IMG/VR virus record: IMGVR_UViG_3300027754_005987 | Span: 45,205-109,204 of that record | DNA length: 64,000 nt | Strand: one strand, 5' to 3' | Source: a virus | Shown here: piece by piece, positions 1 to 64,000 of the stretch | Layout: every line of letters begins with the position of its first letter | How positions within the stretch are numbered: the first letter of the stretch is position 1 | Notes under the pieces: model-generated | What the model saw: the letters and a program-made list of their open reading frames with translations, nothing else | Told to the model about the DNA's origin: nothing | Database searches by the model: none | Program-made: the position numbers and the translations under genes

Positions 1-1344
1 GATAATCTTTTAAACGAAAACGCATTTGCTGGTGGGTTTGCTAATCACCCAAAAAGTGGTGGTTTCACAGGTGAAGGTAATCTAGAAGGTAATACTCCAT
101 TATTTGAAGCTGAAGAAGAAAACAATCCATGGGCTATTTGTACTTCAAGTGTTGGTCGTGAAGACAAGGATAAATACGAAGCTTGTGTTATGTCTGTTAA
201 AAAAGAAAAAGGTATTGAAGAATCTATGACTGAAAATGAATACTGCGGTATGAATGAAGCAGTTGAATTATCTGAAGCAGAAAAAGCTATTCAAGAAATG
301 ATGACTAGAATGGAAGATGATGATGATTATATATACGGTAAAACTGATGATGTATATAATTATGATAGCGAAAAAGACCCATTTGAGGATTATGATGATG
401 ATGAAATTGATTCGTTAGTTGGTATTAACAAAGAAAAAAACATTGATGAAGCATTTAAAACACAAGATGAATTAAACCAATTTGCTGGTCATGACGATTA
501 TCAGTGGTACATCGTTAACCCGAAAGGAGAAATAGTTGGTGGTAATGAATATTTACGTGACGCATTTGATAGTTTTGTTGAGTATTCTACTCAAGGTGAA
601 GAGGCAAACTATTTATATGTTAATGATAGTGAAAATGAAGATGCAGAAAGTCTTCACGATATGGCTGATAACTTTTTATCAAGTTATGGTTATGGTGAAC
701 CTGGAGATGATTTGGATGATTATGACCAAGGTGAATTAGATGAATTTGTTAGTTATTTTTCAACTAAAATACCATTTGCCAGATTTGATTATGGTGAAGG
801 TGAAGAATTGGGTGACCAATTCATTAATGGTTTTAGAATTGTTAAGAAAGATGATGGCATGTATGAATCTAAAAAAGAAAAATTATCTGATAAAGAAATA
901 GCTGCTAAAGAAAAGCCATATAATAAAATAACTCAAGCTGATATATTAAATTTAAAAGGTGTTAATTTGGATGAAATGATGGCTAGAATGGAAGGTGAAG
1001 AAGAGCCTGCTAAGGCCAAAGATATGACAGACGAAGAGCGAAAGAAAAAAGATGACGACTATTACCGTTCCACCGGGCATGCAACTGGCGACTGGGGCCC
1101 TCCCGGAGATAGAGATTATGGCATGGTGAAGGTTGATAATGATGATGATGATGAAGAAGAAGAAGAAGAAGAAGAAAAGCCAACGCTAGGACACAAAATA
1201 AAGAGCTTTTTAGGATTCAAGAAATCAAAAATCAACAAAGAAGATAAAGCTTTGAGTGCTATTGAAGAAAGCATTGAAAGATTAGACGCTTTACTAGAAG
1301 GTGAATTAAAAAAAAAAGCACAAACGTTAACAAAAAAGAAGTAA
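1..1344 (+). CDS. Acidic low-complexity phage protein, 5' end outside window
   Basis: The reading frame is open from base 1, so the gene begins upstream of the window; the ATG at 190 is internal (it follows NPWAICTSSVGR and YEACV in the same frame). The visible 447 residues are strongly acidic, with Asp/Glu runs near residues 108-113 and 380-392, and end in a basic Lys-rich tail. The NPWAIC...VGR...Y..CV motif near residue 40 is one I recall from phage structural proteins, but I cannot name the family. It stops 18 bases before the next gene, and a run of ten A at 1308-1317 would carry a -1 shifted ribosome into that gene. A core or head-associated role is only an inference from composition and from the nearby terminase. 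Confidence 0.75.
   Translation, partial: DNLLNENAFAGGFANHPKSGGFTGEGNLEGNTPLFEAEEENNPWAICTSSVGREDKDKYEACVMSVKKEKGIEESMTENEYCGMNEAVELSEAEKAIQEMMTRMEDDDDYIYGKTDDVYNYDSEKDPFEDYDDDEIDSLVGINKEKNIDEAFKTQDELNQFAGHDDYQWYIVNPKGEIVGGNEYLRDAFDSFVEYSTQGEEANYLYVNDSENEDAESLHDMADNFLSSYGYGEPGDDLDDYDQGELDEFVSYFSTKIPFARFDYGEGEELGDQFINGFRIVKKDDGMYESKKEKLSDKEIAAKEKPYNKITQADILNLKGVNLDEMMARMEGEEEPAKAKDMTDEERKKKDDDYYRSTGHATGDWGPPGDRDYGMVKVDNDDDDEEEEEEEEKPTLGHKIKSFLGFKKSKINKEDKALSAIEESIERLDALLEGELKKKAQTLTKKK
1308..1317 (+). other. A10 run, possible -1 frameshift site
   Basis: Ten consecutive A lie 27 bases before the stop of the upstream frame, which reads TTA AAA AAA AAA GCA here. A -1 slip enters the frame of the downstream gene, which is open from base 1305 and lacks an ATG at its front. 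A AAA AAA is a known slippery heptamer. An alternative is a real or assembly-derived one-base indel in a homopolymer. Confidence 0.45.
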
Positions 1345-1361
1345 ATGAAGTAAAATATAAG

Positions 1362-3035
1362 TTGAAGCTAGCTGCTGCACAACCTGCGGCAGCTCCAGCT
1401 CCAGCTGAACCAGCTGAACCAATGGCTGATGACGAGTTAGATTTTGGTGGTGAAATGGAAACATCATCTGATGAAAAACCAGCAAGCGATAAACCGTTTG
1501 ATGATACACCATTTAATGCTGGTGTAGAAGCCGATGAAGATACAGACCCAAAAAAATTCATCGAACAACTAACTGGAAAGTTAGGACAATCCCTAAGAAA
1601 ATATACAGAAGAACAAGGACAACCAGATTTCGAATTAGAAAAATTCGCAATTAATTCTTTAATATCAGCAACTCATACATCTGAAATGGATGCGGAAGAT
1701 AGAAAAGATATAATAAAAAAAGTTAATACAGCTGGAAGTAAAAATGATAGCGATAAAGAAGATACTACAAATGATAGTAACCCTGATGATGGTGCTGATA
1801 ACAATAGTGCTGATGAGTTTGGTGGTGACATGGGTGGTGATAACTCTGCTGGTGAAGAAGATTTGGAAGAAACAGTATTTGAAAATTACTTCTTAGATAA
1901 GCCTAAGAAAAACAATATGTTTCAAGAAGGTTCTAATGATATTTTAGACGAAGAAGGTTTGTGGGATAATATTCGTAAAAAAAGAGCTAGAGGTGAAGCG
2001 CCAGCAAAACCAGGTGATGAAGATTATCCAGATAAAAAACAATGGAATCGTCTAACTAAAGAAGCAGATGGAGAATCAAACAATTATATGTTCTGGCAAA
2101 ATCTTAAAGGAATTTATGATGATGCAACTGAAATCTTGGGTATGAACCAACAAGAGGTTGATGCATTGATTGCTGATGGTCATCAATGGGCTTTAGAACA
2201 CGTTATCACATCAAAAGATGATGTCGAAGAAGTTTATCATTTTGTTGAAGCTACTATCGAAGGTGCTGAAATGAATGAAGGTGAGCACGAATCAAACAAT
2301 TATATGTTTTGGTCAAGTTTAAAAACCATTCAACACGCATCTAAAGAATTATTAGAAATGGATTATGATAGTGTTGATGCTTTATTAAGTGATGGTCATG
2401 GATGGGCTTTAGACCATATAGCAACAGCTGCTGATGATATGGAAGAAGTATATCACTTCTTAGCAAATACATTAGACGCTTATGATGGTGATACTGAAGG
2501 TGGTTATGAAGATGAACATGGTTCAGTTGAAAATGTTGGTTTAAATGAAGCTGAATACCATGGTAAAAAAGTTAAATTAGGAAAACCAACAAAAGGTGAT
2601 GTTAAAAAATTCAAAGTTTACGTTAAAAATAAAAAAGGTAAAGTTGTAAAAGTTAATTTTGGCGACCCTAATATGGAAATAAAAAGGGATAATCCAAAAA
2701 GAAGAAAATCATTTAGAGCTAGACATAAATGTGCACAGGCTAAAGATAGAACAACGCCTAAATATTGGTCTTGTAAAATGTGGTCAACAAAACCAGTTTC
2801 TAAAATTGTTGGTGAAAATTTGGATGAGATTGAAAAAACTAGTATATTTGATAAAAATTATTTGAAGTATAAACTTCAAGAAACATTTAATCAAGAAGAT
2901 ATTATGGATAAACCAATGATTCAACCAGAAGTAAAACCAGCACCAGACAAAGTGCAACCTATTGCGCCAAGTAGAAAAAATAAACCATTTTTACCTACAC
3001 CTAGTGTTAAACCAGACCCAAAAGCTAGTAAATAA
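1362..3035 (+). CDS. Acidic phage protein with tandem repeat and basic FRARH/YWSC motif
   Basis: A 557-residue frame whose only near start is the TTG at 1362; the frame stays open back to 1305, so it may be the 3' half of the preceding gene after a frameshift. The N-terminal 180 residues are Ala/Pro- and Asp-rich. Residues about 238-300 and 310-372 are two diverged copies of one helical unit (each starts ESNNYMFW and contains DGH.WALDH/EHV and EEVYHF). A basic stretch near residues 430-470 holds FGDPNMEIKRDNP, KSFRARHKC and YWSCKMW, a Cys-containing motif I recall from other phage proteins. The tail is Pro/Lys-rich. The stop overlaps the next ATG (TAATG), so translation is probably coupled. 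Function unknown. Confidence 0.7.
   Translation: MKLAAAQPAAAPAPAEPAEPMADDELDFGGEMETSSDEKPASDKPFDDTPFNAGVEADEDTDPKKFIEQLTGKLGQSLRKYTEEQGQPDFELEKFAINSLISATHTSEMDAEDRKDIIKKVNTAGSKNDSDKEDTTNDSNPDDGADNNSADEFGGDMGGDNSAGEEDLEETVFENYFLDKPKKNNMFQEGSNDILDEEGLWDNIRKKRARGEAPAKPGDEDYPDKKQWNRLTKEADGESNNYMFWQNLKGIYDDATEILGMNQQEVDALIADGHQWALEHVITSKDDVEEVYHFVEATIEGAEMNEGEHESNNYMFWSSLKTIQHASKELLEMDYDSVDALLSDGHGWALDHIATAADDMEEVYHFLANTLDAYDGDTEGGYEDEHGSVENVGLNEAEYHGKKVKLGKPTKGDVKKFKVYVKNKKGKVVKVNFGDPNMEIKRDNPKRRKSFRARHKCAQAKDRTTPKYWSCKMWSTKPVSKIVGENLDEIEKTSIFDKNYLKYKLQETFNQEDIMDKPMIQPEVKPAPDKVQPIAPSRKNKPFLPTPSVKPDPKASK
2073..2478 (+). repeat. Tandem coding repeat of about 72 codons
   Basis: Two adjacent copies start with GAATCAAACAATTATATG at 2073 and at 2289. 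They encode units of about 63 residues that agree at most hydrophobic positions and differ elsewhere. This is an old internal duplication within the protein, not a DNA-level recent repeat. Confidence 0.7.
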
Positions 3036-3445
3036 TGAAAGACCTTTTTTTAATATATGTTAATATGGTTGGTAAAGATTACAAAGGTAATCTTATATAT
3101 GAATTTATATTTTCAGACACAACCAAAAATATAGATGGTAATGAGTGGGATACATTCCCTGCTTCTGGGAGACCAGAAGCTCCTCATGACCATTTTATTA
3201 AAAAGGTTGGTAGATTAGAATCTGAACTTAATTTGGATGTTGTTCAAAATAGCGATACATTTGCTGTTTGGGATGCTGTTGATGGGGTTATAGCTTTAGC
3301 ATGGGAAAATATAAATGCTTATGATTCTTATCCAGAAAAAAGACTTTGTTTTAAATTTGGTGAACCAATAAAAGAAGTTGAAGCCAAATTATATGAGAAT
3401 GACATAATATTGAATTACAATACGAAACAAAATGAAAAAATCTAA
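3035..3445 (+). CDS. Hypothetical phage protein
   Basis: 136 residues, not recognised. The sequence alternates beta-like and polar segments and has conserved-looking aromatic positions (NEWDTFPASGR near residue 36, FAVWDAVDGVIALAWEN near 83). No signal peptide or membrane segment is seen. The ATG overlaps the stop of the upstream gene by one base and the 3' end overlaps the next gene by 14 bases, so it is in a tightly coupled operon with the genes before the terminase. Role unknown. Confidence 0.65.
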   Translation: MKDLFLIYVNMVGKDYKGNLIYEFIFSDTTKNIDGNEWDTFPASGRPEAPHDHFIKKVGRLESELNLDVVQNSDTFAVWDAVDGVIALAWENINAYDSYPEKRLCFKFGEPIKEVEAKLYENDIILNYNTKQNEKI

Positions 3446-4469
3446 TATAAACGAAGAAGATAAATCAAAATTTAGAATACATGTTGATGCTAAAACATTA
3501 AAAAACCCAACAATGACTAAAAAAATGGCTGATATTCAGAATGCAAATCCATATATTGAATTTGATATGGAGCCAACTAAAGATGGTAATATACCAACAA
3601 TGGAAGATTTGGCCGAAGATAATTCAGTTTTAGAACCAGAAGCACTTATAACGCCTCAAGATAAAACCACAATAAAATATCTTTCTAATGTAAAAGATAG
3701 TAAAACTGGTGAGATTTCACAACCATTTACTATTGGTGCTCAAAAATACCAAATGGTTAGAGGAACATGTGATAATCAAATTGTTATGGCTGTTTTTGCA
3801 CATGATGAAACTGATGAACTTGGTGAAAACATTATATATTCAATTGATGAATTTGAAAAAAATATTGCATTGCCAATGCTAGAAACTATGGGGTTAAGAG
3901 GTCAAGATATTGGTATGGTTGGAGATGAGCCAATGACAGACGTTAAGGATGACACGTACGAAGGTTATAAGCACTATCTAGTGAACAAAGAAACAAATGA
4001 AGTACGTAAGTTTAAAACAATAGAAGAAATGCTTTCTAGTGATAAATTAGACACTGAAGAATATATGGGTGTTGGTAAGTTTAAAAAACACATGAATGAA
4101 AAGTTATTTGGTTCTAAAAAAAGAAATATTGAACCATTAAACGAAGTTACACCTACTGGTGAAGAGAGCGATGAAGAAATGAACATCAAAGCTAAAAAAT
4201 TAATGGATATGATTGGTAAAAGAATACCAACTAACATAATAAAAACAATAACAACACCAGTAGCACAAAGAGAAGTAATTGCAGCATTTGCTGAACTTAT
4301 TGGTGTTCCTAGAAATGGTTTAAATAAATTAATTATGGGGTTAAAAGTTTTGGCAAAACAAGAAACAACTCCAGTAGCTGAATCTAAGGTAATGACCAAG
4401 AATGAATTAATGGAAAGTCTTAAAAAACATAAAATCATTAAAACAATCAAAATAAAAGATATTAAATAA
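3432..4469 (+). CDS. Hypothetical phage protein
   Basis: 345 residues with no motif I can name. The middle part (residues about 80-190) looks like an alpha/beta domain; the C-terminal 120 residues are Lys-rich and helical (ending KKHKIIKTIKIKDIK). It overlaps the preceding gene by 14 bases, and its stop overlaps the next ATG (TAATG). A long antisense frame at 3974-4450 is a codon shadow. Position between acidic head-region proteins and the terminase suggests a virion or assembly role, but this is inference only. Confidence 0.65.
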   Translation: MKKSNINEEDKSKFRIHVDAKTLKNPTMTKKMADIQNANPYIEFDMEPTKDGNIPTMEDLAEDNSVLEPEALITPQDKTTIKYLSNVKDSKTGEISQPFTIGAQKYQMVRGTCDNQIVMAVFAHDETDELGENIIYSIDEFEKNIALPMLETMGLRGQDIGMVGDEPMTDVKDDTYEGYKHYLVNKETNEVRKFKTIEEMLSSDKLDTEEYMGVGKFKKHMNEKLFGSKKRNIEPLNEVTPTGEESDEEMNIKAKKLMDMIGKRIPTNIIKTITTPVAQREVIAAFAELIGVPRNGLNKLIMGLKVLAKQETTPVAESKVMTKNELMESLKKHKIIKTIKIKDIK

Positions 4470-5740
4470 TGAAAGACTATAAAAAAATAGCTGAAGAAGC
4501 ATTAAAAAAATCTAAAGAAGGTAAAACAATAAAACGTTTAGTTGAAAGTGTTGTTTACCCAGATGGTTTAACTGAAAGAATGAATTCTAAACTAGAAGAA
4601 GATTTAGTTAAACAAAATACGTCTTTAGGTAAGCATCCAATATTTCCAGAAGGTGATGAGTCATCTTTTGAACAAAAAATAATGGGTGAAAGATTTAGCG
4701 AAGTTGCTAAACGTTATAAAAGAGCTTATGATGTTGATTTAATTGATAATTCTGAAGTTATGATGGGTATGTTACCATTACTTTCAGAAACGATGAAGTT
4801 AGAGTCTAATAAGAAAAAAGAATTGGAGAAATTAGCTATTGAAATGATTCGAGAAGAATATGATATGGGTGAAGATGTTGTTGAAATACATGCTGAATTA
4901 ACATCTAACATCAATATGGTTGGAACTAAAAAGAATCCAACGCCAGTTCCAGTTGTTATGGAATTCAAAAATCATGATGAAATGGTTAATGCTAATGAAG
5001 AAGTATACAAACGTAGATTCTTAAATGCAATGATGCAAGGTGCCGCTAAAAAATGCAATCACATGTTTCATATGGTTGATGATGAATTAACTGACATTGA
5101 CCCTCGTTTATCTAGTAGATATGCTAAGTTGATGGCATCTGCTGATTACATGTATTATATAATACCTGAAATGGAAGATGGTGTTACTGGTGGAATTGTT
5201 AGAGTAGAGTTTCCTACTAAAGATAACCCTAAAGCAATAATATATGTTCAAGCAATGGTTTTTCCAGTTCTTATTCATGAATTGGTTAAAGGAGTTATGG
5301 AATTATTATCAGCACATGGTTTACCTAAAAATAAAAAAATAGGTAATTTTGTAATTGATAAAGCAGATTATTTGGCTGCTGAACCATGGGACATGAGAAT
5401 TGGGCCTGCTTTATGGAGTAAATTCACAGATGCAATAGAACCAGATGATTTCAAATTAAAACACCACGTATATTCTGAACTAGCGGCTTTACCAGTTAGA
5501 GAATTTAATATTAAGATGAGAGAGATTATGGGTGGGACAAAAGAAGGTAAAAATATAGTTAAAAATATATTAGATGAAGTTAAAATAGGTTTAAAGGAAG
5601 AAGAGTTTAACGAATCAATTAATGAGTACAATGATATACCTGATGATGATGGTTTTAAGTTTGATGAACTTATGAATGGTGATGATTCTGGTAAAAATTT
5701 GGATGATGAAGACGGATGGGATATTGAAGATTTGTTTTAA
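4469..5740 (+). CDS. Hypothetical protein with capsid-targeting-like N-terminus
   Basis: 423 residues of unknown fold. The N-terminus MKDYKKIAEEALKK closely resembles the T4 internal-protein capsid-targeting signal (MKTYQEFIAE in IPI-IPIII, from memory), including the [IL]xE processing site IAE. The middle contains a mixed alpha/beta domain (residues about 215-340); the last 40 residues are very acidic (DDDGFKFDELMNGDD, DDEDGWDIEDLF). It is the last gene before a hairpin terminator. A packaged internal or core protein is a reasonable guess. The HELVKG stretch is not a zinc-protease motif because the second His is missing. Confidence 0.65.
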   Translation: MKDYKKIAEEALKKSKEGKTIKRLVESVVYPDGLTERMNSKLEEDLVKQNTSLGKHPIFPEGDESSFEQKIMGERFSEVAKRYKRAYDVDLIDNSEVMMGMLPLLSETMKLESNKKKELEKLAIEMIREEYDMGEDVVEIHAELTSNINMVGTKKNPTPVPVVMEFKNHDEMVNANEEVYKRRFLNAMMQGAAKKCNHMFHMVDDELTDIDPRLSSRYAKLMASADYMYYIIPEMEDGVTGGIVRVEFPTKDNPKAIIYVQAMVFPVLIHELVKGVMELLSAHGLPKNKKIGNFVIDKADYLAAEPWDMRIGPALWSKFTDAIEPDDFKLKHHVYSELAALPVREFNIKMREIMGGTKEGKNIVKNILDEVKIGLKEEEFNESINEYNDIPDDDGFKFDELMNGDDSGKNLDDEDGWDIEDLF

Positions 5741-5764
5741 AGACACACATAACATAATAGATTT

Positions 5765-5784
5765 AAGGACCCTTTTGGGTCCTT
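5765..5784 (+). terminator. Hairpin terminator
   Basis: Perfect 8-bp stem AAGGACCC / GGGTCCTT with a TTTT loop, 24 bases after the stop at 5740 and followed by TTGTCATTT. It closes the upstream operon before the terminase gene. Confidence 0.75.
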
Positions 5785-5820
5785 TGTCATTTATAATAAA
5801 CGTTTTCTATGTTTCTAGTA

Positions 5821-5828
5821 TATTTATA
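5821..5828 (+). promoter_or_regulatory. Putative late promoter box TATTTATA
   Basis: TATTTATA begins 21 bases before the terminase ATG and follows a terminator, so a new transcript must start here. The same box at similar distance precedes other virion-side units on both strands (10651, 12616, 52367, and minus-strand 28837 and 52343). Confidence 0.55.
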
Positions 5829-5841
5829 GTTAAAAAATAAT

Positions 5842-8289
5842 ATGTTAACAACCAATGAAATATTCAAAGAGTATGCAAAATGTTTAACAAGTCCAGTTTA
5901 TGCAATTGAGGCTTATCTAGAGACATTTGATAAAACTCAAGAAGGGTTTGTTCCATTTAAGCTTTTTCCTAGACAAAAAGAAATTATTTACGCATACGAA
6001 AAACATAGATTTAATTTAATTACTAAACCTAGACAGGCTGGGGTATCAACAACAACAGCTGCATATATGTCAATAAAAGTTGGTTTTGCTGACGAACAAA
6101 ATCCAGAAGCTATTCTAATTATTGCGAATAAGCAAGAGTTAGCTTTTGAGTTTTTGGCTAAGATTAAAGATTTTTTATCACAATTACCTAGATGGGTTTG
6201 GGGTGATGAGTATTATGGTAATAGTAAGAATGAAAGTAAATCTATATTCTTAACAGACTCTAAAAAAGAAATTAAACTACCTAATGGTAGTCGTGTAAAA
6301 GCGGTAGCTACATCTAAAGATGCCTTGCGTGGATTTACCCCAACTTATCTTGTAATGGATGAGGCTGCCTATATTGATAATGGTGATGAAGTATTTGGTG
6401 CGGCCCTTACAGCTTTAGGTTGTTTAACTAAAGACTCATTGATATTAACCGAAAATGGTTTAGTTGAGTTAGATGAATTGGTTACTGAAAAAGATAAATT
6501 AGGGTTTACTGATTTAGAAACACCACATATGGTTTGTAATAAAGACGGTATTTTAACACCAGCAACCCAAACATTTGTAAGTGAGTATGGTGAAACTTTT
6601 AAAATAAAAACAAAATTAGGTATAGAGTTAGAGGGTAGTTGGAAACATCCATTATTAATTAATAGAAATGGTGAAGAAGTTTGGGTACGAATGAATGAAT
6701 TAGCTGTTGGTGATAAACCAATAATTAATTATGGTCAAAATTATTTTGGTGAAAATGATTACGTGATTAATGATAATGATTATATTTATACGTCAAACGA
6801 ATTATTAAAAGCAAAAAAAGAAATTTTAATTGATTATATTGGAAAATTATTTTTTGGTCGTGATTATTTTATTAACACAAATAAGAACACCTTAAGAAGG
6901 GTCCAATCTTTATTATTTAATATGGGTATTATATCAATAATAGATGGGGATATGTTAGTTAAAATAACCTTTACTCACGATTTTAATAATATAATTATTG
7001 ATGAGATAATTGAAATAACTAAGGGGGAAGATTATACGTATGATTTACACGTACCAGAAACTAATTCATTCATATCAAATGGTATAGTTAGCCATAATAC
7101 TGGGGGTAAAGCTACGCTAATATCAACTCCAAGGGGTATGGATGCGTTATATTACAAAACTTACGACCAAGCAAAGAGCAAAAAAAATAACTTCAATATC
7201 ATTGAAATGAAATGGTATGAGGATTTGCGTTATAATAAAGGCCTTAAATGGCTTAAAGGTGACCAAGTTTTTGAAGAATACGAATTTACCTTTGATTCAT
7301 ATAATAAAATGATTGATGATGGATGGAAACCAACATCATTTTGGTATGAGGAAATGTGTAGAGGTATGAACAATGATGCTAAAATGATAGCACAAGAGTT
7401 AGACGTTTCATTCATAGGTTCTGGTGGTAACGTTATTAGTGAAGAATATATTGATAATCAAAATAAGTTTAATGTAAAAGACCCAATAATGATGTTAGGG
7501 TCAGAACAAGAAACATGGATATGGGAAGAACCAAAAGAAGGTCATCAATACATACTCGGATGCGATGTATCTAGGGGTGATGGTGAGGATGCTTCTACTA
7601 TTGTTATTTTAGATTTCACTACTATGGAACAAGTTTTGGAATATCAAGGTAAAATACAACCAGATTTACTTGCGCAATTAGTTGAACAATATGGTGAAAT
7701 GTATAAAGCATATGCAGTAGTCGATATTACTGGTGGTATGGGTGTTTCTACAGTATTAAAACTACTTGAATTTGATTATAAGCGATTGCATTATGATTCT
7801 TTAGGTGGTAAAGTATTATCAACTAGACAAAGAGAAATGGTTTCTTATGGCAAAGGAGATAAAATACCTGGTTTTCAAGCAACAAATGTTCGTTTACCAA
7901 TGATTTCAAATTTGGAATATAGTATTAGAACAGATACTGTTAAAATACGTTCCAGACGACTTACATCGGAATTAAAGACATTTATATATAAAAATGGAAG
8001 ACCAGACCACATGGATGGTTATCATGACGATTTAATTATGTCTTTGGCAATGTGTTTATGGGTTTTGGAACATTCTTTTAAAAACCTAGAAAAGTTAGAA
8101 AAACAAACAAAAGCAATATTAAATAGCTGGGCTGTTGGTTCTAGTAATAGACCAACTATCACAACTACAGATAGCAACACAAAAAAAACAATAACAACGG
8201 TAAACCAAAAACACCCTGCATATAAAAATGTTCAAGACCCTACTGGTCAGTATGCGTGGTTATTTAGTGGTCAAAATAAAATGAAATAA
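5842..8289 (+). CDS. terL: Terminase large subunit (gp17-like) with intein
   Basis: DNA-packaging motor: ATPase plus headful nuclease that docks on the portal. The 815-residue precursor has a Walker A-type loop KPRQAGVST at residues 62-70, Walker B LVMDEAAY with D173/E174, and the coupling motif ISTPRG after the intein. The RNase H-like nuclease shows its acidic residues in GCDVSRGDG (D575), VVDITGG (D628) and YHDDLIM (D729/D730). Residues 194-419 are an intein inserted between TALG and TGGKATL; splicing would leave 589 residues, close to the usual gp17 size. The start follows an A-rich leader behind a TATTTATA box. A small unknown gene and then the portal follow, as in T4-like head modules, but no tail sheath or tube genes lie between them. 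Confidence 0.95.
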   Translation: MLTTNEIFKEYAKCLTSPVYAIEAYLETFDKTQEGFVPFKLFPRQKEIIYAYEKHRFNLITKPRQAGVSTTTAAYMSIKVGFADEQNPEAILIIANKQELAFEFLAKIKDFLSQLPRWVWGDEYYGNSKNESKSIFLTDSKKEIKLPNGSRVKAVATSKDALRGFTPTYLVMDEAAYIDNGDEVFGAALTALGCLTKDSLILTENGLVELDELVTEKDKLGFTDLETPHMVCNKDGILTPATQTFVSEYGETFKIKTKLGIELEGSWKHPLLINRNGEEVWVRMNELAVGDKPIINYGQNYFGENDYVINDNDYIYTSNELLKAKKEILIDYIGKLFFGRDYFINTNKNTLRRVQSLLFNMGIISIIDGDMLVKITFTHDFNNIIIDEIIEITKGEDYTYDLHVPETNSFISNGIVSHNTGGKATLISTPRGMDALYYKTYDQAKSKKNNFNIIEMKWYEDLRYNKGLKWLKGDQVFEEYEFTFDSYNKMIDDGWKPTSFWYEEMCRGMNNDAKMIAQELDVSFIGSGGNVISEEYIDNQNKFNVKDPIMMLGSEQETWIWEEPKEGHQYILGCDVSRGDGEDASTIVILDFTTMEQVLEYQGKIQPDLLAQLVEQYGEMYKAYAVVDITGGMGVSTVLKLLEFDYKRLHYDSLGGKVLSTRQREMVSYGKGDKIPGFQATNVRLPMISNLEYSIRTDTVKIRSRRLTSELKTFIYKNGRPDHMDGYHDDLIMSLAMCLWVLEHSFKNLEKLEKQTKAILNSWAVGSSNRPTITTTDSNTKKTITTVNQKHPAYKNVQDPTGQYAWLFSGQNKMK
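6421..7098 (+). mobile_element. Intein in terminase, endonuclease degenerate
   Basis: 226 residues. Block A is CLTKDSLILTENGLVELDEL with nucleophile Cys1; block B holds WKHP; block F is TYDLHVPETNSFISNG; block G is IVSHN, followed by Thr as the +1 residue. The central part keeps only fragments of a LAGLIDADG endonuclease (a segment ending RRVQSLLFNMGI) and no intact DOD acidic motif, so it should splice but probably no longer homes. Confidence 0.9.
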
Positions 8290-8290
8290 A

Positions 8291-8536
8291 ATGGGAATAA
8301 GTAAAAAAATTTTAATTCAAGCTAAACCTATTAACGATGTTGTATTTTTTTGGTCACCACCAAAAAACAATTTTGGACCAAATAAAAATATAAAAAAATA
8401 TGTAAAACCATATTTTTGTAACGCAACAAAATATTCTCAGGGTCAAGATTGGATAACAACATATGTATATGATAGAGTAATTGTTGATGGTGAGCAACAA
8501 CATTCGGCTTATGTTGAATGCGATTATGTTCAATAA
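8291..8536 (+). CDS. Small hypothetical protein
   Basis: 81 residues, Lys/Tyr/Asn-rich, with no recognised motif and no membrane segment. It starts one base after the terminase stop region (TAA-A-ATG), so it is translated from the terminase message. A new putative promoter for the portal gene follows its stop. Function unknown; a small packaging accessory factor is possible from position only. Confidence 0.6.
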   Translation: MGISKKILIQAKPINDVVFFWSPPKNNFGPNKNIKKYVKPYFCNATKYSQGQDWITTYVYDRVIVDGEQQHSAYVECDYVQ

Positions 8537-8564
8537 CTATTTAATTTCTAAAAAAATAGAACTA

Positions 8565-8572
8565 TATTTAAA
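8565..8572 (+). promoter_or_regulatory. Putative late promoter box, variant TATTTAAA
   Basis: CTATATTTAAATAAAAAATT lies directly before the portal ATG at 8582, the box starting 17 bases upstream. It differs from TATTTATA at one position. Confidence 0.35.
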
Positions 8573-8581
8573 TAAAAAATT

Positions 8582-10627
8582 ATGGCAGATAATAAAAATC
8601 TAACAATATTTCAGAAACTAGGGCAAGTATTAAATCCTAGTAACGTTAAACAATCACAAACAACATCAACTCAACGTTATAATATAGGTAATGGTGAATT
8701 ACTTAAAACAGATAACAAAGCTGATTTTGAGAGAGCTAAACTACAGGCTCAACAAAATAAATATTTGGGTCAAGTATGGAAAAAGGTAGAGAGTGGATTG
8801 TTTCAACAATCAATTAATTATGAAACAACTCGTATTGGTTCTTATTCCGATTTTGAAGCTATGGAGTTTTATCCAACAATAGCAGCAGCATTAGATATTA
8901 TGATGGAAGAGTCTACAACGCTTAATCAGCATGGTAGAATGCTTAATGTTTATTCTGATAGTAATAGAGTTAAAACTATATTAGAAGATTTATTTTTTAA
9001 CAGGTTAGATTTACACACTTCATTACCAATGTTTACTAGAAACACTTGCAAATATGGTGATAATTTTGTTTATCTAAATATTGATGATAAAAATGGAATA
9101 ATTAGTGCTAAGCAATTACCTAATTACGAAATGGAAAGAAGAGAAACTGGATTATTTGATATGGTATCTGGAAGAGAAACACCAAATACATTGGAGAAAA
9201 GTTCATCAACAGATAAAGTTAAGTTTTTTTGGAGAGGTCGTGATGTTGAATTTAATTCATGGCAAATTGCTCACTTCCGTTTATTAGGTGATGATAGACG
9301 TTTACCTTACGGTACATCTGTTTTAGAGAAGTCTAGACGTGTTTGGAAACAATTAATACTATCTGAGGATTCAATGCTTGTTTATCGTGTGACTAGAGCA
9401 CCAGAAAGACGTGTATATAAAATCTATGTCGGTAACATTGATGATGCTGATGTTGAACAATACGTAAATACAATTGCTGACAGATTTAAAAGGATGCCAA
9501 TAACTGACCCACAAACTGGTCAAATGGACCTTAGATATAATCAATTATCTAATGACCAAGATTATTTCATACCAGTTCGTTCTGAAAATGCGCCAACACC
9601 AATTGATACATTGCCTGGAGCAACTAACTTGGACCAAATTGCTGATATAGAATACTTACAAAAGAATTTATTCACATCACTTAGAGTACCAAAACCATTT
9701 TTAGGTTTTGAAGAGGCTGCTGGTGATGGTAAAAATTTAGCTTTACAAGATATTCGTTTTTCTAGAACGATTAATAGAATACAACAATCTATGTTACAAG
9801 AACTTAATAAGATTGCTATTATTCATTTATATATCTTAGGGTTTGAAGAGGATTTAGATAATTTTACACTTACATTAAATAACCCATCAACTCAAGCTGA
9901 AATGCTTAAGGTTGAACATACTCAACTTAAAGTTACTTTATATAAAGATGCTGTATCTGATGCTGGAAATGGTTTTGGTACTATGTCTATGACAAGAGCA
10001 CATAGAGAGATTCTAGGATGGTCTGATGATGAAATTAAGAAAGATTTACTAGAACAAAGAATGGAGAAAGCAGCAGCTGCTGAATTAGCTAATTCTAGTG
10101 CAGTAATAAAACATACTGGTATGTTTGATGTTGTAGATAAAATATATGGCGATTATCAGAAAGCGCTTGAAGGTGGTGGAGCTGGTGAAGAAGGTGCTGG
10201 TGGAGAATCCTCTAGTTCTGGAGGTGGCGGTGGCGGCCTAGGTGGCTCATTCGGTGGCGGTGGAGTAAGTGGTGAAGATTTAGATTTTGGTGGTGAGACA
10301 GGTGCTGAAGAAGAAGGTGGTGCAACAGCTGAAGCAGGTGCAGAAGCAGGTGCAGCTGAAGTAGGTGCTGAAGCAGGTAGTACTGAAGGGTTAGCAGAAT
10401 CTATAATGAAAACTGAAAAATTATTGATAGAAAGAAAAGACGCAATATCTAAAAAATTGGATGCTAGAACAAAAAAATACCAAGGAAGATTTGTTACTCT
10501 TGTTGAGTCAATAAAACCAGATGAAAAAATAAAAGAAGAAAAAGTTAAAATTTACGATAAAAACATAAAAGTAAATCAAAATATCAATACAATGATTGAT
10601 GATATTAATAAAATGTTAGATGAATAG
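8582..10627 (+). CDS. Portal protein (gp20-like)
   Basis: Forms the dodecameric portal ring at the head vertex through which the terminase packs DNA. The 681-residue protein follows T4 gp20 from residue 90 to 500: YPTIAAALDIMMEE near 100, RNTCKYGDNFVY near 155, HFRLLGDDRRLPYG near 230, LPGATNLDQIADIEYL near 345, and RVPKPFLGFEEA near 370. An Ala/Gly/Glu-rich low-complexity insert at about 530-600 (with runs of six Gly) separates this core from a helical Lys-rich C-terminus, making it longer than gp20 (524 residues in T4). It lies downstream of terL and upstream of the protease-scaffold-capsid block. Confidence 0.93.
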   Translation: MADNKNLTIFQKLGQVLNPSNVKQSQTTSTQRYNIGNGELLKTDNKADFERAKLQAQQNKYLGQVWKKVESGLFQQSINYETTRIGSYSDFEAMEFYPTIAAALDIMMEESTTLNQHGRMLNVYSDSNRVKTILEDLFFNRLDLHTSLPMFTRNTCKYGDNFVYLNIDDKNGIISAKQLPNYEMERRETGLFDMVSGRETPNTLEKSSSTDKVKFFWRGRDVEFNSWQIAHFRLLGDDRRLPYGTSVLEKSRRVWKQLILSEDSMLVYRVTRAPERRVYKIYVGNIDDADVEQYVNTIADRFKRMPITDPQTGQMDLRYNQLSNDQDYFIPVRSENAPTPIDTLPGATNLDQIADIEYLQKNLFTSLRVPKPFLGFEEAAGDGKNLALQDIRFSRTINRIQQSMLQELNKIAIIHLYILGFEEDLDNFTLTLNNPSTQAEMLKVEHTQLKVTLYKDAVSDAGNGFGTMSMTRAHREILGWSDDEIKKDLLEQRMEKAAAAELANSSAVIKHTGMFDVVDKIYGDYQKALEGGGAGEEGAGGESSSSGGGGGGLGGSFGGGGVSGEDLDFGGETGAEEEGGATAEAGAEAGAAEVGAEAGSTEGLAESIMKTEKLLIERKDAISKKLDARTKKYQGRFVTLVESIKPDEKIKEEKVKIYDKNIKVNQNINTMIDDINKMLDE

Positions 10628-10650
10628 TCACTTTTTTAAATAAGTAATGA

Positions 10651-10658
10651 TATTTATA
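10651..10658 (+). promoter_or_regulatory. Putative late promoter box TATTTATA
   Basis: Exact TATTTATA starting 22 bases before the ATG at 10673, in the 45-base gap after the portal gene. Confidence 0.5.
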
Positions 10659-10672
10659 AATTAAAATAAAGT

Positions 10673-11464
10673 ATGAAGAATTTTGGTAAACTAAAAAACG
10701 TATTTAATGATTTAATTTCTGAGGGTATAGCAACTAAAGACGCTAAATCTATTGAGTTATTTAAAAAATACGTTAAGACAGTAAAAGAAAGTGAAATATT
10801 AAAAACTCAATTTTTAGTAGTATCAAATATAGAAAATAAAATTGAGTCTAATAGAGAGAAAGCAACTCAATTTGTTAAAGAAAATATTGATTTATTTTCA
10901 AAATTTGATAAGAAAAAAATGATTGAGTTAAATGAAAATTTATCTAGTTTTATCACATCATCTAATAAAGGTGATTTATTAAAAGAAGATATTGATTATA
11001 ACCATAAAAATTTACATCAAAATATCTCTACACTTATATTCACAAAAAAAACACCAAACAATATAGATACGATTGTAGATGCAACTACTGAAGTTGTTGA
11101 TTATATTTTAAACAACAAAACTAAAGAGATTGTAGAAGCATATGAGTTACCATCTAGTTTATTGGCTAATATAATGGTTGATAAATATAATGAAAGATAT
11201 GCTGATTTGGATGAATCTGAAAAAAGAATACTTAAAGTTCTTATTGAATCAACAGATGAAGAAAAAAAAGAATTATATTCATTAACAATAAGAGAGTGTA
11301 TTGATTTGATAAATGAAAAACTATCTGATTCAGATTTAGAAGTAAAAGATAAACTTTTGCGAGTTAAAGATAAATTATTAAATGACAAGCAAAGTGTTAT
11401 TGAAGATTTTAATAAAAATATATCTAAATTAATTGAACTGAAAGATAATTTAAAAAATAGTTAA
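10673..11464 (+). CDS. Helical head-module protein with capsid-targeting-like N-terminus
   Basis: 263 residues, predicted almost fully helical and Lys/Glu-rich, with no named domain. It lies between portal and prohead protease, where T4 has the small core proteins gp67 and gp68. The start MKNFGKLKNVFNDLISEG has the MK-aromatic opening and an ISE site matching the prohead-protease rule [LI]xE. I therefore infer a prohead core or internal protein. It shows no similarity by eye to gp67/68 sequences, so this rests on position and composition. Confidence 0.6.
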   Translation: MKNFGKLKNVFNDLISEGIATKDAKSIELFKKYVKTVKESEILKTQFLVVSNIENKIESNREKATQFVKENIDLFSKFDKKKMIELNENLSSFITSSNKGDLLKEDIDYNHKNLHQNISTLIFTKKTPNNIDTIVDATTEVVDYILNNKTKEIVEAYELPSSLLANIMVDKYNERYADLDESEKRILKVLIESTDEEKKELYSLTIRECIDLINEKLSDSDLEVKDKLLRVKDKLLNDKQSVIEDFNKNISKLIELKDNLKNS

Positions 11465-11473
11465 TTTTTAAAA

Positions 11474-11716
11474 ATGTTTGTTATGAAACCTGTTGCTAGC
11501 GAAAATTTAATTAAATTAAGAAAGTTAAACGAGAAACTTTGTTTTGATTATGTTGAATCGGAAGATTATAAAGAAATAGTTAAAGAAATAAAAGAAGCTA
11601 TTGATTATGGTAAATCTGATATCGAAAATCTAGAAACATCTCAATCAAAAATTAAGTGTTATGAGGGCATGTGCTCAAAAATTACAACAATATTAAATAA
11701 ACTTAAACACATTTAA
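11474..11716 (+). CDS. Small helical hypothetical protein
   Basis: 80 residues, charged and helical, with three Cys (near 23, 62 and 67). The frame opens MFVMKPVAS; the second Met at 11483 is an equally good start. It begins nine bases after the preceding stop and ends two bases before the next ATG, so the three genes 10673-12054 form one unit. No domain recognised. Confidence 0.55.
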   Translation: MFVMKPVASENLIKLRKLNEKLCFDYVESEDYKEIVKEIKEAIDYGKSDIENLETSQSKIKCYEGMCSKITTILNKLKHI

Positions 11717-11718
11717 TC

Positions 11719-12054
11719 ATGGCTGATGACAGAAACACTTGGGGTGAATATAGTAATTTAGTTCTTAAAGAATTAGAACGTCTTAATGATAACTACGATA
11801 AAATGAGGACGGATATGGACATTAGGTTTAATGAATTAAACCAAAAACTAACAGAAGTTAAAAGTGTAGAAAGTAGGGTTTTTTCACATACTACATGGAT
11901 TGAAAGAGTTAATGATGTATGGTCTCCAAATCAAATGAAAGAAGCCAAGGATGAGTTATATAAACAAAAAAATCGTTGGGTTGCTGCGATAGCTATTGTA
12001 ACGTTTGTTCAAATACTTGTTGGTGTAATTATTTCTATGTGGGGTAAGCTATAA
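11719..12054 (+). CDS. Coiled-coil protein with C-terminal membrane helix, XhlA-like layout
   Basis: 111 residues. Residues about 10-55 form a coiled coil (LERLNDNYDKMRTDMD, FNELNQKLTEVKSVE), and residues 86-108 form one hydrophobic helix (WVAAIAIVTFVQILVGVIIS) followed by a short MWGKL tail. This layout matches XhlA-type phage proteins that work with holins in host lysis, though a virion membrane-contact role is equally possible. No signal peptide. It sits in the head module rather than beside a recognised lysin, so the lysis role is tentative. Confidence 0.55.
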   Translation: MADDRNTWGEYSNLVLKELERLNDNYDKMRTDMDIRFNELNQKLTEVKSVESRVFSHTTWIERVNDVWSPNQMKEAKDELYKQKNRWVAAIAIVTFVQILVGVIISMWGKL

Positions 12055-12086
12055 TAGCTACTTGACATATTAAAATATTTTCATTA

Positions 12087-12094
12087 TACTTAAA
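12087..12094 (+). promoter_or_regulatory. Weak late promoter box TACTTAAA
   Basis: ATACTTAAATAAAAACC begins about 20 bases before the ATG at 12107, in the 52-base gap. It has two mismatches to TATTTATA, so this is a guess from position. Confidence 0.25.
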
Positions 12095-12106
12095 TAAAAA
12101 CCAGGT

Positions 12107-12553
12107 ATGATGAAAACAGGAAAAGAAATAAAAGTATCAACATTTAAAAATTTTAATGTTATTTACGGAAGTGTAAATAATAAACATTCAAAAGCAATTT
12201 ACATAAACATGTCAGCTTGGGTTGACCCTAATAGTGAAGAGCCATTAAATTACAATCGAGTAATTAGAGAATTAAATAAAAACGTTAAACAAAAACTATA
12301 TAATTTATTTAACGAAAATAATAATTCTGAATTTATAAAAGATAGAACAATTGTAGATTTAGACATTAGAGAATCTGGAATTAAATACGGTAAACGTAGT
12401 TTTATGAATTGTGAAATGACACTTTTCCTAAATTCAGAAAAACGAGTTAATTCAGAAATAATGATAAATAATTTAAATCAAATCGTTAATATGCTAATTA
12501 GCGATATTTTTGATAATAATAAAATATTTAAATTTCATAGAAAGAAAATTTAA
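12107..12553 (+). CDS. Hypothetical head-module protein
   Basis: 148 residues, basic, with alternating beta strands in the middle and no recognised motif. Two Met codons open the frame (12107 and 12110); the CCAGGT just upstream is one of the few spots with any Shine-Dalgarno-like purine run. A strong palindromic terminator follows at 12572, so it ends a transcription unit. It lies directly before the prohead protease. Function unknown. Confidence 0.6.
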   Translation: MMKTGKEIKVSTFKNFNVIYGSVNNKHSKAIYINMSAWVDPNSEEPLNYNRVIRELNKNVKQKLYNLFNENNNSEFIKDRTIVDLDIRESGIKYGKRSFMNCEMTLFLNSEKRVNSEIMINNLNQIVNMLISDIFDNNKIFKFHRKKI

Positions 12554-12571
12554 AACTAGATTAAAAATAAG

Positions 12572-12599
12572 AAACCATAAACACTAGTGTTTATGGTTT
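12572..12599 (+). terminator. Perfect 28-bp palindromic terminator
   Basis: AAACCATAAACAC and its exact complement meet at TA, followed by a T-rich tract (TTTTTTTATTTT). It separates the upstream head genes from the protease-scaffold-capsid unit. A GTG within it opens the protease frame in an ORF search but is not a credible start. Confidence 0.85.
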
Positions 12600-12615
12600 T
12601 TTTATTTTATACACA

Positions 12616-12623
12616 TATTTATT
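12616..12623 (+). promoter_or_regulatory. Putative late promoter box TATTTATT
   Basis: ACATATTTATTATATAAA starts 25 bases before the protease ATG at 12641 and directly follows a terminator. It has one mismatch to TATTTATA. Confidence 0.45.
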
Positions 12624-12640
12624 ATATAAACGCAAACTAT

Positions 12641-13363
12641 ATGCATAATTATAACGAATTAAAAGTATTGAAACGTCATGAAACAGGGACTGGTGTTTTA
12701 ATCGAACATGATGCTGGATTTATTAGTCCTGATGAACCTAGGAATCAACCTTTTATCAATGAGATAAAAAAATTAGATACAGGTAGCAAAATGACTATTG
12801 TTGAACCGCTTATTGTATACGTTGTATTACAGAAGTATGGTATCCTTAACCGTAATGGTAGGGTTTATCCAGAAAGCATATTAAAACAACAAGATAGGTT
12901 ATATCAACAAGCAATCAAAGAAAGAAGAGCCGTAGGTGAATTAGACCATCCAGAATCTAGTGTTATTGCTGGTGATAGAATATCACACAATATAGTTGAG
13001 ACATGGTGGGAAGGTCATACACTTATGGGCAAAATGGAGATACTAATGACACCTGGATATATTAATTATGGTATTGTATCAACAAAAGGAGATGAAGTCG
13101 CTAATCTATTAAGAAACAGAATTAAAATAGGTGTATCATCTAGAGGTGTTGGTTCGCTTAAAGAAGGTAAAAATGGTGAACAAATAGTACAAGACGATTT
13201 TGAGATAATATGTTGGGATGTTGTAACAGCACCTTCAACACCAGATGCATGGATTGGTAGGAGTTCTGAAGAAATTAGACCGTATGTAGAAAACGTACAA
13301 AAGAAAAAACCATTAATTGAAGGTGGGTTAAATGATAAATTAGATAAATTTTTATTAGATTAA
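12641..13363 (+). CDS. Prohead core protease (gp21-like)
   Basis: Serine protease of the prohead core; in T4 it degrades the scaffold and trims head proteins at [LI]xE sites before packaging. The 240-residue product has the family landmarks: NGRVYP near 72, GELDHPE with candidate catalytic His103, and GVSSRGVGSL with candidate Ser166/167, then DDFEIICWDVVTAPSTPDA. The frame is open back to a GTG at 12587, but that lies inside the terminator hairpin, so I place the start at the first ATG after the TATTTATT box. It is followed by the acidic scaffold and the capsid gene, the T4 order 21-22-23. Confidence 0.88.
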   Translation: MHNYNELKVLKRHETGTGVLIEHDAGFISPDEPRNQPFINEIKKLDTGSKMTIVEPLIVYVVLQKYGILNRNGRVYPESILKQQDRLYQQAIKERRAVGELDHPESSVIAGDRISHNIVETWWEGHTLMGKMEILMTPGYINYGIVSTKGDEVANLLRNRIKIGVSSRGVGSLKEGKNGEQIVQDDFEIICWDVVTAPSTPDAWIGRSSEEIRPYVENVQKKKPLIEGGLNDKLDKFLLD

Positions 13364-13451
13364 TAAGAATTATAGATATTTTTTTACTTTAATTTGGTTT
13401 TTTGTTAAAATCACACATATTTATTAACAAATGAGGGGTTTACCCTATTGT

Positions 13452-13459
13452 TATTTATA
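13452..13459 (+). promoter_or_regulatory. Putative late promoter box TATTTATA before scaffold/capsid
   Basis: Exact TATTTATA beginning 44 bases before the ATG at 13496; the spacing 44 recurs at two minus-strand units (20500 and 24169). A second, one-mismatch copy (TATTTATT) is at about 13416. Confidence 0.5.
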
Positions 13460-13495
13460 TATAATATATAAAATTTAAAAAAAATAAAAAAAGAA

Positions 13496-14725
13496 ATGGC
13501 TGAAAAAAAATCAATACTTGAAGAAGCGTTATTGGATATTAAAAACATTCAATCTGCTTTAAATGCCAACACAAAAGAAATACTTCGTAGCGTTGCTAAA
13601 GAAGAAATTGATAGTGTGGTGAAAGAATCGCTTATGAAAAATGAAGCTGATTATGAAGAAGAGGATTTGGAATCAACTGATGATGCTGTAGAATTAGGCG
13701 GTGACGCTGATATCAATACAATGGAATTAGGTGACGAAGAATCTGACGATGCAGAATTAGATGATATCGAAGGCTCCGAAGAAGTGGCTCCAGAAATGGA
13801 TTCAAAAATTGGAATGGACTCAGATGAGTTAGGTGGAGTGTATGATATGACTAAAGGAGCATCAGATGATGAAGTTTTCGCAATTTACAAAAAATTAAGC
13901 GGTGAAGACGAAATCGAAATTGTTGGTGATGAAATTCACTTAAACATTACCGAACCAGGAGAGTACATTGTTAAAAAAGGTGCTTTGGGTGATTCAATGG
14001 AAGCTGAAGAAGAACTTGATTTAGAAGATTCTGAAGAAGAATCTGAAGAAGAGGGAGAAGCTGAAGAAGAAATGAATTACGAAATTGAAATGGGTAATGA
14101 AGAAGAAGCTGAAGAAGAAGAAGCTGAAGAGGAAGAAGCTGAAGAAGAAGAATCTGAAGAAGAGGAAGAAGAGGAGTTAGAAGAGAATTTAGGCGCTACT
14201 AGAGGTCATGCTGGTAGACAAGGTGCTAAAAGGTCTGGTTCTGCTCATATTCCAAAACCTAAAAAAGCTTTGGAAGAATCACAAAAAGCTAGACAAATTG
14301 TTTCTGAAACAACCAAAAAATATAATACATTATTAACTGAAGCTAAAAAATTACAGACTGAGAATGAAGAATTCAGAAAAGCTCTTAAAACTTTTAGAAA
14401 TCAGTTAGTAGAAACAGTAGTATTCAATAGTAATCTTACTTATGTAACTAGATTATTCATGGAACATTCAACAACTAAAGCTGAAAAACAAAACATTATT
14501 AAACGTTTTGATGTTGAAGTATCAAATTTAGTTGAATCAAAAAAACTTTACAAAACTATTGCTAACGAATTGGAATCTAGAAAACCAATTGCTGAGTCTG
14601 TAAATAACAAAATAATTAAAGAAGCGGCTACTAGTACTTCAAAACAATTAAACGAAAGTACTGCGTATGTTGACCCATCTACTAAAAGAATCTTAGATTT
14701 AATTAACAGAGTAGAGAAAAAATAA
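13496..14725 (+). CDS. Acidic prohead core/scaffold protein (gp22-like by position)
   Basis: 409 residues. The N-terminal part is helical (SILEEALLDIKNIQSAL); residues about 175-235 form an extreme Glu/Ala tract of repeated EEAEEEE units; the C-terminal 150 residues form a long coiled coil (ALEESQKARQIVSETTKK onward) ending in Arg/Lys. It lies between the prohead protease and the capsid gene exactly where T4 encodes scaffold gp22, and it holds many [LI]xE sites. Sequence identity to gp22 is not visible by eye, so the call rests on position, coiled coil and charge. The acidic tract has trinucleotide (GAA) repeats that may vary in length. Confidence 0.75.
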   Translation: MAEKKSILEEALLDIKNIQSALNANTKEILRSVAKEEIDSVVKESLMKNEADYEEEDLESTDDAVELGGDADINTMELGDEESDDAELDDIEGSEEVAPEMDSKIGMDSDELGGVYDMTKGASDDEVFAIYKKLSGEDEIEIVGDEIHLNITEPGEYIVKKGALGDSMEAEEELDLEDSEEESEEEGEAEEEMNYEIEMGNEEEAEEEEAEEEEAEEEESEEEEEEELEENLGATRGHAGRQGAKRSGSAHIPKPKKALEESQKARQIVSETTKKYNTLLTEAKKLQTENEEFRKALKTFRNQLVETVVFNSNLTYVTRLFMEHSTTKAEKQNIIKRFDVEVSNLVESKKLYKTIANELESRKPIAESVNNKIIKEAATSTSKQLNESTAYVDPSTKRILDLINRVEKK

Positions 14726-14783
14726 CAATAACAATAACAAAAAAAAAAAAAAAAATAAAAAAAACAAAAAAAAAAAACAAATT
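14726..14783 (+). promoter_or_regulatory. 58-base G-free poly(A)-like leader of the capsid gene
   Basis: The whole gap between scaffold stop and capsid ATG contains no G and consists of A with a few C and T, including runs of 17 A (14739-14755) and 12 A (14766-14777). Bacteroidota ribosomes do not rely on Shine-Dalgarno pairing and favour A-rich unstructured leaders, so this is probably a translation enhancer for the most abundant virion protein. Confidence 0.6.
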
Positions 14784-16622
14784 ATGTCACATTTATTAAC
14801 ATCTGGACAAGTTGGAAATATTGGTTTAAACCATATGAAAGCTATCCGTAAAGAAACACAATCTAAATGGGATTCTTTAGGCTTCTTAGAAGGTCTTAGA
14901 GGTCACGTAAAAGAAAACATCGCTCAATTATATGAAAACCAAGCGTCTACATTATTAAGCGAGTCTACAACAGCTACTAACTCTGGTTCTTTTGAAACAG
15001 TTGTTTTCCCTATCGTAAGACGTGTTTTCTCTAAATTATTAGCTAACGACATCGTGTCTGTACAAGCTATGAACATGCCAATTGGTAAATTATTCTTTTT
15101 CGTACCACAAACTTCTAGCCGTGTTGACGGTGCTGGTGTTGCTGGTAGTGATTATACCTCTACAGCATCTTCTGATGTTTATGGTACTACTTACTCTGCA
15201 CACACTTCATTTGCATCTAACGGAATTCCTTCATGTGTATTGCCAGCTGCTGGAACATGTGTTGTAACACCTTTCGAAGCTAAAAACTTGTACGATATTT
15301 TCTACAATGATGGTTTATTTGATAACTCTAAAGGTACTTTAACTATCCGTACTCACGCTAGCTTACCTAAATTAACTTTTAATTCTAATGGTGATTTTAG
15401 TAACCCTGTAGTTGGTACTGGTACTTTGCCTACTGCTACTGATGGTTCATTAAGAGAAATCATCGTTAACGTTTCTGGTTTTTCACCAAACAACACAAAC
15501 AAACAAGTAATGACAGGTGCTGATGGTAACCAAATGGATACTGAATCTTTCTTAGCTTCTTTACAAATTGTTACTACTGCTAACATTTTAGACAGAGACG
15601 CTAACGTAGTTGTTGCTTCAAACAAATCTGTACCTTTTAGAGTTGTTACTCAAAAATATGGTAGAGGAATTGTTGATTATAATTCTATAACTGATGCTAC
15701 AGGTACTATTTATTTAGCTTTAGACTTGACTCACCCAGTTGGAACAACTGCTACTGGTACTGCTGCTGCTGGTACTGCTACTTATGATGGTTATGTTGGT
15801 GCTTCTGCTACAACTGCATCTGCATTTACTTTTAACGCTGCATGGGCTGAATATGCTACATTAGAGCTTGAAACCGAAATGGGAGAAGTATCTTTCAAAT
15901 TAGACGAAGTTGTTGTTGCTGTTGAAGAAAGAAAATTAAGAGCTACTTGGTCTCCAGAGCTTGCTCAAGACGTTAGTGCTTTCCACAACATCGATGCTGA
16001 AGCTGAATTAACAGCTATGTTATCTGAACAAGTTGCTGCTGAGATTGACCGTGAAATCCTTAGAGATTTGCGTAAAGCTGCTGCATGGCAATTGAGATGG
16101 GATTACAATGGTTGGAGAAAAGCTTCTACCGCTGCAAGTCCATATACTCAAAAAGAATGGAATCAAACTTTGATTACTCGTGTTAATCAAGTATCTGCTC
16201 AAATACATAAATCTACTCTTAGAGGTGGTGCTAACTTTATCGTTGTATCTTCTGAAATCTCTGCTATTTTTGATGATTTAGAATATTTCCACGTAAGTGA
16301 TGCTAACCCAGAGCAAGACCAATACAACATGGGTATTGAAAGAATTGGAACTTTAAGTGGTCGTTACCAAGTGTATCGTGACCCTTATGCACCAGCTTAC
16401 TCAGTAGTTATTGGACATAAAGGAAAATCATTATTGGATACTGGTTATATCTACGCACCATACGTGCCGTTACAATTAACCCCAACAATGTACAATCCAT
16501 TTAACTTTGCTCCAGTTAAAGGTATCATGACACGTTACGCTAAAAAAGTTGTGAACAATAGGTTCTATGGCCATGTAAGAGTGGACGGTGTACCTACATT
16601 CAATGTTAACGAATTACGTTAA
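14784..16622 (+). CDS. Major capsid protein (gp23-like)
   Basis: HK97-fold shell protein. The 612-residue sequence shows the gp23-type layout: a helical N-terminal delta region (residues 1-60), then FETVVFPIVRRVFSKLLAND and VSVQAMNMPIGKLFFFVPQTS near 72-111, a Gly/Ser/Thr-rich variable insert around 120-370, then EMGEVSFKLDEVVVAVEERKLRA, SPELAQDVSAFHNIDAEAEL, and a C-terminal block ending VKGIMTRYAKKVVNNRFYG. LLSE at 57-60 (and LYE at 49-51) fits the [LI]xE prohead-protease rule and predicts trimming after about E60. It is longer than T4 gp23 (521 residues). Codon use is richer in C-ending codons than its neighbours, fitting high expression. A strong terminator follows. Confidence 0.92.
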   Translation: MSHLLTSGQVGNIGLNHMKAIRKETQSKWDSLGFLEGLRGHVKENIAQLYENQASTLLSESTTATNSGSFETVVFPIVRRVFSKLLANDIVSVQAMNMPIGKLFFFVPQTSSRVDGAGVAGSDYTSTASSDVYGTTYSAHTSFASNGIPSCVLPAAGTCVVTPFEAKNLYDIFYNDGLFDNSKGTLTIRTHASLPKLTFNSNGDFSNPVVGTGTLPTATDGSLREIIVNVSGFSPNNTNKQVMTGADGNQMDTESFLASLQIVTTANILDRDANVVVASNKSVPFRVVTQKYGRGIVDYNSITDATGTIYLALDLTHPVGTTATGTAAAGTATYDGYVGASATTASAFTFNAAWAEYATLELETEMGEVSFKLDEVVVAVEERKLRATWSPELAQDVSAFHNIDAEAELTAMLSEQVAAEIDREILRDLRKAAAWQLRWDYNGWRKASTAASPYTQKEWNQTLITRVNQVSAQIHKSTLRGGANFIVVSSEISAIFDDLEYFHVSDANPEQDQYNMGIERIGTLSGRYQVYRDPYAPAYSVVIGHKGKSLLDTGYIYAPYVPLQLTPTMYNPFNFAPVKGIMTRYAKKVVNNRFYGHVRVDGVPTFNVNELR

Positions 16623-16642
16623 TCGTAACTAAAATAAAACTT

Positions 16643-16670
16643 AAAAGGTGGATAATATTATCCACCTTTT
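16643..16670 (+). terminator. Strong palindromic terminator after capsid gene
   Basis: AAAAGGTGGATAAT and its perfect complement (28 bases), followed by TTGTTTT, 20 bases after the capsid stop. Confidence 0.88.
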
Positions 16671-16683
16671 TTGTTTTAAATAC

Positions 16684-16714
16684 TTGACTTTATTAACGAT
16701 TATTAGTATATTTG
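16684..16714 (+). promoter_or_regulatory. Host-type (Bacteroidota) promoter TTG-N20-TATATTTG
   Basis: TTG at 16684-16686 and TATATTTG at 16707-16714, 20 bases apart, match the Bacteroidota primary-sigma consensus (TTG / TAnnTTTG). The expected start point is at or next to the ATG at 16719, so the message would be nearly leaderless. Confidence 0.8.
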
Positions 16715-16718
16715 TATT

Positions 16719-17408
16719 ATGAGTAGGAAAATAGAATTAACCCAAGAACAATTAGCTGAGTGTCTTAAAATGTATAATGAAGAATTACTTGGTTCAACTA
16801 CCATTAGTGAAAAGATGGGAATACATAAAACAATAATTATTAGAACACTTAAAGAAAATGGTGTTGAATTGGGACCGTCTGGACGAAGAAATATTGGTGG
16901 TAAATCAGTTGCACAAAAAAAATATGAATTAAAACCAGAAGTAAAAGCTAAACGAAGTGAATACCATAAAGATTGGTCAGCTGATAATCGTGAAACCTTA
17001 CGAAAGTATCATGGAACTTGGAGAGAAGATAATAAAGAACATGTAAATAAATATAAGCGTGATTATGAACGTAAAAGACGTGCTGAGGACCCAAAGTATA
17101 GATTAGGTGTTAGAACTCGCACAGCGGTATGGCAATTACTTAAAGAGCGTAACATCAACAAGACCAATAAAACATTTGAATTACTTGGATATACATTGGA
17201 AGAGCTAATGGTTCATTTAGAGAAACAATTCACCGAAGGTATGACATGGGATAATTATGGTGAATGGCATGTTGACCATAAGATACCGATGGCCAGTTTT
17301 AATTTCGAAACAACAGATGATAGAGAATTTAAACTATGTTGGTGTTTGGCTAATCTTCAGCCTCTGTGGGGACCAGATAATTTAATCAAGGGAACAAAAC
17401 TTTTATGA
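16719..17408 (+). CDS. HNH homing endonuclease
   Basis: 229 residues. Residues 1-50 look like a helix-turn-helix module (LLGSTTISEKMGIHKTIIIRTL); a basic helical linker rich in Lys/Arg follows; the HNH nuclease is at about 180-226 with WHVDHKIPMASF (catalytic His of the HNH) and CWCLANLQPLWGPDNLIKG (Asn/second metal ligand). This is the common free-standing phage homing type. It sits directly behind the capsid gene and its terminator with its own host-type promoter, as expected of a mobile gene inserted between essential genes. Its stop overlaps the upstream possible start of the next frame (ATGA at 17405). Confidence 0.88.
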   Translation: MSRKIELTQEQLAECLKMYNEELLGSTTISEKMGIHKTIIIRTLKENGVELGPSGRRNIGGKSVAQKKYELKPEVKAKRSEYHKDWSADNRETLRKYHGTWREDNKEHVNKYKRDYERKRRAEDPKYRLGVRTRTAVWQLLKERNINKTNKTFELLGYTLEELMVHLEKQFTEGMTWDNYGEWHVDHKIPMASFNFETTDDREFKLCWCLANLQPLWGPDNLIKGTKLL

Positions 17409-17428
17409 GTTCTGGGATATTTATTAGT

Positions 17429-17977
17429 ATGAAAGAGTTTATTAAAAAGTTATTAAGGGAAGGTTTAATTGATGATTTTGATTTTGAAGTTGAGAATCAT
17501 GGTAAAGTTATTCATAGTGAAATTAAAGTTAAAGATATTGAATTATCGTTATATAGGGGACTTAGAAATCAATTTGATAATACTAAAGCACATCCAGAGT
17601 TAGTTCCATATGGTAATGATTATATGTTAGTTGCTTCAAAATTTCCCGATAAATTGATATGGTTTACTAACGATATTGAATTTGCAAAAAAATATGATGG
17701 TTATGCGTTAATAATATATAAGTTACCAGTTAAAAAACATGAAAAAATAGTGACTTATGAAGATGGTTATACAACAACAGATTATATAGATAATAATGAT
17801 ATTATGATTTCTGGGTATGGTAATACACAGATAAAACAAGACCCTTATAATAATAATAGTTTTTATGCTGGTATTGAATTACCAGAGCATTGGTATTGGT
17901 CTTATAAAGTAGAAAAGCATATTGTTTGTGATAAGGATTTAATCATACCATGGAAAAACATTAAGTATAATGATTAA
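17429..17977 (+). CDS. Possible ADP-ribosyltransferase-like protein with capsid-targeting-like N-terminus
   Basis: 182 residues from the ATG at 17429. The frame also opens at 17405 (MSSGIFIS...), overlapping the endonuclease stop; I prefer 17429 because it gives MKEFIKKLLREGL, which matches MKNFIREKLREQ of the gene at 19048 and ends in an LRE site like T4 capsid-targeting signals. The body shows LYRGL near residue 48, WFTNDIEFAKKY near 85 and a following strand YALIIYKLP, an arrangement reminiscent of ADP-ribosyltransferases (Arg motif, then S/T motif); the final Glu motif is not certain. If right, it parallels T4 Alt, a packaged and injected ART. The fold call is weak. Its stop shares TTAA with the convergent gene. 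Confidence 0.6.
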   Translation: MKEFIKKLLREGLIDDFDFEVENHGKVIHSEIKVKDIELSLYRGLRNQFDNTKAHPELVPYGNDYMLVASKFPDKLIWFTNDIEFAKKYDGYALIIYKLPVKKHEKIVTYEDGYTTTDYIDNNDIMISGYGNTQIKQDPYNNNSFYAGIELPEHWYWSYKVEKHIVCDKDLIIPWKNIKYND

Positions 17978-18465
17978 AGCATTTTATTCCACCAAGGTAG
18001 TTCATTAAATTCTTTTAATGTTTCATCAAGATAAGAAATATCTAACACCCATTTATAATGTGAACGCTTAAAATAAAGACTAAAAACATCAGTTAGATAA
18101 TCTTGAACTTCTTTTTCATTCATCCCATTAACTTTAATTAATTGTTTAATTACAATATCAATTTCACCTTTTATTTTTGCAAGGCCTGGATGTTTTACTT
18201 TATGACAATATGGACATAATGAAATTAAACCAGTTAATTTTTGTCTATAATTTTTATCATCATATTCCCATATTTCATGGCATTCAACATCGTGGTTAAA
18301 CCCTTGATTTTTACCAGTATCACCACATATTTCACATTTATTGCCAGCAGATTCATAAGATTTATTTCTTAAATAATCCCATTCTTTTTCTGACACATTG
18401 CTTCTAACGTTATTATACCAGCTAGTACTAGGAACTATCTCTGATGTTAATTTATATTGTGACAT
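17974..18465 (-). CDS. HNH endonuclease with zinc-binding cysteines
   Basis: 163 residues. CEICG near residue 44 and CPYCHKVKH near 104 provide a CxxC...CxxC zinc site; HDVECHEIWEYDD near 58-70 holds the HNH histidines. This resembles McrA-type HNH nucleases; whether it homes or degrades foreign DNA cannot be told. It is the second gene of a two-gene unit (spacing two bases after the 58-residue ORF) read from a host-type promoter. It is convergent with the preceding gene, the two stop codons overlapping in TTAA with no terminator hairpin between them. Confidence 0.82.
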   Translation of the reverse strand: MSQYKLTSEIVPSTSWYNNVRSNVSEKEWDYLRNKSYESAGNKCEICGDTGKNQGFNHDVECHEIWEYDDKNYRQKLTGLISLCPYCHKVKHPGLAKIKGEIDIVIKQLIKVNGMNEKEVQDYLTDVFSLYFKRSHYKWVLDISYLDETLKEFNELPWWNKML

Positions 18466-18467
18466 AA

Positions 18468-18644
18468 TTAATATCCGTTATTATGCGAATCGTCAAAATT
18501 TAAGTTTTCTTTAAAATTTTCCATTATCTTAGGTAACCCATTAAAATAAGCTCTAATTTTTTTACCTAATTCGTTATCATTTGGGGTTTCCAATACTATT
18601 TTTTTAATATCTAATAGAGTGGCTTCTAATAATTCTTGATACAT
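18468..18644 (-). CDS. 58-residue ORF, unknown
   Basis: Starts at the ATG complementary to 18642-18644 and ends in TAA. It reads MYQELLEATLLDIKK, then an acidic and aromatic C-terminus ending SHNNGY. It lies about 13 bases downstream of the predicted start point of a host-type promoter and ends two bases before the HNH gene. The precise promoter distance and coupling support a real gene, although it is short. Helical N-terminal half; no membrane segment. Function unknown. Confidence 0.65.
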   Translation of the reverse strand: MYQELLEATLLDIKKIVLETPNDNELGKKIRAYFNGLPKIMENFKENLNFDDSHNNGY

Positions 18645-18661
18645 AACAATAAGTTTTTTTA

Positions 18662-18691
18662 CAAATATACATAAAAAAACCTAAGATTCAA
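18662..18691 (-). promoter_or_regulatory. Host-type promoter TTG-N19-TATATTTG overlapping a terminator
   Basis: On the minus strand TTG (18691-18689) and TATATTTG (18669-18662) are 19 bases apart. The TTG lies in the loop of the terminator hairpin at 18678-18701. It drives the 58-residue ORF and HNH gene. Confidence 0.75.
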
Positions 18692-18701
18692 GTCTTAGGT
18701 T
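18678..18701 (-). terminator. Hairpin terminator, probably bidirectional
   Basis: 9-bp perfect stem AACCTAAGA / TCTTAGGTT with a 6-base loop. Minus-strand reading is followed by a run of seven T; plus-strand reading by TATATTTTTTTAT. It lies just after the minus-strand stop at 18710. Confidence 0.85.
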
Positions 18702-18709
18702 ATATTTTT

Positions 18710-19048
18710 TTATTGAAATTCTGGTCCTTGTTCACAAATTGTTGATTGTATTTGCGTCCAATAAGTATCGGCTTCATCTGGCATACTATCACCAGACATA
18801 TAACCTGTTTTTACTTGACCGTCAATTTTAATTTGTTCTTGTTTAAGATTTTCCAAAGGCGCATGTATTTTTTGCATAATTCTAGTTCTAGTTGCTTCAT
18901 CAATACCTTTCATAGCTTCCTCAACATAATGCAATGCTTCCGAATAAGAATTAATAGTCATTTTGTTACAAATAGTTTGAGTAGCTTTATTCATATTCTG
19001 ACCATCAATCATTTGTTCTCTAAGTTTTTCCCTAATAAAGTTTTTCAT
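18710..19048 (-). CDS. Small protein with capsid-targeting-like N-terminus
   Basis: 112 residues, helical, unknown family. It begins MKNFIREKLREQMIDG, very like the start of the protein at 17429 and carrying two overlapping [IL]xE sites (IRE and LRE), so I infer a prohead-targeted internal protein. The rest (residues 20-112) contains TICNKM and a conserved-looking C-terminus DTYWTQIQSTICEQGPEF with two Cys. The ATG follows the upstream structural gene by one base and a terminator follows the stop, making it the last gene of the unit 20456-18710. Confidence 0.65.
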   Translation of the reverse strand: MKNFIREKLREQMIDGQNMNKATQTICNKMTINSYSEALHYVEEAMKGIDEATRTRIMQKIHAPLENLKQEQIKIDGQVKTGYMSGDSMPDEADTYWTQIQSTICEQGPEFQ

Positions 19049-19049
19049 A

Positions 19050-20456
19050 CTATTGTCCCTTTCTTAATTCGACTTGATTTACTATTTCAAACGATATTAT
19101 ATTTTTTAATGTTGTAACTTCTAAATTAGAAGTTGCTAATATGTCTAAGTAATATTTATTAGGTATAAGACTTTCAGTATCTATTAGGAAATAATAATAA
19201 TTATTAGCCATTTCAACTGGTTGAAAATCAATAACAGTTAATTCAGCTGAACCTTCAGACACATAAAGTCTATATTTAAGGTCATCAATTGCTTGAGTTT
19301 GTTCAACAGTATATGGAATTCTAGCAGACACAATTACTTTTTTAATGTCACCACGTTTAATTTTTTCATTATTTTGTATTCCAGATACCGTTACAGCAAC
19401 TTTTTTAGGTAAAGAATCATTATTACCAATGTTATAATAATCCATAGAATTTTTCATTACAATATCAAGCTCTATATTTGGCCTAGAAACACCGTTTATA
19501 CTTATTCCACTCCATACATCAGTATACATCGTACAATCGTTTAGAGCTGTCGTAGGGACTATTATATCGATAGAATAAACACCTTTGGTTACATGGTTAA
19601 CATCTGATTGAGTATATGCTGAAAATAAGTTACCACTTTGGTCATATACTTTAACACTAGGTTTTGAATCTAAGTTGGTTGGGTTACCACCTAAATTAAC
19701 ATAAAGATATAATTTGTTATTTTTATCTAAATAAAAATTATTTCTATCGTCTTTTATATGGTTGTCATATATTGTTTCAACAAATGGTTCATAGAATGTT
19801 TGTGTGTTGTTGGTAAAAAAACCAACATATTGTAAACAATTTGTATTCATTAATTCATATGCCCTATCATATGCAATTCCTAATCCATAATTAGTGTTAC
19901 CAGTTAACAAACCATTAACATAATCAGTAATATCCATTTCTATATTTTCATTACCTTTATCAAAATGTTGTACAGATACAGTTATACCACTAGGGCTACC
20001 TGAATAAACACCAGTACCGTTTAACCAATTAAAACCAGTTTTAGGGTATGTCCAAGTTGATGGTGCATTTGAGAATGCACACTCACCGTTTATTAACCCA
20101 CATATTTCAAAATCATAACCAACACCATTATCCCAATCTTGATTTATTTTAAATGCTATTAGGTCAAATGAAGATGTTCTTTTTTTAGTGTTCATCATTC
20201 CATTTAATAACCCTTTATCAAATAAACCTGTATTTGTTAATCTAAGAGTGTGTTTTAGTTTTGTTAAATCGGTTATCGTACCACCAGTATATAATGATTT
20301 AAGTCTTGTTTCATCAAAATGAAATAAGAATCTACTATATTGTTGTTGATTCACTGGGCCACCGTAAAACAATTCAGTTACTGGGTTTAAACCAGTATTA
20401 ACATCTAAATTACTTACTATTGTGTTGTTTTTATCGAAGTAGGTCCTAAATACCAT
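19050..20456 (-). CDS. Virion structural protein, probably tail/baseplate
   Basis: 468 residues, mostly beta strands. The N-terminal 210 residues include SRFLFHFDETRLKSLY and KHTLRLTNTGLF and resemble a jelly-roll carbohydrate-binding-like module (as in DNRLRE-type proteins); the C-terminal half looks like tandem Ig-like beta-sandwiches (KLYLYVNLGG.., KVAVTVSGIQNNEKIKRGD). No catalytic motif. It starts 44 bases after a TATTTATA box and is followed at one base by a small helical protein. It lies next to the baseplate hub gene, so a baseplate or tail role is likely, but the exact protein is not recognised. Confidence 0.65.
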   Translation of the reverse strand: MVFRTYFDKNNTIVSNLDVNTGLNPVTELFYGGPVNQQQYSRFLFHFDETRLKSLYTGGTITDLTKLKHTLRLTNTGLFDKGLLNGMMNTKKRTSSFDLIAFKINQDWDNGVGYDFEICGLINGECAFSNAPSTWTYPKTGFNWLNGTGVYSGSPSGITVSVQHFDKGNENIEMDITDYVNGLLTGNTNYGLGIAYDRAYELMNTNCLQYVGFFTNNTQTFYEPFVETIYDNHIKDDRNNFYLDKNNKLYLYVNLGGNPTNLDSKPSVKVYDQSGNLFSAYTQSDVNHVTKGVYSIDIIVPTTALNDCTMYTDVWSGISINGVSRPNIELDIVMKNSMDYYNIGNNDSLPKKVAVTVSGIQNNEKIKRGDIKKVIVSARIPYTVEQTQAIDDLKYRLYVSEGSAELTVIDFQPVEMANNYYYFLIDTESLIPNKYYLDILATSNLEVTTLKNIISFEIVNQVELRKGQ

Positions 20457-20492
20457 ATTTATTAATTATTTTAAACTTATTATTCATATACA

Positions 20493-20500
20493 TATAAATA
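20493..20500 (-). promoter_or_regulatory. Putative late promoter box TATTTATA
   Basis: Exact box on the minus strand, beginning 44 bases before the ATG at 20456, the same spacing as at 13452 and 24169. Confidence 0.5.
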
Positions 20501-20542
20501 TCTTTAATTTTATAATTAAATACTTTATTGTATTTATAAAAA

Positions 20543-20568
20543 GATAAAATAACCGATATTAGTTTATC
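20543..20568 (-). terminator. Possible terminator overlapping the hub gene stop
   Basis: On the minus strand GATAAACTAA pairs with TTATTTTATC (one mismatch) around TATCGG and is followed by TTTTTATAAA. The arm overlaps the stop codon at 20559. Stem is AT-rich, so moderate support. Confidence 0.45.
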
Positions 20569-21581
20569 CTTATATTTTTACTTAACATTGATTTTTCTAA
20601 ATCATCAGCTCTTTTTTTAAATGCTGCAATTGCTTGAATATTTCCAGATGCTGTTAAGTCTGTTGCTGGGTTTCCATTACCATTATGCACATGTGATAAT
20701 AGTGCATTTTTCATAAGCCTAAGATACTCTAGTAAAACATCTCCAAATGGTAATTGATGGGCAGTGTTTAATATTGTTTCTAATTCAGAATCACTAATTA
20801 AAGTGTTTTTTTCTGTAATGTTAAATGTTGGACTACCATCTTTGTGCGTTAATAAATTAATTTTATTTGCAACAATATTTGTAACACTACCAAATTCATT
20901 GGCTGCGCCTAACTTAACATCGTTTTTTATTTGTATATATGCTTGCGTTTTAGTATTATATCTAAATGGATATGGGTTTTGTTGTGATGGTGTTGACTCT
21001 ACAAATTTACCAGCCCTTATAACTATTTCATTATGTTTTTGTGTTATATCGGTGTTGTATCGTCCTTGTATGCTAACATCTTGTAAGTCAGGAAATATAC
21101 CAATAGTTTCCTTTATTGTTCTTACATCTTTACTTGGGTTTTTATTTGAAATACTTAAACCACCTAATGGTGAAAATTTGTATGGTTCTAATGATAGGTT
21201 TTGTTCTTGTGATATTATTGGTCCAAAATATAATCTATCAATGAATGGTTTATCTATATCAAATGAGAAAACAAATACAGCTTCACCAACTTTAGGTTGT
21301 GCTGAAATTAATTTTGACATCATAGGTATAGCCCATGGAAGAACGCTACTATCTATCTTTCCATTAGCATCTATAAGTCCAGTGGTATCGTCATCACCAC
21401 CACGCGATGCTGGACCATATATTCTTACTTTTATCCTACCCATTGGGTCTGGCAAACCTGTTTTGGTATCAATAACTGAAACGACTTCACCAACAGAAAA
21501 AATCTGGTTATATTTTATATCATTATAAAAACCAGTTCTATTAGTTGTTAATTTATTAGTACCTTCATTAATAAAATACAT
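20559..21581 (-). CDS. Baseplate hub/spike protein with gp5-type OB fold, no lysozyme domain
   Basis: 340 residues. Residues about 28-125 are a gp5-type OB domain: GEVVSVIDTKTGLPDPMGRI, KVRIYGP, LPWAIPM, KVGEAVFVFSFD and DRLYFGPI. T4 gp5 continues with a lysozyme and a triple-stranded beta-helix needle; here there is no lysozyme catalytic block, and the rest contains a beta-rich central part (EIVIRAGKF near 190) and a C-terminal helical segment after HVHNGNGNPATD, a His-rich motif like spike-tip proteins. So it probably forms the trimeric hub or spike and relies on another enzyme to breach the cell wall. It heads into a set of small tail proteins on the same strand. Confidence 0.8.
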   Translation of the reverse strand: MYFINEGTNKLTTNRTGFYNDIKYNQIFSVGEVVSVIDTKTGLPDPMGRIKVRIYGPASRGGDDDTTGLIDANGKIDSSVLPWAIPMMSKLISAQPKVGEAVFVFSFDIDKPFIDRLYFGPIISQEQNLSLEPYKFSPLGGLSISNKNPSKDVRTIKETIGIFPDLQDVSIQGRYNTDITQKHNEIVIRAGKFVESTPSQQNPYPFRYNTKTQAYIQIKNDVKLGAANEFGSVTNIVANKINLLTHKDGSPTFNITEKNTLISDSELETILNTAHQLPFGDVLLEYLRLMKNALLSHVHNGNGNPATDLTASGNIQAIAAFKKRADDLEKSMLSKNIRIN

Positions 21582-21582
21582 C

Positions 21583-21801
21583 TTACTCCCCTTTTAACCT
21601 TTTAAGTATTATTTTATTTGCTTTATCAAATTTTTTCTCCAATTCAACCATTTTATCATAATCTTTAATCATTCTTAATTTTATGGCTTCATGGTCAGCT
21701 TCATATTGTTTAATTTGAAACAGTATTTCATTGGTTGTCAAATCTTCTAGTTTTTCTACTAAAGGTTCTGTTGTATTAATTTTGTTTTCTAAATTTTCCA
21801 T
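21583..21801 (-). CDS. Small coiled-coil protein
   Basis: 72 residues, a single charged helix with heptad spacing (LVEKLEDLTTNEILFQIKQYE, then YDKMVELEKKFDKANKII). It lies one base upstream of the hub gene and four bases after the previous stop in the baseplate operon. No domain recognised; a small baseplate or tail assembly factor is likely from position. Confidence 0.6.
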   Translation of the reverse strand: MENLENKINTTEPLVEKLEDLTTNEILFQIKQYEADHEAIKLRMIKDYDKMVELEKKFDKANKIILKRLKGE

Positions 21802-21805
21802 ATGT

Positions 21806-22225
21806 TTATCTAATTATTCCATTACCTACACCCATAATTGTTGTAGAACCAAATGATATTACTGGACCTGAAGGACTAGCACCAACAGTTGTAACAGAAA
21901 CCCCAGGAGGTATAACTACATTAACAACTGATTCAGTAAGTAATGCGTTTATTATTTCTTCTACTCTAATTAATTCCATTTCTTCTTCCACATTTGGACC
22001 GTCAGCGAATACATCACCTACTTGTCTTCCAGATTCAGATTGTCTTGATATTATCCTAGCAGCTATTGTTCTTGCTGATAGGCCTGGCCTTAAATAAGAA
22101 CCCACCATTACTAATGGTGGTGGTAAAGGTAATACAGGTGTTTCTGGAACACTAAAAGCCGCTAGTATTGTATTAAGGACACCACTTATGGTTCCTAAAT
22201 CAAATGTTTTGTTATTATCTGCCAT
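21806..22225 (-). CDS. Hypothetical baseplate-cluster protein
   Basis: 139 residues. Pro-rich hydrophobic stretch PETPVLPLPPPLVMVG near 26-41, a helical middle (EEEMELIRVEEIINALL) and a Gly/Thr/Val-rich beta C-terminus ending STTIMGVGNGIIR, which is typical of small structural spike or plug proteins. Its ATG overlaps the stop of the upstream 503-residue gene (position 22225). Family not recognised; placed with the baseplate genes by operon context. Confidence 0.6.
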   Translation of the reverse strand: MADNNKTFDLGTISGVLNTILAAFSVPETPVLPLPPPLVMVGSYLRPGLSARTIAARIISRQSESGRQVGDVFADGPNVEEEMELIRVEEIINALLTESVVNVVIPPGVSVTTVGASPSGPVISFGSTTIMGVGNGIIR

Positions 22226-23736
22226 TATGTTAATCCTTTAAGTGCTCTAAGCCCGTCTTGAGGAACTCCTGCTAGACTTGCTATTTGAGATTTTCTATTA
22301 TTAGCTTTTTCTATTAATTTTTTAGCAGCTATTTTAGCGGTTAATTGACCAACATATACTAAAACTACTTTCATTAATTCTTTAACTACTCTTTCAGTTA
22401 TTTTTTTAATTATTAATTTTATTAAATTTCTACATAGTTTTATATAGTCAACTGAATCAGCATAATCAGATGCTTGACCGTAAACTATTTTTTGGTTTAT
22501 TGATGTTATAGTTACAATTTTAGGTGATATAACTGCTGACGCTGAAGACTTAATCAACGAGTTTATCATTTGTTGAATGAAATCTAATTTTAAAGATATA
22601 TTATCAGATGGGTTTTCAGAATTAACCGTATTTTGTTCAGCCATTTTATTTATGTTATTTATAATGACTTCTTTCTTGTTTAGAATACCTGCATCATTCA
22701 TTTCATTATTAAAATCAGTTAAAAAAGAAATTGGCATTGAGACAGCTACTTTTTGACAACAATCTAATTTAGTAATACCTTTTTTTCTTAATAGTGCTTG
22801 TTCTTGTTGTCTATACACATCATCATTTGTAAAAGTAAAATAACTATCATCTATCGATTCTTTATTATTTGAATCTATTAGCCTATCAATAATATCATTT
22901 AGTTTAGCCTCCATTTGTAATTGTTTAAGGCTTTTTTTAGCAGTTGACGATATTGTACCATATATTGTATCTATTGCGTTATTAACTACTTTATTAGTGT
23001 CAATAATTGGTCCCTTATTAATAAATGAATTGTTTAGTTCTATTAATTTTTTTGAAGAAAAACTAGGGTTAGCTTTTATTGTAATTGTGTTATTTGGTCT
23101 AGTGGCGTTACCTAAAGAGTTAAAAGTTATGTCTAACATATTATCCCATGTATATTGAACACCATCATCCTGAATAACACCATATAAAAATGTATTAAAA
23201 TCGCTACTATTTGTTAACGGATTTGTTATATCATTATAGATAAGTTTTCCAGCTTCATCATTTGGACTTATTTTAAATATATCTAAAAAATCTATTTTAG
23301 ATACTTCTAAAACAACCCCAGGATTATTTAAAAAGCTTGGTATTGTAGGGTTCACACCACAACTAACAATGCTTTTAAGCTCTTCTTTTAAAGAATTTTT
23401 AATTAATTCTTCAATTTCATCCATGTTCTTATACAAAAAACTAACAACGACTTCTATTAAAGCACTATAACCAATCAATGATTTTATCATATCACTTAAA
23501 AAACTAAGTGAATTACCGTCATTGTTTATTGATGACATGGATGACGTATTTTTTTGTTTAGTCAACCCATCAACAAATGCTTTAGCAGCTGCTATTTTCC
23601 CAAAAATCTTCTTCTTTTTAGCAACAGTACCAGATTTGAATTTATTGAACTTACCACTTATTTTAGCAGTTTTATCATTTATTTTGCTATTTTGCTTATC
23701 AGCATTAGCATTTATGTTTTCTGCATTTATAGGCAT
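22225..23736 (-). CDS. Large hypothetical baseplate-cluster protein
   Basis: 503 residues. A basic, Lys/Asn-rich N-terminus (1-60) is followed by helical segments, including hydrophobic LIGYSALIEVVVSFLY near 87-102, an alpha/beta middle, and a C-terminal amphipathic helix pair (VVKELMKVVLVYVGQLTAKIAAKKL). CGV and DCCQKV cysteines are present. I do not recognise the family; size, strand and place between tail genes suggest a baseplate wedge or hub component. It starts two bases after the stop of the next upstream gene. Confidence 0.6.
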   Translation of the reverse strand: MPINAENINANADKQNSKINDKTAKISGKFNKFKSGTVAKKKKIFGKIAAAKAFVDGLTKQKNTSSMSSINNDGNSLSFLSDMIKSLIGYSALIEVVVSFLYKNMDEIEELIKNSLKEELKSIVSCGVNPTIPSFLNNPGVVLEVSKIDFLDIFKISPNDEAGKLIYNDITNPLTNSSDFNTFLYGVIQDDGVQYTWDNMLDITFNSLGNATRPNNTITIKANPSFSSKKLIELNNSFINKGPIIDTNKVVNNAIDTIYGTISSTAKKSLKQLQMEAKLNDIIDRLIDSNNKESIDDSYFTFTNDDVYRQQEQALLRKKGITKLDCCQKVAVSMPISFLTDFNNEMNDAGILNKKEVIINNINKMAEQNTVNSENPSDNISLKLDFIQQMINSLIKSSASAVISPKIVTITSINQKIVYGQASDYADSVDYIKLCRNLIKLIIKKITERVVKELMKVVLVYVGQLTAKIAAKKLIEKANNRKSQIASLAGVPQDGLRALKGLT

Positions 23737-23738
23737 GT

Positions 23739-24125
23739 TTATTCAGATTCGTTTTCCTCGTTATTTTTTTCTTTTTTAAGCATCTCTCTAATTGATTTAA
23801 AATCACTTAAGGATGCAGAACCACTACTTCTTTCTGATACTGCCGAATCAACATCTCCACGATTCTTAATTATGTCGCTTTGAAGTTTAGCAATTTCTAG
23901 TTTTATTCTAATACTAGAATCTTTTATTTTCAAAAGATTGCCTTTTTCTTTAGCTATTTTAGTAAGGTCATCAACGTCTGTTGGTGTTGCACTTGCTGCT
24001 AATTCATTTATTGTTTTTTGGGCATCATTTATTTGTAAACAAGCATCGTTATAGGTTTCTTGCATTAAGTTTTCTAAACTACTATTGTCGTTTACTTTTA
24101 CATCTGTTTTCTTTTTACGTGGCAT
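23739..24125 (-). CDS. Small coiled-coil protein heading the baseplate operon
   Basis: 128 residues. Basic start MPRKKKTDVKV, then a long coiled coil (about 20-95) and a Ser/Glu-rich end (KKEKNNEENESE). First gene of the minus-strand unit that runs to the hub gene, 44 bases after a TATTTATA box. No named family. The long plus-strand frames across this region are shadows. Confidence 0.6.
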   Translation of the reverse strand: MPRKKKTDVKVNDNSSLENLMQETYNDACLQINDAQKTINELAASATPTDVDDLTKIAKEKGNLLKIKDSSIRIKLEIAKLQSDIIKNRGDVDSAVSERSSGSASLSDFKSIREMLKKEKNNEENESE

Positions 24126-24161
24126 TTTCGTTTGGTTTTAATAATTATAATAGTTATTTAC

Positions 24162-24169
24162 TATAAATA
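24162..24169 (-). promoter_or_regulatory. Putative late promoter box TATTTATA
   Basis: Exact TATTTATA on the minus strand beginning 44 bases before the ATG at 24125, in the gap after the sigma-factor gene. Confidence 0.5.
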
Positions 24170-24198
24170 CCTAGTTTTAGCGTTTTATTCGATTATAT

Positions 24199-24927
24199 CT
24201 ACAAACCGTGATGTTTTAATACCTCATATAACTCTTTGTATCTCTTCATAGCTATTCTAATATCCTTTGTAGATAGATTAGTATAATTACGCATTGTTTC
24301 TAATACTGAATTTTTATTATATTTAGAACCACCATTCATAGTATCAAATATCACTTCCCAATTTTCTAATATTTCAATTAAAGCATACCCAACTTTTTTT
24401 TCATTATCGTTTAACCTTTTCTTTGGTGGTAATGTTTCATCATTTAATTCGACAATAATTGTATTGTGTAAATTTTTAATGAACTCATCAACAGAAGAAG
24501 TGTCATCATCAATAACATAAGATAATTCAAGATTATCTTCAATTTCGCTGGAAACATCTTGATATGAAGATGTTTGTTTTATGTATTTTTCGTCTTTAAT
24601 TAGTAGCCCTAATATATAATTTTTGGCTATAGTGCCAAAATAAGAATAAGCTTTTTTACCTCTACCAGTTTCGAATTTATGTACTTTTGTCATTAGGAAG
24701 GAAATGGTGTCCCCATGAAGTTCATCAAAGGTTTCACCTTTCCTATATAATTTATATCTCCTAATGATAGATTCAATCATTTTATCCAATGGTGCTTTTA
24801 ACCATTCATTGAATACTAAGTTTCTTTCTATCTCATCTGTTGATTCTAAAAATTTGATAACGGCTTCTTCTTCTTCTGGACCAAAGTACATGTCGTTTGT
24901 CCTTTTTCGCCCTCTTTTCGTAACCAT
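24199..24927 (-). CDS. Late-transcription sigma factor (gp55-like)
   Basis: 242 residues. The sigma-70 region-2 signature is visible at about residues 85-125: TKVHKFETGRGKKAYSYF, then GTIAKNYILGLLIKDEKY, matching the promoter-melting helix of phage late sigma factors. Before it lies a helical part (PLDKMIESIIRRYKLYRKG) that would contact the core polymerase; the acidic middle and helical C-terminus (IRIAMKRYKELYEVLKHHG) are longer than in T4 gp55 (185 residues). It would direct host RNA polymerase to late promoters; the TATTTATA boxes in this window are the obvious candidate targets. The sliding-clamp-binding tail of T4 gp55 cannot be identified by eye. Confidence 0.75.
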   Translation of the reverse strand: MVTKRGRKRTNDMYFGPEEEEAVIKFLESTDEIERNLVFNEWLKAPLDKMIESIIRRYKLYRKGETFDELHGDTISFLMTKVHKFETGRGKKAYSYFGTIAKNYILGLLIKDEKYIKQTSSYQDVSSEIEDNLELSYVIDDDTSSVDEFIKNLHNTIIVELNDETLPPKKRLNDNEKKVGYALIEILENWEVIFDTMNGGSKYNKNSVLETMRNYTNLSTKDIRIAMKRYKELYEVLKHHGL

Positions 24928-25734
24928 TTATGCATTTTGTGAATCATACGTTATGTTTCTGTCTTTAGAAAAATAGTATTCTTTTTTAGCTTGAGCTAAC
25001 CACCATTTTGCTTCAGCTGGGTCTAATGATTCTTTATATTCTGAGAACAAAGAACCATTTCTTTGGTTAAGATGTTTATAACCAAATCTAGGGATAACAA
25101 AAACCTTAGCATCTTTGAATGTCATTCTTAATAAGAATTCATAAATGAATGTCAATTTGATACTAGATTTGAAACCACCAAATTCATTATACGTTGATTT
25201 ACGTATAACCATACCATCAGTATTAAAGTTTTGATAAGTTAATAAAGCATTATTATCTAACACACCTAATTCATCTGAAAAACTATTAGCCCAAACAGCT
25301 TCGTTAGTAAATCCAATAAAATTATTAGTTGAATCCACATCAATAATGATTGGCATGAAGATATCAACATTTGTATGCGCAGCTTTATATTCAACTACAT
25401 TTTTAAACCAAATTTTAGCATATTCATCATCAAATTCTAAAATAGAAAACCATTCTGATTTTGAAACATCAACACCATAATTAACTTGTGATGCGAAATC
25501 AGTATTGCCTTCATTTTCAGCAATAACAACTGAATCTTTATAATCACCATAATCATAACTTTTTACATATGTTGCCACATCACTATTTTTAGGCACAACG
25601 ATAACTAATTCATCTGGTCTAACAATTTGTTCAGTAACGCTCAATATTGCGTTTTCTAATAATTTTTTTGTTGTTTCGTCCAATGAATGCACTGGAAGTA
25701 TAACACTAATATTGTTTTTTTCTACTTTGCTCAT
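24928..25734 (-). CDS. Family 2-type glycosyltransferase
   Basis: 268 residues, GT-A fold. N-terminal SVILPVHSLDETTKKLL and DELVIVVPKNS give the nucleotide-sugar-binding strands; the metal-binding acidic motif is LEFDDEY at about 100-105. A basic C-terminal region with RNGSLFSEYKESLDP follows. The start is directly before the sigma-factor gene stop-start junction (adjacent genes, no gap). It stands outside the main glycan island, with a GT4-like gene upstream, suggesting that virion-side decoration is co-expressed with late functions. Substrate unknown. Confidence 0.8.
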   Translation of the reverse strand: MSKVEKNNISVILPVHSLDETTKKLLENAILSVTEQIVRPDELVIVVPKNSDVATYVKSYDYGDYKDSVVIAENEGNTDFASQVNYGVDVSKSEWFSILEFDDEYAKIWFKNVVEYKAAHTNVDIFMPIIIDVDSTNNFIGFTNEAVWANSFSDELGVLDNNALLTYQNFNTDGMVIRKSTYNEFGGFKSSIKLTFIYEFLLRMTFKDAKVFVIPRFGYKHLNQRNGSLFSEYKESLDPAEAKWWLAQAKKEYYFSKDRNITYDSQNA

Positions 25735-25765
25735 AATTTTTATGTGTTTTTTATTTTTTATTTAA

Positions 25766-26911
25766 TTAAGCGTTAGTTGATTCTACAACATTAGCTGATA
25801 AATTAGTTATTATGTTGTTTATTTCATTTTTTCTATTCTCAAAAAGACCATGATATACATTTTTAAGCGTTTCTTTTTGTTTTTCTGGAGTATAACCACC
25901 TTTACTTTCGGTCATTGAATTTTTTAAATCAGCAGGTACTGAATCTTCCAACCAAACTTTCATGTATGTTGCGATAAGTTCTGGAATATTGATAGTTGTG
26001 TTTGTCCAAACACCATTATTTTTAATAACTGTATTTCCTTTTTCATCTTTAGTTTCCATCCATTCTGGTACCATGTTAGGTATTTTACCAATAACAGGTG
26101 TGTTACTTTCAATTGCTTCTAATGGGAATGTTCCAAAACCAGATTGGTCATCAACCCAGATAGCCAAACATGCTTTTCCTAATTCATTTGCAAAATTTTC
26201 TCTAGATAAACCTCTTAATTCTTTAAAGGTAACCCATTTGTAAATTGGATACTGTAAATAAAATGATTTAGCTATTTTAGCAGCCTCACCTTGATTTCTT
26301 GTGTGTATTGCAACCAATGGAATTTTTGGTTTTTCTGAATCTTTAAAATAAGTTGGGATAGATACTGGTACAACATGTGTATTAATTGATGGGAACAATG
26401 TTGATAGGTATTGGGCCTGTTTAACGCTAGTAGTGATTACATCATTAAATCCGTAATCAGTGTTCCATCTTTTACCAATAGGTAATAACTCTAATAAATA
26501 ATCATAACTTTGTGATAAAACAATTTTTTTACATGGGAAAGCTTTCACTTGGTCCATAATGTTAGAGAATATTTCAGGGATTATGATAAAATCAGCTGGT
26601 GAAATATTTAAATTTTGTGATTCAATAGATGCATGTGGCAATTTAGCATATTCATCACCTAACCAATCACCAACACCGTTTCCGTTTTCATCGCCTATTA
26701 ACTTATAATCATTTTTTTCATGCAAAATGGTAGCTTTATAACCTAACTCATTAAGTAATTTAACATGTTCATAAATATTAGCAATCCCAGCAGTTGGGTT
26801 TCCTTTTGTATCAAGCGTAAAAAAATATAGATTAAAATCTTTATTCGCTAATTTATCAAAAACAATTTTAGCTTGTGTCAATTGTTCTTCAATTTGTTTT
26901 GTTTGTTCCAT
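25766..26911 (-). CDS. Glycosyltransferase, GT-B fold (GT4-like)
   Basis: 381 residues. A GT-B layout: an N-terminal domain (27-200) with TAGIANIYEHVKLLNELG, a linker, and a C-terminal domain holding the GT4-type donor-binding block GFGTFPLEAIESNTPVIG at about 258-275 (the EX7E-like region). Probable cytoplasmic enzyme. It lies upstream of the GT2-like gene (31-base gap) and downstream of a small unknown gene. Acceptor and donor cannot be read from the sequence. Confidence 0.82.
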   Translation of the reverse strand: MEQTKQIEEQLTQAKIVFDKLANKDFNLYFFTLDTKGNPTAGIANIYEHVKLLNELGYKATILHEKNDYKLIGDENGNGVGDWLGDEYAKLPHASIESQNLNISPADFIIIPEIFSNIMDQVKAFPCKKIVLSQSYDYLLELLPIGKRWNTDYGFNDVITTSVKQAQYLSTLFPSINTHVVPVSIPTYFKDSEKPKIPLVAIHTRNQGEAAKIAKSFYLQYPIYKWVTFKELRGLSRENFANELGKACLAIWVDDQSGFGTFPLEAIESNTPVIGKIPNMVPEWMETKDEKGNTVIKNNGVWTNTTINIPELIATYMKVWLEDSVPADLKNSMTESKGGYTPEKQKETLKNVYHGLFENRKNEINNIITNLSANVVESTNA

Positions 26912-26935
26912 TTGTTTTGTTTTTTTTAGGTATTA

Positions 26936-27298
26936 TTATTTTTCATCCATTTCTTTTAATATCCCATAATTTAATAAGGTATTAAAAGCTAATTTATACG
27001 CCAATGGCGTTCTTTCTAAGGCCCTATCAGCGCCTAAAGTATCATCACTTTCTTCATTGTAATCAATCAACACTTCAAAACACATTCTTAGTAAATCGTA
27101 TTTTGTTGCATCAACTTCTCTACCTCTTTCAACATTAGTTTCAGTAACTTCTATATTTAGTATTTTACCTTCACTATCTAAATGTTTTGTAGTTGTAGTT
27201 TCAACAATTCTGTCACTGCTAACAGGTTCTTTTATTTTTATAGCATTTTCTAATGCGTCAATATCAAAAAAGTATATTGCTCCTCCGAATTCTATCAT
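26936..27298 (-). CDS. Hypothetical protein
   Basis: 120 residues, acidic, with an N-terminal beta segment (MIEFGGAIYFFDIDALENAI), a polar middle (RIVETTTTKHLDSEG) and a helical C-terminus (YDLLRMCFEVLIDYNEES). Not recognised. It lies four bases after the stop of the HAD-like gene upstream and is probably co-transcribed with it. Confidence 0.55.
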   Translation of the reverse strand: MIEFGGAIYFFDIDALENAIKIKEPVSSDRIVETTTTKHLDSEGKILNIEVTETNVERGREVDATKYDLLRMCFEVLIDYNEESDDTLGADRALERTPLAYKLAFNTLLNYGILKEMDEK

Positions 27299-27302
27299 AT
27301 AA

Positions 27303-27908
27303 TTAAATTTCTTCGTAAGTTGTTATTTTAGTATTAAGTATTTTATCTCTAAGTTCTTCATTTTTAATAAAATCTAATAATGAATCAATTTCGTAATCAG
27401 CAGGTGTGTTTGTATTGTATGATGACTTAACCTTTACACTAATTTTACCAGAAGGTTTTGCCTCTAGCGCCATTGGATTTGCTGTAATTAGAATATCTAA
27501 TCCATCCCATTTATCGGAATAGTTTTTAACAAATCTAACATTAGGTATTTTACACCCAATTTTAGATAAAAAGAAATATGTTGATGGTATTGCTTTATCG
27601 ACTTCTCTCGATACAAGCTCTAGTTGATGTTCACCAAAGTCTTCGGTGTCCATGATGAAATTATTTAAATGGTTACTTAAACCATCTGACATTTGGTCTG
27701 CATGACCAAAAATTTCAAGGGGTGCTTCTACGTAAAGAAACGTATTAAGTTTGTTTACATTATCAAACTTAAAAAAATCGAGTAAATTAAAGTTAGTAAC
27801 ATCACCTTCTTTTATATCAGTATCTCCGATATACTTTTCATATGTGTATGTAAACTGACCAACAAAATCTCGTAATACTTCGTTAATACTTATTCCAATT
27901 TTAGCCAT
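27303..27908 (-). CDS. Degenerate HAD/5'-nucleotidase-like protein
   Basis: 201 residues from the ATG at 27908; the frame extends to a TTG at 27929, which I reject as less likely. The start MAKIGISINEVLRDFVGQF looks like the first motif of HAD-type deoxyribonucleotidases (normally DIDEVLRDF), but the catalytic Asp pair is replaced by Ser/Asn. Near residue 150 KWDGLDILITANP resembles HAD motif region III/IV. So the fold may be retained with loss of phosphatase chemistry. A phage-specific structural or binding role is possible. It is separated by 52 bases from the PhoH-like gene. Confidence 0.55.
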   Translation of the reverse strand: MAKIGISINEVLRDFVGQFTYTYEKYIGDTDIKEGDVTNFNLLDFFKFDNVNKLNTFLYVEAPLEIFGHADQMSDGLSNHLNNFIMDTEDFGEHQLELVSREVDKAIPSTYFFLSKIGCKIPNVRFVKNYSDKWDGLDILITANPMALEAKPSGKISVKVKSSYNTNTPADYEIDSLLDFIKNEELRDKILNTKITTYEEI

Positions 27909-27960
27909 TTTTAATTTATTATAAACCAATTTAATGATTTATAACAAATAAGTAAAGCAA

Positions 27961-28824
27961 TTATTTAAATAATTGTAGAATTTTTTCAAATATTGTACGT
28001 TTTTTTGTTTCTTCTATTGTAAATTGTCTATAATTTTCTTTGTTTTTATTAATCTTCTCTTGTTCTAGTTTTTTATTTTCACTAATTTTATCAAACACAT
28101 CTTCAATTACTTTTATTAGTGGATGTCTTATGATATCATCTTTAGTAAATTCAACAATACCAATCTTATCAATATTTTTAAAGTTTGTTAATAAAAAGCT
28201 TAATGCGCTATCGTATTTGTTTTTAGCGTCTATTTGTTTGGTATCACCTAAAAAAACCATTTTAGAATTTTCACCTAATCTAGTCAATATTGTTCTTATA
28301 TTTTCGATTGATATATTTTGAACTTCATCAATAATAACGATAGCGTTATCAATGTTTACACCTCTAAGATAAGCTATTGGTAGGATTTCTATTTGGTTAG
28401 CGGTTTTTAATTTAGCAAATAATTCTTTACCTATTATTTTTTCAAAATTACCAGTAAAAGAATACATGAATGGCTCCATCTTTTCTTCCATGGTTCCCTT
28501 TAAAAAACCAATTTCTTCTGATTTAAGTGTTGTTACTGATTTAACTAGTACAATTTTTTTAATCAGGTCATTGTATTTTAATTCATGAAGTGCCTGTATA
28601 CAAGACAAAAATGTTTTTCCGCTACCAGCAGGTCCAGTACAAATTGTTACGTCACTGTTTTTTATTAATTGCGTTAGTTTTTTTTGGTTTTCATTCTTGT
28701 GTTTTATTTCAATCCTCATTTGGACCGTTAAATCAGTATTTATCTTTTGTTGGTCTGAAACACTTTCATCGCTTTTTTTAACTTTGGCTTTTGATGGTCT
28801 AGTTGTGGTTGTTTTTTTTATCAT
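27961..28824 (-). CDS. phoH: PhoH-like P-loop ATPase
   Basis: 287 residues. Walker A GPAGSGKT at 64-71, Walker B AIVIIDEVQN at 161-170 and the sensor-type LGDTKQID near 194 define the PhoH family, a helicase-like ATPase group common in marine and T4-like phages, with proposed RNA-related roles. About 45 basic residues precede the core. The C-terminus is helical and Lys-rich. A TATTTATA box lies 20 bases upstream of the ATG, so it may be expressed late. The family function in phages is unsettled. Confidence 0.9.
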   Translation of the reverse strand: MIKKTTTTRPSKAKVKKSDESVSDQQKINTDLTVQMRIEIKHKNENQKKLTQLIKNSDVTICTGPAGSGKTFLSCIQALHELKYNDLIKKIVLVKSVTTLKSEEIGFLKGTMEEKMEPFMYSFTGNFEKIIGKELFAKLKTANQIEILPIAYLRGVNIDNAIVIIDEVQNISIENIRTILTRLGENSKMVFLGDTKQIDAKNKYDSALSFLLTNFKNIDKIGIVEFTKDDIIRHPLIKVIEDVFDKISENKKLEQEKINKNKENYRQFTIEETKKRTIFEKILQLFK

Positions 28825-28836
28825 AAATACTTTTAT

Positions 28837-28844
28837 TATAAATA
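28837..28844 (-). promoter_or_regulatory. Putative late promoter box TATTTATA
   Basis: Exact TATTTATA on the minus strand beginning 20 bases before the PhoH-like ATG. Confidence 0.5.
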
Positions 28845-28864
28845 TCGCATTTAATGCTTAAGGT

Positions 28865-29818
28865 TTATTTTTTAACTTTATCATCATATTTTTTATCCAA
28901 TACTTTAACTCTATACTCTTCTAATATTGACACCCCATTTGTTTCAATATCAGCACTAAATTTAATCACATAATGGCCATTAAACTCAACAATTTTTTCA
29001 AATTTTAAATTGTTATATTCGTATTCTAAAAAATCATTAACACCAATAGCTTTATATGTTATAAAACCAACTTTTTTAATATCTAGCATCGATGAACTAT
29101 TTGGATTAACTATGGCCTTTTTAACCTCGCTAATGAATAGTCTGGTTGTCCTAATAAACTCATCTGGATACATACTAACATAAAACTCTAAAAGTCTCTT
29201 AGAATCGCTTATTTTACGTATGTGTAATTTCTTTGTGTATTTTTCAAGTTCAAATTTAGGTAATGTTTCTCTTTCAATAATAATTGGCAATTCTGTTTTA
29301 TGAGATGCAAAATATTCGTTACCGCTAATTTCACCATGGCTTGCGCTTATGGCTTCACCAGCATCATTATAATTTATTTCAGCTTCATCTAATAATTTTA
29401 TATAATCATTGGCCATAGCATCACTACTACCAATAATTATTTCTGAATTATCAACAACCATTTCTAATATATAGTTATCTGATGGTTCTACATTTACCTT
29501 TTTTAACCCAGATTTATTGTCGGTTTTTTTTGTTTTTACAATAGGCATCCCATCATTGTCATAACCAATTATTTCTGAAGATGTATTTTGTGTTTCTTGT
29601 AAAATTTTATACATTCTCCACCGTAAATTTTCAACTTCTTGAGTAACAACAGCATTCTTTAAAGAATGCAATAATGTTGCAGCATCTTTTTCGTTAACTT
29701 TATTTATGTCAGATTCTAATTGTTCCCCTTTTTGGGAAAACGAATTTTTTTCAACATTTGCTAAGGCTAATGATAAGATAGCTATTTTTTGTTTAAACCA
29801 TTTTTTTAAATCAATCAT
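28865..29818 (-). CDS. Hypothetical protein
   Basis: 317 residues. Helical N-terminal half with WFKQKIAILSLALANVEK at 7-24 and RWRMYKILQETQ near 87; the C-terminal 150 residues are alpha/beta (KLHIRKISDSKRLLEFYVS, then GHYVIKFSADIETNGV). Not recognised. Its start overlaps the 3' end of the GT17-like gene by four bases (ATGA-type), so it is transcribed with the glycan island although it shows no enzyme motif. Confidence 0.6.
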   Translation of the reverse strand: MIDLKKWFKQKIAILSLALANVEKNSFSQKGEQLESDINKVNEKDAATLLHSLKNAVVTQEVENLRWRMYKILQETQNTSSEIIGYDNDGMPIVKTKKTDNKSGLKKVNVEPSDNYILEMVVDNSEIIIGSSDAMANDYIKLLDEAEINYNDAGEAISASHGEISGNEYFASHKTELPIIIERETLPKFELEKYTKKLHIRKISDSKRLLEFYVSMYPDEFIRTTRLFISEVKKAIVNPNSSSMLDIKKVGFITYKAIGVNDFLEYEYNNLKFEKIVEFNGHYVIKFSADIETNGVSILEEYRVKVLDKKYDDKVKK

Positions 29819-30669
29819 TTAATCATATGTTTATATTTTTCTAAATTATCCAATATGTATTTTGGATAAGTTTCGTCTATTTGAACTGGTGTTAATTGAC
29901 CTCTAAAAAATGGGTCGATATTATTATTAACATTATTATCTAAACTATTTAAAACATAACTATTAACTAAATCTCTAGCTGAATAAGATAATAATTTTGT
30001 TTTTATCATTTCGTTACCACCTTGAAAACTAAAATGCCACCCACCATTATCAATTTTATTACTTAAAGATTCATCACCTCTAACTTCATTAAATGATAAG
30101 TCTTTTATGTTTTTATATTTTGAAATTTTTGAACCGTACCAATCAGTTTGTTTTAATAGATTTATATAATAATAATAAGTTAATTGATTTAAAGAATATA
30201 TTGTATTATCAATTGATAACTCATTTATTTTTTCTAGCAACTTTGGATTTGGTATTTCGTCTGCATCAGATATGATAATTATATCATCATCAGAACATGA
30301 TATTAATGGTCTTCTAACACACTCTTTTTGAAAGAAATCTCTACCGTAATCTGGTTGTGTTGCTCTATTAAATCTATTAGTTTGTTTCACAACAAAATTA
30401 AATATGTCATTAAGTGTTTTGTCTTCACCATAATTTAAATTAATAAAATCACTAGGTGTGTCGTACACTTTATAATGTATTATTTTATCTAAAAATTTAG
30501 AATATCTTTCTTTATTTTCTTCAAAATAAAAAGGTTTTTCCTCACCAGAATGAGTAATACTAGATTCAACTATAACAAAATAATCAACATGTTCATATAA
30601 AACATTTAACCTAATTTCAAGTATCTCTAATTCATTAAAAAAATTAAAACAATCGTATATTTTTCCCAT
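29815..30669 (-). CDS. Family 17-type glycosyltransferase
   Basis: 284 residues. The GT17 pattern is clear: MGKIYDCFNFFNELEILEIR at the N-terminus, YFVIVESSITHSGEEKPFYF at 30-49, FFQKECVRR near 112 and the DxD motif IISDADEIPNPKLL with D135/D137. GT17 enzymes add beta-1,4-GlcNAc in eukaryotes; bacterial and viral members have other or unknown acceptors. Last glycosylation gene in transcription order, overlapping the unknown gene downstream and abutting the FkbM gene upstream by one base. Confidence 0.85.
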   Translation of the reverse strand: MGKIYDCFNFFNELEILEIRLNVLYEHVDYFVIVESSITHSGEEKPFYFEENKERYSKFLDKIIHYKVYDTPSDFINLNYGEDKTLNDIFNFVVKQTNRFNRATQPDYGRDFFQKECVRRPLISCSDDDIIIISDADEIPNPKLLEKINELSIDNTIYSLNQLTYYYYINLLKQTDWYGSKISKYKNIKDLSFNEVRGDESLSNKIDNGGWHFSFQGGNEMIKTKLLSYSARDLVNSYVLNSLDNNVNNNIDPFFRGQLTPVQIDETYPKYILDNLEKYKHMIK

Positions 30670-31409
30670 TATAAAATTTTAAATATCAAATGACTTACAT
30701 CATTATTTAGTTTTTTGTTAATACCGAATATATTCCCACCAGTACCAGTTGGTGATATTGTGTTATCGATAAAATCAATTATGTTATTATCAAGTTTAAC
30801 TAAAGATTTATTAAAATCAATATTATGTATGTTATTATTTAAAATAACCCCAAGTAAACTAGGTTCAATCATTAAATAAAAATCAAAATTATCTAATAAA
30901 TCAACGTATTGTTTAATTCCACCACTATATTCAACTTGAATATATGACACCTTATTTTCAAATTTGATTGTATTAATACCACCATTTATTACATTATAAT
31001 CAAGTCCTTCTACGTCTATTTTAATAAAATCAATATTATTGATTTTATTATCTTTGACATATGTATCTAAAGTTCTTAATGAGTATCTTTCACCATAATC
31101 TATGGGTGGAACATACCAATGTGGTATAAATGATTGAGTATTACTATAATATACGCAATCATCAGAATTTTTATCCGATAACCCAAATTCATTTAAAATT
31201 AATTTGTTTTTTGGTAATAAGTTAATTTTATCTTTTATTGATGTTAGCGCATCGATAAATGGTTCAAATAAATGATATTCCACATTTTGTTTTATTTCAT
31301 AAAAATATAAATCATCACGACATCCAACATCAAACACTATTTTAAAATCTTTACTCATTCGTTTATAAATTTCCAATTCATTATTTGGAATTTCGCTATA
31401 TTCACCCAT
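30669..31409 (-). CDS. FkbM-family methyltransferase
   Basis: 246 residues. SAM-binding start FKIVFDVGCRDDLYFYE at 22-38, a LFEPF strand-2 motif near 48, and the FkbM signature RTLDTYVKDNKINNIDFIKIDVEG around 105-130. Such enzymes O-methylate sugars or glycolipids. Within the glycan island a likely task is capping or tailoring of a phage-made glycan. Stop and start overlap its neighbours by one base or one-base gaps, so it is fully embedded in the operon. Confidence 0.85.
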   Translation of the reverse strand: MGEYSEIPNNELEIYKRMSKDFKIVFDVGCRDDLYFYEIKQNVEYHLFEPFIDALTSIKDKINLLPKNKLILNEFGLSDKNSDDCVYYSNTQSFIPHWYVPPIDYGERYSLRTLDTYVKDNKINNIDFIKIDVEGLDYNVINGGINTIKFENKVSYIQVEYSGGIKQYVDLLDNFDFYLMIEPSLLGVILNNNIHNIDFNKSLVKLDNNIIDFIDNTISPTGTGGNIFGINKKLNNDVSHLIFKIL

Positions 31410-31410
31410 A

Positions 31411-32322
31411 TTAAATTATATTTTTAATTCTATAATATTCATTAGCCTCATTTTTACATGTTTGATAATCAAATAAGTTACCTTCTCTATCCATATATGT
31501 AAAACACCTTGTATAAGCGTCACCTGTTGCCCAATACCCATCACTAACATTATGTCTGGCCCAATATTTTGGTGCGATAATTTTATTTACATTTATATTT
31601 AACCATGCTGCCCACCAACCAAATGTTGAATTTGATATAATTAACCATTTAGCTTGATTAACAACATAATAATCAAAACCAACATCAACATGTACCGCTT
31701 GAATAGGGAATGGCATAAAACTATTGGCGCATTGTACATCATCGGTAATTAATAAAAATCGCATATTAGGGTTTAAAGATAACATATGGTTAACAGCATC
31801 TCTCCAATATTCTCTTCGTAACAAAACATTTGGGATGTTACGATACTCTCCACCTCTAAAGTTAATAACACATAAATTATCATCTAAAGTAACACCCATT
31901 TCAGATAATAAATTATCATAAACTATTTTAGATTCTTCTTTTATCTCAAACCATTTTTTTATATCTTCTTTTCTATCGATAATATAGTCTTCTGACTGAT
32001 ATATACCACCTTTAGCTCCATTATGACCTAACATAATAGTATTATCACCAATACTATATAAAGACTCATTTAACATTGTTATATTAACTTCATCAACATG
32101 GCGAATTGTTTTCCACAGTTCATGAAATTCAGTTGTTATGTTTTTAACCTCTTTACCAAAATCAACATTCATAAACGTCATTTGGCTTTGTCCGTTAAAA
32201 TAATCGTGACTAGGATTTGGGTTAATACCCCATTCGTAACCTATTTTTTCTGCAATAGTTCTGCATACGGCATATTGCCACATATGGTTACCTAGATTTC
32301 CCGTTAAGTTAGTACTAATCAA
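31411..32322 (-). CDS. Family 11-type fucosyltransferase-like enzyme
   Basis: 303 residues. GT11 motifs: TGNLGNHMWQYAVCRTIAEK at 7-26 (GDP-binding Gly loop), INFRGGEYRNIP near 160 (variant of HVRRGDY) and ISNSTFGWWAAWLN near 230. GT11 enzymes transfer L-fucose in alpha-1,2 linkage. The R-R-G-D motif is altered to FRGGEY, so donor or acceptor use may differ. Its start overlaps the end of an endonuclease VII-like gene by four bases. A second GT11 gene with the canonical motif is at 40560. Confidence 0.82.
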   Translation of the reverse strand: MISTNLTGNLGNHMWQYAVCRTIAEKIGYEWGINPNPSHDYFNGQSQMTFMNVDFGKEVKNITTEFHELWKTIRHVDEVNITMLNESLYSIGDNTIMLGHNGAKGGIYQSEDYIIDRKEDIKKWFEIKEESKIVYDNLLSEMGVTLDDNLCVINFRGGEYRNIPNVLLRREYWRDAVNHMLSLNPNMRFLLITDDVQCANSFMPFPIQAVHVDVGFDYYVVNQAKWLIISNSTFGWWAAWLNINVNKIIAPKYWARHNVSDGYWATGDAYTRCFTYMDREGNLFDYQTCKNEANEYYRIKNII

Positions 32323-32756
32323 TTGTTTAAGTATTTAATTGCTTCTGATAGCAAATCTTTATTGTCTTTAAATCTTCCTAAACCATTGTTACAACTAAGG
32401 CATAATAAACCTCTTACTTTGCCAGTTTCATGATTATGGTCTACAGCTAAAGCTCTATCAAATTCAGTTTGATGCCTGTGGCAAATAGCACAAGATTCAT
32501 TTTGTTTTTCTAATAGTTTGTTATAATCTTCAAAAGTTATATCAAAATCACGTACTAAGTTTAAATGTTTAACTCTATCTTTATTAGCCTCATGCCAAGC
32601 TTTGCTTTTTGCGTTAATATGATTTTTATTATTTTTATAATAATTTTTTCTTTGTTCTGGATTAGCAGTTTTCCAAGCAACAATTCTAGCGTCTATTTTA
32701 TCTTTATTTGCTTTACGATATTCCTTATCATAAATAGATTTTTCTTCTTTTGTCAT
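32319..32756 (-). CDS. Endonuclease VII-like HNH nuclease
   Basis: 145 residues. Basic N-terminal region of Lys/Asn-rich helices, then the recombination endonuclease VII domain: CAICHRHQ near 91, RALAVDHNHETGKVRGLLC near 101-119 and SCNNGLGRFKDN near 120. The CxxC...CxxC zinc pair and DHNHxTGxxRGLLC are diagnostic. T4 gp49 resolves packaged DNA branches, but free-standing versions like this are usually homing genes. Its place inside a sugar-gene operon, with a 78-base gap upstream, suggests insertion as a mobile gene. Confidence 0.88.
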   Translation of the reverse strand: MTKEEKSIYDKEYRKANKDKIDARIVAWKTANPEQRKNYYKNNKNHINAKSKAWHEANKDRVKHLNLVRDFDITFEDYNKLLEKQNESCAICHRHQTEFDRALAVDHNHETGKVRGLLCLSCNNGLGRFKDNKDLLSEAIKYLNN

Positions 32757-32834
32757 TTTAATATTTTAAACTTCAATTTTGTTTTTTGTTATCATTTTAA
32801 TTGTATTTTATTATTGTTATTGCATATTAACTAT

Positions 32835-33641
32835 TTATAACGCTATATTTCGATAATTTTCTAATGTGTTAGTCGTATCTAAGAATTGTCTTTGAGGAGC
32901 AAAAGCATAATGACTAAATAAAGATTTACCAAAAATAATATTAGTTGTGTTTAATTCTTTAGGTTTATCAACAGATAACCAATTTTCTTCAGAAATACCT
33001 ACTTCACCGTTAAACGTTTTAAATGTTTTACCTAACCATGAAATACTATTAATAGAACACCTTTCAAAATATTTCAATTCCCAATTGTCAATAAAAAAAT
33101 CACTTATTTTATTTTCAGTCATTTTTTCAAAAAAGTAATTATGTAATGAGAAACAAAAATCTGGGTTTCTCCATCCATTTTCATCTAAACAATCATAATT
33201 AACTGATGGTAAGTTTTTTATAATACCTTTTCTTTGGTATATGTTAGTAACAATTGCATTATTTAATATATTACCATAAACTAAAAAATATTGTTCATTT
33301 GCTAACCTAAAGTCGAATAAATCCTTTATTGAGTTTTTATTAATATATACTATATCGTCATCTAATCTCAAATATACTGAATTTTCGTCAATACATTTTT
33401 TAAAAAAATTACAGATAGTTGCTGTGTGGCTTCCATTTGGGTCAATAGGTATTTCAGAATACTGTAGTTCTATATAGTCATAATCTTTAACTAGATTTTC
33501 AATATAATTAATGTCTTCATCATTAGTGGTGTTAACCCAAATTACCCATTTATCAAATTCATCTTTACATTTATATAAATTCTTATGTAATATTTCAAGG
33601 TATCTTTTCCTACCTGCTGGTGTTACTATTATTTTTTTCAT
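32835..33641 (-). CDS. Glycosyltransferase, GT-A type
   Basis: 268 residues. Start MKKIIVTPAGRKRYLEIL followed by FDKWVIWVNTTN, then the acidic metal motif VYLRLDDDIVYI at about 89-100. These are GT-A features, but the closest family is unclear. A conserved-looking C-terminal motif SLFSHYAFAPQRQFLDTTN follows. The 5' end overlaps the end of the galactopyranose mutase gene by 32 bases in another frame. Likely cytoplasmic; substrate unknown. Confidence 0.72.
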   Translation of the reverse strand: MKKIIVTPAGRKRYLEILHKNLYKCKDEFDKWVIWVNTTNDEDINYIENLVKDYDYIELQYSEIPIDPNGSHTATICNFFKKCIDENSVYLRLDDDIVYINKNSIKDLFDFRLANEQYFLVYGNILNNAIVTNIYQRKGIIKNLPSVNYDCLDENGWRNPDFCFSLHNYFFEKMTENKISDFFIDNWELKYFERCSINSISWLGKTFKTFNGEVGISEENWLSVDKPKELNTTNIIFGKSLFSHYAFAPQRQFLDTTNTLENYRNIAL

Positions 33642-34725
33642 TATGAATTGTTTTAGTTTTTTTTATTGCTGACGCTATTATTTGGTGCATGTCATAGTAT
33701 TTATATTCTGCTAATCTACCACCAAAGTAAATATTTTTTAATTGTTTAGTTTCTTCGTTGTAATTGGAATATCTTTGATTATTTATTTCATCATTAACTG
33801 GGTAATATGGTTCAGTAACATTTGCTTTATATTCTGTAGGATATTCAAAAGTTACCCAAGTAACGTCAGATTCTATTTTTTCAAAATGTTTATGTTCTAC
33901 AACTCTTGTAAATGGTGTTTCAATATCAGTATAATTCATCATTGCTGTACCTTGATAGTCATCACACATTATTTTTTTATGTTCAAAATTAGTTGTTTTA
34001 TATTCTAATTCACCATATTTGTAATTAAAAAATTTATCAATAGGTCCAGTGTAAATTAAATTATCATATTCTGGTAACTCATCTTTGAAATAGTTAGTAT
34101 TAAGTCTAACTTCAATATCAATTAATAACTTTTCAAATATTTGTGTGTAACCCCCAATAGGTATTCCTTGGTATTTATCATTAAAATAGTTATTATCATA
34201 TGTAAAACGAACAGGTAATCTTTTTATTATTTCTTTTGGTAAATATTTAGGTTCTTTTTTCCATTGTTTTGATGTGTAACCCTTAATTAATTTCTCGTAT
34301 ATGTCAGTACCAACTAATTTTATGGCTTGTTCCTCTAAATTTTTTGGTTCTTTAATGTGGTCACTTTGAACTTTAATTATTTTTTTTGCTTCCTCTGGGT
34401 GTGTAACATTCCATAATTTTGAAAATGTCCACATATTAAATGGTAATGAATAAATCTCATCTTTATAATTAGCAACAGGCCTTAACGTAAAATCATTAAA
34501 AGAGACAAATTGATTAGTCCATTTCCAAACCTCTTCATCAGAAGTATGAAAAATATGTGGACCATATTCGTGTATGTTAATACCATCTTTATTTGATGTG
34601 TAGCAATTACCACCAATATGTTTTCTACTTTCAATCACACATATTTTATAACCAAGTTTATTCAATTCATAAGCGCATATTGAACCAAATAACCCAGAAC
34701 CAACTATTAAAAAATCATATTTCAT
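33610..34725 (-). CDS. glf: UDP-galactopyranose mutase
   Basis: 371 residues, full length for the family. FAD-binding FLIVGSGLFGSICAYEL at 5-21, GGNCYTSNKDG near 39, EYGPHIFHTSDEEVW near 53-67, PVRFTYDNNYFNDKYQGIP near 166-185 and a C-terminal GRLAEYKYYDMHQIIASA. It converts UDP-galactopyranose to UDP-galactofuranose, so the phage can supply Galf for a glycan independently of the host. It lies among glycosyltransferases, one of which is probably a galactofuranosyltransferase. Confidence 0.95.
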   Translation of the reverse strand: MKYDFLIVGSGLFGSICAYELNKLGYKICVIESRKHIGGNCYTSNKDGINIHEYGPHIFHTSDEEVWKWTNQFVSFNDFTLRPVANYKDEIYSLPFNMWTFSKLWNVTHPEEAKKIIKVQSDHIKEPKNLEEQAIKLVGTDIYEKLIKGYTSKQWKKEPKYLPKEIIKRLPVRFTYDNNYFNDKYQGIPIGGYTQIFEKLLIDIEVRLNTNYFKDELPEYDNLIYTGPIDKFFNYKYGELEYKTTNFEHKKIMCDDYQGTAMMNYTDIETPFTRVVEHKHFEKIESDVTWVTFEYPTEYKANVTEPYYPVNDEINNQRYSNYNEETKQLKNIYFGGRLAEYKYYDMHQIIASAIKKTKTIHNEKNNSNTSR

Positions 34726-35665
34726 CTCTAAATATTATTTTTTTTATTTGTTCTAATTTTTTAAATTTATCTTTATACATACTTCCAGATTTAAAATGAA
34801 ATATAGGAGATTTTTCAATCGGTTCACCTAAAACTTGTATAAAATCACTATCTACTGGATTGTCAAAATCAAAAGGGTCTATATACAATTCTTTTATTTT
34901 GATTATTTTTTCTAATACATAATTTTCATAATTAGTGTTATTTTCTTCATATGGAAAACTTTTAACACCCATTTGAATACCTTCATTTATTTTTCTATTT
35001 TCATGGTTTAAGTTTGTAGTAAATCCAATACCCCCATTTAACCCTGAATATAAAACATCACCAATTAATTTATGGTGTGTCCACATTTCAAAATAACCAA
35101 CATCATTAATGTCAATATTTTGTATAAATTTATATGTTTGACCACCAACATCTGATATACCACGAATAAAATCCCAATCAAAATATTGTCTTAAATTTTT
35201 TTCATTTATATATTCATTATCGAATAATAAAATACCATCCCACATATAGAAATAACGAAAAGTACCATCATGTACTACATGAAATGGTGTATCTCTATAT
35301 TGTGGGTTAAAATATATTTTTTTATCAGACATTAATTTTTTATAATTTAATTTATTAATAAAAAACATGTCTGAATGTATTAACATTAAATAATCAGTAC
35401 TTTTACTTTGAATAGTTTCTCTATACCAAGCATATTGTTCAACAACATATTGAGGAAATGCAGTTCTTACACCATCATATTGTATAATTTCTATGTTATT
35501 ATTAACACAAATTGTTTTAATTTCATCAGCATGTGCATTTGAAGCGTTTATTACTATAAAATCAGTATTCCCATCATCCATGTGTTTTTTAAATGAATCT
35601 ATTTGTAATTGCAGATATTCTGGATTTTTATCTGGAAATGTATAAATTTTTAATCTTTTTTCCAT
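34715..35665 (-). CDS. Glycosyltransferase-like protein
   Basis: 316 residues. N-terminal LKIYTFPDKNPEYLQLQID, then TDFIVINASNAHADEI and the likely metal motif LMLIHSDMFFIN near 100-111 (HSD in the place of DxD). The middle contains MWDGILLFDN and GISDVGGQTYKF. This looks like a GT-A protein of a family I cannot name. Its start lies eight bases after the upstream stop, and its end overlaps glf by 11 bases. Confidence 0.6.
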   Translation of the reverse strand: MEKRLKIYTFPDKNPEYLQLQIDSFKKHMDDGNTDFIVINASNAHADEIKTICVNNNIEIIQYDGVRTAFPQYVVEQYAWYRETIQSKSTDYLMLIHSDMFFINKLNYKKLMSDKKIYFNPQYRDTPFHVVHDGTFRYFYMWDGILLFDNEYINEKNLRQYFDWDFIRGISDVGGQTYKFIQNIDINDVGYFEMWTHHKLIGDVLYSGLNGGIGFTTNLNHENRKINEGIQMGVKSFPYEENNTNYENYVLEKIIKIKELYIDPFDFDNPVDSDFIQVLGEPIEKSPIFHFKSGSMYKDKFKKLEQIKKIIFRDEI

Positions 35666-35673
35666 ATTTTTTT

Positions 35674-36360
35674 TTATTTTTTAGTTTTATAATTTGGGTT
35701 GAAGATGTAGCACTCTAATCGTTCAATTAACCATGGTGCTATTTCGTTTTCTTCTAATAAATTAACAATTTCACGATAAAAATCTACTGACCTTAGATGA
35801 ATATGTTCTTTGCTGGCACCAAAATGACCACCAGGCATAAATTCATAAATATTTGGTCTAGGACCATCAAATAATATATCCCAGTATGCATCAACATTTA
35901 TCTTTGGGTTATGGTCGTGTGGCATACCATTGCTATAACAAGCGATTATTTTACCGTTACCATGATGTTGTGATGGATACATTGTATGCATCATACCACC
36001 TTTTTCTGACGGTATTGTTATTGTGTTAAAATGATAACCGTAATAACCACCAATATTTAATGCTGCACGATTTTTAAAAGTTTCAACATCACTATTTACC
36101 ACGTAAATTAAATCTTCCCAATGGTCAAATGGATAATCTTGAACAAAAAATGTAAAATCAGATAGATTATTATAGTTTTTATAAATGTGATTAAAAAATG
36201 TATGAACACACCTACCAAAATTAGGTTCAATTAATATTTCATCTTCACCCAACGGTAAAATATTACCTTTACGATATATCGTTTTTTTTATATCTTTATT
36301 TAAATCAGATAACCAATTAATTGGTTTATCATAGGCTGCAATAACGATTTCTTTACACAT
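35674..36360 (-). CDS. DUF3431-like protein of the glycan island
   Basis: 228 residues. IVIAAYDKPINWLSDL at 5-20, EPNFGRCVHTFFNHIYKNY at 45-63 and FTFFVQDYPFDHWEDL near 69-84 match the DUF3431 pattern I remember (a GT-like family with N-G-R-E-x-H-T and VFLQG.PFDH motifs). These proteins accompany glycosyltransferases, but the activity is not established. An FGASKEHIHLRS motif follows. It begins 58 bases from the next gene upstream. Confidence 0.65.
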   Translation of the reverse strand: MCKEIVIAAYDKPINWLSDLNKDIKKTIYRKGNILPLGEDEILIEPNFGRCVHTFFNHIYKNYNNLSDFTFFVQDYPFDHWEDLIYVVNSDVETFKNRAALNIGGYYGYHFNTITIPSEKGGMMHTMYPSQHHGNGKIIACYSNGMPHDHNPKINVDAYWDILFDGPRPNIYEFMPGGHFGASKEHIHLRSVDFYREIVNLLEENEIAPWLIERLECYIFNPNYKTKK

Positions 36361-36418
36361 ATTAATTTTATATTTATTATAACTTATAATTTAATAAAAT
36401 AAGTTAAAAAGTAAACTA

Positions 36419-37180
36419 TTAACCATGTTTATAATAAAGATTTTTATCTTTATATATTAATCTAAATAAATTATTTTTAGCTAAATATTCAGATAATCTA
36501 GCCTCAAACGCATTTGTACCACCATATGGTGGCCCATTGTAAAAACCCATTTTAGGGCAATTGTAATCAATATTTTTTAATTTATCAACATGTCCAATAA
36601 AAATTTGGTCACTAAAAACAGGACTACACCAAAAATCAGTTAAAGCATAATTATTTGAGTAATTTGATGCGTTAATTTGTTCCCATTCGCCAACACATGT
36701 AACATTATTTGGTATCCCGTTTGGGACACCAAAAGTTTCCCAGTGTTTATCCCATGATATAGTTGTTACTGGGTAAAAATTATCATCATTTAAAATATTA
36801 ATAGATTTTTCAAAATAATCATCATTAATATTTATTTCATGACAACAATCACTACTAACATTAAAAATAAATGGTGTTTTAATATTTAAAATAGCAACAA
36901 AATATGGTATTGAATACCAATAACCAGTTGAATTTTTGTCCATATTTAATTTAAAAAAATCTAATGATTTCTTATCATGGTCATCAACAAAAATAATATC
37001 AAAATCATTGTTGATTTTTAACTGGTTAGTTAATTCATTAAATAAATCAAAAGATGTTAAATTATTTATGATTAACATCTTTTTTGTTACATATTTGTTT
37101 TTAAATTTAAAAAACCATGAATCTTGATTTAAAATTTCAGTGAAGTTACCTTCATATAAAATAGTGGTAAGTGTAATCAT
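36419..37180 (-). CDS. Probable glycosyltransferase, unknown family
   Basis: 253 residues. ITLTTILYEGNFTEIL at the N-terminus, KKMLIINNLTSFDLF near 33 and DIIFVDDHDKKSLDF near 60 look like GT-A strands; FIFNVSSDCCHEININD near 105 may be the metal site (SSDCC). C-terminal region has PPYGGTNAFEARLSEYL. Family not recognised. It lies six bases from the DUF5672-like gene upstream. Confidence 0.55.
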   Translation of the reverse strand: MITLTTILYEGNFTEILNQDSWFFKFKNKYVTKKMLIINNLTSFDLFNELTNQLKINNDFDIIFVDDHDKKSLDFFKLNMDKNSTGYWYSIPYFVAILNIKTPFIFNVSSDCCHEININDDYFEKSINILNDDNFYPVTTISWDKHWETFGVPNGIPNNVTCVGEWEQINASNYSNNYALTDFWCSPVFSDQIFIGHVDKLKNIDYNCPKMGFYNGPPYGGTNAFEARLSEYLAKNNLFRLIYKDKNLYYKHG

Positions 37181-37185
37181 ATTAT

Positions 37186-37839
37186 TTATATTAATGAATT
37201 ATATTTATTATGTTTACCATGAAAACCAAACGGTATGATATTATAATTTTCAGGTATTGTATTTTCAATAGAAAATTCAGCCGCAATGTTTATTGGTGCG
37301 TAAACACAACTATGTTCTTCAAATATATGTTTATTGTGAACAGCAAAAAACCCATCTTCATTATAATACCCAAAATACGGTTTCCATTCTAAGTTTAATT
37401 TTGTTGGTAATTCCAATAATTTTTTACTTCTTAAACTAAACCCACCATTACCAACTCTACATAAATTACCAAATGGGTCTCTATATGATATATTATCAGT
37501 TATTGTTGGGGTTGGGAATGGTGCTCCAATATAATCATATTTTAAAAATATATCATTCCATTTATCTGGATTCACAATAAAGCCATCATCTTGTATGATT
37601 AAAACAAAGTCAGTATTTATATATTTGTGTAATTCATAAACTATAAATCTACTATAATTTATATAATCTAATGATTCTATTTTAACAACATCAATATCAT
37701 CACAAATAACATCCACATCAGTAAATAATTTAATTTCATTAAATGAAATACCACGCATTGAGTATCTCAATGCTTTTATTGTTCTTTCAACATTTACAGA
37801 TGTTACTGATACTAATGTAACATTATCAAGCTTTACCAT
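37186..37839 (-). CDS. DUF5672-like glycosyltransferase
   Basis: 217 residues. ALRYSMRGISFNEIKLFTD near 24-42, NTDFVLIIQDDGFIVNPDKW near 75-94, YDYIGAPFP near 103 and VGNGGFSLRSKKLLEL near 127-142 match the DUF5672 family, a GT-A-like group often found in capsule loci. The QDDG motif is the probable metal site. Its start overlaps the end of the GT2 gene by 14 bases. Confidence 0.75.
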   Translation of the reverse strand: MVKLDNVTLVSVTSVNVERTIKALRYSMRGISFNEIKLFTDVDVICDDIDVVKIESLDYINYSRFIVYELHKYINTDFVLIIQDDGFIVNPDKWNDIFLKYDYIGAPFPTPTITDNISYRDPFGNLCRVGNGGFSLRSKKLLELPTKLNLEWKPYFGYYNEDGFFAVHNKHIFEEHSCVYAPINIAAEFSIENTIPENYNIIPFGFHGKHNKYNSLI

Positions 37840-38530
37840 ATTTACTCATTAAAATATTTGATTCATTATCTTTAACACTTTGAGGTGTTTTATCAGTCAA
37901 ACCATTACCATGTGTTCTATTTACAACTGTTATTTCATTAATTATTGTTGGTTTACCATGCTTTAAAAATAACCTGTAATAATATTCACAATCAACAAAC
38001 CAATTTAAAGTTTCATCAAAATAAATCAAATCTTCGTTTTTAATTGTTAAATTACTAGGATTACCTAAAGTATTATTTCCACTCCATATATTTTCACTTA
38101 ATTTTGGATGATACAATCTGTAAAAAGTAAAACCATCATTACTATGATAAAAAGTAGTTATTAACCATTTAATATTTGGGTTATCGTTAAGTATCTCATA
38201 TTGTGACAATAAAGAGTTTTCATCATATAAGAAATCATCTTGAAATAAAACTTTAATCCATTTACCTTTACAGTTTTTAATAGCATTGTTTAAATTTGGT
38301 GAAATAAAACCCCTACCTTTATCATTACTATAATATTTAATATTTAATTTATCAACCCATTCATTATATACATTTTTAATTGTATTATCTAAACTATGGT
38401 CCGATAAAATAACTTCAAAATCTTTAAAATTTTGTTGTTGTAATATATTAAAATTATGTTGTAAGAATTCAACACCCTTTCCTTCATAACCATAAGCTGG
38501 TATCGCAATCGAAAAAAACGGATTTGTCAT
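37826..38530 (-). CDS. Family 2-type glycosyltransferase
   Basis: 234 residues, typical GT2: FFSIAIPAYGYEGKGVEFL at 5-23, FKDFEVILSDHSLDN near 35-49, GRGFISPNLNNAIKNCKGKW near 73-92 and the metal motif VLFQDDFLYDENSL near 94-107. A C-terminal NWFVDCEYYYRLFLKHG matches the ED/DxxY acceptor-side helix. Cytoplasmic, inverting enzyme by family. It is one base from the SDR gene upstream. Confidence 0.85.
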   Translation of the reverse strand: MTNPFFSIAIPAYGYEGKGVEFLQHNFNILQQQNFKDFEVILSDHSLDNTIKNVYNEWVDKLNIKYYSNDKGRGFISPNLNNAIKNCKGKWIKVLFQDDFLYDENSLLSQYEILNDNPNIKWLITTFYHSNDGFTFYRLYHPKLSENIWSGNNTLGNPSNLTIKNEDLIYFDETLNWFVDCEYYYRLFLKHGKPTIINEITVVNRTHGNGLTDKTPQSVKDNESNILMSKYGKA

Positions 38531-38531
38531 A

Positions 38532-39215
38532 TTATATAACAGTTTTCATTTTGGATATGTTCATTGATTGGTTTTTTGGAACATGTTCAGGTGTAAATGT
38601 TTTATTAACTGATTTAGTTCTAGAAGCCATCTCATACATCGTTTTAGTTTCAGTACCAACATTATATAAACCATTTGCATTAGCATTAATTAATTTAATT
38701 ATTAAATCTGAAATGATATTTACATAATCAAAATTACCTATCTGGTCAATCCATGCGCCATCGTATGGGAATGGTGTTGGTTTATGTGTGCATCTAACGA
38801 TTAGATAATCATTAGCTTGTAACTGAACCAACCCATCCCCTAACAATTTTGTATAACCATACCAATTATTACAATGCACTGGCACATCTTCTTCTGAAGC
38901 ATTATTTACTGAACTAGTGTATAAATAATCAGTAGATATATGTACTAACTTAATCGATTTTTCATTACAATAATCGATTAATTTAGACACAAAAGCATAA
39001 TTTATATCCCAATGACTTTGTTTATCTTTAGAATAGGTATCAGTATTTGCAATACAATTAACAATAATATCAGGGGTGTGTTTAAATAAAAAGGTTTCTA
39101 TTTTATTTGTGTCTAACCCATCTTTTTTTCTGGACATATAATTCCAACCAGTCTGTTTTATTATTTCACCACCTAACAATCCATCACCTAATACCAGAAC
39201 ATTTAATTTGTCCAT
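38532..39215 (-). CDS. RmlD-like sugar-nucleotide reductase (SDR)
   Basis: 227 residues. Rossmann start VLVLGDGLLGGEII at 6-19, PDIIVNCIANTDTYSKDK near 49-66, LVHISTDYLYTSS near 92-104 and the catalytic YGYTK near 120 (Tyr-x3-Lys). RmlD enzymes reduce dTDP-4-keto sugars; others act as 4-reductases on CDP-4-keto-3,6-dideoxyhexose. Its start overlaps the E1-type dehydrase gene by 13 bases, so the two may act in sequence, dehydrase then reductase. It is shorter than RmlD (about 290 residues) at the C-terminal substrate domain. Confidence 0.75.
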   Translation of the reverse strand: MDKLNVLVLGDGLLGGEIIKQTGWNYMSRKKDGLDTNKIETFLFKHTPDIIVNCIANTDTYSKDKQSHWDINYAFVSKLIDYCNEKSIKLVHISTDYLYTSSVNNASEEDVPVHCNNWYGYTKLLGDGLVQLQANDYLIVRCTHKPTPFPYDGAWIDQIGNFDYVNIISDLIIKLINANANGLYNVGTETKTMYEMASRTKSVNKTFTPEHVPKNQSMNISKMKTVI

Positions 39216-40504
39216 TTTTCAGCAAAAATATTTTCAACGTAATTAAACACTTGTTCGTCATAATGTGGTGCAGCACCTAAGAAAAATACCTTATCTAACA
39301 CGGTGTTTGCTTTTGGATATTTATTAAAATCATCTAACTGTTTATATCCTGGATGTAGTAAAATAGAACCAGCGAAGTAGTTCCTAGTTTGTATATTATT
39401 TTCTTCTAAAAAAGAAACTAACTTATTTTTCAAAATTTTATCCTCACAAATAAACGGAGTACCAAACCAACAAGTATCAGATTTTCCATGGGTATGAACA
39501 CCACTTAACCCTTTAACGTGTTTTAATAAGATAGATTCAATAGTTGATTTGCTATGTTTTCTTTTTCTGTCAATTTCTTCAAATTTTTTCAACTGAACTA
39601 ATCCAATTGAACCCTGCAAATCCATAGGTTTAAGGTTATAACCCATATTCGTGAAAACATATTTATGGTCAATAATACCATCATATGAATCTAACCATTT
39701 ATCAAAACGATTTCCACAAGTACCACAAGATAACAAGTTAGCCGAACCAACACAAAAACAATCTCTACCCCACCAAGAAAAACTAGTAAATAATTTTTTA
39801 AGGTCAGCAATATTTGTACAACAAATACCACCCTCACCAGTTGATATGTGATGAGCAGGATAAAATGATGAAGACCAAGCAACGTAATAATCACTTAAAG
39901 GTTTCCCATCCCATTTAGAACCAAGACTGTCACAACTATCACCAACTAGTTTAATATCGTGTTTTTCACATAACGCTGTTAAAAAATCCATATCAGGCGC
40001 ATTACCTAATACAGGAGAAACAAATATAGCTTTTGTTTTAGATGTGATTTTTTCTTCTATTTTATGAATATCAAAATTAAGTGTGTCATATTCAATATCA
40101 ACAAATACTGGTACTAGATTATTCTGTACTAGGGTTGATATTGTAGTAGGGAAACCAACTGGTGATACAATAACTTCATCACCATCTTCCCAACCAAAAT
40201 ATTTTTTTAACGCAGCAATCAAAACTAAATTAGCAGAGCTACCAGAATTAACCATTTGTGCGTATTTAACGCCAAACATTTTAGCAAAAGCATTTTCAAA
40301 TTTATAAACATTTTCACCAGCAACAACCCATTTACCAGTAATAAATGTTGTTATTGCAGCCATAATTTCTTCTTCATCCCAATAAGGACCAGAATATAAT
40401 ACTTGTGATTTTCCTGGCACAAATGCTTGGTTATACAAATATTTAGGTTTATTTTCTTTAAGGTATTCAGTAAGATTACTTAATATTCCATCAATTTCTT
40501 TCAT
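39203..40504 (-). CDS. E1-type CDP-4-keto-6-deoxyhexose 3-dehydrase (RfbH/DdhC-like)
   Basis: 433 residues, full length for the family. It belongs to the DegT fold, with MVNSGSSANLVLIAALK near 84 and SSSFYPAHHISTGEGG at 211-226. The Lys that binds PLP in aminotransferases is His here (H218), as in E1/RfbH enzymes. Cysteines C191, C249, C251 and C260 (or C263) follow the known E1 [2Fe-2S] ligand spacing C-X57-C-X1-C-X7-C almost exactly (the last gap is 8 or 11). The reaction is PMP-dependent C3 deoxygenation on the way to 3,6-dideoxyhexoses such as abequose, paratose or tyvelose. CDP-glucose, its 4,6-dehydratase and the E3 reductase are not in the window and would be host-supplied. A host-type promoter lies just upstream. 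Confidence 0.88.
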   Translation of the reverse strand: MKEIDGILSNLTEYLKENKPKYLYNQAFVPGKSQVLYSGPYWDEEEIMAAITTFITGKWVVAGENVYKFENAFAKMFGVKYAQMVNSGSSANLVLIAALKKYFGWEDGDEVIVSPVGFPTTISTLVQNNLVPVFVDIEYDTLNFDIHKIEEKITSKTKAIFVSPVLGNAPDMDFLTALCEKHDIKLVGDSCDSLGSKWDGKPLSDYYVAWSSSFYPAHHISTGEGGICCTNIADLKKLFTSFSWWGRDCFCVGSANLLSCGTCGNRFDKWLDSYDGIIDHKYVFTNMGYNLKPMDLQGSIGLVQLKKFEEIDRKRKHSKSTIESILLKHVKGLSGVHTHGKSDTCWFGTPFICEDKILKNKLVSFLEENNIQTRNYFAGSILLHPGYKQLDDFNKYPKANTVLDKVFFLGAAPHYDEQVFNYVENIFAEKWTN

Positions 40505-40521
40505 GTGTAAATAATTTTAAA

Positions 40522-40552
40522 CAAATATACTATTTTTTAATTTAAAAAACAA
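40522..40552 (-). promoter_or_regulatory. Host-type promoter TTG-N20-TATATTTG
   Basis: On the minus strand TTG (40552-40550) and TATATTTG (40529-40522) are 20 bases apart, giving a leader of about a dozen bases to the ATG at 40504. It gives the dehydrase-to-29.8-kb part of the glycan island its own start. Confidence 0.8.
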
Positions 40553-40559
40553 TAGTTAA

Positions 40560-41324
40560 TTATATTTTTAACCAATTTTCAGGTATAACGTCTTGAGTGT
40601 CTTTATACCCAGCAGGTCCAAACCATTCTTCAGGTCCAATAACTTTTTTATTATCAGAAAAATTTAAATAAGCACCCCACCAACTAAAACTACTATTAGC
40701 TATTATATTATTATCACTTTTAACCATTAATATTAAATCATCAATTTCAGATTTAAAAGGTGAATACACAATATTATCCCCCTTAAAATTATCTTTAACC
40801 CAATTTATATCATCTGATATAAAGATAAAAATAGAATCACCAATAATATCCATAGCTTTTTTATAATATTCAATAGAACAAGGTTTATGGAAATTAGCGT
40901 TATTAATATAATCACCTCGCCTTACGTGAACTGAAGTAATTGGTAATGAATATTGTTTTAAATATTCATCAATAAATTCATTATTTAATTCATCAATAAA
41001 TAAATTTATCACTTCATTTTTATAGTCAATAAAATATTTTTCACTTTGAAACGACCCATTCAATAACATATCATTAACATAAGGTAGTTCATTATAAGAA
41101 AAACTAGGTTCATTATAAACACCAACATAATTATATTGGCTAACAATATTAATTTTTTTAAATATATTATCCCTATATTTGTTTGAAGTGTGTCCTTGTT
41201 GTGGTGTAAAGCACTGATTAAAATCAAACCCACTGATATCATTATTTCTTAACGCCAACGCATGTGCTGCCGCTATTTGAAACATTTGATTACCTAGACC
41301 ACCTTGTAATCTACAACTAACCAT
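40560..41324 (-). CDS. Family 11-type alpha-1,2-fucosyltransferase-like enzyme
   Basis: 254 residues with canonical GT11 motifs: QGGLGNQMFQIAAAHALAL at 7-25, SVHVRRGDYIN near 131-141 and IIANSSFSWWGAYLN near 205-219. HVRRGDY is the GDP-fucose motif. The second GT11 gene at 31411 is more diverged. Its start overlaps the upstream GT2 stop by one base. Substrate is probably a fucose-like GDP-sugar of host origin, since no GDP-fucose synthesis genes are seen here. Confidence 0.88.
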   Translation of the reverse strand: MVSCRLQGGLGNQMFQIAAAHALALRNNDISGFDFNQCFTPQQGHTSNKYRDNIFKKINIVSQYNYVGVYNEPSFSYNELPYVNDMLLNGSFQSEKYFIDYKNEVINLFIDELNNEFIDEYLKQYSLPITSVHVRRGDYINNANFHKPCSIEYYKKAMDIIGDSIFIFISDDINWVKDNFKGDNIVYSPFKSEIDDLILMVKSDNNIIANSSFSWWGAYLNFSDNKKVIGPEEWFGPAGYKDTQDVIPENWLKI

Positions 41325-42046
41325 TATCTAATTAATTTTTTATAAGGTGTTTTATTTCGTATTCTTACTGCATGGTTAGTAACCATAGACATATCTACTT
41401 TATGCTCATTTATTGGATTTTCAGCATTATAAACATAATTAACTTCAGTCATAAACCTATAATGTTCATCACCAGACATTTCTAACATAGGATACATAAA
41501 ACATAAATCACCACTCCATTGCCAGTAATCGCCATTCTCATCTTTTAAATCTTCTTCTTTTATATTTCGCCATAGGAAAGCCCTCCACGTTCTAATATGT
41601 GAAGCAGTAAAATTAACAGCTCTTAAATTATCAAAATTTGTTTGTTTTGACGAAAAACCTATTGCACCACCATGGTATCTGAAACTACCATTGGCAATCC
41701 AAACATTATCATCACTATATAAATCATTTATTCTTTTGAATACGTTTGAATCAGGTAAATAATCGTCACCATCAACTTCTATTAAAATTTCATTGTCTAG
41801 TATGTTTGAGTTATATCTTATAACTTTATCAAAATTACCAGCTTGGTATAGTTTTTTTTCGTTGTCATCTATCAAAATAAATCTATCGTCACCTTTAATC
41901 ATTTCTTTAACTAAAGAAACAGAATTATCTGTTGATAAATCATGTGTTATATAACAAGTAAAATCTTTAAATGTTTGACCCATTATTGAACCTAGGCATC
42001 TTTCAATATAATTTTCAGCATTATAAAATCCAGTTAAAATTACCAT
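41324..42046 (-). CDS. Family 2-type glycosyltransferase
   Basis: 240 residues. VILTGFYNAENYIERCLGS at 2-20, FKDFTCYITHDLSTDNSVS near 25-43 and the DxD motif EILIEVDGDDYLPD near 85-98 are standard GT2. The C-terminal part has WAFLWRNIKEEDL. It overlaps the next gene by one base and lies one base from the SDR gene upstream. Acceptor not predictable. Confidence 0.86.
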   Translation of the reverse strand: MVILTGFYNAENYIERCLGSIMGQTFKDFTCYITHDLSTDNSVSLVKEMIKGDDRFILIDDNEKKLYQAGNFDKVIRYNSNILDNEILIEVDGDDYLPDSNVFKRINDLYSDDNVWIANGSFRYHGGAIGFSSKQTNFDNLRAVNFTASHIRTWRAFLWRNIKEEDLKDENGDYWQWSGDLCFMYPMLEMSGDEHYRFMTEVNYVYNAENPINEHKVDMSMVTNHAVRIRNKTPYKKLIR

Positions 42047-42047
42047 A

Positions 42048-42731
42048 TTAATTATTTATATATTTTTTTATTATTTTATTTGTATACCCATTAGTTTTAA
42101 TATCTAAATTAGATATACTTTCATCAACTATTTCACTATTTTTAACGAGCCAATTATTATCGTTTTCATTAACAACAATCTTTATCGTTGATTCTTTATT
42201 TAAATGATTCGATATAATAGTAACCAAATCAAAAACACTTATTTTTTCAACATCAGATATGTTAATAACACTAGAATTAACTTTATCTTTGCAATAATTT
42301 ACTATATTGATTAAATCATCTATATCTAATAATGCTCGTTTAACGTTTTCAAATATAGTTATTTCATCATCTTTTAATATTGCGTTTTTTAAAAAATTAA
42401 CCAAATTGTTTTTATTACCATTTCTACCAATAATTTGTGGTACTCTAAAAATAATATAATTATTTGATTTATCTTTAATTATATTCTCAATTTCAAGTTT
42501 ATGGTTGTAATAATCATTATTTGATATGTCAGCTAATATACTGCTAAAATATATGAATTTTAATTCTTTGTTTTCAACTAATGTTTTTAAAACTAATTCT
42601 TTTTCTCTATTAAACTCATTTTGATTAGTTTGTTTTGAGTCTGAAACACCAGAAGCAAAGATAATAAAATCATCATAATTAATATCAGAATCTATAAATA
42701 CAGACGCTAATAAACCATTACCTATAATCAT
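42048..42731 (-). CDS. NAD-dependent epimerase/reductase-like SDR
   Basis: 227 residues. Short Rossmann loop MIIGNGLLASVF at 1-12, KFIYFSSILADISNN near 58-72 and the catalytic-type YYNHK near 74-78 (Tyr-x3-Lys), then IIFRVPQIIGRNGNKNNLV. This is a compact extended-SDR sugar-nucleotide enzyme; the substrate cannot be read. It is the second SDR of the island, besides the RmlD-like one at 38532. Confidence 0.75.
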   Translation of the reverse strand: MIIGNGLLASVFIDSDINYDDFIIFASGVSDSKQTNQNEFNREKELVLKTLVENKELKFIYFSSILADISNNDYYNHKLEIENIIKDKSNNYIIFRVPQIIGRNGNKNNLVNFLKNAILKDDEITIFENVKRALLDIDDLINIVNYCKDKVNSSVINISDVEKISVFDLVTIISNHLNKESTIKIVVNENDNNWLVKNSEIVDESISNLDIKTNGYTNKIIKKYINN

Positions 42732-43478
42732 TTATTTTAATACTTTTAATCTTTTACTAACATATAATTTATAATCAGTAATTATTTCATCAACACTAAA
42801 TAAATAATATAACCCAAAACCATTTTGTTTATTAAAACCACTTAATCTTTCAGCTCTAATTTTGTTTTTATAAATGTAATCATCTAACCCTAAAAATTTA
42901 TAATGTAACATTTTTAGAGAAGTATCAGTTGACAATCTAACATCACCAGTTGGGTTTGCATTATGACATCCAAAACCATAATTTATTTCATCAATTTTAT
43001 TACAATCAAACATCATCATTTTATCCAAAACTGGTGTTCTAACGCCTTCTTTAACTTTTTCAAGTATATTATCATCAGCTAATAAATTTAAATCCTCATC
43101 ACCAATCATATGATGACCTTCTGGCTTAAATATTGTTACACCATTATTAAACGATTCCTTTAAAAAAGTAATCATATCCTCATGATATAAAAACTCATCA
43201 GTATCGCCAAGTATAACATAATCAGCCTCACCAATACTAGTTTTCCATATGCTGTTTTTTATATTGATATGCACACCATCATGAAATTCACTATTAGAAC
43301 CAAATGTAATAACTTCAGTATTATCAAATGAATTAACTATTTCAACACTATTATCGGTTGATTTATTATCCAATATTGTTATCTTTTCACAAAAGGTTGA
43401 ATAGTACTTTATTAAATGAGGCAATATGTTTTCCTCATTATAGCATAAAAAATATGCATGTATTATAGGTTTTTTCAT
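42732..43478 (-). CDS. Glycosyltransferase, GT2/GT92-like
   Basis: 248 residues. IIHAYFLCYNEENILPHLIK at 5-24, ITILDNKSTDNSVEIV near 34-49 and the metal motif YVILGDTDEFLYHEDM near 87-102. The pattern CYNEE.ILPH...LDN.STD is typical of the Glyco_tranf_2_4/GT92-like group. A HNANPTGDVRLS stretch in the C-terminal half may bind the acceptor. Adjacent genes touch on both sides. Confidence 0.83.
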   Translation of the reverse strand: MKKPIIHAYFLCYNEENILPHLIKYYSTFCEKITILDNKSTDNSVEIVNSFDNTEVITFGSNSEFHDGVHINIKNSIWKTSIGEADYVILGDTDEFLYHEDMITFLKESFNNGVTIFKPEGHHMIGDEDLNLLADDNILEKVKEGVRTPVLDKMMMFDCNKIDEINYGFGCHNANPTGDVRLSTDTSLKMLHYKFLGLDDYIYKNKIRAERLSGFNKQNGFGLYYLFSVDEIITDYKLYVSKRLKVLK

Positions 43479-44266
43479 TATAAATTTAATAGTTTAATCC
43501 ACTCTTTAATTATTTCATCATTAGATAATTCTTTTACATCATGGTCAGTAGCTGAATTTCCGTAAAATTTTGTACCAGTAGTTTCACACTCATCTTTAAC
43601 CAAAGAAGCAACTTCACTTTTAGATGATAAGAACACAGCACCTACCATATCATAAACTTTTTGTTTATCACTTTCAAAACCATACTCAATAACATTATCA
43701 CTTATTAAAGGTTTAACAAATTTATTATAGTAATTTGGGTCACTAACATTACCAAATAATATAACTTTTTCATACCCTTCACTAAAAGCTCTTTGTATTG
43801 ATACGTGAGTCTGTTTATTTTCATCAAAAGAACCGATTACACCAGCTATTTTTTCATTCTCAGGTGTTTTATCCTTTTTAATTAAAACCTCTCTTAAATT
43901 AGGTATAATGGAGTATTTTCCATTATAACTAGAATGATAATCTCTTTGTTTTTCATTTAAGAAAACAACTTCATCCCAAAATTGTTTTATTTTACCAACT
44001 TCAAAAACATCTTTTTCATGGCATGATAAAATAACCTGTTTAGCGTTAGGTTTATTTGGTAATTGAATAAAATGACAAATTAAAGTATCATCATTATTTA
44101 TAGTTAATGTTTCATCTAACATTCCAGATTTACATTTATCTAAATGCCAAGTATGTGGCCCATAAAATGTTGTTTCAATACCAGCTTTATTTAAGGCATT
44201 GGTCAAATTTATAAAAGCAAATGTTGACCCCCCTTTATTACTCCAACCAGAAATTATCTTAATCAT
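43478..44266 (-). CDS. Glycosyltransferase, GT-B type, short
   Basis: 262 residues. SGWSNKGGSTFAFINLTNAL near 6-25 is the Gly-rich N-terminal loop of GT4-type enzymes, and KIAGVIGSFDENKQTHVSIQ near 140-159 with KVILFGNVSDPNYYN resembles the start of the donor-binding domain. The usual EX7E block is not clear and the protein is short for GT-B (about 350). A GT-B-like enzyme or a binding relative is the best guess. Overlaps both neighbours by one base. Confidence 0.7.
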   Translation of the reverse strand: MIKIISGWSNKGGSTFAFINLTNALNKAGIETTFYGPHTWHLDKCKSGMLDETLTINNDDTLICHFIQLPNKPNAKQVILSCHEKDVFEVGKIKQFWDEVVFLNEKQRDYHSSYNGKYSIIPNLREVLIKKDKTPENEKIAGVIGSFDENKQTHVSIQRAFSEGYEKVILFGNVSDPNYYNKFVKPLISDNVIEYGFESDKQKVYDMVGAVFLSSKSEVASLVKDECETTGTKFYGNSATDHDVKELSNDEIIKEWIKLLNL

Positions 44267-45450
44267 TATAGTGTTTCAATATATTGGTTAACAATGTTAT
44301 TAATATCTAATTTTTTTATCGCATCAATATCACCACTTAATTCAATAACTGACGATAATGGGTTTTCTTGAACACTAGTAAACAATCCATTTGTGAATTT
44401 GGTATTAACAATAGAAATACCATTGTATAGTTTATTCATATGTTCAATAATACCATCATCATATACATGGATGATATCAAAGTTATAATCTTTCACTTTA
44501 TAAAGCATGTTTGGTTGTGATGGAACATCACCATCTTTAGTTTTAAGAACCCATTTACCATCACCTAATGCAAATCCTGGAGGTTGCTGTATTGGCGCTA
44601 AATTAATACCGTTATTTTTAGCAATTGAACCTATCTTTCCATTTATGTTAGAACAAATAGTAACATCATGGTTTTCTTTTTTTAATTTTGATGCAATTTC
44701 TAACATTATATTACTTTTAGGTAAGGTATCATCAAAAGATAAACTAGTCATTAGTATTTTTAATTTTTCACCCTTTCTTAAGGTTTTTTTAATTTTTACT
44801 GGTAGGTTTTCTTTAAATGTTTCAGCGAAAATAATTCTATTTTTATCCCATGATTCATTTGTCATACCTATTGATTTATGGTTAACCCTAACAATTGTCG
44901 ACACACCTATTTTAACACCTTTTAAATAATTCTCAAAACAAAAAGTAACATCATAAAAATGAAAACCTTCTACTGATTCGTTAAAATTAGTTTTAAGTCT
45001 AGTTTTATCAACAGCAAAGAAAACACCATCAACAATCACAACTTCTTCTAATCCAAGACCTAAATCATCAGAATAAGCTGATAACCATGACTTACCTTCA
45101 TGTGTATGTTTTACTCTACCATACATTTTTCTTTTATCTTCCCACCATTGTCCGCTGCTAGCCATATATTTTGTACCAGCAACACCAATAACACCATATT
45201 CTGGATTTTTTTCAAACTGTTTTATCAATTTATTACCCCATTGTTTTGTTTCAATATTTAAATCATCATGACAAAACACAACGATGTTGTTTTTAGCCTG
45301 TTTTAACCCCTTATTATATGATTTTGTTAAGCTTTCACCATTATTGATAATCTCAATAACTTCAATATGTTTGTGAAGACCAGAAGACTTTATTAAGTGC
45401 TCTTTATGTTCTGGATTTGTTTTTCTAGTACAATATACAACTGTTATCAT
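44266..45450 (-). CDS. Fused glycosyltransferase: GT-A domain plus GT-B-like half
   Basis: 394 residues in two parts. Residues 1-215 are a GT-A domain: ITVVYCTRKTNPEHKEHLIK, INNGESLTKSYNKGLKQAKN, and the metal motif VVFCHDDLNIETKQW near 57-71. Residues about 226-394 begin KLKILMTSLSFDDTLPKSN and continue SNIMLEIASKLKKENHDVTIC, the N-terminal domain of a GT-B enzyme without a complete donor domain. The downstream gene also looks like part of a GT-B protein, so the two may form a split GT-B enzyme. First gene of the glycan island; no clear promoter was found upstream. Confidence 0.72.
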   Translation of the reverse strand: MITVVYCTRKTNPEHKEHLIKSSGLHKHIEVIEIINNGESLTKSYNKGLKQAKNNIVVFCHDDLNIETKQWGNKLIKQFEKNPEYGVIGVAGTKYMASSGQWWEDKRKMYGRVKHTHEGKSWLSAYSDDLGLGLEEVVIVDGVFFAVDKTRLKTNFNESVEGFHFYDVTFCFENYLKGVKIGVSTIVRVNHKSIGMTNESWDKNRIIFAETFKENLPVKIKKTLRKGEKLKILMTSLSFDDTLPKSNIMLEIASKLKKENHDVTICSNINGKIGSIAKNNGINLAPIQQPPGFALGDGKWVLKTKDGDVPSQPNMLYKVKDYNFDIIHVYDDGIIEHMNKLYNGISIVNTKFTNGLFTSVQENPLSSVIELSGDIDAIKKLDINNIVNQYIETL

Positions 45451-45508
45451 GTTTTTTTATTTTAAAGATACTTAAAAGTTTTTACATAGTAAAGCAATTA
45501 AAACAAAA

Positions 45509-45534
45509 AAAACCTATAATTACTTATAGGTTTT
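45509..45534 (-). terminator. Terminator after the dUTPase gene
   Basis: 11-bp perfect stem AAAACCTATAA / TTATAGGTTTT with loop TTAC. On the minus strand it is followed by a T run, 23 bases after the dUTPase stop. It separates the dUTPase unit from the glycan island. Confidence 0.82.
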
Positions 45535-45556
45535 AATTTATTTTAAAAAATAATAC

Positions 45557-46132
45557 TTATTGTATTCCAGTGCTACCAAAACCACCAGAACCACGTTCTG
45601 TATCGGTGTTTATGTTATTAACTCTATTTAAATTTATTAGATTTTTGCCAGTCACTGAAGAAATAACCGCTTGTGCTATTCTATCACCATTGTTTATGGT
45701 AAAATCTTCTTTACCATGGTTAATCAATAAAACACCAATTTCCCCAGTATAGTCACTGTCTATGGTTCCAATTCCATTAAGCACACAAACACCGTGTTTA
45801 TACGCTAAACCGCTTCTACTTCTAACTTGTATCTCAAAATTATCTGGAATATTAAAATACAGTCCAGTTTTTATTAACATATATTCACCAGATTTTATCA
45901 CCAAAGTTTCAGTTAAATTAGCTCTCAAATCAAAACCAGAAGAACCAGCTGTGGCATATTCTGGGTCTGGATTATTAGATTCATTAACAAAGTCAAAGTT
46001 AAATTTATATTGATTATCATCCAATGAATAATCTTTATTAAATTCTTCAATAAAATCTTCTTGTGAATAACCGCTATCTGGGTCAAGTATTAATAGAGCT
46101 TTAGCTCTCATTTCATCTAAATTTATTTTCAT
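45557..46132 (-). CDS. dut: dUTPase, trimeric type
   Basis: 191 residues. Hydrolyses dUTP to dUMP and pyrophosphate, keeping uracil out of phage DNA and feeding dTMP synthesis. All five motifs are present: AGSSGFDLRA (62-71), RSRSGLA (104-110), NGIGTIDSDYTGEI (119-132, catalytic Asp in IDSDYTG), GDRIAQA (149-155) and RGSGGFGSTG (180-189). About 45 extra residues precede the core, unusual for the family (usually about 150 residues). Its ATG overlaps the stop of the HD-like gene by one base; a terminator follows. Expressed from the host-type promoter at 46727. Confidence 0.96.
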   Translation of the reverse strand: MKINLDEMRAKALLILDPDSGYSQEDFIEEFNKDYSLDDNQYKFNFDFVNESNNPDPEYATAGSSGFDLRANLTETLVIKSGEYMLIKTGLYFNIPDNFEIQVRSRSGLAYKHGVCVLNGIGTIDSDYTGEIGVLLINHGKEDFTINNGDRIAQAVISSVTGKNLINLNRVNNINTDTERGSGGFGSTGIQ

Positions 46133-46698
46133 TATTTATTTTTTCCTTCTTGACTTTTTATTGCTAAAACACTACCCATTTTTAATAATTGACCAATCAT
46201 TGAATTATGGAATTCAGACATCTTATCATCCGTCTTATCAAAATTCAAAATAGCAACATATTCTTCTTCAGTTAAACTAATCCCATGAGTTGTAAGATAA
46301 TAAACACTTCTTTCACTAACACGCATAGATATTAAATCATTATTGAATTCATACATCTTACCTTGATTTTTACGATGCCATTCTGATTCACATGGTTTGT
46401 ATAGTTTAGCTTTACCTATTTGATGTAACAAACATACTTTAACCAATGAATTTTGGTCAACTTTTTCATCTTCAGGTAATGATTTATTAATCAATACTGC
46501 ATATTTAGCAACATTAAGCAAATGCTCAATAAGCCCACCTTCAAAAGCATTATGAAAATCAGCCATATTAGTAGCTGGTGCTTTGATGAAATCTTCACCT
46601 AAAAAGGTTGTTAGTTCATCATTCATGAAACCTAGTTTTGTTGCAGTATCAAAATACTTTTTAGTATTCGATACAATTCTTTCTTTGTCTAAACTCAT
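46132..46698 (-). CDS. HD-domain-like protein with altered HD pair
   Basis: 188 residues. DFHNAFEGGLIEHLLNVAKY at 47-66 supplies the H...GGLxxH pattern (H49, H59) of HD phosphohydrolases, but the signature HD pair is LLHQIGK (H92, Q93), with Gln in place of the metal-binding Asp. WHRKNQGKMYEFN and HGISLTEEEYVAIL follow. It may be a non-catalytic or differently metallated relative; co-transcription with dUTPase suggests nucleotide metabolism. Starts about 25 bases after the predicted start point of a host-type promoter. Confidence 0.72.
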   Translation of the reverse strand: MSLDKERIVSNTKKYFDTATKLGFMNDELTTFLGEDFIKAPATNMADFHNAFEGGLIEHLLNVAKYAVLINKSLPEDEKVDQNSLVKVCLLHQIGKAKLYKPCESEWHRKNQGKMYEFNNDLISMRVSERSVYYLTTHGISLTEEEYVAILNFDKTDDKMSEFHNSMIGQLLKMGSVLAIKSQEGKNK

Positions 46699-46726
46699 TG
46701 TAATTTATTTATAAGCGTTATTTTTA

Positions 46727-46757
46727 CAAATATACTACTTATTTTTCGAAGATTCAA
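46727..46757 (-). promoter_or_regulatory. Host-type promoter TTG-N20-TATATTTG
   Basis: On the minus strand TTG (46757-46755) and TATATTTG (46734-46727), spacer 20. The -33 element lies inside the last codons of the preceding gene. It drives the HD-like and dUTPase genes. Confidence 0.8.
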
Positions 46758-47397
46758 TGTTTTTCATAAAAGAATTAAATTTTTCTGCACCAACCATAGC
46801 ATCTAAGTTTAGAATACCTTTGATAGATACCTCTTTCACATAGGTTTCCAAGTCATCTTGTGTTGTCTCATAAAAAACAGAACTAGTCATTGGTCTTTCT
46901 TGTTTGTTTTTAGGTATGATGATACCTTGTTTAGCATCAAGCATTTTCTTTTGGTAGTTAAGTGCTTCAGTTGCGTTATCACGGTCTTTGTTTATAACAT
47001 ATGTTAACGTTGGGTTGTTTGGATTAAGATTTTCATTATGAATTTCAATAATCTCTGGCTCATATAACATTGGTGTTTTGTTATTGAAAAGCATTTCACG
47101 TCTGTTAGCCAACAAGTCTTTTGTTAAGTTTTCATGGTTTGTTTGTTCCAATGATGTTGTATACATAAGCTTTGTAACTTTTGCGTGATTGGCGAATCCT
47201 TGACTAAAAGCATCTTTTTCCCTTTTGATTTCATCCAATCTAGCTTTTTCTTCTTTACGAACTAAATTAGGTTTAGTAACCTTTCTATACCAAAGACTTG
47301 CTATAGGGTTTTTTACATACTTAAACCATACTGTACTAGCAAGTGATTTAATCTTGCTAGCAACTGATAGTTTATTTTTCTTTACTGTTTTTTTCAT
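46735..47397 (-). CDS. Hypothetical basic protein
   Basis: 220 residues. The N-terminal 55 residues are basic with aromatics (STVWFKYVKNPIASLWYRK), followed by a helical charged part and a Pro/Asn-rich middle (HNENLNPNNPTLTYVINKD). No membrane helix long enough to be certain and no known domain. Its start overlaps the glycosyltransferase stop by four bases (ATGA), so it belongs to that unit; its 3' end holds the promoter for the next one. Function unknown. Confidence 0.6.
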   Translation of the reverse strand: MKKTVKKNKLSVASKIKSLASTVWFKYVKNPIASLWYRKVTKPNLVRKEEKARLDEIKREKDAFSQGFANHAKVTKLMYTTSLEQTNHENLTKDLLANRREMLFNNKTPMLYEPEIIEIHNENLNPNNPTLTYVINKDRDNATEALNYQKKMLDAKQGIIIPKNKQERPMTSSVFYETTQDDLETYVKEVSIKGILNLDAMVGAEKFNSFMKNIESSKNK

Positions 47398-49808
47398 GTG
47401 TTTGTTGTTTCTATTAAAACTTCATTATTATTAACTTGGTTATCTTCAACTAATTTAATGTATAATGCTCTTCTGTTTTCTGTTACTTTATCCATTGAAT
47501 ACGTATCTTTAACAGTTGCAAAAAGATTATCTTGAAGGGTCTTAACCAAATCAGGGTTTGTAATTAATTTCTTGATAGCGCTATACCAATCTTTATGGTT
47601 TTTACTGCTTTCAACTAAAATACCATTAGCCTCTAAATCAAAACCACCACCAAATTTAATTGCGTTTTTAATGTCTATTTTATATGGACCAAAATCTTGA
47701 GCAATAATCGCTTTATGATGAAAACCAGCTTCAATAACTTTTAATTGACTTTTTACCTTGTTGAATATGTTTTCTTCGATAGGTGCCAATGAAATATCAA
47801 ATAGATTATAGTTAGAAGCATACGTTGAAATTGGTTTTGTCCAAACACGTCTATAAGATTCATTAGAAACATTAGGATATTCTTCTTGTCTAAATTTAAG
47901 TAAAAAATCTTTATATTCTGGACTAACAGATTTATAATCATCAGTAAATATCCTTTCATATTGATACCAAACGCTTTCCATTGGTTTGATAGCTCTTTGT
48001 GTTTGATTACCAGTTTTTTCATCAATCATAGTCATAGTACCTCTTAAGTCAAAACCACATAAAACAAATTGTACTTTATCAATTAAGTTATCACTTTTTA
48101 AACGACTAACAATACCATTTAGAATCTCTAAATCTTTTAAATGTGAATTACCAATCCACATAGCTTTACCGTTTCTTCTAACATAAATAATGTGATTTTT
48201 AACTTCAACACAATAAACATTACCCTTATAATGTCTATTATATTGGTCTTCTGTTTTTATTAGCGGTGTATTTTTATTATGTTTACTAATATTAGGGTGT
48301 TTAGTAAAATTAACAACTAAAGAATCATATTGATTATTAATGGCTCTACCTTTAATTTCAGAAGTTCGTTTACCTCTGTTTGTTATAGTAGCAGAAACAC
48401 CTATTTTTAACGCAATTTCTTGTAAATCATTTGCTAATGAAGGTGAGCAAGTAAATGCTCTAGTCCTAGTATATTTATTATTTTCAACATGTCCATCACC
48501 TTTAATAAACCAATCTAAAAATATAGTTAATTGTCTTGGTGATAAACCTAATACGTCTTTAGGTACAAATTTTTCATAAGCATCACCAAAGTTAGATAAA
48601 TACTCCCATAACTGTTTATCAAAAACCCTAATTTGGTGTTTATCTTTTGTATATTTTGGATTGAAACCCATTTTAATTAATAAATCATACATATATGATA
48701 AATAACCATTATCTTTTACTTGGGCAATACCTACTTGATGTAACTCCTTTGTTTTACTAACCCAACCTTCAGCCATCCAGAAACCAAAAAATTCTAACCA
48801 ATTATCCATATCAATAAATTTATCCGAACCATATTTTTCAGATAACCCATTATATCGTTTTTTTGAAATTAATTTGTCAACATAGCTTTCATTTTCTTCA
48901 TGTTCAGCATATTCATTTAACATAGGTAAAACAAAATATTTTTCTTCTTTACCAACCCAAATAGCATCTTTTTTAATATGGAAATTTTTACCATGTACTT
49001 TTTCAGATTGAATTAATTCTAAATTTAATTTTTTATGTGTTAATGATTTAGCAACTGAAGCATACATATTATGGTTTGGTGTAACTTCATATTCAACTAA
49101 ACCATTTTTAGCACAGTTTAATTCACCCTCAAATGGTTCACATATATAACCAGTTGGTTCATGATATTCTATCGCATTTGTTAATGGATTTAATGTCGCA
49201 ACAGTTTCAGTTTGATTTAACTTATCAAATCGTTTCCAACCTTCATTAGTCAAAATCTCAGTATCTGGTGTCATACAAGAACCACCTAGCCATCCAATTC
49301 TAACACGACCATTTGATGGTTCTAAGTTTGGTGTGAATTGTTTTTCTGTTGGGTCAATAGCGTTAGGTAAAACATATACGTTTTTATTATACTTTGAAAT
49401 TTCACTTGCAAATATATCAGTTGTTGTTGTAATATTTTCAGCAACTTTTAAATTTGCCAATATTTTCTCATCTAATTTAGCATTTTTAATCAAATGATAT
49501 GCTGGATGATGTGGTCCAGGTGCCCAATGGTCATCTAAATCCATTATGGAAATAATACCTAAATTTTTAAAATAATTAACAAGTGATTCCATTTGTTCAT
49601 ATTGACCAAGTGTTCTGTGATAATGTATAATATCATATTGTTTTAAAAATTCTACATTATTTAAATCTGGTTCGTAATCAACATCAACATGAAACTCATC
49701 TGGGTAATTATTTTCTAACGCTAAATGTGGGTTAGTTGAGCGATAATAACCAACACCTGTACGGTCTGATGGTACAACTAAAACTTTTATTTTTTTTCTT
49801 TTTTCCAT
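47394..49808 (-). CDS. GT-B glycosyltransferase with LAGLIDADG intein
   Basis: 804-residue precursor. The extein (427 residues after splicing) is GT4-like: VLVVPSDRTGVGYYRSTNPH at 9-28, YDIIHYHRTLGQYEQM near 58-73, SIMDLDDHW near 87-95, YVLPNAIDP at 145-153 and RVRIGWLGG at 168-176, continuing after the intein as HLKDLEILNGIVSRL and a C-terminal domain with LKVIEAGFHHKAIIAQDFGPY. Residues 178-554 are the intein, inserted in the conserved donor-site loop GWLGGS/SHLKD. The gene precedes the unknown 220-residue gene with ATGA overlap. It may add sugar to the same product as the glycan island, but it is separated by the dUTPase unit. Confidence 0.88.
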   Translation of the reverse strand: MEKRKKIKVLVVPSDRTGVGYYRSTNPHLALENNYPDEFHVDVDYEPDLNNVEFLKQYDIIHYHRTLGQYEQMESLVNYFKNLGIISIMDLDDHWAPGPHHPAYHLIKNAKLDEKILANLKVAENITTTTDIFASEISKYNKNVYVLPNAIDPTEKQFTPNLEPSNGRVRIGWLGGSCMTPDTEILTNEGWKRFDKLNQTETVATLNPLTNAIEYHEPTGYICEPFEGELNCAKNGLVEYEVTPNHNMYASVAKSLTHKKLNLELIQSEKVHGKNFHIKKDAIWVGKEEKYFVLPMLNEYAEHEENESYVDKLISKKRYNGLSEKYGSDKFIDMDNWLEFFGFWMAEGWVSKTKELHQVGIAQVKDNGYLSYMYDLLIKMGFNPKYTKDKHQIRVFDKQLWEYLSNFGDAYEKFVPKDVLGLSPRQLTIFLDWFIKGDGHVENNKYTRTRAFTCSPSLANDLQEIALKIGVSATITNRGKRTSEIKGRAINNQYDSLVVNFTKHPNISKHNKNTPLIKTEDQYNRHYKGNVYCVEVKNHIIYVRRNGKAMWIGNSHLKDLEILNGIVSRLKSDNLIDKVQFVLCGFDLRGTMTMIDEKTGNQTQRAIKPMESVWYQYERIFTDDYKSVSPEYKDFLLKFRQEEYPNVSNESYRRVWTKPISTYASNYNLFDISLAPIEENIFNKVKSQLKVIEAGFHHKAIIAQDFGPYKIDIKNAIKFGGGFDLEANGILVESSKNHKDWYSAIKKLITNPDLVKTLQDNLFATVKDTYSMDKVTENRRALYIKLVEDNQVNNNEVLIETTNT
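48147..49277 (-). mobile_element. Intein with LAGLIDADG endonuclease in a glycosyltransferase
   Basis: 377 residues. Block A CMTPDTEILTNEGWKRFDKL with nucleophile Cys1, block B YEVTPNHNMYAS (TxxH), endonuclease blocks FFGFWMAEGWVS and FLDWFIKGDGHV (two DOD motifs with acidic residues in place), block F GNVYCVEVKNHIIYVRRNG, block G KAMWIGN followed by Ser+1. The penultimate His of block G is Gly, a known but uncommon variant. Both endonuclease motifs look intact, so it may be actively homing. Confidence 0.92.
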
Positions 49809-49896
49809 AATTTAATTTTTTATTATATTTTTTTATTAATTAATAATCATTAATTAAGTTAAATATATATATTATAAAACATTTGTAAATAAAAAA

Positions 49897-49913
49897 AGGG
49901 CTATAATAGCCCT
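49897..49913 (-). terminator. Terminator of the 52328-49939 unit
   Basis: AGGGCT/AGCCCT stem with a five-base loop, extended by A:T pairs, flanked by A7 and CTTTTTA, so it could work in either direction. It lies 26 bases past the minus-strand stop at 49939. Confidence 0.75.
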
Positions 49914-49938
49914 CTTTTTAAATTTATTTTAAATTATT

Positions 49939-50547
49939 TTATTTTTTAACGCTTAATTTACCTTCTTTAATTAAAACATTAATTGTTTTCTTAATAGCTG
50001 ATTCAGTAATTCTTTTTTCATAATCTTCTCTTAAAAATTTAGAAATACCTTCTTGTATCATAGATTGTAATTGTTCATGGCTAATAGTAATCATATTAGG
50101 ATTAGCACTTTCACGTAAAAGCATTGCTTTTGGTTTTGGTTGTTCTTGTGCTTTAGGTTTAATACCTGTTAATTTAGTTATAGCTTCAGTTGTAACTTTT
50201 GAAGGTGGTCCTTGTAATCTAGGTATTCTAGTTTTTAGCATAGCTTCTTTTATTGCTTGCGGTAAGTTAGACGACATAACTTGTTCATCAGTATAATCAC
50301 TTATCTGTGTTGGGTCACTGGTTGGTGCTTTATAATCACCATAGCTCATATCTTTTTCATCAGCTTCATCATAACCGTAATACTCTTCTTTTTTATATGA
50401 AGGTTCTGGAGAGTAAGATTCAACTAAACCGTTATCATTTCCAGATTGTTTTATTGGTTTGTTGGTCTCAACTTTTTCCATTACTTGTTTTGACCTAGCC
50501 AACAAACTTGCTAAAGCCCCTACAGGGACTGGTTTTGGTATTTCCAT
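49939..50547 (-). CDS. Hypothetical helical protein
   Basis: 202 residues. Helical N-terminus (VGALASLLARSKQVMEKVE), a Tyr/Asp/Glu-rich disordered middle (KKEEYYGYDEADEKDMSYGDY), then a Pro-rich part and two C-terminal helices (HEQLQSMIQEGISKFL and ESAIKKTINVLIKEGKL). No known domain. Last gene of a five-gene unit starting at the TATTTATA box near 52350; the stop is followed by a terminator. The late-type promoter suggests a virion or assembly role. Confidence 0.6.
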   Translation of the reverse strand: MEIPKPVPVGALASLLARSKQVMEKVETNKPIKQSGNDNGLVESYSPEPSYKKEEYYGYDEADEKDMSYGDYKAPTSDPTQISDYTDEQVMSSNLPQAIKEAMLKTRIPRLQGPPSKVTTEAITKLTGIKPKAQEQPKPKAMLLRESANPNMITISHEQLQSMIQEGISKFLREDYEKRITESAIKKTINVLIKEGKLSVKK

Positions 50548-50551
50548 AACT

Positions 50552-51004
50552 TTATTTTTTTATTTCTTTATTAGGTTTATATTGTGCTATTATACGTTTG
50601 AAGGTGTTAACAACCGTTTTTGGTAAAAAGTTACCTTTTTTATCACCATTTGGGTTATAATTATCAACTGGTTCATAAATAGTCATTTTTGTTGGATACC
50701 AACCTTCAATTCTATCTATTCTGAATATTTTAGTTGCTGCGTTAGTATTCCCTTTTTTAGATGCACCACTAATTTGTTGTGCCCTAATTGCATAATTACC
50801 GTTAAATAATTGACCATACACTGTTGGCAAAATATATCTTTTGCTTGGTGGCTGGTTTGGGAAATCCCTATATAATATATTAACGGCTTTTCTATTCATT
50901 ATTGCATATATTAAATCATCAGCAGAAACATCTTCAGTTATTAAACCTAGATGTTTCTGTGATTCTTCAAATATAACCTCTTCGAATAAATTGTAAAGCT
51001 TCAT
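50552..51004 (-). CDS. WYL-like protein with capsid-targeting-like N-terminus
   Basis: 150 residues. N-terminal MKLYNLFEEVIFEESQ has the MK-x-Tyr opening and two [LI]xE sites (LFE, IFE). From residue about 28 the pattern DLIYAIMNRKAVNILYRD, then RYILPTVYGQLFNGNYAIRA and ATKIFRIDRIEGW, resembles a single WYL domain, a nucleic-acid- or ligand-binding module. Both readings are from pattern and need a profile search. If correct, this is a packaged regulator-like protein delivered with the DNA. Starts 11 bases after the upstream stop. Confidence 0.6.
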   Translation of the reverse strand: MKLYNLFEEVIFEESQKHLGLITEDVSADDLIYAIMNRKAVNILYRDFPNQPPSKRYILPTVYGQLFNGNYAIRAQQISGASKKGNTNAATKIFRIDRIEGWYPTKMTIYEPVDNYNPNGDKKGNFLPKTVVNTFKRIIAQYKPNKEIKK

Positions 51005-51015
51005 ATAAAAAAAAA

Positions 51016-51435
51016 TTAAGGTATTACAACTTGTCCTATGTTTTTAGAGGTATCTGGGTGTGTATAAAAATTTTTGGTATCTGCTGGATTTGTTATATTA
51101 ACACCATAACCAAAAGTAGTTAAATTGTATAAAATAGCTTTGTTTCTACCAATACCGTTGGTAGAACCTTTGATATCATAATCATCACCACCGATATAAT
51201 TGTTTCTAGCGGTATAACCATTATAAGTATTGCTTAAATCAAATGCATCATTAGTAGCTTTACCTCTATATGGTGTTGCAAGGTCTGCTTTAGCGTTTGT
51301 GTTTGTTTGGCCATATTCATTTGTTGTTTTGAATGATGTGCCATATAGTAAACTAGATTTGGGTAACAAGAAGTTTCTACTAGCAATTGCGATTATTTCT
51401 AGTGGTGATTGACCACCGTTGTAAGGAGTTGGCAT
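51016..51435 (-). CDS. Hypothetical protein, probably virion-associated
   Basis: 139 residues, Asn/Thr/Gly/Tyr-rich and low in charge, with SPLEIIAIASRNFLLPKSS near 10-28 and a C-terminal NPADTKNFYTHPDTSKN. The composition is like small tail or decoration proteins. Not recognised. Three bases from the upstream gene in the same unit. Confidence 0.55.
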   Translation of the reverse strand: MPTPYNGGQSPLEIIAIASRNFLLPKSSLLYGTSFKTTNEYGQTNTNAKADLATPYRGKATNDAFDLSNTYNGYTARNNYIGGDDYDIKGSTNGIGRNKAILYNLTTFGYGVNITNPADTKNFYTHPDTSKNIGQVVIP

Positions 51436-51438
51436 AAG

Positions 51439-51843
51439 TTATAATATTTGTTTTTTGTTATTGTTATTCATATATTCAATTAAATATTTGATAGAAGAAA
51501 TTTCTTCAGACAATGCTTCAGCATTTGTTAATATTCTACTTTTAACACCGCCTTTTTTATCAGCACTTTTAGTGACTTTAGGCGCTTCAACACTTGTTGG
51601 GTTAATTTCTTTTTGAAAGGTATTTCTATAATCAGTATCTTTTGTTATTTCTTTACCTTTATTTATTATGTTTCTAGCGTGTTGTAGTTTTTTCTTTATT
51701 TCTTCCAGTTCAATTTCACCTTGTTTGGTTATTGTCCCGTTTTTTAATTCTTGTTTTAATCTAGTCTCACGCATTTTTAATGCTTCACCGTCCAATACTT
51801 TATTGTCGTGGTTAAATTTTGTGTTATCTAAATTAGTTTTCAT
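51439..51843 (-). CDS. Hypothetical coiled-coil protein
   Basis: 134 residues. A charged coiled coil at about 20-65 (RETRLKQELKNGTITKQGE, then LEEIKKKLQHARNIINKG), basic middle, and C-terminal helix with ISSIKYLIEYMNNNNKKQ. No family recognised. Two bases from the upstream gene. Likely assembly or virion factor from operon context only. Confidence 0.55.
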   Translation of the reverse strand: MKTNLDNTKFNHDNKVLDGEALKMRETRLKQELKNGTITKQGEIELEEIKKKLQHARNIINKGKEITKDTDYRNTFQKEINPTSVEAPKVTKSADKKGGVKSRILTNAEALSEEISSIKYLIEYMNNNNKKQIL

Positions 51844-51845
51844 TA

Positions 51846-52328
51846 TTAAATGTTTTTATTCTTTTTAGGATTATTTTTTTTACTAATAATCGCTTTGGAT
51901 AATTCTTCTAGTTGTGCATCGGTTAATTCAACATCATTAATAGTGTTAATCAATTTAGCAACTTTTGGATTGTAATTTTTTTCAGTTACATCTGAATCTT
52001 TGCTTTTTTTAACAAGGTCTTCAATTATTTCTTCAACAGTTTGTTTTTTAACAATATTACTTTCACCTAAGTTTGTAGTTGAACTACCACCAGCACGTCT
52101 ACCACCAAAACTATAAACAGCAAACCATGGAATATTTTGTCTATAACGACCAAATACTATATCCGTAGTTGTTGATTTTCCTTTTTTATAGTTAGAATCA
52201 TCATTATATGGTTTTTCAACTGGACCTGTTTCTATTTCACTATTATTGCTAATGGTTCTATCATTACCACCAGAAAAAATATCCCCACCAACCAATTCAG
52301 TTAAATCTTTCTTTTTAAATGTAGCCAT
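51846..52328 (-). CDS. Hypothetical protein heading the small-gene unit
   Basis: 160 residues. MATFKKKDLTELVGGDIFSG at the start, a polar middle with FGRYRQNIPWFAVYSFGGRRAG near 60-80, and a helical C-terminus (DAQLEELSKAIISKKNNPKK). Not recognised. It starts 22 bases after a minus-strand TATTTATA box, divergent from the tail fibre gene whose own box is only a few bases away. First of five genes running to 49939. Confidence 0.6.
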   Translation of the reverse strand: MATFKKKDLTELVGGDIFSGGNDRTISNNSEIETGPVEKPYNDDSNYKKGKSTTTDIVFGRYRQNIPWFAVYSFGGRRAGGSSTTNLGESNIVKKQTVEEIIEDLVKKSKDSDVTEKNYNPKVAKLINTINDVELTDAQLEELSKAIISKKNNPKKNKNI

Positions 52329-52342
52329 AATTTATCTTTTAA

Positions 52343-52374
52343 TATAAATATATTGAAAACACAGAATATTTATA
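52343..52374. promoter_or_regulatory. Divergent pair of TATTTATA late promoter boxes
   Basis: Minus strand: TATTTATA at 52350-52343, beginning 22 bases before the ATG at 52328. Plus strand: TATTTATA at 52367-52374, 24 bases before the ATG at 52391. The two boxes face apart and serve both flanking units, which is the clearest evidence in the window for this motif. Confidence 0.6.
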
Positions 52375-52390
52375 TTAAAACCTATAAATT

Positions 52391-55300
52391 ATGTCGTTTA
52401 GAACAAAATTAGATTTTTCAGACAATAGACAAGTAAAACAACACATAAAAACCAAAACTGTTTTATCTGGTGCAACATCATTTGGTGTGCCTTACGTTGA
52501 TTTGCCTTCTGGGCCAGATTTTAGCACATCATCAATTACGCAAACAATTACATCAATAACTAGCACTTTTTCTGGTAATAGTACAACAACAAATTATACT
52601 TGGTATGATTCTAGGATGTCATTGGCTAACAATGTGTTATCAGCAATTACCCCAACAACATCAGCGTATACTCAAAACACTGGTCAAGTTTATACTGGTA
52701 ATTCATACACAATAATTGATGACAATACAATTTATTCAACTTATAGTGGTGTATCTTTTGATATTAGCGCAACAACTTTTATTAGTTTGGGTGGTGGTAA
52801 TTATTCTGGTTCAGTTTATACAAACACATTAAGAATACTTTCATATAATTCATTAGATTTTACTGGTAGAACTATTTGGAATGATGTTTCTGGAATAACT
52901 AGAACAGATAGACTTATTGTTAGCAGAGGTGCACAAACTGGATATATTTTAGGAGCGACAGATTCTGAAGGTATGGTTGAATGGATACCTACTAGTGGGT
53001 TTGAATTTAGTGGTGGTAGTGGTAATTGTATTACTGATTTATATGTTACTAACGTATTTGGTTGTTCACCTATTAGAGTACATGATGATATCATTCTTAG
53101 CGGTACAACTAGTAAAAAATTAGGTATAAATACAACACCATCATATACTTTTGATATGTTAAGTCAGGATGGTACTAGTAAATTATTTTATGATGATACA
53201 ACTGATAGTCAAAGTCTTATATTAAGTGGTAAGACTAATGGTTTATATTACGTAGATGTTAGAGCTACAGATGTTGGTATTTTAAGACTAGGTGTTGTTG
53301 GTAAATCGTATAGTGGTAATACTACATTTGGTGTTACAGGTGATTCATACGTATATTCATCAGTATTATCAAATGGTTTAAATATAATTAGCTCACCAGG
53401 TGGGTTATCATCAACAACTAGTGATTATATAAGATTTTATGCTGGTAACACAGCTACATCACAACCTGATTTACATATACAAGGTAGCGGAGCAACAAGA
53501 GGTAATATTGGTATAGGGACTACAGACCCAAAAGATACATTACATATTAAAGGTAGTGCTAGTGTTTTAAATTTAGAAGGTAGTGACCACGTTTATATGA
53601 ATTTTTATCCTGATGGATATTCTGCTGGTAGAAAAGCATGGTTTGGGTTTGGCAATAGTACTGATGATAATATTAGTTTAACAAATCAAACAGTAACAGG
53701 TGGTACAGTATTTAAAACTAATGATATAACTAGAATGTTTATATCAGCGTCAGGTAATTCTGGTAATGTTGGTATAGGAACTATAGTACCTACTGAAAAA
53801 TTAGATGTTAATGGTAGGACGAAAACAACAACAATACAAGTTACATCTGGTGCGACTAATGGATATGTATTAATATCAGATAGTAATGGTGTTGGTAGAT
53901 GGGGGAAAGCTGCTTCGGATATTTTTACTACAGGTAGTACTAATAATAACGCGATTTATGATATTATAGGTTCACATACTTTAAGTGGTGTATCTGATTA
54001 TTCGATAATAGCTGGTGGTTATGGTAATACAATTACAGGTAGTACTTATTCTGGTATATTTGCTGGTAGTGGAAACACTATTAGTAGTACATCAAAATTA
54101 TCGGTAATTGCTGGTGGTAATTTAAATACGATATCAGGTCATACAAATGCTTTTATTGGTGGTGGACAAAATAATTTTATTGATTTTTGTAGTTCTAAAG
54201 GTAAAGGTAATACTAATGAAAGTATAATTGGTGGTAGTTTTAATGAGATTGATTCAGCAATAAACTCAAGTATTGTTGGAGGTGGGAATAATTTATTAAA
54301 TAATTCATCACATGGAGGGCAATCATCAACTATATTAGGTGGTAGTGGTAATACTATGACTAATGGTCATATTTCAACAATGATTGGTGGTAGTGGTAAT
54401 ACATTAGGTGATAGTGCTTGTGCATTATCTTATTCAACGATTATAGGTGGTTATGGGAATAATATATCATCAGTTAATACTGGTGGTTTTAACATGATTG
54501 CGAATTCAATAACATCTAGTATTGATGGTCAATATGCTCTTATATTAAATTCTAATATATCAAACATATTTGGTAATTCATATAATTCATCAATTATTGG
54601 GGGTAGTGGGAATACGATAACAAGTAGTGATTATGTGATTATTGATGGAGGTAAAAGTAATAATATTGATTCATCAGATTATTCAATAATTGGTGGTGGT
54701 TCTAGTAATATAATTATTGATAGTACATATTCAGGTTTATTTGCTGGTAGTGGTAACACAATAACAAATACATCATTTAATTCAGTAATAGCTGGTGGTA
54801 GTGGAAATACTGTTAATGGACATAACAACGCATTTATTGGCGGTGGTTCTGATAATACCATACATGAAGGTTGTCCTAGTACTGAATTACCAATTAACGA
54901 AGCGATTATTGGTGGTTCTAATAATATAATATCAGCTGCAACAAGTTCAGTTATTTTAGGTGGTTCCGAAAATAGTATTACAAAATATACTCGTTCAGTT
55001 ACCATTGGTGGTTATCGTAATTCATTTATTGATACAACTTATGATAACCTAATTTATTGTGATGATAATACTGAAGATAATATTATAACTACAGATTCAG
55101 TTATAGTTGGTGGTAGAAATAATACAGTTAGTAATAAAGTTTCTAATTCTGTTATATTAGGTGGTTCTGGAAACACTATTACTGGTAATGTTTCAAGTAC
55201 AGCTTCTTACGGTAATGCTATAATTGGTGGTAAAGCAAATGGAGTAGGTAGCAATATAAAACATAGTATAGTATTAGGTGGCTATAATATAACAGCTACA

Positions 55301-55999
55301 ACATCTGATATGGTTTATGTACCAGATTTAATAATTGATGGATTGATTAGCGTTACTAATTTACAAACAAATGCTAGTGGGCAATTAATAGATGGTGCTT
55401 CAGATATTAGACTTAAACAAAATATTAATCAATTACAGAATTCATTATCAATACTTAAAAATCTAAGAGGTGTTTCATTTGAATACACCCAAGAATCTAA
55501 TATGGGTGGTGGATTACGATATGGATTTATTGCTCAAGAAGTTCAAGAATTTATACCAGATATTGTTAGGTCTAGGGTTAAAGGTGATGGTATGTTATCA
55601 CTTAGCTATACTGAAATAATACCCTTATTGGTTGAAGCAGTTAAAGAATTATCATCTGGACAGACAACAAACAATACTTATTTAGAAACGCAGTCAATAC
55701 TTGCTGAAGATAACAATATTGATTTAAATCATAATGGTAGTGTTGAATCAGCAGTTGGTGGTGGGATTAGAGTTATTAATGCTATAGGAATAGATAATCA
55801 CGCTGAATTAATAACTGATACAGATGGTAATTTCGTTACAAATAATGATTTTAAACCTAATGCGTTAACTATTCCTTTATATACACCAACATCATCTAAC
55901 GATATAAATGGTAATGATGGTAACATAACAAGAGATGCTGACTATTTATATATTAAGTGCAATAATATTTGGAAAAGAACAAAACTGGAAGAATTTTAA
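52391..55999 (+). CDS. Tail fibre/adhesin with S74 intramolecular chaperone domain
   Basis: 1202 residues. Residues about 1-230 are a Ser/Thr-rich N-terminal part. Residues about 520-990 are a long series of short Gly-rich repeats built on IIGGSGNTI / AGSGNTI, resembling the trimeric beta-roll of YadA-type adhesins. At about 1010-1095 SDIRLKQNINQL, GVSFEYTQES, YGFIAQEVQEFIPDIV and SYTEIIPLLVEAVKEL identify an S74 (endosialidase-type) chaperone, whose Ser-Lys dyad lies in SDIRLK. The chaperone normally trimerises the fibre and cuts itself off. Here about 115 residues follow it, ending YLYIKCNNIWKRTKL, which is unusual for a C-terminal chaperone. Stop overlaps the next ATG (TAATG). Confidence 0.9.
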   Translation: MSFRTKLDFSDNRQVKQHIKTKTVLSGATSFGVPYVDLPSGPDFSTSSITQTITSITSTFSGNSTTTNYTWYDSRMSLANNVLSAITPTTSAYTQNTGQVYTGNSYTIIDDNTIYSTYSGVSFDISATTFISLGGGNYSGSVYTNTLRILSYNSLDFTGRTIWNDVSGITRTDRLIVSRGAQTGYILGATDSEGMVEWIPTSGFEFSGGSGNCITDLYVTNVFGCSPIRVHDDIILSGTTSKKLGINTTPSYTFDMLSQDGTSKLFYDDTTDSQSLILSGKTNGLYYVDVRATDVGILRLGVVGKSYSGNTTFGVTGDSYVYSSVLSNGLNIISSPGGLSSTTSDYIRFYAGNTATSQPDLHIQGSGATRGNIGIGTTDPKDTLHIKGSASVLNLEGSDHVYMNFYPDGYSAGRKAWFGFGNSTDDNISLTNQTVTGGTVFKTNDITRMFISASGNSGNVGIGTIVPTEKLDVNGRTKTTTIQVTSGATNGYVLISDSNGVGRWGKAASDIFTTGSTNNNAIYDIIGSHTLSGVSDYSIIAGGYGNTITGSTYSGIFAGSGNTISSTSKLSVIAGGNLNTISGHTNAFIGGGQNNFIDFCSSKGKGNTNESIIGGSFNEIDSAINSSIVGGGNNLLNNSSHGGQSSTILGGSGNTMTNGHISTMIGGSGNTLGDSACALSYSTIIGGYGNNISSVNTGGFNMIANSITSSIDGQYALILNSNISNIFGNSYNSSIIGGSGNTITSSDYVIIDGGKSNNIDSSDYSIIGGGSSNIIIDSTYSGLFAGSGNTITNTSFNSVIAGGSGNTVNGHNNAFIGGGSDNTIHEGCPSTELPINEAIIGGSNNIISAATSSVILGGSENSITKYTRSVTIGGYRNSFIDTTYDNLIYCDDNTEDNIITTDSVIVGGRNNTVSNKVSNSVILGGSGNTITGNVSSTASYGNAIIGGKANGVGSNIKHSIVLGGYNITATTSDMVYVPDLIIDGLISVTNLQTNASGQLIDGASDIRLKQNINQLQNSLSILKNLRGVSFEYTQESNMGGGLRYGFIAQEVQEFIPDIVRSRVKGDGMLSLSYTEIIPLLVEAVKELSSGQTTNNTYLETQSILAEDNNIDLNHNGSVESAVGGGIRVINAIGIDNHAELITDTDGNFVTNNDFKPNALTIPLYTPTSSNDINGNDGNITRDADYLYIKCNNIWKRTKLEEF

Positions 56000-58179
56000 T
56001 GGGAAACATACTAAATTTCAATTTTAATAAATTAGACCTTAAGTTATCAAATTCTGACTATTGGGATTTCTTTTTGGTAAGTGATGAATACAATACTTGT
56101 GGTTATACACCGCAATTTAGTGGGGATTGTTTTGTTGTTTGGTATGATTTCAATAATCCAGCAACTTTTGCCAATAGTCAAATGTCAGCGACATCAATTT
56201 ATAGTCTTGTTAGTTGGTCTAAAGCCGTTAATACTGGTTATACATTAGACGCATTTGGTATTACTGGTATTGATAATGGATTTTTGACTTTTAATAAAGA
56301 AAGTGGCGATACTAAAAATGAAGCTTTGCTAAGTGTTTTAACTGGAAGTACTTTAATAATACCATCTGGAGAAACTAGGTTAAGATTAAATAGAGTTACT
56401 GGAACCACTGGTAATTATATATACCCTATTGAAATATTAAATGATACAACTGGATATTATACACAATATTGTGGTGGTTTTCATCAAGGTTATTATAAAA
56501 TAGATGGAACTACATATGAAGCATTACCAACAAGAGTAAATCAAGCTTGGGCTGCTGAATTTTGGTTATTACCACAAGATTTTTGTACTGGACATACTGG
56601 AACTACATTAAATGATGATTTCCCAGATAATAAGGGTATTTTCTTTTATATGGGTACCCGTGCTGAGAATAAATTTTGGAATATTTTTAGTGGTGTTAGC
56701 ACTGGTTGTACTAGTGGTTGCACAATTCCATCTGGTTGTACTGAACCTCTTAATCCATGGTGTACAGTTACCAAAGAAAATGAAGTTTCAATAATCAATG
56801 ATGATGGGATTTTAATACCTTTAGACCCACCACAACTACAAATAGATTTGATAACAAATCCATTTTTAATTTATGGTAGAGCAAATAGTAAACCTTACCC
56901 TACAGTTAGCGGTAACCCAGAACCAAATGACGTATTTTTTTATGTTAATTCAGTTAGTTCAACTGATGATGAACCATGTACATGTAATAATTGTCATAAA
57001 TGTTATACAAAAGGTTTTGGTTTAGGTTCTAAAAAAGCTCACGACTATGATGGTAAGGGTTTATTTGTTGTTAAAAAAGATACTGAAATAAGTAACACAC
57101 AAAATCCTTTTTTAATTTATGGAAGAGCTAGCGGTAATGTTTCAGGTTGTAAATGTAATGCTTGTAGTGGGAGTGGTGATGGTTTAGGTAGTGAAACAGT
57201 GTGTTCTTTTACTGGTTTTACAAAAGATAAATTAGAATTAGATTATAATACAGATATTATAGATAACGCATTAGCTTTTAGAATAAAAGATGATGGAAGT
57301 ATTGGTTATAGATTATTAACTTATACTGGCACTTGTATTACAAGCGCTACTGGAAGTACTTATGTTAGTGGTGTGACCGTAGAAGAAGCGTATTCGCTTT
57401 CTGGTATGGTATCAGCAAATACATGGTCCTATATTGTTATTAGATTTGTAACAAATTATTTAGATGATTGCGAATTAGCTATTAAAAAACCTAGAAAGGG
57501 TAAATTAATGTTTTATGTGAACGCTAAATTAAAATTTGTGGTTAACGAATTTGATGAAATTGTAGCTAGGAGACTAAATGAATATTATTCAAAACAGATA
57601 GGTGTACCATTTAATATTAGTCTTGGTGGTGGTAGTCAGGGATTGTTAGAAAGTCAAACATTTGATGGTTTAGACATGGCTGATAGAGACTTACCAATTG
57701 AAAAGAATTTTGCTGGAACGTTTATAGGTGGAATATCACAATTTAAATTTAATATTTGTGATTTAAATTATAACGATATACAAAATACTTATATTTATGA
57801 GAAAGAAAGGTACAGTGGCGTGGTAATAATACCTAACAAACCAGCTCCAAGTCATATATATTATGGCAAGTTTAATGGAACAAGTATTACTTCAGCTGAG
57901 ACAATTAGTAATTTGACACTTAAATACACTGAAAGTGTTGTTAATACTTATGTTACAGTACCAGCGGTAAATGGTTATGGTTATGTGTTGATTCCATCTA
58001 CATTGACACAACCAAGTGACTTTAGAAACAGTCTTTACGGTTGTACAGGGTTTAATATACCTTATGTGGTGTTACAAGATATAATAATAGTGGATTCTAA
58101 CGGATTCTCAATAACATATAAAGTATATAGAACATTTAACACAACATTTGGTTCATTGAACATGTGGATGTGTGATTAA
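55999..58179 (+). CDS. Large tail/fibre protein with Cys-rich repeats
   Basis: 726 residues from the ATG at 55999, which overlaps the previous stop; the frame opens earlier at a TTG (55969), rejected as inside the fibre gene. Beta-rich, with FVVWYDFNNPATFANSQM near 48, two Cys-rich segments (CTCNNCHKC near 332 and CKCNACSG near 388), each beside a copy of NPFLIYGRA, and a concanavalin-like stretch (AFRIKDDGSIGYRL; YIVIRFVTNYLDDCELAI; KLMFYVNAKLKFVVNEF). I infer a host-binding or wedge protein of the fibre complex; no named family. The Cys clusters may bind zinc or form disulfides. Confidence 0.72.
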   Translation: MGNILNFNFNKLDLKLSNSDYWDFFLVSDEYNTCGYTPQFSGDCFVVWYDFNNPATFANSQMSATSIYSLVSWSKAVNTGYTLDAFGITGIDNGFLTFNKESGDTKNEALLSVLTGSTLIIPSGETRLRLNRVTGTTGNYIYPIEILNDTTGYYTQYCGGFHQGYYKIDGTTYEALPTRVNQAWAAEFWLLPQDFCTGHTGTTLNDDFPDNKGIFFYMGTRAENKFWNIFSGVSTGCTSGCTIPSGCTEPLNPWCTVTKENEVSIINDDGILIPLDPPQLQIDLITNPFLIYGRANSKPYPTVSGNPEPNDVFFYVNSVSSTDDEPCTCNNCHKCYTKGFGLGSKKAHDYDGKGLFVVKKDTEISNTQNPFLIYGRASGNVSGCKCNACSGSGDGLGSETVCSFTGFTKDKLELDYNTDIIDNALAFRIKDDGSIGYRLLTYTGTCITSATGSTYVSGVTVEEAYSLSGMVSANTWSYIVIRFVTNYLDDCELAIKKPRKGKLMFYVNAKLKFVVNEFDEIVARRLNEYYSKQIGVPFNISLGGGSQGLLESQTFDGLDMADRDLPIEKNFAGTFIGGISQFKFNICDLNYNDIQNTYIYEKERYSGVVIIPNKPAPSHIYYGKFNGTSITSAETISNLTLKYTESVVNTYVTVPAVNGYGYVLIPSTLTQPSDFRNSLYGCTGFNIPYVVLQDIIIVDSNGFSITYKVYRTFNTTFGSLNMWMCD

Positions 58180-58203
58180 AATATAAAAATTATAAAATAA
58201 ATT

Positions 58204-60870
58204 ATGGCAAATTTTAGCTTTTCTGGTGGTGTTGGTATAATTGGGTTTATATCACCTGTAGATACAAATGATACTTATGCGGTTATTGACCCGATTTATG
58301 GTATTGATGGTTTTAGAAACGTTGATACATTATCGGATTTACATTTAATATCGGCTGGAAGAAGAAGAGCTGGAATGGTTGTTGGTGTTGATAATGGTTC
58401 AAATTATTATAAATTAAAAGCTGAACCATGGTCTTATGATATATCAGATTGGGAAACGTTTGGAATATTCGCAACTGGTGCTACATTTATTGATAACATA
58501 TTAACAATCACAAATAATGATGGTACTCAAATATCTTCAATAATTGATGATTTTAGTGGACTTACGGTTAATGGTGTAATAACCGCAACAACCGTTTCTG
58601 CCACAACATTTTATGGTGATGGTAGTAAATTAAGTGGTATTGTAACTGATAACTTTTATACAACAGGATTTACATATAATAATAATAATACTTTTGCAAT
58701 TGAGCGTAATGGTAATTTACCAGTATTAATCGCTAGGATTGATACTATGACTGGGTTAACAGTTAATGGTGATTTAATAACAAATACTATATCAGCAACC
58801 ACTTATTATAATTTACCTTTAGATATAAGAGTTACAGGTGCAACATATTCAAATAACACATTTACATACACAAACAATGCTAATGGTAGTTTTAATGTGT
58901 TATTTAATACTGTTACAGGTTTAACAGTTAATGGTAAGTTAACAGTTACTGGTAATACAATACTTAATTCAACAAGTGCAACAACTTTAAATTTAAGTAA
59001 TTTACCTATTCAGAATAATTCAGCCACAGATATTCTAGCTAGAAACATATTAACAGGTGAAGTTGAATTTATTCCTGTTAGCGCTATAACACCCGACACA
59101 AATACATTCATAACTGGTACATCTTTTTCATCATTAACTAACATACTAACATTAAAAAGAAATGATAATGTTAATGTTACACAAAATATTAATAGTGAGT
59201 TTATTAATCAAGGTGTTTTCTATGTATCTAAACCAATTACAACATCAGGTTTATCAGCAACAATAACTGGATTAACACTTAATGGTATTGTATCAACTCA
59301 TACTGGTTACACACAACAATTATCAGTGGCAACTATGGGTTCTAAAGATAAACCATATCCATGTCCATGGTCAGCAAGAAATGCTGCATTAGATTTAATT
59401 GCTTCATCTGGTATAACATCAGCATTAATTATTATTGATAATGGTGATTTTACAGTAGGTTCTCCAACACCATCACAAAATGGTAATACAACAGGTAGTG
59501 CACCTAATAGTGTAGTTGTTGCTGATGTGTGTATTAGTAATAGTTATAATACTAACATTGCTTCATTATTACAAAATAAATTAACATATAGAACAAACCC
59601 TAATAGTTCATCTATAACTTATATAAATTCAGCTTATAATATATATTTTGCATATCATAGTGATAGCGTTAATGATGCTACATTTGAATGTAATATGTAT
59701 GGTTTAAATGTTTATCAAGTATATGGTCAAATAAATGGTTGGTTAGCAACATTTATGTTATTAGATAACGCTAGGTCTAAATGTACTTTAGATTTTAATA
59801 AATTATATTTACAACAAGCATATAATTTTAACATAAAATCATATGAAAGTCTTAATGTAAACATTAAAGAATGTAAATCAGCCGAAACAACATTTTTAGA
59901 ATTAAATAATAATAGAGATATAAGTGCTTTAAGCGCTACAACATCAGTATTAAATTTTTATATTGAAAACTTTTATTATGGTTATGGTAAGATACCATAT
60001 CCTAGTGACCCTACAGATTATTGGACAGGTGCACTTAACATTAATAGACAATTCGCATTAAGAAAAAAAATAATAAATGTTGAATATAAAAATATTGATA
60101 CAAATATTAATCCTGGTGGGTTATTTTATTTGGGTGCTGGTGGTGCAAGTGGTAATTTCATGAATACAACTATAAACTATAAAATTGGAAGTTTAATTGA
60201 AACAGAAAAAGATTTATATGTTGGCTCTTATTTAACTTATTCAACACTTTTATCAATTTTTGGTAGTCAAAATACAGTGTATTATGATAACTCATTTAAT
60301 TTTGAAGTTGGAAATGCTGTAACTGAAACAGCTTTATTTGGTAGTTATTCAGATTTAGGCAATATTGGTAGTGGAAATACTATATCATTTAAATGTGGAA
60401 AACATGTTAAGGTACCTAAAGTTACTTCGCAGTTTAGACTTAAAGAAAATGTGAATGCATCATTTGTTAGCGCTTCAAATTCTGGTGGAGTACCTACTAA
60501 TGTTGTAATAGACGGTACGTTTATTAATAGAGAAGCTGAAGCATTGGTAAGTGCGTATAACTACACTTATCAACATAGTAAAGTAATTGTTAAAGGTATA
60601 TATAAAACATATGGTACAGCTGTTCCAGCTATAACATTAAATAATATAAGAGATAAATACGTATCAATACAAGACGCTATTGTTATAAATGATGGTACTG
60701 TTGATTCAATTAAAAATGGTGTTTCGGTAAGTCCATTAATTGGGTCAAAACAACAAGCTTTTAGGAATATTTATTTTAAAAATGTAAGAACTAATTCAAC
60801 AATTGATTCATCAATTAATGAAGTTGGTGAAAATGTTATAATAAATCCTGACATAACTAACTATTTATAA
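58204..60870 (+). CDS. Tail fibre protein with beta-helix-like C-terminus
   Basis: 888 residues. The N-terminal 380 residues hold several copies of the Bacteroidota-phage fibre motif (GLTVNGVITATTVSATTFYGDG; GDGSKLSGI; ISATTYYNLPLDI; GLTVNGKLTV). From about 400 on, the chain looks like a right-handed beta-helix (short strands with Asn/Ser/Gly turns, AALDLIASSGITSALIIIDNGD onward), the shape of sugar-binding or sugar-cleaving tail spikes; no catalytic acidic triad can be assigned by eye. A 140-base part of the N-terminal region is duplicated in the gene at 61124. Confidence 0.8.
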   Translation: MANFSFSGGVGIIGFISPVDTNDTYAVIDPIYGIDGFRNVDTLSDLHLISAGRRRAGMVVGVDNGSNYYKLKAEPWSYDISDWETFGIFATGATFIDNILTITNNDGTQISSIIDDFSGLTVNGVITATTVSATTFYGDGSKLSGIVTDNFYTTGFTYNNNNTFAIERNGNLPVLIARIDTMTGLTVNGDLITNTISATTYYNLPLDIRVTGATYSNNTFTYTNNANGSFNVLFNTVTGLTVNGKLTVTGNTILNSTSATTLNLSNLPIQNNSATDILARNILTGEVEFIPVSAITPDTNTFITGTSFSSLTNILTLKRNDNVNVTQNINSEFINQGVFYVSKPITTSGLSATITGLTLNGIVSTHTGYTQQLSVATMGSKDKPYPCPWSARNAALDLIASSGITSALIIIDNGDFTVGSPTPSQNGNTTGSAPNSVVVADVCISNSYNTNIASLLQNKLTYRTNPNSSSITYINSAYNIYFAYHSDSVNDATFECNMYGLNVYQVYGQINGWLATFMLLDNARSKCTLDFNKLYLQQAYNFNIKSYESLNVNIKECKSAETTFLELNNNRDISALSATTSVLNFYIENFYYGYGKIPYPSDPTDYWTGALNINRQFALRKKIINVEYKNIDTNINPGGLFYLGAGGASGNFMNTTINYKIGSLIETEKDLYVGSYLTYSTLLSIFGSQNTVYYDNSFNFEVGNAVTETALFGSYSDLGNIGSGNTISFKCGKHVKVPKVTSQFRLKENVNASFVSASNSGGVPTNVVIDGTFINREAEALVSAYNYTYQHSKVIVKGIYKTYGTAVPAITLNNIRDKYVSIQDAIVINDGTVDSIKNGVSVSPLIGSKQQAFRNIYFKNVRTNSTIDSSINEVGENVIINPDITNYL
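58795..58936 (+). repeat. Fibre module, copy 1 (copy 2 at 61335-61476)
   Basis: Encodes ISATTYYNLPLDI, VTGATYSNNTFTYTNN and FNVLFNT.TGLTVNG. The copy at 61335-61476 is nearly the same in protein and shares long stretches of identical DNA, such as GGTGCAACATATTCAAA and TTTAATGTGTTATTTAATAC. This is a module exchanged or duplicated between fibre genes. Confidence 0.75.
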
Positions 60871-60872
60871 TT

Positions 60873-61127
60873 ATGAAAGTAATATACGATAATAATGGTA
60901 TTGAAATAGCAAAAGATTTGTTAGATTCTATTATAGCAAAAACAAATGATACTTGTAAATATGTATATGTATACGATTCTTATTTGGAAGATGATATCTT
61001 AATTAAGAGACCTAATATTGATTGTAATACATTATATGAAACAGAAATGGTTTTAATTGATGATTCTATTTATTTAGAGTTAGAAAAATTAATTAATAAT
61101 AATGCACCAAATAATAATGAAATATGA
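60873..61127 (+). CDS. Small hypothetical protein between fibre genes
   Basis: 84 residues, acidic, with KVIYDNNGIEIAKDLLDSI at the start, TCKYVYVYDSYLEDDILIKRP in the middle and CNTLYETEMVLIDDSIYLE. Not recognised. It starts two bases after the fibre stop and its stop overlaps the next ATG by four bases (ATGA). By position it may be a fibre assembly chaperone. Confidence 0.6.
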   Translation: MKVIYDNNGIEIAKDLLDSIIAKTNDTCKYVYVYDSYLEDDILIKRPNIDCNTLYETEMVLIDDSIYLELEKLINNNAPNNNEI

Positions 61128-61942
61128 GTGTTAGAAGTATAACAGGCGGTACTACAAGTATAAAATATACACAAATAACTGATACATTAGTAGATATAAC
61201 TGGTGTTACTAATAGTACTTATTTTTATAATAAAGCTGATAGTTTATCTTATTTCAAAGATAATGGTGGTAATATATTTCACACATTTACAGGTAGTTCA
61301 ACTTCTAATATTTCAACAAGTGGTTCAATATCAGCCACAACTTATCTTAATTTACCAATTGATGTCACAGTAACTGGTGCAACATATTCAAACAATACAT
61401 TCACTTATACGAATAATACAGGTGGTACATTTAATGTGTTATTTAATACACTTACAGGTTTAACTGTTAATGGTTCAATATCAGCCACAACAATATCTGG
61501 TGGTACATTTTATGGTAATGGTAGTAATTTAACTGGTATTATCCCACCATTGTCACAAGGTCAAATCTTTATTGGTGATAATACTAATAGTGCAGCTGCT
61601 AGAAACGTAATTGGTGATATTAATATTAATTATACTGGTAATACAACAATACAACCAAATGTTGTTACCTATTCTAAGATACAAAATGTCTCACAAGCAG
61701 CTGTATTAGGTAGCACATCAACTACTGGTGGTACTGTTGAAGAGATTGTGATGATAGAAGCGTATATAAACGCTAGTGGTACAACAGCTACATTATTAAG
61801 TACAACTGGTAATTGGGATATAAATGGTGTTTATATTGGTACAACAATAACTGGAACAACACAAGGTCAATCACATTATAATAGTGATTATTGGTTTACA
61901 GCTATTGATGATAATTCATGGATTAGAATGATAAGAGGATAA
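61124..61942 (+). CDS. Tail fibre-like protein
   Basis: 272 residues. Starts MSVRSITGGTTSIKYTQITD; carries the duplicated fibre module and a TFYGNGSNLTGI repeat near residue 130. The C-terminal 90 residues (TGGTVEEIVMIEAYINASG through YNSDYWFTAIDDNSWIRMIRG) look like a compact beta domain, possibly the receptor-facing tip or an attachment module. The duplicate shows that it and the protein at 58204 share the same building block. Confidence 0.78.
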   Translation: MSVRSITGGTTSIKYTQITDTLVDITGVTNSTYFYNKADSLSYFKDNGGNIFHTFTGSSTSNISTSGSISATTYLNLPIDVTVTGATYSNNTFTYTNNTGGTFNVLFNTLTGLTVNGSISATTISGGTFYGNGSNLTGIIPPLSQGQIFIGDNTNSAAARNVIGDININYTGNTTIQPNVVTYSKIQNVSQAAVLGSTSTTGGTVEEIVMIEAYINASGTTATLLSTTGNWDINGVYIGTTITGTTQGQSHYNSDYWFTAIDDNSWIRMIRG

Positions 61943-61944
61943 AT

Positions 61945-62184
61945 ATGTTAAGCTTTAACGGTAAAATATTAAAAGTAACTAGAGATGGATTTGAGAAAAG
62001 ACATGATTTTGTATCGTCTGGTTCAACATCGTTCTCATATTGTGGTGTTGCACCACTTAATTCTAGTGAATCTGATTCAGTTTGGTATATAACAAGAGTC
62101 CAAATAGCTCAAGATGGTACAGTTGATAATAAAACAGCATCAAATGTGGCTTGGACAAATAGATTAACAACAACATATTCATAA
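61945..62184 (+). CDS. Small hypothetical protein of the fibre cluster
   Basis: 79 residues, beta-rich, MLSFNGKILKVTRDGFEKRH then DSVWYITRVQIAQDGTVDNK and TASNVAWTNRLTTTYS. Not recognised. It starts two bases after the preceding stop. The strand pattern and lack of helices suggest a small structural tip or attachment protein. Confidence 0.6.
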   Translation: MLSFNGKILKVTRDGFEKRHDFVSSGSTSFSYCGVAPLNSSESDSVWYITRVQIAQDGTVDNKTASNVAWTNRLTTTYS

Positions 62185-62194
62185 TTAAAAATAT

Positions 62195-64000
62195 ATGGCA
62201 GTTAGATATGCAGTAGCAAGTGGAAATTGGAGTACGGGTAGTACATGGAATGGTGGTACTTTACCAACATCTAGTGATGATGTATTTTCAAATAACTTTA
62301 ATGTTACAATAGACCAAGATATCACAGTATTAAGCATCTCCACAGCCGCTTCAACACCTGCTGTTGCTGGTGGCGCATTTAGTGCAACAACAAGTAGAAC
62401 TATAAATGCTAATATTAATGGAGGAACGACAAATTGTTTAACTACAAATAATTCTTCCCCAATAACTATCACTATTAATGGTAATGTTACTGGTAACTTA
62501 ACAGGAACTAATAATTATGCTTTGGTTCATAATGGAACAGGAACTGTTACTGTATCAGGAACATGTAGTTTACCAACTAGTGGAGGTGCCCCAATATATA
62601 ATAGTTCAACTGGAATTATTAATATAATAGGTAATATTACAACTGGAAATAATAGTGGATTAGGTAATAAATGTGTTACAAACGCATCTACTGGTACCAT
62701 TAGTATTAGTGGAACTGTTAATGGAGGTGCTGGTACGTCTAATATTGGTGTTTTAAATTCATCTACTGGAACTATTAATGTAATTGGGAATGTACTTGGC
62801 GGTGCTGGTTCATTAGGTCATGGAATCCATAATAATGGAGCTGGAAACGTTAACGTAACTGGTAATATAACTGGTGGTACTGTTGGTTCTGCTTATGGTA
62901 TTCAAAATCAAATAAATGGTACTGTAATTATAAATGGAAATGTAACTGGCGGTATCGGTGGTGTATGTAGGGGTGTGGTAAATCAATTAAACGGAACTAT
63001 TACTGTAACTGGAATTGTTACTGGTGGGGCTGGTGATGTAGGATTACTTAATATCGCTACTGGTACAATAACAATAACTGGTACAACTGTTTCTGGTCTA
63101 AATTCTGCTGTAAGTAATGGTAGTACTGGTCCAATAACGATTAACGGAAATCAAATAGCTTCTGGAAATACTGGCGTTTACGCTATTTCAAACGGTTCAG
63201 CTGGTGTACTTACTATAAATGGTGATATTTTAGGTGCTTTAGCTACATCACCGTCATTAGCTTATGTAGTTAATAATGCTTCAACAGGTATTGTTAATAT
63301 AAATGGTTCGGTAATACAAAGAAGTATTGGACCATCTGGAAGTGTTGGTATTGTTACCAATTCATCAACTGGCACAATAAATGTAAGTGGTAATGTTGGT
63401 GGCGGTTCAATAGGAAATAGTATTGCAATAAATAACGCATCAACAGGTACAATAAATGTAATTGGAAGTATAAGCGGTGGAACAAATGCAACAACTACAC
63501 CAGCAATATATTCAACAACAGCTGGTGTTATAAATGTAAGTGGTGAAACTGCATCTGGTTTATATCCAGCATTATATTCAACAAGTACAACAGCAATAAA
63601 TAGATTAAAAGGTAATATTAAATCATTTAATGGTTTATTACCATTTATTGCTTGGAAGATAAATTGTGACCCATTATCAGCACAAACAATTACATTACAA
63701 GATACAAATAATACAGATAGAATATTTGGTACATCAAATGTATCTAATGGAGCACCATTACCAGCAAATGTTAGAAGTGGTATTGTTTATGGTTCAATAA
63801 ATGAATTTACTGGTACGACTATAATGGCAACACCAGATAATGTAAGAAAAGGTGTATTAACAGATAATACTATAGGGACTGGACAATTAACAGCTGAAGA
63901 TTTCTTAAATGCAATTTCAACTGGTACTGACCCATTATCAATAAGATTACAAAATGTGTCAACAGTGCAATCCACTGGTGACCAAATATCAAATTATTAA
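62195..64000 (+). CDS. Beta-solenoid adhesin-like tail protein
   Basis: 601 residues, ending with a stop exactly at the window end. N-terminal MAVRYAVASGNWSTGSTWNGG resembles a start seen in surface and fibre proteins. Residues about 60-470 are many copies of a 20-25 residue repeat built on GTI.V.G.V.GG / STGTINVIGN, predicting a beta-solenoid rod. The C-terminal 130 residues (RLKGNIKSFNGLLPF, then FGTSNVSNGAPLPANVR and LTAEDFLNAIS) form a different, mixed domain found at ends of such fibre proteins. Probably a host-contact component. Confidence 0.8.
   Translation: MAVRYAVASGNWSTGSTWNGGTLPTSSDDVFSNNFNVTIDQDITVLSISTAASTPAVAGGAFSATTSRTINANINGGTTNCLTTNNSSPITITINGNVTGNLTGTNNYALVHNGTGTVTVSGTCSLPTSGGAPIYNSSTGIINIIGNITTGNNSGLGNKCVTNASTGTISISGTVNGGAGTSNIGVLNSSTGTINVIGNVLGGAGSLGHGIHNNGAGNVNVTGNITGGTVGSAYGIQNQINGTVIINGNVTGGIGGVCRGVVNQLNGTITVTGIVTGGAGDVGLLNIATGTITITGTTVSGLNSAVSNGSTGPITINGNQIASGNTGVYAISNGSAGVLTINGDILGALATSPSLAYVVNNASTGIVNINGSVIQRSIGPSGSVGIVTNSSTGTINVSGNVGGGSIGNSIAINNASTGTINVIGSISGGTNATTTPAIYSTTAGVINVSGETASGLYPALYSTSTTAINRLKGNIKSFNGLLPFIAWKINCDPLSAQTITLQDTNNTDRIFGTSNVSNGAPLPANVRSGIVYGSINEFTGTTIMATPDNVRKGVLTDNTIGTGQLTAEDFLNAISTGTDPLSIRLQNVSTVQSTGDQISNY

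Follow-up and report, generated by a model that had tools for sequence, protein, structure and literature searches.

In phage T4, propeptides of 10-19 residues target the internal proteins to the prohead core, where residues 4 and 7 matter for targeting and residues 8 and 10 for processing, and the prohead protease gp21 cuts at L/I-X-E (PMC9026906). The T4 N-termini, read here from the T4 record, are MKTYQEFIAE/A for IPII and IPIII (a slash marks the cut) and MKTFKEF, a linker, and ITE/A for IPI. T4 Alt, an ADP-ribosyltransferase (ART) packaged in the head, is ejected into the host, and phiKZ, 201phi2-1 and SPN3US carry many head proteins with propeptides removed after Glu, the phiKZ motif being S/A-X-E (PMC9026906). 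Polyvalent proteins with ART, GNAT and peptidase domains are predicted to be injected from heads (PMC5512222).

We examined what may be a comparable arrangement in a 64,000-nucleotide stretch of viral DNA (the window), bases 45205-109204 of the 109,204-base record IMGVR_UViG_3300027754_005987. It holds a T4-type head cluster with gp17, gp20, protein B, three small ORFs, a gp21-type S77 protease, a gp22-like acidic protein and gp23; T4 itself has gp20-67-68-21-22-23 in that order. The features, in window coordinates, are as follows.

3432..4469, plus strand: 345-aa protein with a short Lys-rich start and a candidate site INE8/E
4469..5740, plus strand: protein A, 423 aa; leader residues 1-26 (4469-4546), predicted cut LVE26/S
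5842..8289, plus strand: gp17 terminase large subunit (phrog_2, 3.8e-41)
8582..10627, plus strand: gp20 portal (phrog_213, 5.2e-58)
10673..11464, plus strand: protein B, 263 aa, between gp20 and gp21 (the place of T4 gp67/gp68); leader residues 1-17 (10673-10723), predicted cut ISE17/G
12587..13363, plus strand: gp21-type prohead protease, S77 (Pfam PF03420, E 1.7e-24; phrog_207, 2.1e-38)
13496..14725, plus strand: gp22-like scaffold, by position and acidic composition only (no PHROG or Pfam match)
14784..16622, plus strand: gp23-type major capsid protein (Pfam PF07068, 4.1e-73); predicted cut LLSE60/S, Glu codon 14961-14963
17429..17977, plus strand: protein C, 182 aa if started at 17429, 190 aa from the ATG at 17405; leader MKEFIKKLLRE (17429-17461)
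18710..19048, minus strand: protein D, 112 aa; leader residues 1-11 (19048-19016), predicted cut LRE11/Q
50552..51004, minus strand: protein E, 150 aa; leader residues 1-24 (51004-50933), predicted cut ITE24/D
51846..52328, minus strand: 160-aa protein with a further candidate site LTE11/LVGGD

Among named phages, the best capsid-protein matches are Flavobacterium phage immuto and Microcystis phage Mel-JY01, 38% and 42.5% identical over 50-58% of the protein, whereas megablast of window positions 1-25000 found nothing in the phage collection. A Bacteroidota host is no more than a guess from immuto. We also considered the bS21 clade, Bacteroidetes phages described with a similar head cluster (PMC9723584); a home-made motif search returned nothing and ribosomal S21 was not found in 24 records, which leaves kinship and host open.

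A first-pass annotation of the sequence had proposed that proteins A-E share MK-x-aromatic openings with an [LI]xE site within about 17 residues, that the phage has a gp21-like protease, and that the five may be a set packaged in the capsid and injected. The shared openings proved to be real: all five N-termini are at the coordinates given above, start with MK-x-[FY] and hold an [LI]xE within 17 residues, and the gp21 was confirmed. The start of C is uncertain, since the first ATG of its ORF is 17405, which overlaps the upstream stop by 4 bases. Genes were called by a greedy longest-ORF method, mostly from the first ATG, so that starts can be wrong; the start of C was moved to 17429 by hand before the permutation and ortholog analyses.

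The shared openings exceed chance expectation. In the whole record, all 9 called genes that start MKx[FYW] (A, B, D and E among them, with C called from 17405) have the motif, against 18% of internal 17-mers and 33 of 246 internal.K.[FYW] 17-mers. With R allowed at position 2, the count is 10 of 11. With the 17429 start put in, column permutation of the first 20 residues gives 11 observed against a mean of 1.1, with 0 of 2000 permutations reaching it. The set is thus larger than the five proteins first listed, and 6 of the 11 lie left of the window. Five of the 126 genes of the record fit a tighter leader, M[KR]x[FY][IL][KR]xx[LI][RKHN]E (in short, MKxFI[KR]xxLRE): C, D, and the genes at 7875-8462, 12848-14959 and 16456-17442 (record coordinates), whose bodies do not match each other by blastp at E 1e-3. 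Column permutation expects 0.002 on average and never reached 5 in 2000, although this number is descriptive, as the pattern was drawn up after seeing the same proteins. In six relatives, the loose motif is clearly enriched only in two (G011 and G025; 0 and 9 of 2000 permutations), borderline in a third (G004; 104) and not enriched in the other three (G021, G016 and G008). Immuto, a nearest named relative, lacks the MKxF leader.

As an independent test, we scanned the IMG/VR collection (2.9 million contigs) with the pattern ATGAARNNNTTYATHARRNNNNTNNTNMGNGAR. The scan gave 73 matches in 68 stretches; 69 matches open ORFs of at least 40 aa, which form 24 clusters after removal of the first 12 residues, and 4 ORFs are shorter. 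The clusters were built by single linkage; at least one (represented by L200, holin-like by eye) is probably chance, and one with 16 members merges several cargo types. A stricter form (YTN YTN) occurs 58 times in those stretches, every occurrence opening an ORF of at least 50 aa (43 distinct), whereas the same pattern in 257 Gb of bacterial and archaeal genomes gave 8 matches, of which 2 lie in ORFs over 50 aa and one of those is internal. One representative per cluster shows free choice at positions 3 and 7, L or I at position 8 in 23 of 24, L at position 9 in 22, S/N/G/E after the Glu in 21 and an unforced Leu at position 13 in 16 of 24. Codons vary at fixed residues (three codons for Ile5; TTA/CTT/CTA for Leu9), indicating that the protein is conserved and not only the DNA.

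The bare prefix MKxFIKK(h)(h) is not specific. A scan with it gave at least 81 matches in at least 80 stretches; of the 81, 44 open no ORF of 50 aa and 37 open ORFs of at least 50 aa (36 distinct). Of these 36, 10 have E at position 11, 2 are signal-peptide-like and 18 have Gly at position 10, mostly one other phage family starting MKxFIKKxFGI. The prefix alone is therefore no evidence.

We next examined whether the predicted cleavage sites are conserved. In family A, 41 of 41 aligned rows (the protein itself plus 40 homologs) have [LI]xE/[SGTA] at residues 21-32, after a conserved YKKIAEEAL helix and a variable linker. The first-pass annotation had placed this site at IAE9, and a motif at residues 7-9 is also common (39 of 41), but the next residue there is mostly E, N, K or D and the segment lies inside a helix (residues 2-16) of the AlphaFold model, in which pLDDT falls below 50 at residues 18-20. 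For E it had named LFE8, whereas the conserved site is LITE24. These two of the five proposed sites are probably misplaced. In family B, 37 of 40 aligned rows have hydrophobic-x-E (31 of them L or I), 2 have LxD and 1 has none. In family D, 22 of 22 rows have [LI]xE with the Glu at residue 7-17 and x mostly R, also N, S or T. C has no diverged relatives; only identical copies were found among viral contigs, and none in the phage collection. The 160-aa protein has [LI]xE in 6 of 6 rows (x = T, Q, T, N, D, E), the gp22-like protein has it near residue 9 in 24 of 27 rows, and the 345-aa protein gives a weaker 22 of 27. The capsid protein has LLxE or LITE at about residue 60 in 26 of 26 rows; T4 gp23 reads LTE/A at residue 65, its cleavage position.

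Family E has the MKLYN[LI][FY] leader, a variable linker and [LI]xE in 6 of 6 rows. A profile search then found 18 further places, of which two repeat known rows (L402, the same as L401, and L388, with the N-terminus of a known row) and were not counted. The other 16 distinct members all keep the KLY leader (two, L396 and L398, with a non-ATG start); 14 keep a separate [LI]xE after a variable linker, and two (L396 and L400) have [LI]xE only at the leader's end. Because the profile includes the leader, its presence in the strong matches is partly by construction, and the site after the gap-rich linker is the better test.

A systematic screen covered the 64 of 126 gene families with at least 4 distinct homologs (at most 40 homologs each). 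Conserved [LI]xE with at least 1 bit of variation at x was found within residues 3-45 in 10 families, some of which are not known to be head proteins. The corresponding counts were 2 for [LI]xD, 0-5 for other residues at P1 and 4 for Ex[LI], and for [LI]xE itself 3 at residues 46-90 and 2 at residues 91-150. However, [LI]xxE also peaks near N-termini (7 families). Over residues 60-150, [LI]xE scores 5 families and [LI]xG and [LI]xK 8 each, so the excess is N-terminal.

We then searched the leader-bearing proteins for known domains. Among 10 proteins of relatives scanned, 6 gave Pfam matches over the cut-off: NUDIX, ART-PolyVal, GNAT, PolyA_pol, SprT-like and GP88. The ART-PolyVal match (PF18760, 2.5e-17) is to L225, a protein with an LRE site at the leader, at 64.4 bits against a cut-off of 31.2; L229 is a shorter relative. 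This match and SprT-like (1.4e-11) occur in records that also hold S77, as does the Nudix cluster (2e-13 on another member) through its member L216. In the record itself, 12848 has DUF4116 repeats (2.1e-27), 19445 a nucleotidyltransferase match just over the cut-off, and 16456 and 30476 have HExxH motifs read by eye, the latter with sub-threshold Tox-MPTase2 and M91 matches. We suspected C of being an ADP-ribosyltransferase from its LYRG motif, but it gave no Pfam, PHROG or PDB sequence match and no match in the phage collection, and a single-sequence AlphaFold model reached a mean pLDDT of only 39; we do not claim this assignment. The gene at 7875, suspected too, likewise gave no Pfam, PHROG or other match at E 0.001. 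The model of A (pLDDT 78.9) has a well-folded, conserved body with no PDB match at E under 0.001 and one BFVD match at that level, to an uncharacterised phage protein, and profiles of B and E found no convincing PDB relative.

Co-occurrence with the protease is incomplete. Of the 28 leader-bearing records of at least 50 kb, S77 is found in 16 and gp23 in 18. The two with gp23 but no S77 are G037, whose gp23 is cut by the contig end, and G032, whose match is a 52-position piece in a 202-aa frame, probably not the capsid gene. The 12 records without S77 also show no PF03237 terminase; a search with the gp17 of our record gave one weak hit, and family E is seen in 2 of the 12. A phrog_207 search returned nothing, control included, and so says nothing. 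Of the 24 clusters, 11 have a member in a record with S77, 6 are seen only in records without, and 7 have no member in a record with S77 and at least one untested member. ART, SprT-like, Nudix, DUF4116 and the HExxH protein 16456 are among the 11, and GNAT, PolyA_pol and GP88 are among the 6. Many of these contigs may be fragments (no completeness is given) or other phages, but absence of gp21 in some phages cannot be excluded.

Our best reading is that the shared N-termini are capsid-targeting propeptides cut by gp21, to which we give a probability of about 0.82, taking into account that three of the six Pfam-named cargo types were seen only in records without an S77 match. In this view, a short, mostly helical leader, with an aromatic residue at position 4 and hydrophobic residues after it, binds the prohead core so that the protein is built into the head; the protease then cuts after Glu in [LI]-x-E, and the released protein stays in the head and is likely delivered with the DNA. 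Several leader types would coexist: MKxFI[KR]xLLRE/ on swappable cargo, MKLYN[LI][FY]...[LI]xE/ on E, xxNFGxI.....[LIV]xE/ on B and xxYKKIAEEAL...[LI]xE/[SG] on A. What the analysis itself establishes is a common leader on unrelated proteins, conservation of the site, the same motif in the capsid protein and the presence of the protease, whereas core binding, packaging in virions, cleavage, retention and injection are inferred from the T4 precedent. The original proposal of a packaged and injected set is accordingly supported only in part: the comparative evidence for gp21-type propeptides is strong, but A and B look more like standard head-core components than optional injected cargo. C and the tagged enzymes are the better candidates for injection, and the evidence places D (found in 22 of 106 fetched loci and fused to another domain in two records) and E in neither group. 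We found no proteomics for this phage or for immuto (PMC7077304).

The possibility that A and B are essential head-core proteins (like gp67, gp68 or gp22), processed by gp21 and not delivered, with only the MKxFIKxLLRE proteins as cargo, is a tentative but serious alternative and is compatible with our reading for C. Both lie in the terminase-portal-protease cluster, B at the gp67/gp68 position, and A is found in 81 and B in 50 of the 106 fetched loci, although 80 of these loci were fetched with A, which biases its figure, and many are too short to reach B. However, the well-folded body predicted for A is unlike a degraded core peptide. An unlikely alternative is that the leader is a membrane-binding amphipathic helix or a localisation tag used during infection, the Glu being part of the helix. 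The leader is short, basic and, by eye, amphipathic, and the 12 records without gp21 would fit, but this does not explain why [LI] and E stay fixed while x and the distance from Met1 vary, nor the same motif at the capsid-protein site and in T4.

Two further explanations are very unlikely. A mobile regulatory or recombination element at start codons could account for the leaders on 7875, 16456 and 12848, which share most codons and suggest recent copying of the leader, but across clusters codons vary at fixed residues, upstream sequences differ, and D, E, A and B conserve the protein motif with length changes. Chance resemblance, in an AT-rich genome where MK starts (30 of 126 genes) and Glu-rich helices are common, would fit the lack of enrichment of the loose motif in three of the six relatives, but is made unlikely for the set by the permutations, the database specificity and the ortholog conservation, but remains possible for single members.

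A broader reading, which we hold only tentatively, is that a large clade of T4-like phages, up to jumbo size, uses the swappable address MKxFI[KR]xLLRE/ to load two dozen or more unrelated proteins, many of them enzymes, into the head, with gp21 as a polyprotein protease that releases modules. Some cargo is fused behind or between further [LI]xE sites: a Zn-ribbon module between two such sites, D behind a ParB-like domain, and a nucleotidyltransferase fused to a second domain that carries its own leader elsewhere. The capsid would then work as an effector-delivery device. Which proteins a phage injects is normally unknown until its virions are analysed; a readable tag would turn genome sequences of uncultured phages into cargo lists and would nominate ADP-ribosyltransferases, Nudix hydrolases, acetyltransferases and putative metalloproteases as first-minute host-takeover or counter-defence factors. 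It would also extend the T4 capsid-targeting idea to a group without near relatives in the annotated phage collection, and give a second leader family to test what the prohead core recognises. Literature searches on capsid targeting of internal proteins, cyanophages, marine phages, polyvalent proteins and prohead proteases (among others PMC7824862) listed no paper whose title or opening abstract describes this leader, although, being limited to open-licence papers, they do not prove novelty.

Compared with the T4 internal proteins, the present set has the same anatomy of an MK-x-aromatic start and a leader ending in [LI]xE, an S77 protease in the same phage, and a leader shared by unrelated bodies. 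Predicted leader lengths are 17 for B and 11 for C and D, with A (26) and E (24) longer than the 10-19 residues of T4; the layout of leader, linker and ITE/A in IPI resembles E and A, and E matches K2, Y4 and F7 of MKTYQEF. Position 4 is aromatic in all five proteins, and position 7 is hydrophobic in A, B and E but polar in C and D. MKxFI[KR]xLLRE is not the T4 leader, there are more cargo families, and the residue after Glu is often S, N, G, E or Q. The five bodies show no PHROG match at E 0.001 and no Pfam match over a curated cut-off, and thus no kinship to the internal proteins or Alt in searches that did not include a direct comparison with the IPs. The ART domain of L225 parallels T4 Alt, but belongs to the ART-PolyVal family and was not found among the proteins of our record that were scanned, which are not all of them. 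The head proteins of phiKZ, 201phi2-1 and SPN3US share the removal of propeptides after Glu, but the phiKZ motif differs and their head genes are not known to be of the T4 gp23 type. Polyvalent proteins share ART, GNAT and peptidase domains with the predicted cargo, whereas here mostly short proteins carry a common N-terminal tag with a candidate protease site.

A Zn-ribbon module (CxxCxWxWK...VCHxC) was observed in the L014, G004, G021 and G025 homologs of record 36060-36497 (G and L numbers denote viral records and loci from our comparisons; plain record coordinates refer to the phage under study), and in L201, L209 and L226. It sits between two [LI]xE sites in one family and behind the leader in Nudix proteins, as a swappable module bounded by candidate cleavage sites. 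Protein D, the 112-aa leader-bearing protein, is fused behind a domain that by eye is ParB/sulfiredoxin-like at G025:207708-208448 and G011:38508-39230, with its own LxE site kept inside (LSE|QMIDG and LNE|EMIDG, with the bar at the predicted cut). A nucleotidyltransferase and a second domain form a single ORF at record 19445-21070, whereas in G011 (76926-78560) they are two neighboring genes, each with its own leader. A 113-aa protein encoded at record 25805-26146, with homologs in G004, G008, G011, G016, G021 and G025, starts K[LI]IITE and has a second conserved [LI]xE at residue 21 (7 of 7, with x variable), making it another possible processed family.

The gp21 locus itself differs in records G006, G015, G017 and G020. 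In these records, gp21 matches in two pieces split near residue 123 inside open frames of 622-647 aa, an intein-like insert in the prohead protease. Elsewhere, the minus strand of window 28000-45500 holds a long run of genes that, judged from their sequence starts alone, look like glycosyltransferases and sugar-modifying enzymes.

We also observed a separate phage family, represented by L265-L335 in many viral contigs, whose proteins have MKxFIKKxFGI starts; 9 of 34 rows compared show a PWV...NKDN body. Finally, in phage immuto (MW353175, 117631-118931), two neighboring proteins upstream of the terminase gene start with a different shared leader (NFxLxxFLxENKLTxN...LLKE or ILKE), suggesting an independent tag in Immutovirus.

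Follow-up and report, generated by a model that had tools for sequence, protein, structure and literature searches.

Our analysis identifies a hypervariable locus at a fixed position in a lineage of large aquatic phages with Gp23-type capsids. It lies between the glycosyltransferase gene at 44266 and the PhoH gene at 27961, and it probably serves to diversify the sugars carried by the virus particle or the infected cell. The DNA analysed, a stretch of 64,000 nucleotides referred to here as the window, belongs to a 109-kb genome fragment from an uncultured phage that carries Gp23 capsid and T4-type portal genes. Across the window and 76 relatives (77 loci), the locus spans 0.9-21.9 kb and holds 1-26 genes, and it is empty in none of the 76 relatives. 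We propose, with a probability of roughly 0.5, that this locus assembles glycans in a modular, serotype-like fashion by means of soluble cytosolic enzymes around four recurring glycosyltransferases, and that virion proteins are most likely decorated.

The window's island (29815-45450) consists of 19 consecutive open reading frames, all on the minus strand together with a sigma-factor-like gene, and most of them encode glycosyltransferases and sugar-nucleotide enzymes. The original prediction had counted about 18 adjacent minus-strand glycan genes and is borne out, the 19 including an endonuclease VII-like gene (32319-32756); Pfam backs most of them, with no match for 32835, 34715, 36419 and 43478. 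Nine of the 18 island junctions overlap by 1-32 bases, six have gaps of 0-8 bases and three have gaps of 55-78, and intergenic gaps make up 207 of the 15,636 island bases. The predicted size of the overlaps was correct, whereas the statement that most junctions overlap was slightly overstated. A run so dense in sugar enzymes and so poor in non-coding sequence is no chance pattern of reading frames, and the same gene families are found again, largely in the same order, in other phages. The genes concerned are:

47394-49808, minus strand: GT-B transferase with LAGLIDADG intein (about 48130-49280; PF14528, weak Intein_splicing match), recurring
45557-46132, minus strand: dUTPase, conserved, just upstream of the locus (PF00692, 1.1e-27)
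44266-45450, minus strand: GT2 (Glyco_tranf_2_5) with N-terminal GT4-like remnant, first island enzyme and left anchor (PF13712, 1.2e-33; alignments)
43478-44266, minus strand: compact GT4-like transferase, 262 amino acids, partner of the truncated 44266 enzyme
42732-43478, minus strand: GT2-type transferase (Glyco_tranf_2_4; PF13704, 1.2e-10)
42048-42731, minus strand: short-chain dehydrogenase-like (SDR) sugar enzyme (sub-threshold RmlD match, 0.0017; no NCBIfam match)
41324-42046, minus strand: GT2 transferase (PF00535, 5.2e-14)
40560-41324, minus strand: GT11 transferase (PF01531, 1.3e-24)
39203-40504, minus strand: E1/RfbH-type CDP-4-keto-6-deoxyhexose 3-dehydrase (PF01041, DegT/E1, 1.2e-71; PDB 3bcx, 8e-73)
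38532-39215, minus strand: RmlD-like reductase, short, 227 amino acids (PF04321, 6.1e-21; below the NCBIfam rmlD cut-off)
37826-38530, minus strand: GT2 transferase (PF00535, 5.4e-10)
37186-37839, minus strand: DUF5672 glycosyltransferase-like protein (PF18922, 9.5e-20)
36419-37180, minus strand: candidate transferase (no family in Pfam, PHROGs or NCBIfam; relatives in 2 of 76 loci)
35674-36360, minus strand: DUF3431 protein (PF11913, 3.2e-10)
34715-35665, minus strand: candidate GT-A transferase, by eye (no family in Pfam, PHROGs or NCBIfam; relatives in 3 of 76 loci)
33610-34725, minus strand: UDP-galactopyranose mutase, Glf (PF03275, 3.3e-72; above the TIGR00031 cut-off)
32835-33641, minus strand: glycosyltransferase-like protein (weak phrog_4447 match, 1.1e-5)
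32319-32756, minus strand: endonuclease VII/HNH-type gene, mobile passenger (PF02945, 1.1e-26; in 0 of 76 relatives' islands)
31411-32322, minus strand: GT11 transferase (PF01531, 3e-10)
30669-31409, minus strand: FkbM-family methyltransferase (PF05050, 5e-12; TIGR01444 above cut-off)
29815-30669, minus strand: GT17 transferase (PF04724, 2.3e-23)
28865-29818, minus strand: p28865, conserved protein bounding or splitting the locus (position survey of 77 loci)
27961-28824, minus strand: PhoH, right anchor of the variable locus (PF02562, 6.7e-60; position in relatives)
25766-26911, minus strand: GT4-like transferase outside the island, recurring (model pLDDT 88.8; PDB 8xsg, 2e-15)
24928-25734, minus strand: GT2 transferase outside the island, recurring (PF00535, 8.1e-9; homologues in relatives)

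Exchange of island content is largely uncoupled from the flanking genes. In 20 pairs of loci with a GT2-domain identity of 80-90%, the mean proportion of shared genes was 77% for the upstream flank versus 18% for the island. The window and its nearest relative (L012) share 0.8 of the flank genes and 0.0 of the island genes, whereas 0.67 of the island is shared with L218 despite lower core identity. More distant phages hold up to two thirds of the window's island with its order largely kept; relative to that order, 0 or 1 gene pairs are inverted in L211, L212, L220, L057 and L050, and 3-7 in L227, L209 and L218. Island sharing tracks relatedness weakly (Spearman 0.26), so exchange is not free. 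The E1-RmlD-GT2 block recurs beyond the lineage, in a 642-kb phage, over 2.5 colinear kb at 72% nucleotide identity, with an E1 protein that is 86% identical. The chemistry at the dehydrase gene also switches among islands, between the Fe-S E1 enzyme, a His-type form without the cysteines and a Lys aminotransferase. Because the content is a mosaic swapped between phages at a fixed site, with one block present in the 642-kb phage, the description of the island as one co-adapted operon is not supported, although some steps do look co-adapted.

One such case lies at the left anchor. The 44266 enzyme has 394 amino acids, compared with about 550 in most relatives, where the GT4-like half is longer. 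Genes of the 43478 type, which we assign to GT4 from their GGS and E-x7-E motifs, stand alone in 12 of the 77 loci (the window included), always adjoining a short 44266 enzyme, and in four other loci (59-66% identity) form a single fusion protein with the 44266-type enzyme, which suggests consecutive steps. In alignment, the E1 enzyme at 39203 has His where the PLP lysine would stand, together with a cluster of Cys residues that presumably bind the Fe-S cluster; it scores under the NCBIfam RfbH equivalog cut-off (354 versus 423 bits). PF01531, the GT11 family of gene 40560, takes in fucosyltransferases and is the best-matching family in 22 of 76 relatives. The gene at 42732, earlier called GT92-like, does encode a transferase, with Glyco_tranf_2_4 as its Pfam family. 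At the other end of the locus, p28865, which matches no Pfam, PHROGs or NCBIfam family and no PDB entry, relocates within the locus, being on the right in 35 of 77 loci, on the left in 21, in the middle in 9 and not found in 12.

Four glycosyltransferases (24928, 25766, 44266 and 47394) recur around the site in relatives. Three of these had been predicted as outlying glycosyltransferases and all exist: 24928 is a GT2 enzyme by Pfam, and 25766 and 47394, which have no Pfam glycosyltransferase match, are upheld as transferases by structure models, of the 25766 protein itself and of an intein-free relative of 47394, that match GT-B/GT4-like enzymes. The 25766 protein was aligned with 42 relatives. 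The intein in 47394 is an addition to the original prediction; intein-free relatives of this protein were aligned, and one of these was modelled. The nearest solved fold to the 25766 model is AmGGT (best PDB match 8xsg). According to the sections of PMC12159676 cited here, AmGGT is homologous to ApAgt, which lengthens glucose chains on Actinobacillus adhesin proteins, and itself acts on oligosaccharides rather than glycopeptides.

Pfam families for an initiating transferase (PF02397), a flippase (PF01943) and a polymerase (PF04932) matched in none of 15 records, namely that of the window and those of 14 relatives, and their controls matched in 9, 13 and 9 of 14. Two or more predicted membrane helices were found in none of the 874 island reading frames of at least 100 amino acids from the 77 loci; by comparison, proteins with 8-9 such helices occur in three of four bacterial control loci. 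These results agree with the prediction of an island without flippase, polymerase or carrier-lipid enzyme; the island products are predicted to be soluble, which makes it plausible that a soluble acceptor is decorated directly. Neither an oligosaccharyltransferase nor an initiating enzyme specific to proteins was identified.

In the model we favour, the recurring transferases would work in the cytoplasm and begin a short glycan on a putative acceptor made concurrently by the phage (a capsid, tail or fibre protein), and island enzymes would then attach variable outer sugars, drawing sugar nucleotides mainly from host pools. In the window, these outer sugars would include galactofuranose via Glf; the GT11 enzymes would supply GT11-type deoxysugar residues, the E1 and SDR enzymes a deoxysugar, and FkbM an O-methyl group. 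A block swap would change the outer glycan, much as O-antigen or chlorovirus glycan types change, and the likely benefit would be evasion of virion-binding host factors or changed attachment. More tentatively, we suggest a glycotype system, that is, a lineage of large phages with phage-made, serotype-like sugar coats, in which four recurring soluble transferases may equip a virion protein with a core glycan, needing neither a lipid carrier nor the host glycosylation machinery, and a recombination hotspot would swap outer-sugar cassettes between phages, huge phages outside the lineage included. Virions would then switch surface type much as bacteria alter their O-antigen.

Several points count against a virion acceptor: GT4 folds occur in enzymes with many acceptors, AmGGT with its oligosaccharides and a DNA alpha-glucosyltransferase among them; neither an oligosaccharyltransferase nor a protein-specific starter enzyme turned up; and soluble transferases could use host lipid-linked intermediates, which could be acceptors without any phage membrane protein. 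The main alternative is that the enzymes act on the host surface during infection, changing its O-chain or another glycan there and so causing receptor change or a superinfection block. E1/RfbH, Glf, GT11 and FkbM are usual bacterial surface-glycan enzymes, and their joint presence fits this alternative. It is also the published reading for glycosyltransferases of the pelagimyophage host recognition cluster, with O-chain modification favoured in the cited part of PMC7029224. However, the membrane families missing from the 15 scanned records and the lack of multi-helix proteins among the 874 island reading frames speak against it, the persistence of the same four transferases despite island turnover would better fit a phage-supplied core, and a lytic cycle may be too short for much surface glycan to be replaced. 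We regard host-surface modification as somewhat less likely than virion decoration.

T4 DNA carries sugar-modified bases, and DNA decoration was an option in the original prediction; the enzymes would then build glycans on modified phage DNA bases. The fold list for the 47394 relative includes a DNA alpha-glucosyltransferase entry (rank 43), and the moraphage paper raises DNA modification for its core transferases in the sections cited here (PMC12619734). However, the canonical Asn (PFN motif) stands in the thymidylate synthase homologues of the window's record, itself a fragment, and of four relatives' records, with three distinct sequences, and thus gives no sign there of the T4-type dCMP hydroxymethylase that would provide hydroxymethylated bases; the five are among the 12 of 16 records that match PF00303. 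A canonical enzyme wherever it was read speaks against hydroxymethylated DNA as the acceptor. Tet_JBP dioxygenase matched in none of 15 records, but neither did its positive control. Hypervariability throughout the lineage, with up to 26 genes, would also be unusual for DNA modification, and we consider DNA a very unlikely acceptor. Least credible of all is a site that takes any cargo and holds sugar genes by accident, as might be argued from the homing-type endonuclease gene in the window's island, GIY-YIG/NUMOD3 genes in other islands and the many island reading frames matching no assigned family, since sugar-related Pfam families are the commonest among 183 representative reading frames (first set of loci; top 25 families listed) and gene order is largely conserved between distant phages.

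Bacterial O-antigen and capsule loci, whose types switch by recombination, likewise combine a fixed site with variable sugar-nucleotide and transferase content; unlike them, the present locus has no initiating transferase, flippase or polymerase family (15 records). Synechococcus phage RB11-B (PV261925.1) resembles the window in carrying E1/DegT, GT17, GT11, FkbM and GT2 genes in one run, but is a cyanophage with an annotated cytidylyltransferase and dTDP-4-dehydrorhamnose 3,5-epimerase, both absent from the window's island. The host recognition cluster of pelagimyophages and cyanomyophages, as described in the cited part of PMC7029224, is similarly a hypervariable island in a structural region with glycosyltransferases and deoxysugar enzymes; it lies between VrlC and gp14 with tail fibres, whereas the present locus lies between the GT2 gene and PhoH, and no fibre gene was identified in the window's island (reading frames, Pfam). 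Chlorovirus PBCV-1 matches the proposed model in its working mode, with viral multidomain transferases and a conserved core made without cellular organelles, but is a eukaryotic algal virus whose glycan and acceptor are chemically established, unlike those proposed here (PMC7826918, sections cited).

The moraphages are large aquatic phages with four glycosyltransferase core orthogroups (Perez-Hernandez et al. 2025, PMC12619734; sections cited here). They have in common with the window's phage large size, an aquatic source and genes for major capsid, portal, protease, dUTPase, PhoH, sigma factor and ClpA (PMC12619734). These groups, kept in >80% of moraphage genomes, were matched in the window's record by Pfam rather than by the paper's VOGs, with sigma-70 region 2 just below the Pfam cut-off. 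Moraphages keep four glycosyltransferases (PMC12619734), and the four transferases that recur around the present locus may correspond to them. In contrast, the lysyl-tRNA ligase group VOG00439 occurs in 24 of 28 moraphage genomes (PMC12619734), whereas its proxy PF00152 had no match in 11 of 13 records and weak partial matches in two, one of which passes the cut-off when taken with its neighbours; the control matched in 14 of 14. The synteny plots of that paper show unexplored variable islands, and its cited sections describe no glycan locus (PMC12619734).

Phage sugar genes are usually catalogued singly, each as an auxiliary gene. In the present phages they make up a single locus tied to one site, which bears on the variable islands left open by the moraphage authors in the sections cited (PMC12619734). 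Every compared relative fills the locus, and the gene set usually differs, a pattern that points to selection for phage-side glycan diversity. If the virion is the acceptor, prokaryotic viruses would have an equivalent of the chlorovirus capsid glycans, and host defences and attachment would have to keep up with variation of a capsule-like kind.

The window covers bases 45205-109204 of an uncultured virus record 109,204 bases long; this phage has genes for a Gp23 capsid protein, a prohead protease and a portal of T4 type. The glycan-synthesis island of the window occupies 29815-45450 on the minus strand and comprises 19 ORFs, whose 18 junctions overlap in nine cases and carry gaps of 0-8 bases in six and of 55-78 bases in three, so that gaps amount to 207 of its 15,636 bases. 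The majority of the enzyme assignments in the original prediction are borne out by Pfam, and the UDP-galactopyranose mutase also exceeds its NCBIfam cut-off; the RmlD-like and RfbH-like proteins fall below theirs. The product of 42732, previously called GT92-like, is instead assigned to Glyco_tranf_2_4, and the proposal of 42048 as a second SDR has only a sub-threshold Pfam match. The Pfam search gave no family for 43478, 34715, 36419 or 32835, and 9 of the 10 proteins searched against PHROGs had no match there. Outside the window, the same record holds an RmlC-type 3,5-epimerase (C1:17458-18015, in whole-record numbering) and a further GT2 (C1:21180-21914).

Relatives of this locus were collected with the glycosyltransferase 47394 (28 viral loci) and with alignments of the conserved protein p28865 (28865-29818; best 80 of 87 candidates) and of the glycosyltransferase 44266 (best 80 of at least 548); because the best 80 were taken from each longer candidate list, nearer relatives are favoured in the locus set. 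Merging by exact overlap yielded 116 groups, a 642-kb phage stretch among them. A 44266 homologue longer than 300 aa was present in 91 groups, 44 of which held both it and the second anchor, PhoH (27961). For the other 47 groups, 35 records were searched for PhoH and 34 matched; 32 stretches were taken, and G030 and G034 were left out as look-alikes. This gave 77 measurable loci (76 relatives and the window), in which ORFs of at least 100 aa were counted as island genes; L212, L216 and L228 start within the 44266 gene, and their left edge is therefore approximate. In 23 of 61 loci the 44266 homologue abuts p28865, and these sites were initially read as empty, a view rejected when islands were found beyond p28865 further downstream. 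This reading was wrong because p28865 changes position, and the anchors were therefore reset to 44266 and PhoH. Between these anchors none of the 77 loci is empty: excluding p28865, they span 895 to 21,897 bases and 1-26 genes, with a median of 8,775 bases in relatives and 14,489 bases in the window, a length exceeded by 11 relatives. The p28865 gene adjoins PhoH in 35 loci and 44266 in 21, takes a middle position in 9 and was not detected in 12; its product is conserved among relatives and has no family or structure match.

The content of the locus was tallied with Pfam in an earlier set of 61 loci, whose 232 ORFs from the interval between the 44266 and p28865 genes were represented by 183; since this interval ended at p28865, islands to its right are under-represented. 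Among the families listed (the best 25 of 82 and the best 25 of 73, from two halves of the 183 ORFs), the commonest are GT2, sugar epimerases, RmlD/GDP-mannose dehydratase-type enzymes, methyltransferases including FkbM, UDP-GlcNAc 2-epimerase and hexapeptide transferases, with nucleotidyltransferases and DegT lower down. Because only the best 25 families per half were listed and many ORFs lack a listed match, we do not claim that all are sugar genes.

For the E1-type enzyme encoded by 39203, the nearest solved structure is CDP-4-keto-6-deoxyglucose-3-dehydrase (3bcx, 8e-73), with ColD ranking behind, and alignment with relatives places a His at the PLP-lysine position of aminotransferases and reveals the cysteine cluster. 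Both features recur in L032, L054, L055 and L137, whereas the His occurs without the cysteines, ColD-like in that respect, in L057, L176, one copy in L188 and a second copy in L032; L096 and the other L188 copy have the Lys of aminotransferases. Because the family takes three active-site forms across related loci, sugar chemistry varies among these phages. Searching genome contigs with E1 returned four relatives, the best in a Bacteriovoracaceae MAG (55%), and gave no host indication. PF00483 matched one of nine records, which is not that of the window. PF16363 (GDP-mannose dehydratase) matched eight of nine, strongly (1e-115 or nearly, and better) in four relatives, G006, G011, G018 and G031, at most about 2 kb from PhoH; the window's record has no strong match, only a sub-threshold one to the RmlD-like gene. 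Judged by these family matches, the four dehydratases could supply GDP-fucose to the GT11 enzymes.

Two island enzymes occur in split and fused forms. In L209, L211, L212 and L218, the 43478-type enzyme forms the C-terminal part of a 44266-type protein (59-66% identity over nearly full length), and it is a separate gene in 12 loci, those of 11 relatives and the window; a tally that puts 43478 in 12 of the 76 relatives includes L212, where the enzyme is fused. With L212, L216 and L228 left out, a short 44266 enzyme accompanies the separate gene in 12 of 12 loci, measuring 361-418 aa against the usual 550 aa and retaining only the first half of its GT4-like domain. The exceptions are 3 of 62 loci without a separate 43478-type gene (L074, L094 and L106), where the short enzyme is followed by a different gene that appears GT2-like by eye. 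From sequence, the two enzymes most likely act consecutively. A sharp recombination boundary near residue 217 of 44266 was also considered and is weakened, as conservation declines gradually; 68 of 75 C-terminal parts still fall within one homology cluster.

Comparable arrangements are known. A moraphage study describes four glycosyltransferase core groups, leaves variable islands for later study and predicts Bacteroidota hosts for most of these phages (PMC12619734); our lineage records share several markers with them, but PF00152 has no match in 11 of 13. Cyanophage RB11-B has a gene run comparable to the window's island. Among the papers listed by literature searches on these topics, none further had a title or displayed abstract about a comparable locus, which is not proof of absence.

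We place the probability that the glycan is attached to a virion protein at about 0.5. Among the recurring glycosyltransferases around the locus, homologues of 25766 (43 aligned sequences including the window's) and of 47394 (47 aligned intein-free ones) give structure models of high confidence. AmGGT is the solved structure that matches 25766 best (8xsg, 2e-15; second entry 8xsh), followed by one at 1.7e-9. It is more than 50% identical to ApAgt, which lengthens glucose chains on adhesin proteins, but itself acts on oligosaccharides (PMC12159676). At 18% identity to the 25766 protein, this modelled likeness is a lead only, and the predicted folds of 25766 and of a 47394 relative do not fix the acceptor's identity. 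Attachment to the host surface is a possible but less probable alternative. It has a parallel in pelagimyophages, whose glycosyltransferase-rich host recognition cluster is interpreted as modifying the host O-chain (PMC7029224). A Kyte-Doolittle scan found at least two hydrophobic segments in none of 874 island ORFs and one segment in 18, compared with 8-9 in proteins of three of the four bacterial loci found with E1, and PF02397, PF01943 and PF04932 matched in 0 of 15 records (positive controls in 9 of 14, 13 of 14 and 9 of 14). Within the limits of these tests, phage proteins would not export the product in the form of a complete polysaccharide. An Asp at the PFN site of thymidylate synthase marks dCMP hydroxymethylases. 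DNA is a very improbable acceptor: thymidylate synthase homologues occur in 12 of 16 records, and the five read (four distinct sequences) all have PFN with its canonical Asn. A TET/JBP search, for which no positive control responded, matched 0 of 15 records.

Glycosyltransferase 47394-49808 also contains a LAGLIDADG intein at about 48130-49280, at a GGS/SH motif that is invariant in the 47 intein-free relatives; 11 of 94 homologous ORFs reach at least 633 aa and may also carry insertions. Inteins usually reside in nucleic-acid enzymes. The record has three further candidates:

5842-8289 (window): intein-like insertion in a large-terminase-like gene, with an Intein_splicing match
C1:42044-44362: intein-like insertion in thymidylate synthase, a 772-aa ORF with a split TS match
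C1:36548-40141: intein-like insertion in a ClpA/B-like gene, with a LAGLIDADG match

Individual genes of the window's island occur in 0-22 of the 76 relatives (GT11_40560 in 22, GT2_41324 in 16, the E1 family in 8 and Glf in 4), and eight relatives have at least five of its families. One gene occurs in none of the relatives' islands, and may either drive exchange or have arrived as a mobile passenger:

32319-32756, minus strand: endonuclease VII-like gene within the glycan island

In the eight relatives with at least five families, all or most shared gene pairs are ordered as in the window: L212 (77/78), L211 (65/66), L057 (28/28), L220 (21/21), L050 (10/10), L227 (52/55), L218 (48/55) and L209 (40/45).

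Gene sharing was scored at 35% identity and 70% coverage in the 66 loci that have five or more genes upstream, with relatedness taken as 44266 GT2-domain identity; collapsing loci at 98% or more left 68 of 76 relatives, and L212 and L228 lay outside the comparison. Mean shared fractions of flank and island were 0.89 and 0.34 at 90-98% identity (6 pairs), 0.77 and 0.18 at 80-90% (20 pairs) and 0.65 and 0.14 at 70-80% (263 pairs); below 70% (1,843 pairs) flank sharing also falls, to 0.39-0.51, with islands at 0.01-0.08. Near-identical pairs (n=13) share 0.92 of the flank and 1.0 of the island. The window's nearest relative, L012 (0.82), shares 0.8 of its flank and none of its island, while L218 (0.71) and L227 (0.60) share 0.67 and 0.62 of the island and each 0.4 of the flank. 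LR756502, a 642-kb phage from outside the lineage, has an E1 86% identical to the window's, inside a colinear block of 2.5 kb that is 72% identical in nucleotides; the E1 enzymes of lineage members L211 and L212 are no nearer (85%). Neither LR756502 nor any other phage-collection record matched p28865, 25766 or 44266. Island sharing still correlates weakly with relatedness (Spearman 0.26; 2,775 pairs, 75 loci), so exchange is frequent yet non-random. Both the locus and its exchange between phages are well supported.

Follow-up and report, generated by a model that had tools for sequence, protein, structure and literature searches.

The window analysed here is 64,000 nucleotides long and runs from base 45205 to base 109204 of a virus record that totals 109,204 bases and comes from a very large phage. 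A long block on its minus strand consists mostly of glycosyltransferases and nucleotide-sugar enzymes and adjoins a tail-fibre gene (Table 1). It includes a UDP-galactopyranose mutase, which suggests that the glycan contains galactofuranose, and a simple hydropathy scan of the block found no multi-transmembrane protein, so that no flippase or polymerase is evident. Within it lies an intact reading frame for a relative of E1, the iron-sulfur 3-dehydrase of 3,6-dideoxyhexose synthesis; the plus strand over the same span is full of stops. Two further features of the block are an apparent intein splitting the glycosyltransferase-like ends of an 804-aa protein (it starts SCMTPDTEILT, carries a LAGLIDADG domain and ends at a HIIYVRRNGKAMWIGNS-like junction), and a gene of the recombination endonuclease VII family that may be a mobile element of HNH type. 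Elsewhere in the window's own record (L147), several proteins are built of repeated NPSEEVQLAAVNQDG-like units of ~24 residues.

Table 1. Features of the window and of related loci (names with the prefix L have their own coordinates; L147 is the window's own record, outside the window).
Feature	Coordinates	Strand	Evidence
Block, mostly glycosyltransferases and nucleotide-sugar enzymes	24928..49808	minus	
Recombination endonuclease VII family gene	32319..32756	minus	
UDP-galactopyranose mutase	33610..34725	minus	TIGR00031, 385.5 bits, over 303.75 cut-off
GT2-type glycosyltransferase, 234 aa	37826..38530	minus	PF00535, E 5e-10
Short RmlD-like SDR reductase, 227 aa	38532..39215	minus	PF04321, E 6e-21; TIGR01214, 68 bits, below 224 cut-off
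Predicted E1-type PMP/[2Fe-2S] NDP-4-keto-6-deoxyhexose 3-dehydrase, 433 aa	39203..40504	minus	NF011936, PF01041, PDB 3bcx/3bb8, Foldseek
GT11 (alpha-1,2-fucosyltransferase-like), upstream of E1	40560..41324	minus	PF01531, E 1e-24; PHROG 2644
GT2-type glycosyltransferase, same cluster	41324..42046	minus	PF00535, E 5e-14
Second short SDR-like protein, 227 aa	42048..42731	minus	PF04321, E 0.0017, weak
Glycosyltransferase-like protein with apparent intein, 804 aa	47394..49808	minus	
Tail-fibre gene	52391..55999		
ColD-type 3-dehydratase and GDP-fucose-synthase-like gene (LR756502.1)	L002:6513-8612		ColD, E 1e-58
2Fe-2S ferredoxin	L003:25201-25239		
2Fe-2S ferredoxin	L004:23881-24174		
Intein inside E1 reading frame	L058:6349-8799		
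Proteins of repeated units	L147:1945-6959		
RmlC-like epimerase	L147:9458-10015		118 bits, below 155.75 cut-off

Profile searches placed the protein closest to RfbH (NF011936; 354 bits, E 1e-106, residues 12-429), with the next family at 141 bits and a match to PF01041. The RfbH equivalog cut-off is 423 bits, and the protein is hence not filed as an RfbH equivalog. Among solved structures, the best sequence matches were Yersinia pseudotuberculosis E1 (RfbH/AscC/DdhC; 3bcx, E 8e-73; 3bb8, 1.5e-71), followed by ColD (3e-44). Matches this strong, together with the 58 viral homologues described below, far exceed what chance would give. An AlphaFold model (pLDDT 81 overall, below 50 for Fe-S loop residues 245-292) has an aspartate-aminotransferase-type fold nearest to E1, the first three Foldseek matches all being E1 chains (TM 0.78-0.81; top 3bcx, 4e-30). 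The family is defined by a His in place of the active-site Lys, and four cluster cysteines are present in E1 and SpnQ and absent from ColD (PMC8987622). The His (H218, in YPAHHISTGEGG) and the cysteines C191, C249, C251, C260 and C263 lie where the earlier note had placed them, and alignment with the PDB entries puts H218 opposite H220 of Y. pseudotuberculosis E1, which 3bb8 carries mutated to Lys. An ordinary DegT sugar aminotransferase was rejected, given the His at the Lys column and a best aminotransferase model at just 141 bits, as was a ColD-type 3-dehydratase, given the Fe-S cysteines and the far better match to E1. Profile, alignment and fold ranking thus uphold the earlier assignment to an E1-type enzyme with a catalytic His and a four-Cys [2Fe-2S] signature. 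By every residue and fold criterion testable on the sequence and the predicted model, the protein is an E1-type dehydrase outside the RfbH equivalog. It shares with the Yersinia enzyme its fold, length, catalytic His, four Cys columns and ~32-35% identity, and with ColD (GDP-4-keto-6-deoxymannose 3-dehydratase, 2gms) the DegT fold, the His for Lys and C3 deoxygenation.

The cluster-binding loop sets the phage protein apart from classical E1. C191, C249, C251 and C263 pair with C193, C251, C253 and C261 of Y. pseudotuberculosis E1, which we take to be its Fe-S ligands, if a four-residue insertion is allowed before the last Cys. Across an alignment of 30 relatives, H218 and these four cysteines are invariant. 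C260 is missing from many relatives and was discarded as a ligand; because C263 is invariant, it should be the fourth. The earlier suggestion of C260 or C263 with near-E1 spacing therefore holds for the ligand columns and for C263, but neither for C260 nor for the spacing, which is C-X57-C-X1-C-X11-C, with a loop four residues longer than the X7 of classical E1. C-X-C-X11-C recurs in the phage-type proteins with a readable loop, versus C-X-C-X7-C in classical ones. In L058-L060, near-identical copies from the same group, the E1 reading frame (816 aa) is interrupted by an intein that starts exactly at C249, the extein resuming with CYCVGSANLL. Inteins favour functional sites, and this position agrees with C249 being important.

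Searches recovered 58 homologous viral loci, 52-85% identical to the window protein. The closest among named phage records is LR756502.1 (L002), an uncultured phage of 642,428 bases whose E1 is 86% identical; for those of their phage genomes that exceed 634 kb, Al-Shayeb et al. predict Bacteroidetes hosts (PMC7162821), and a host of this kind would be expected for this relative. In a quick tree, left unrooted because DegT outgroups were too distant, the viral loci, cyanophages, the 642-kb phage and five Bdellovibrionota genomes form one phage-type clade (SH-aLRT 99) apart from classical E1s. Surveyed Bdellovibrionota (291 genomes) included 5 with a phage-type E1 (531-715 bits) and 63 with a classical one (no more than 369 bits). 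Of the 396 Bacteroidota genomes surveyed, 28 carried classical E1 only and none a phage-type E1, so that no recent donor emerged from this set. The cyanophage homologues (S-H68, RN05-S, S-B05, S-B43) are 54-55% identical and lie in glycan clusters, with the X11 loop in S-H68 and RN05-S; these two differ in having their own RmlB and RmlC, an adjacent ferredoxin and another partner reductase. Comparison with eight close relatives gave dN/dS of 0.06-0.15, rough values since dS is high, indicating that the gene is under purifying selection. This ratio, the intact frame and the invariant catalytic residues make an inactive or decaying copy scarcely credible, and we found nothing in its favour.

The immediate neighbours suggest what may follow the dehydrase step. 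The RmlD-like gene overlaps E1 by 13 bases, as the earlier note had observed, and is a conserved partner, a particular short SDR directly adjoining E1 in 10/19 phage-type versus 0/19 classical groups (p 4e-4; loci collapsed at 80% identity). GDGLLG, HISTDY and YGYTK are kept throughout 14 relatives, with the GxGxxG and YxxxK patterns conserved, and by sequence the protein would act as a 4-keto reductase. Although SDR and GT2 are separate in the window, L012, L015 and L058, they are fused in most close relatives (L002, L010, L011, L013, L014, L016, L017, L026 and L053), and reduction and transfer are thus probably coupled. This fusion is the strongest hint that the product of the reductase may be what the GT2 transfers. 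The second short SDR likewise has homologues near E1 in L010-L013, L016, L026, L053 and L058.

The identity of the nucleotide was approached through gene context, in the same 19 phage-type and 19 classical groups. E1 of the RfbH/AscC/DdhC kind is a CDP-6-deoxy-L-threo-D-glycero-4-hexulose-3-dehydrase, and the earlier note had accordingly proposed CDP-4-keto-6-deoxyglucose as substrate, made by an rfbF/rfbG pathway of the host. The nearest characterised enzyme is indeed this CDP-specific E1, and the classical E1s in 28/396 Bacteroidota genomes imply CDP substrates in some members of this phylum, which is predicted to host the largest relatives. Yet RfbF/RfbG occurred within 10 kb of E1 in 0/19 phage-type versus 15/19 classical groups (p 5e-7), neither scored over cut-off in 20 phage records, and the phage-type enzymes form a deep separate clade. 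The CDP route was therefore set aside as unlikely for the phage-type enzymes, along with rfbF/rfbG as the host genes to seek; the genome of L006 does hold a true CDP-glucose 4,6-dehydratase, on another contig than its phage-type E1.

Several phage-type E1s instead sit with rmlA, rmlB or rmlC. One operon reads rmlA-E1-SDR-rmlB (L065; RmlA over cut-off, RmlB at 355 bits against 365), and in L006 and its relatives L127 and L130 rmlB-rmlA diverges from SDR-E1, both proteins scoring over cut-off in L006, as does RmlA in L040. S-H68 and RN05-S have a nucleotidyltransferase, RmlB (over cut-off), RmlC and an SDR upstream of E1, and L010/L011, 85% identical to the window protein, have RmlC (over cut-off) between E1 and the reductase-glycosyltransferase fusion. 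Since rml genes are common and the overall enrichment of RmlA/RmlB was not significant after dereplication (8/19 versus 3/19 groups, p 0.15), the case for dTDP uses only these operon examples and the absence of RfbF/RfbG. Together they point to a phage-rich E1 subfamily whose context leans to a dTDP-linked dideoxysugar pathway, with dTDP-4-keto-6-deoxyglucose as the likeliest substrate, probably host-made for the phage in the window. Neither RmlA nor RmlB was found near E1 in the window's own group, some members of which carry Gmd instead. Separately, an RmlC-like epimerase gene (Table 1) lies in the same record ~66 kb away, outside the window and isolated from other sugar genes.

The Gmd genes bear on another reading, in which the substrate would be GDP-4-keto-6-deoxymannose, the compound that ColD uses, made by a Gmd of the phage or of its host. 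They occur in L068 and L071 (TIGR01472, 391-399 bits against a cut-off of 415), with a 78% identical homologue in L014, and the GT11 genes of the clusters suggest use of GDP-fucose. These Gmd genes adjoin an Fcl-like gene, however, and are explained by GDP-fucose; they are not linked to E1 in cyanophage or bacterial members, and ColD itself lacks the Fe-S signature. LR756502, the sole relative with a ColD-type enzyme, has a separate gene for it beside an Fcl-like gene, and we regard a GDP-linked substrate as decidedly unlikely. That ColD-type gene (His, no Fe-S Cys) lies ~6.4 kb from E1, so that this phage has two distinct enzymes for C3 deoxygenation, and a viral scan returned no relatives of its product.

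Genes supplying the dehydrase with substrate and electrons are missing from the window's own record: its 109 kb, an incomplete sequence, hold no NTP_transferase, no full-length RmlB-like protein and no Fer2 domain. Both must thus come from the host or, the record being incomplete, from unseen genes, in line with the earlier proposal that the phage taps a host pathway. The complete 642-kb relative likewise lacks NTP_transferase, RmlA, RmlC, RmlB over cut-off and Fer2 domains, its SDRs being UDP-glucose-epimerase-like and others only, and we accordingly assume host supply; a GalE-like gene was noted in the same genome. An E3-type Fer2/flavin reductase was found in neither, and ferredoxin in four cyanophage-type records only. 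The ferredoxin genes in L003 and L004, which follow the cyanophage sugar clusters at a distance of a few kb downstream, could provide an electron donor for E1 there, though cyanophages commonly carry ferredoxin.

A missing reductase gene is also what would be expected if the enzyme resembled SpnQ of the spinosyn pathway, acting on an NDP-4-keto-2,6-dideoxyhexose or, lacking a reductase, serving chiefly as an aminotransferase. SpnQ is a dTDP-linked 3-dehydrase with the same His and [2Fe-2S] signature that can transaminate without a reductase (PMC8987622). It differs in its 2,6-dideoxy substrate and in serving antibiotic synthesis, and none of the genes in the neighbourhoods inspected was evidently an NDP-hexose 2,3-dehydratase. 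SpnQ presumably also shares the shorter loop spacing of E1, which counts against such a role, and we consider it highly improbable.

Taken together, homology, residues, clade, neighbourhoods and fusion favour, with a probability of roughly 0.6, an E1-type C3-dehydrase of a phage-rich subfamily, acting most likely on dTDP-4-keto-6-deoxy-D-glucose, with C4 reduction by the RmlD-like protein and transfer by the GT2. The PMP cofactor would form a Schiff base with the NDP-4-keto-6-deoxyhexose, here the ordinary RmlB product taken from the host, and H218 would take a proton and expel the C3 hydroxyl. A [2Fe-2S] cluster on C191/C249/C251/C263 would then relay electrons, supplied by a reductase or ferredoxin of the host, to the glucoseen intermediate, yielding NDP-4-keto-3,6-dideoxyhexose. 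The overlapping reductase would reduce C4, and the next-gene GT2 could move the sugar onto a glycan that the large glycosyltransferase block builds, whether on the virion or, in altered form, on the host surface. The 3,6-dideoxyhexose chemistry put forward in the earlier note remains the best reading. More tentatively, and with the odds somewhat against it, a phage-dominated subfamily of E1 enzymes may act on dTDP-4-keto-6-deoxyglucose, so that phages make dTDP-3,6-dideoxyhexoses, and in huge phages one fused reductase-glycosyltransferase may reduce and transfer the sugar and cap a phage-made glycan.

Parts of this picture are already on record. rfbH already appears in surveys of viral genes (PMC10653327, PMC11295528), the S-H68 homologue is annotated as CDP-4-dehydro-6-deoxy-D-glucose 3-dehydratase, and phage glycan clusters are known. 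LPS- or capsule-modifying clusters of jumbo phages, for which a change of host O-antigen against rivals has been proposed (Iyer et al. 2021, PMC7824862), similarly combine blocks of glycosyltransferases, SDRs and cupin isomerases; an E1-type enzyme and dideoxyhexoses go unmentioned in the section of that paper on such clusters. For other phages, work cited in PMC12619734 has documented glycosylated virions. Our literature search found no paper tying phages to the E1-type iron-sulfur dehydrase mechanism. What this analysis adds is the subfamily with its loop, its lack of CDP linkage and its linkage to rml genes, together with the reductase-glycosyltransferase fusion. The dTDP reading would correct the CDP-linked 3-dehydratase annotation carried by GenBank phage records, and the preference, if true, would lie outside the three of the characterised 3-dehydratases (CDP, GDP and dTDP-2,6-dideoxy), so that the subfamily yields a concrete prediction open to testing, namely that the E1 reaction has a further nucleotide preference. 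On bacterial O-antigens, 3,6-dideoxyhexoses act as strongly immunodominant caps; by making or placing them, phages could alter the receptors of their hosts, keep out rival phages or protect their virions.
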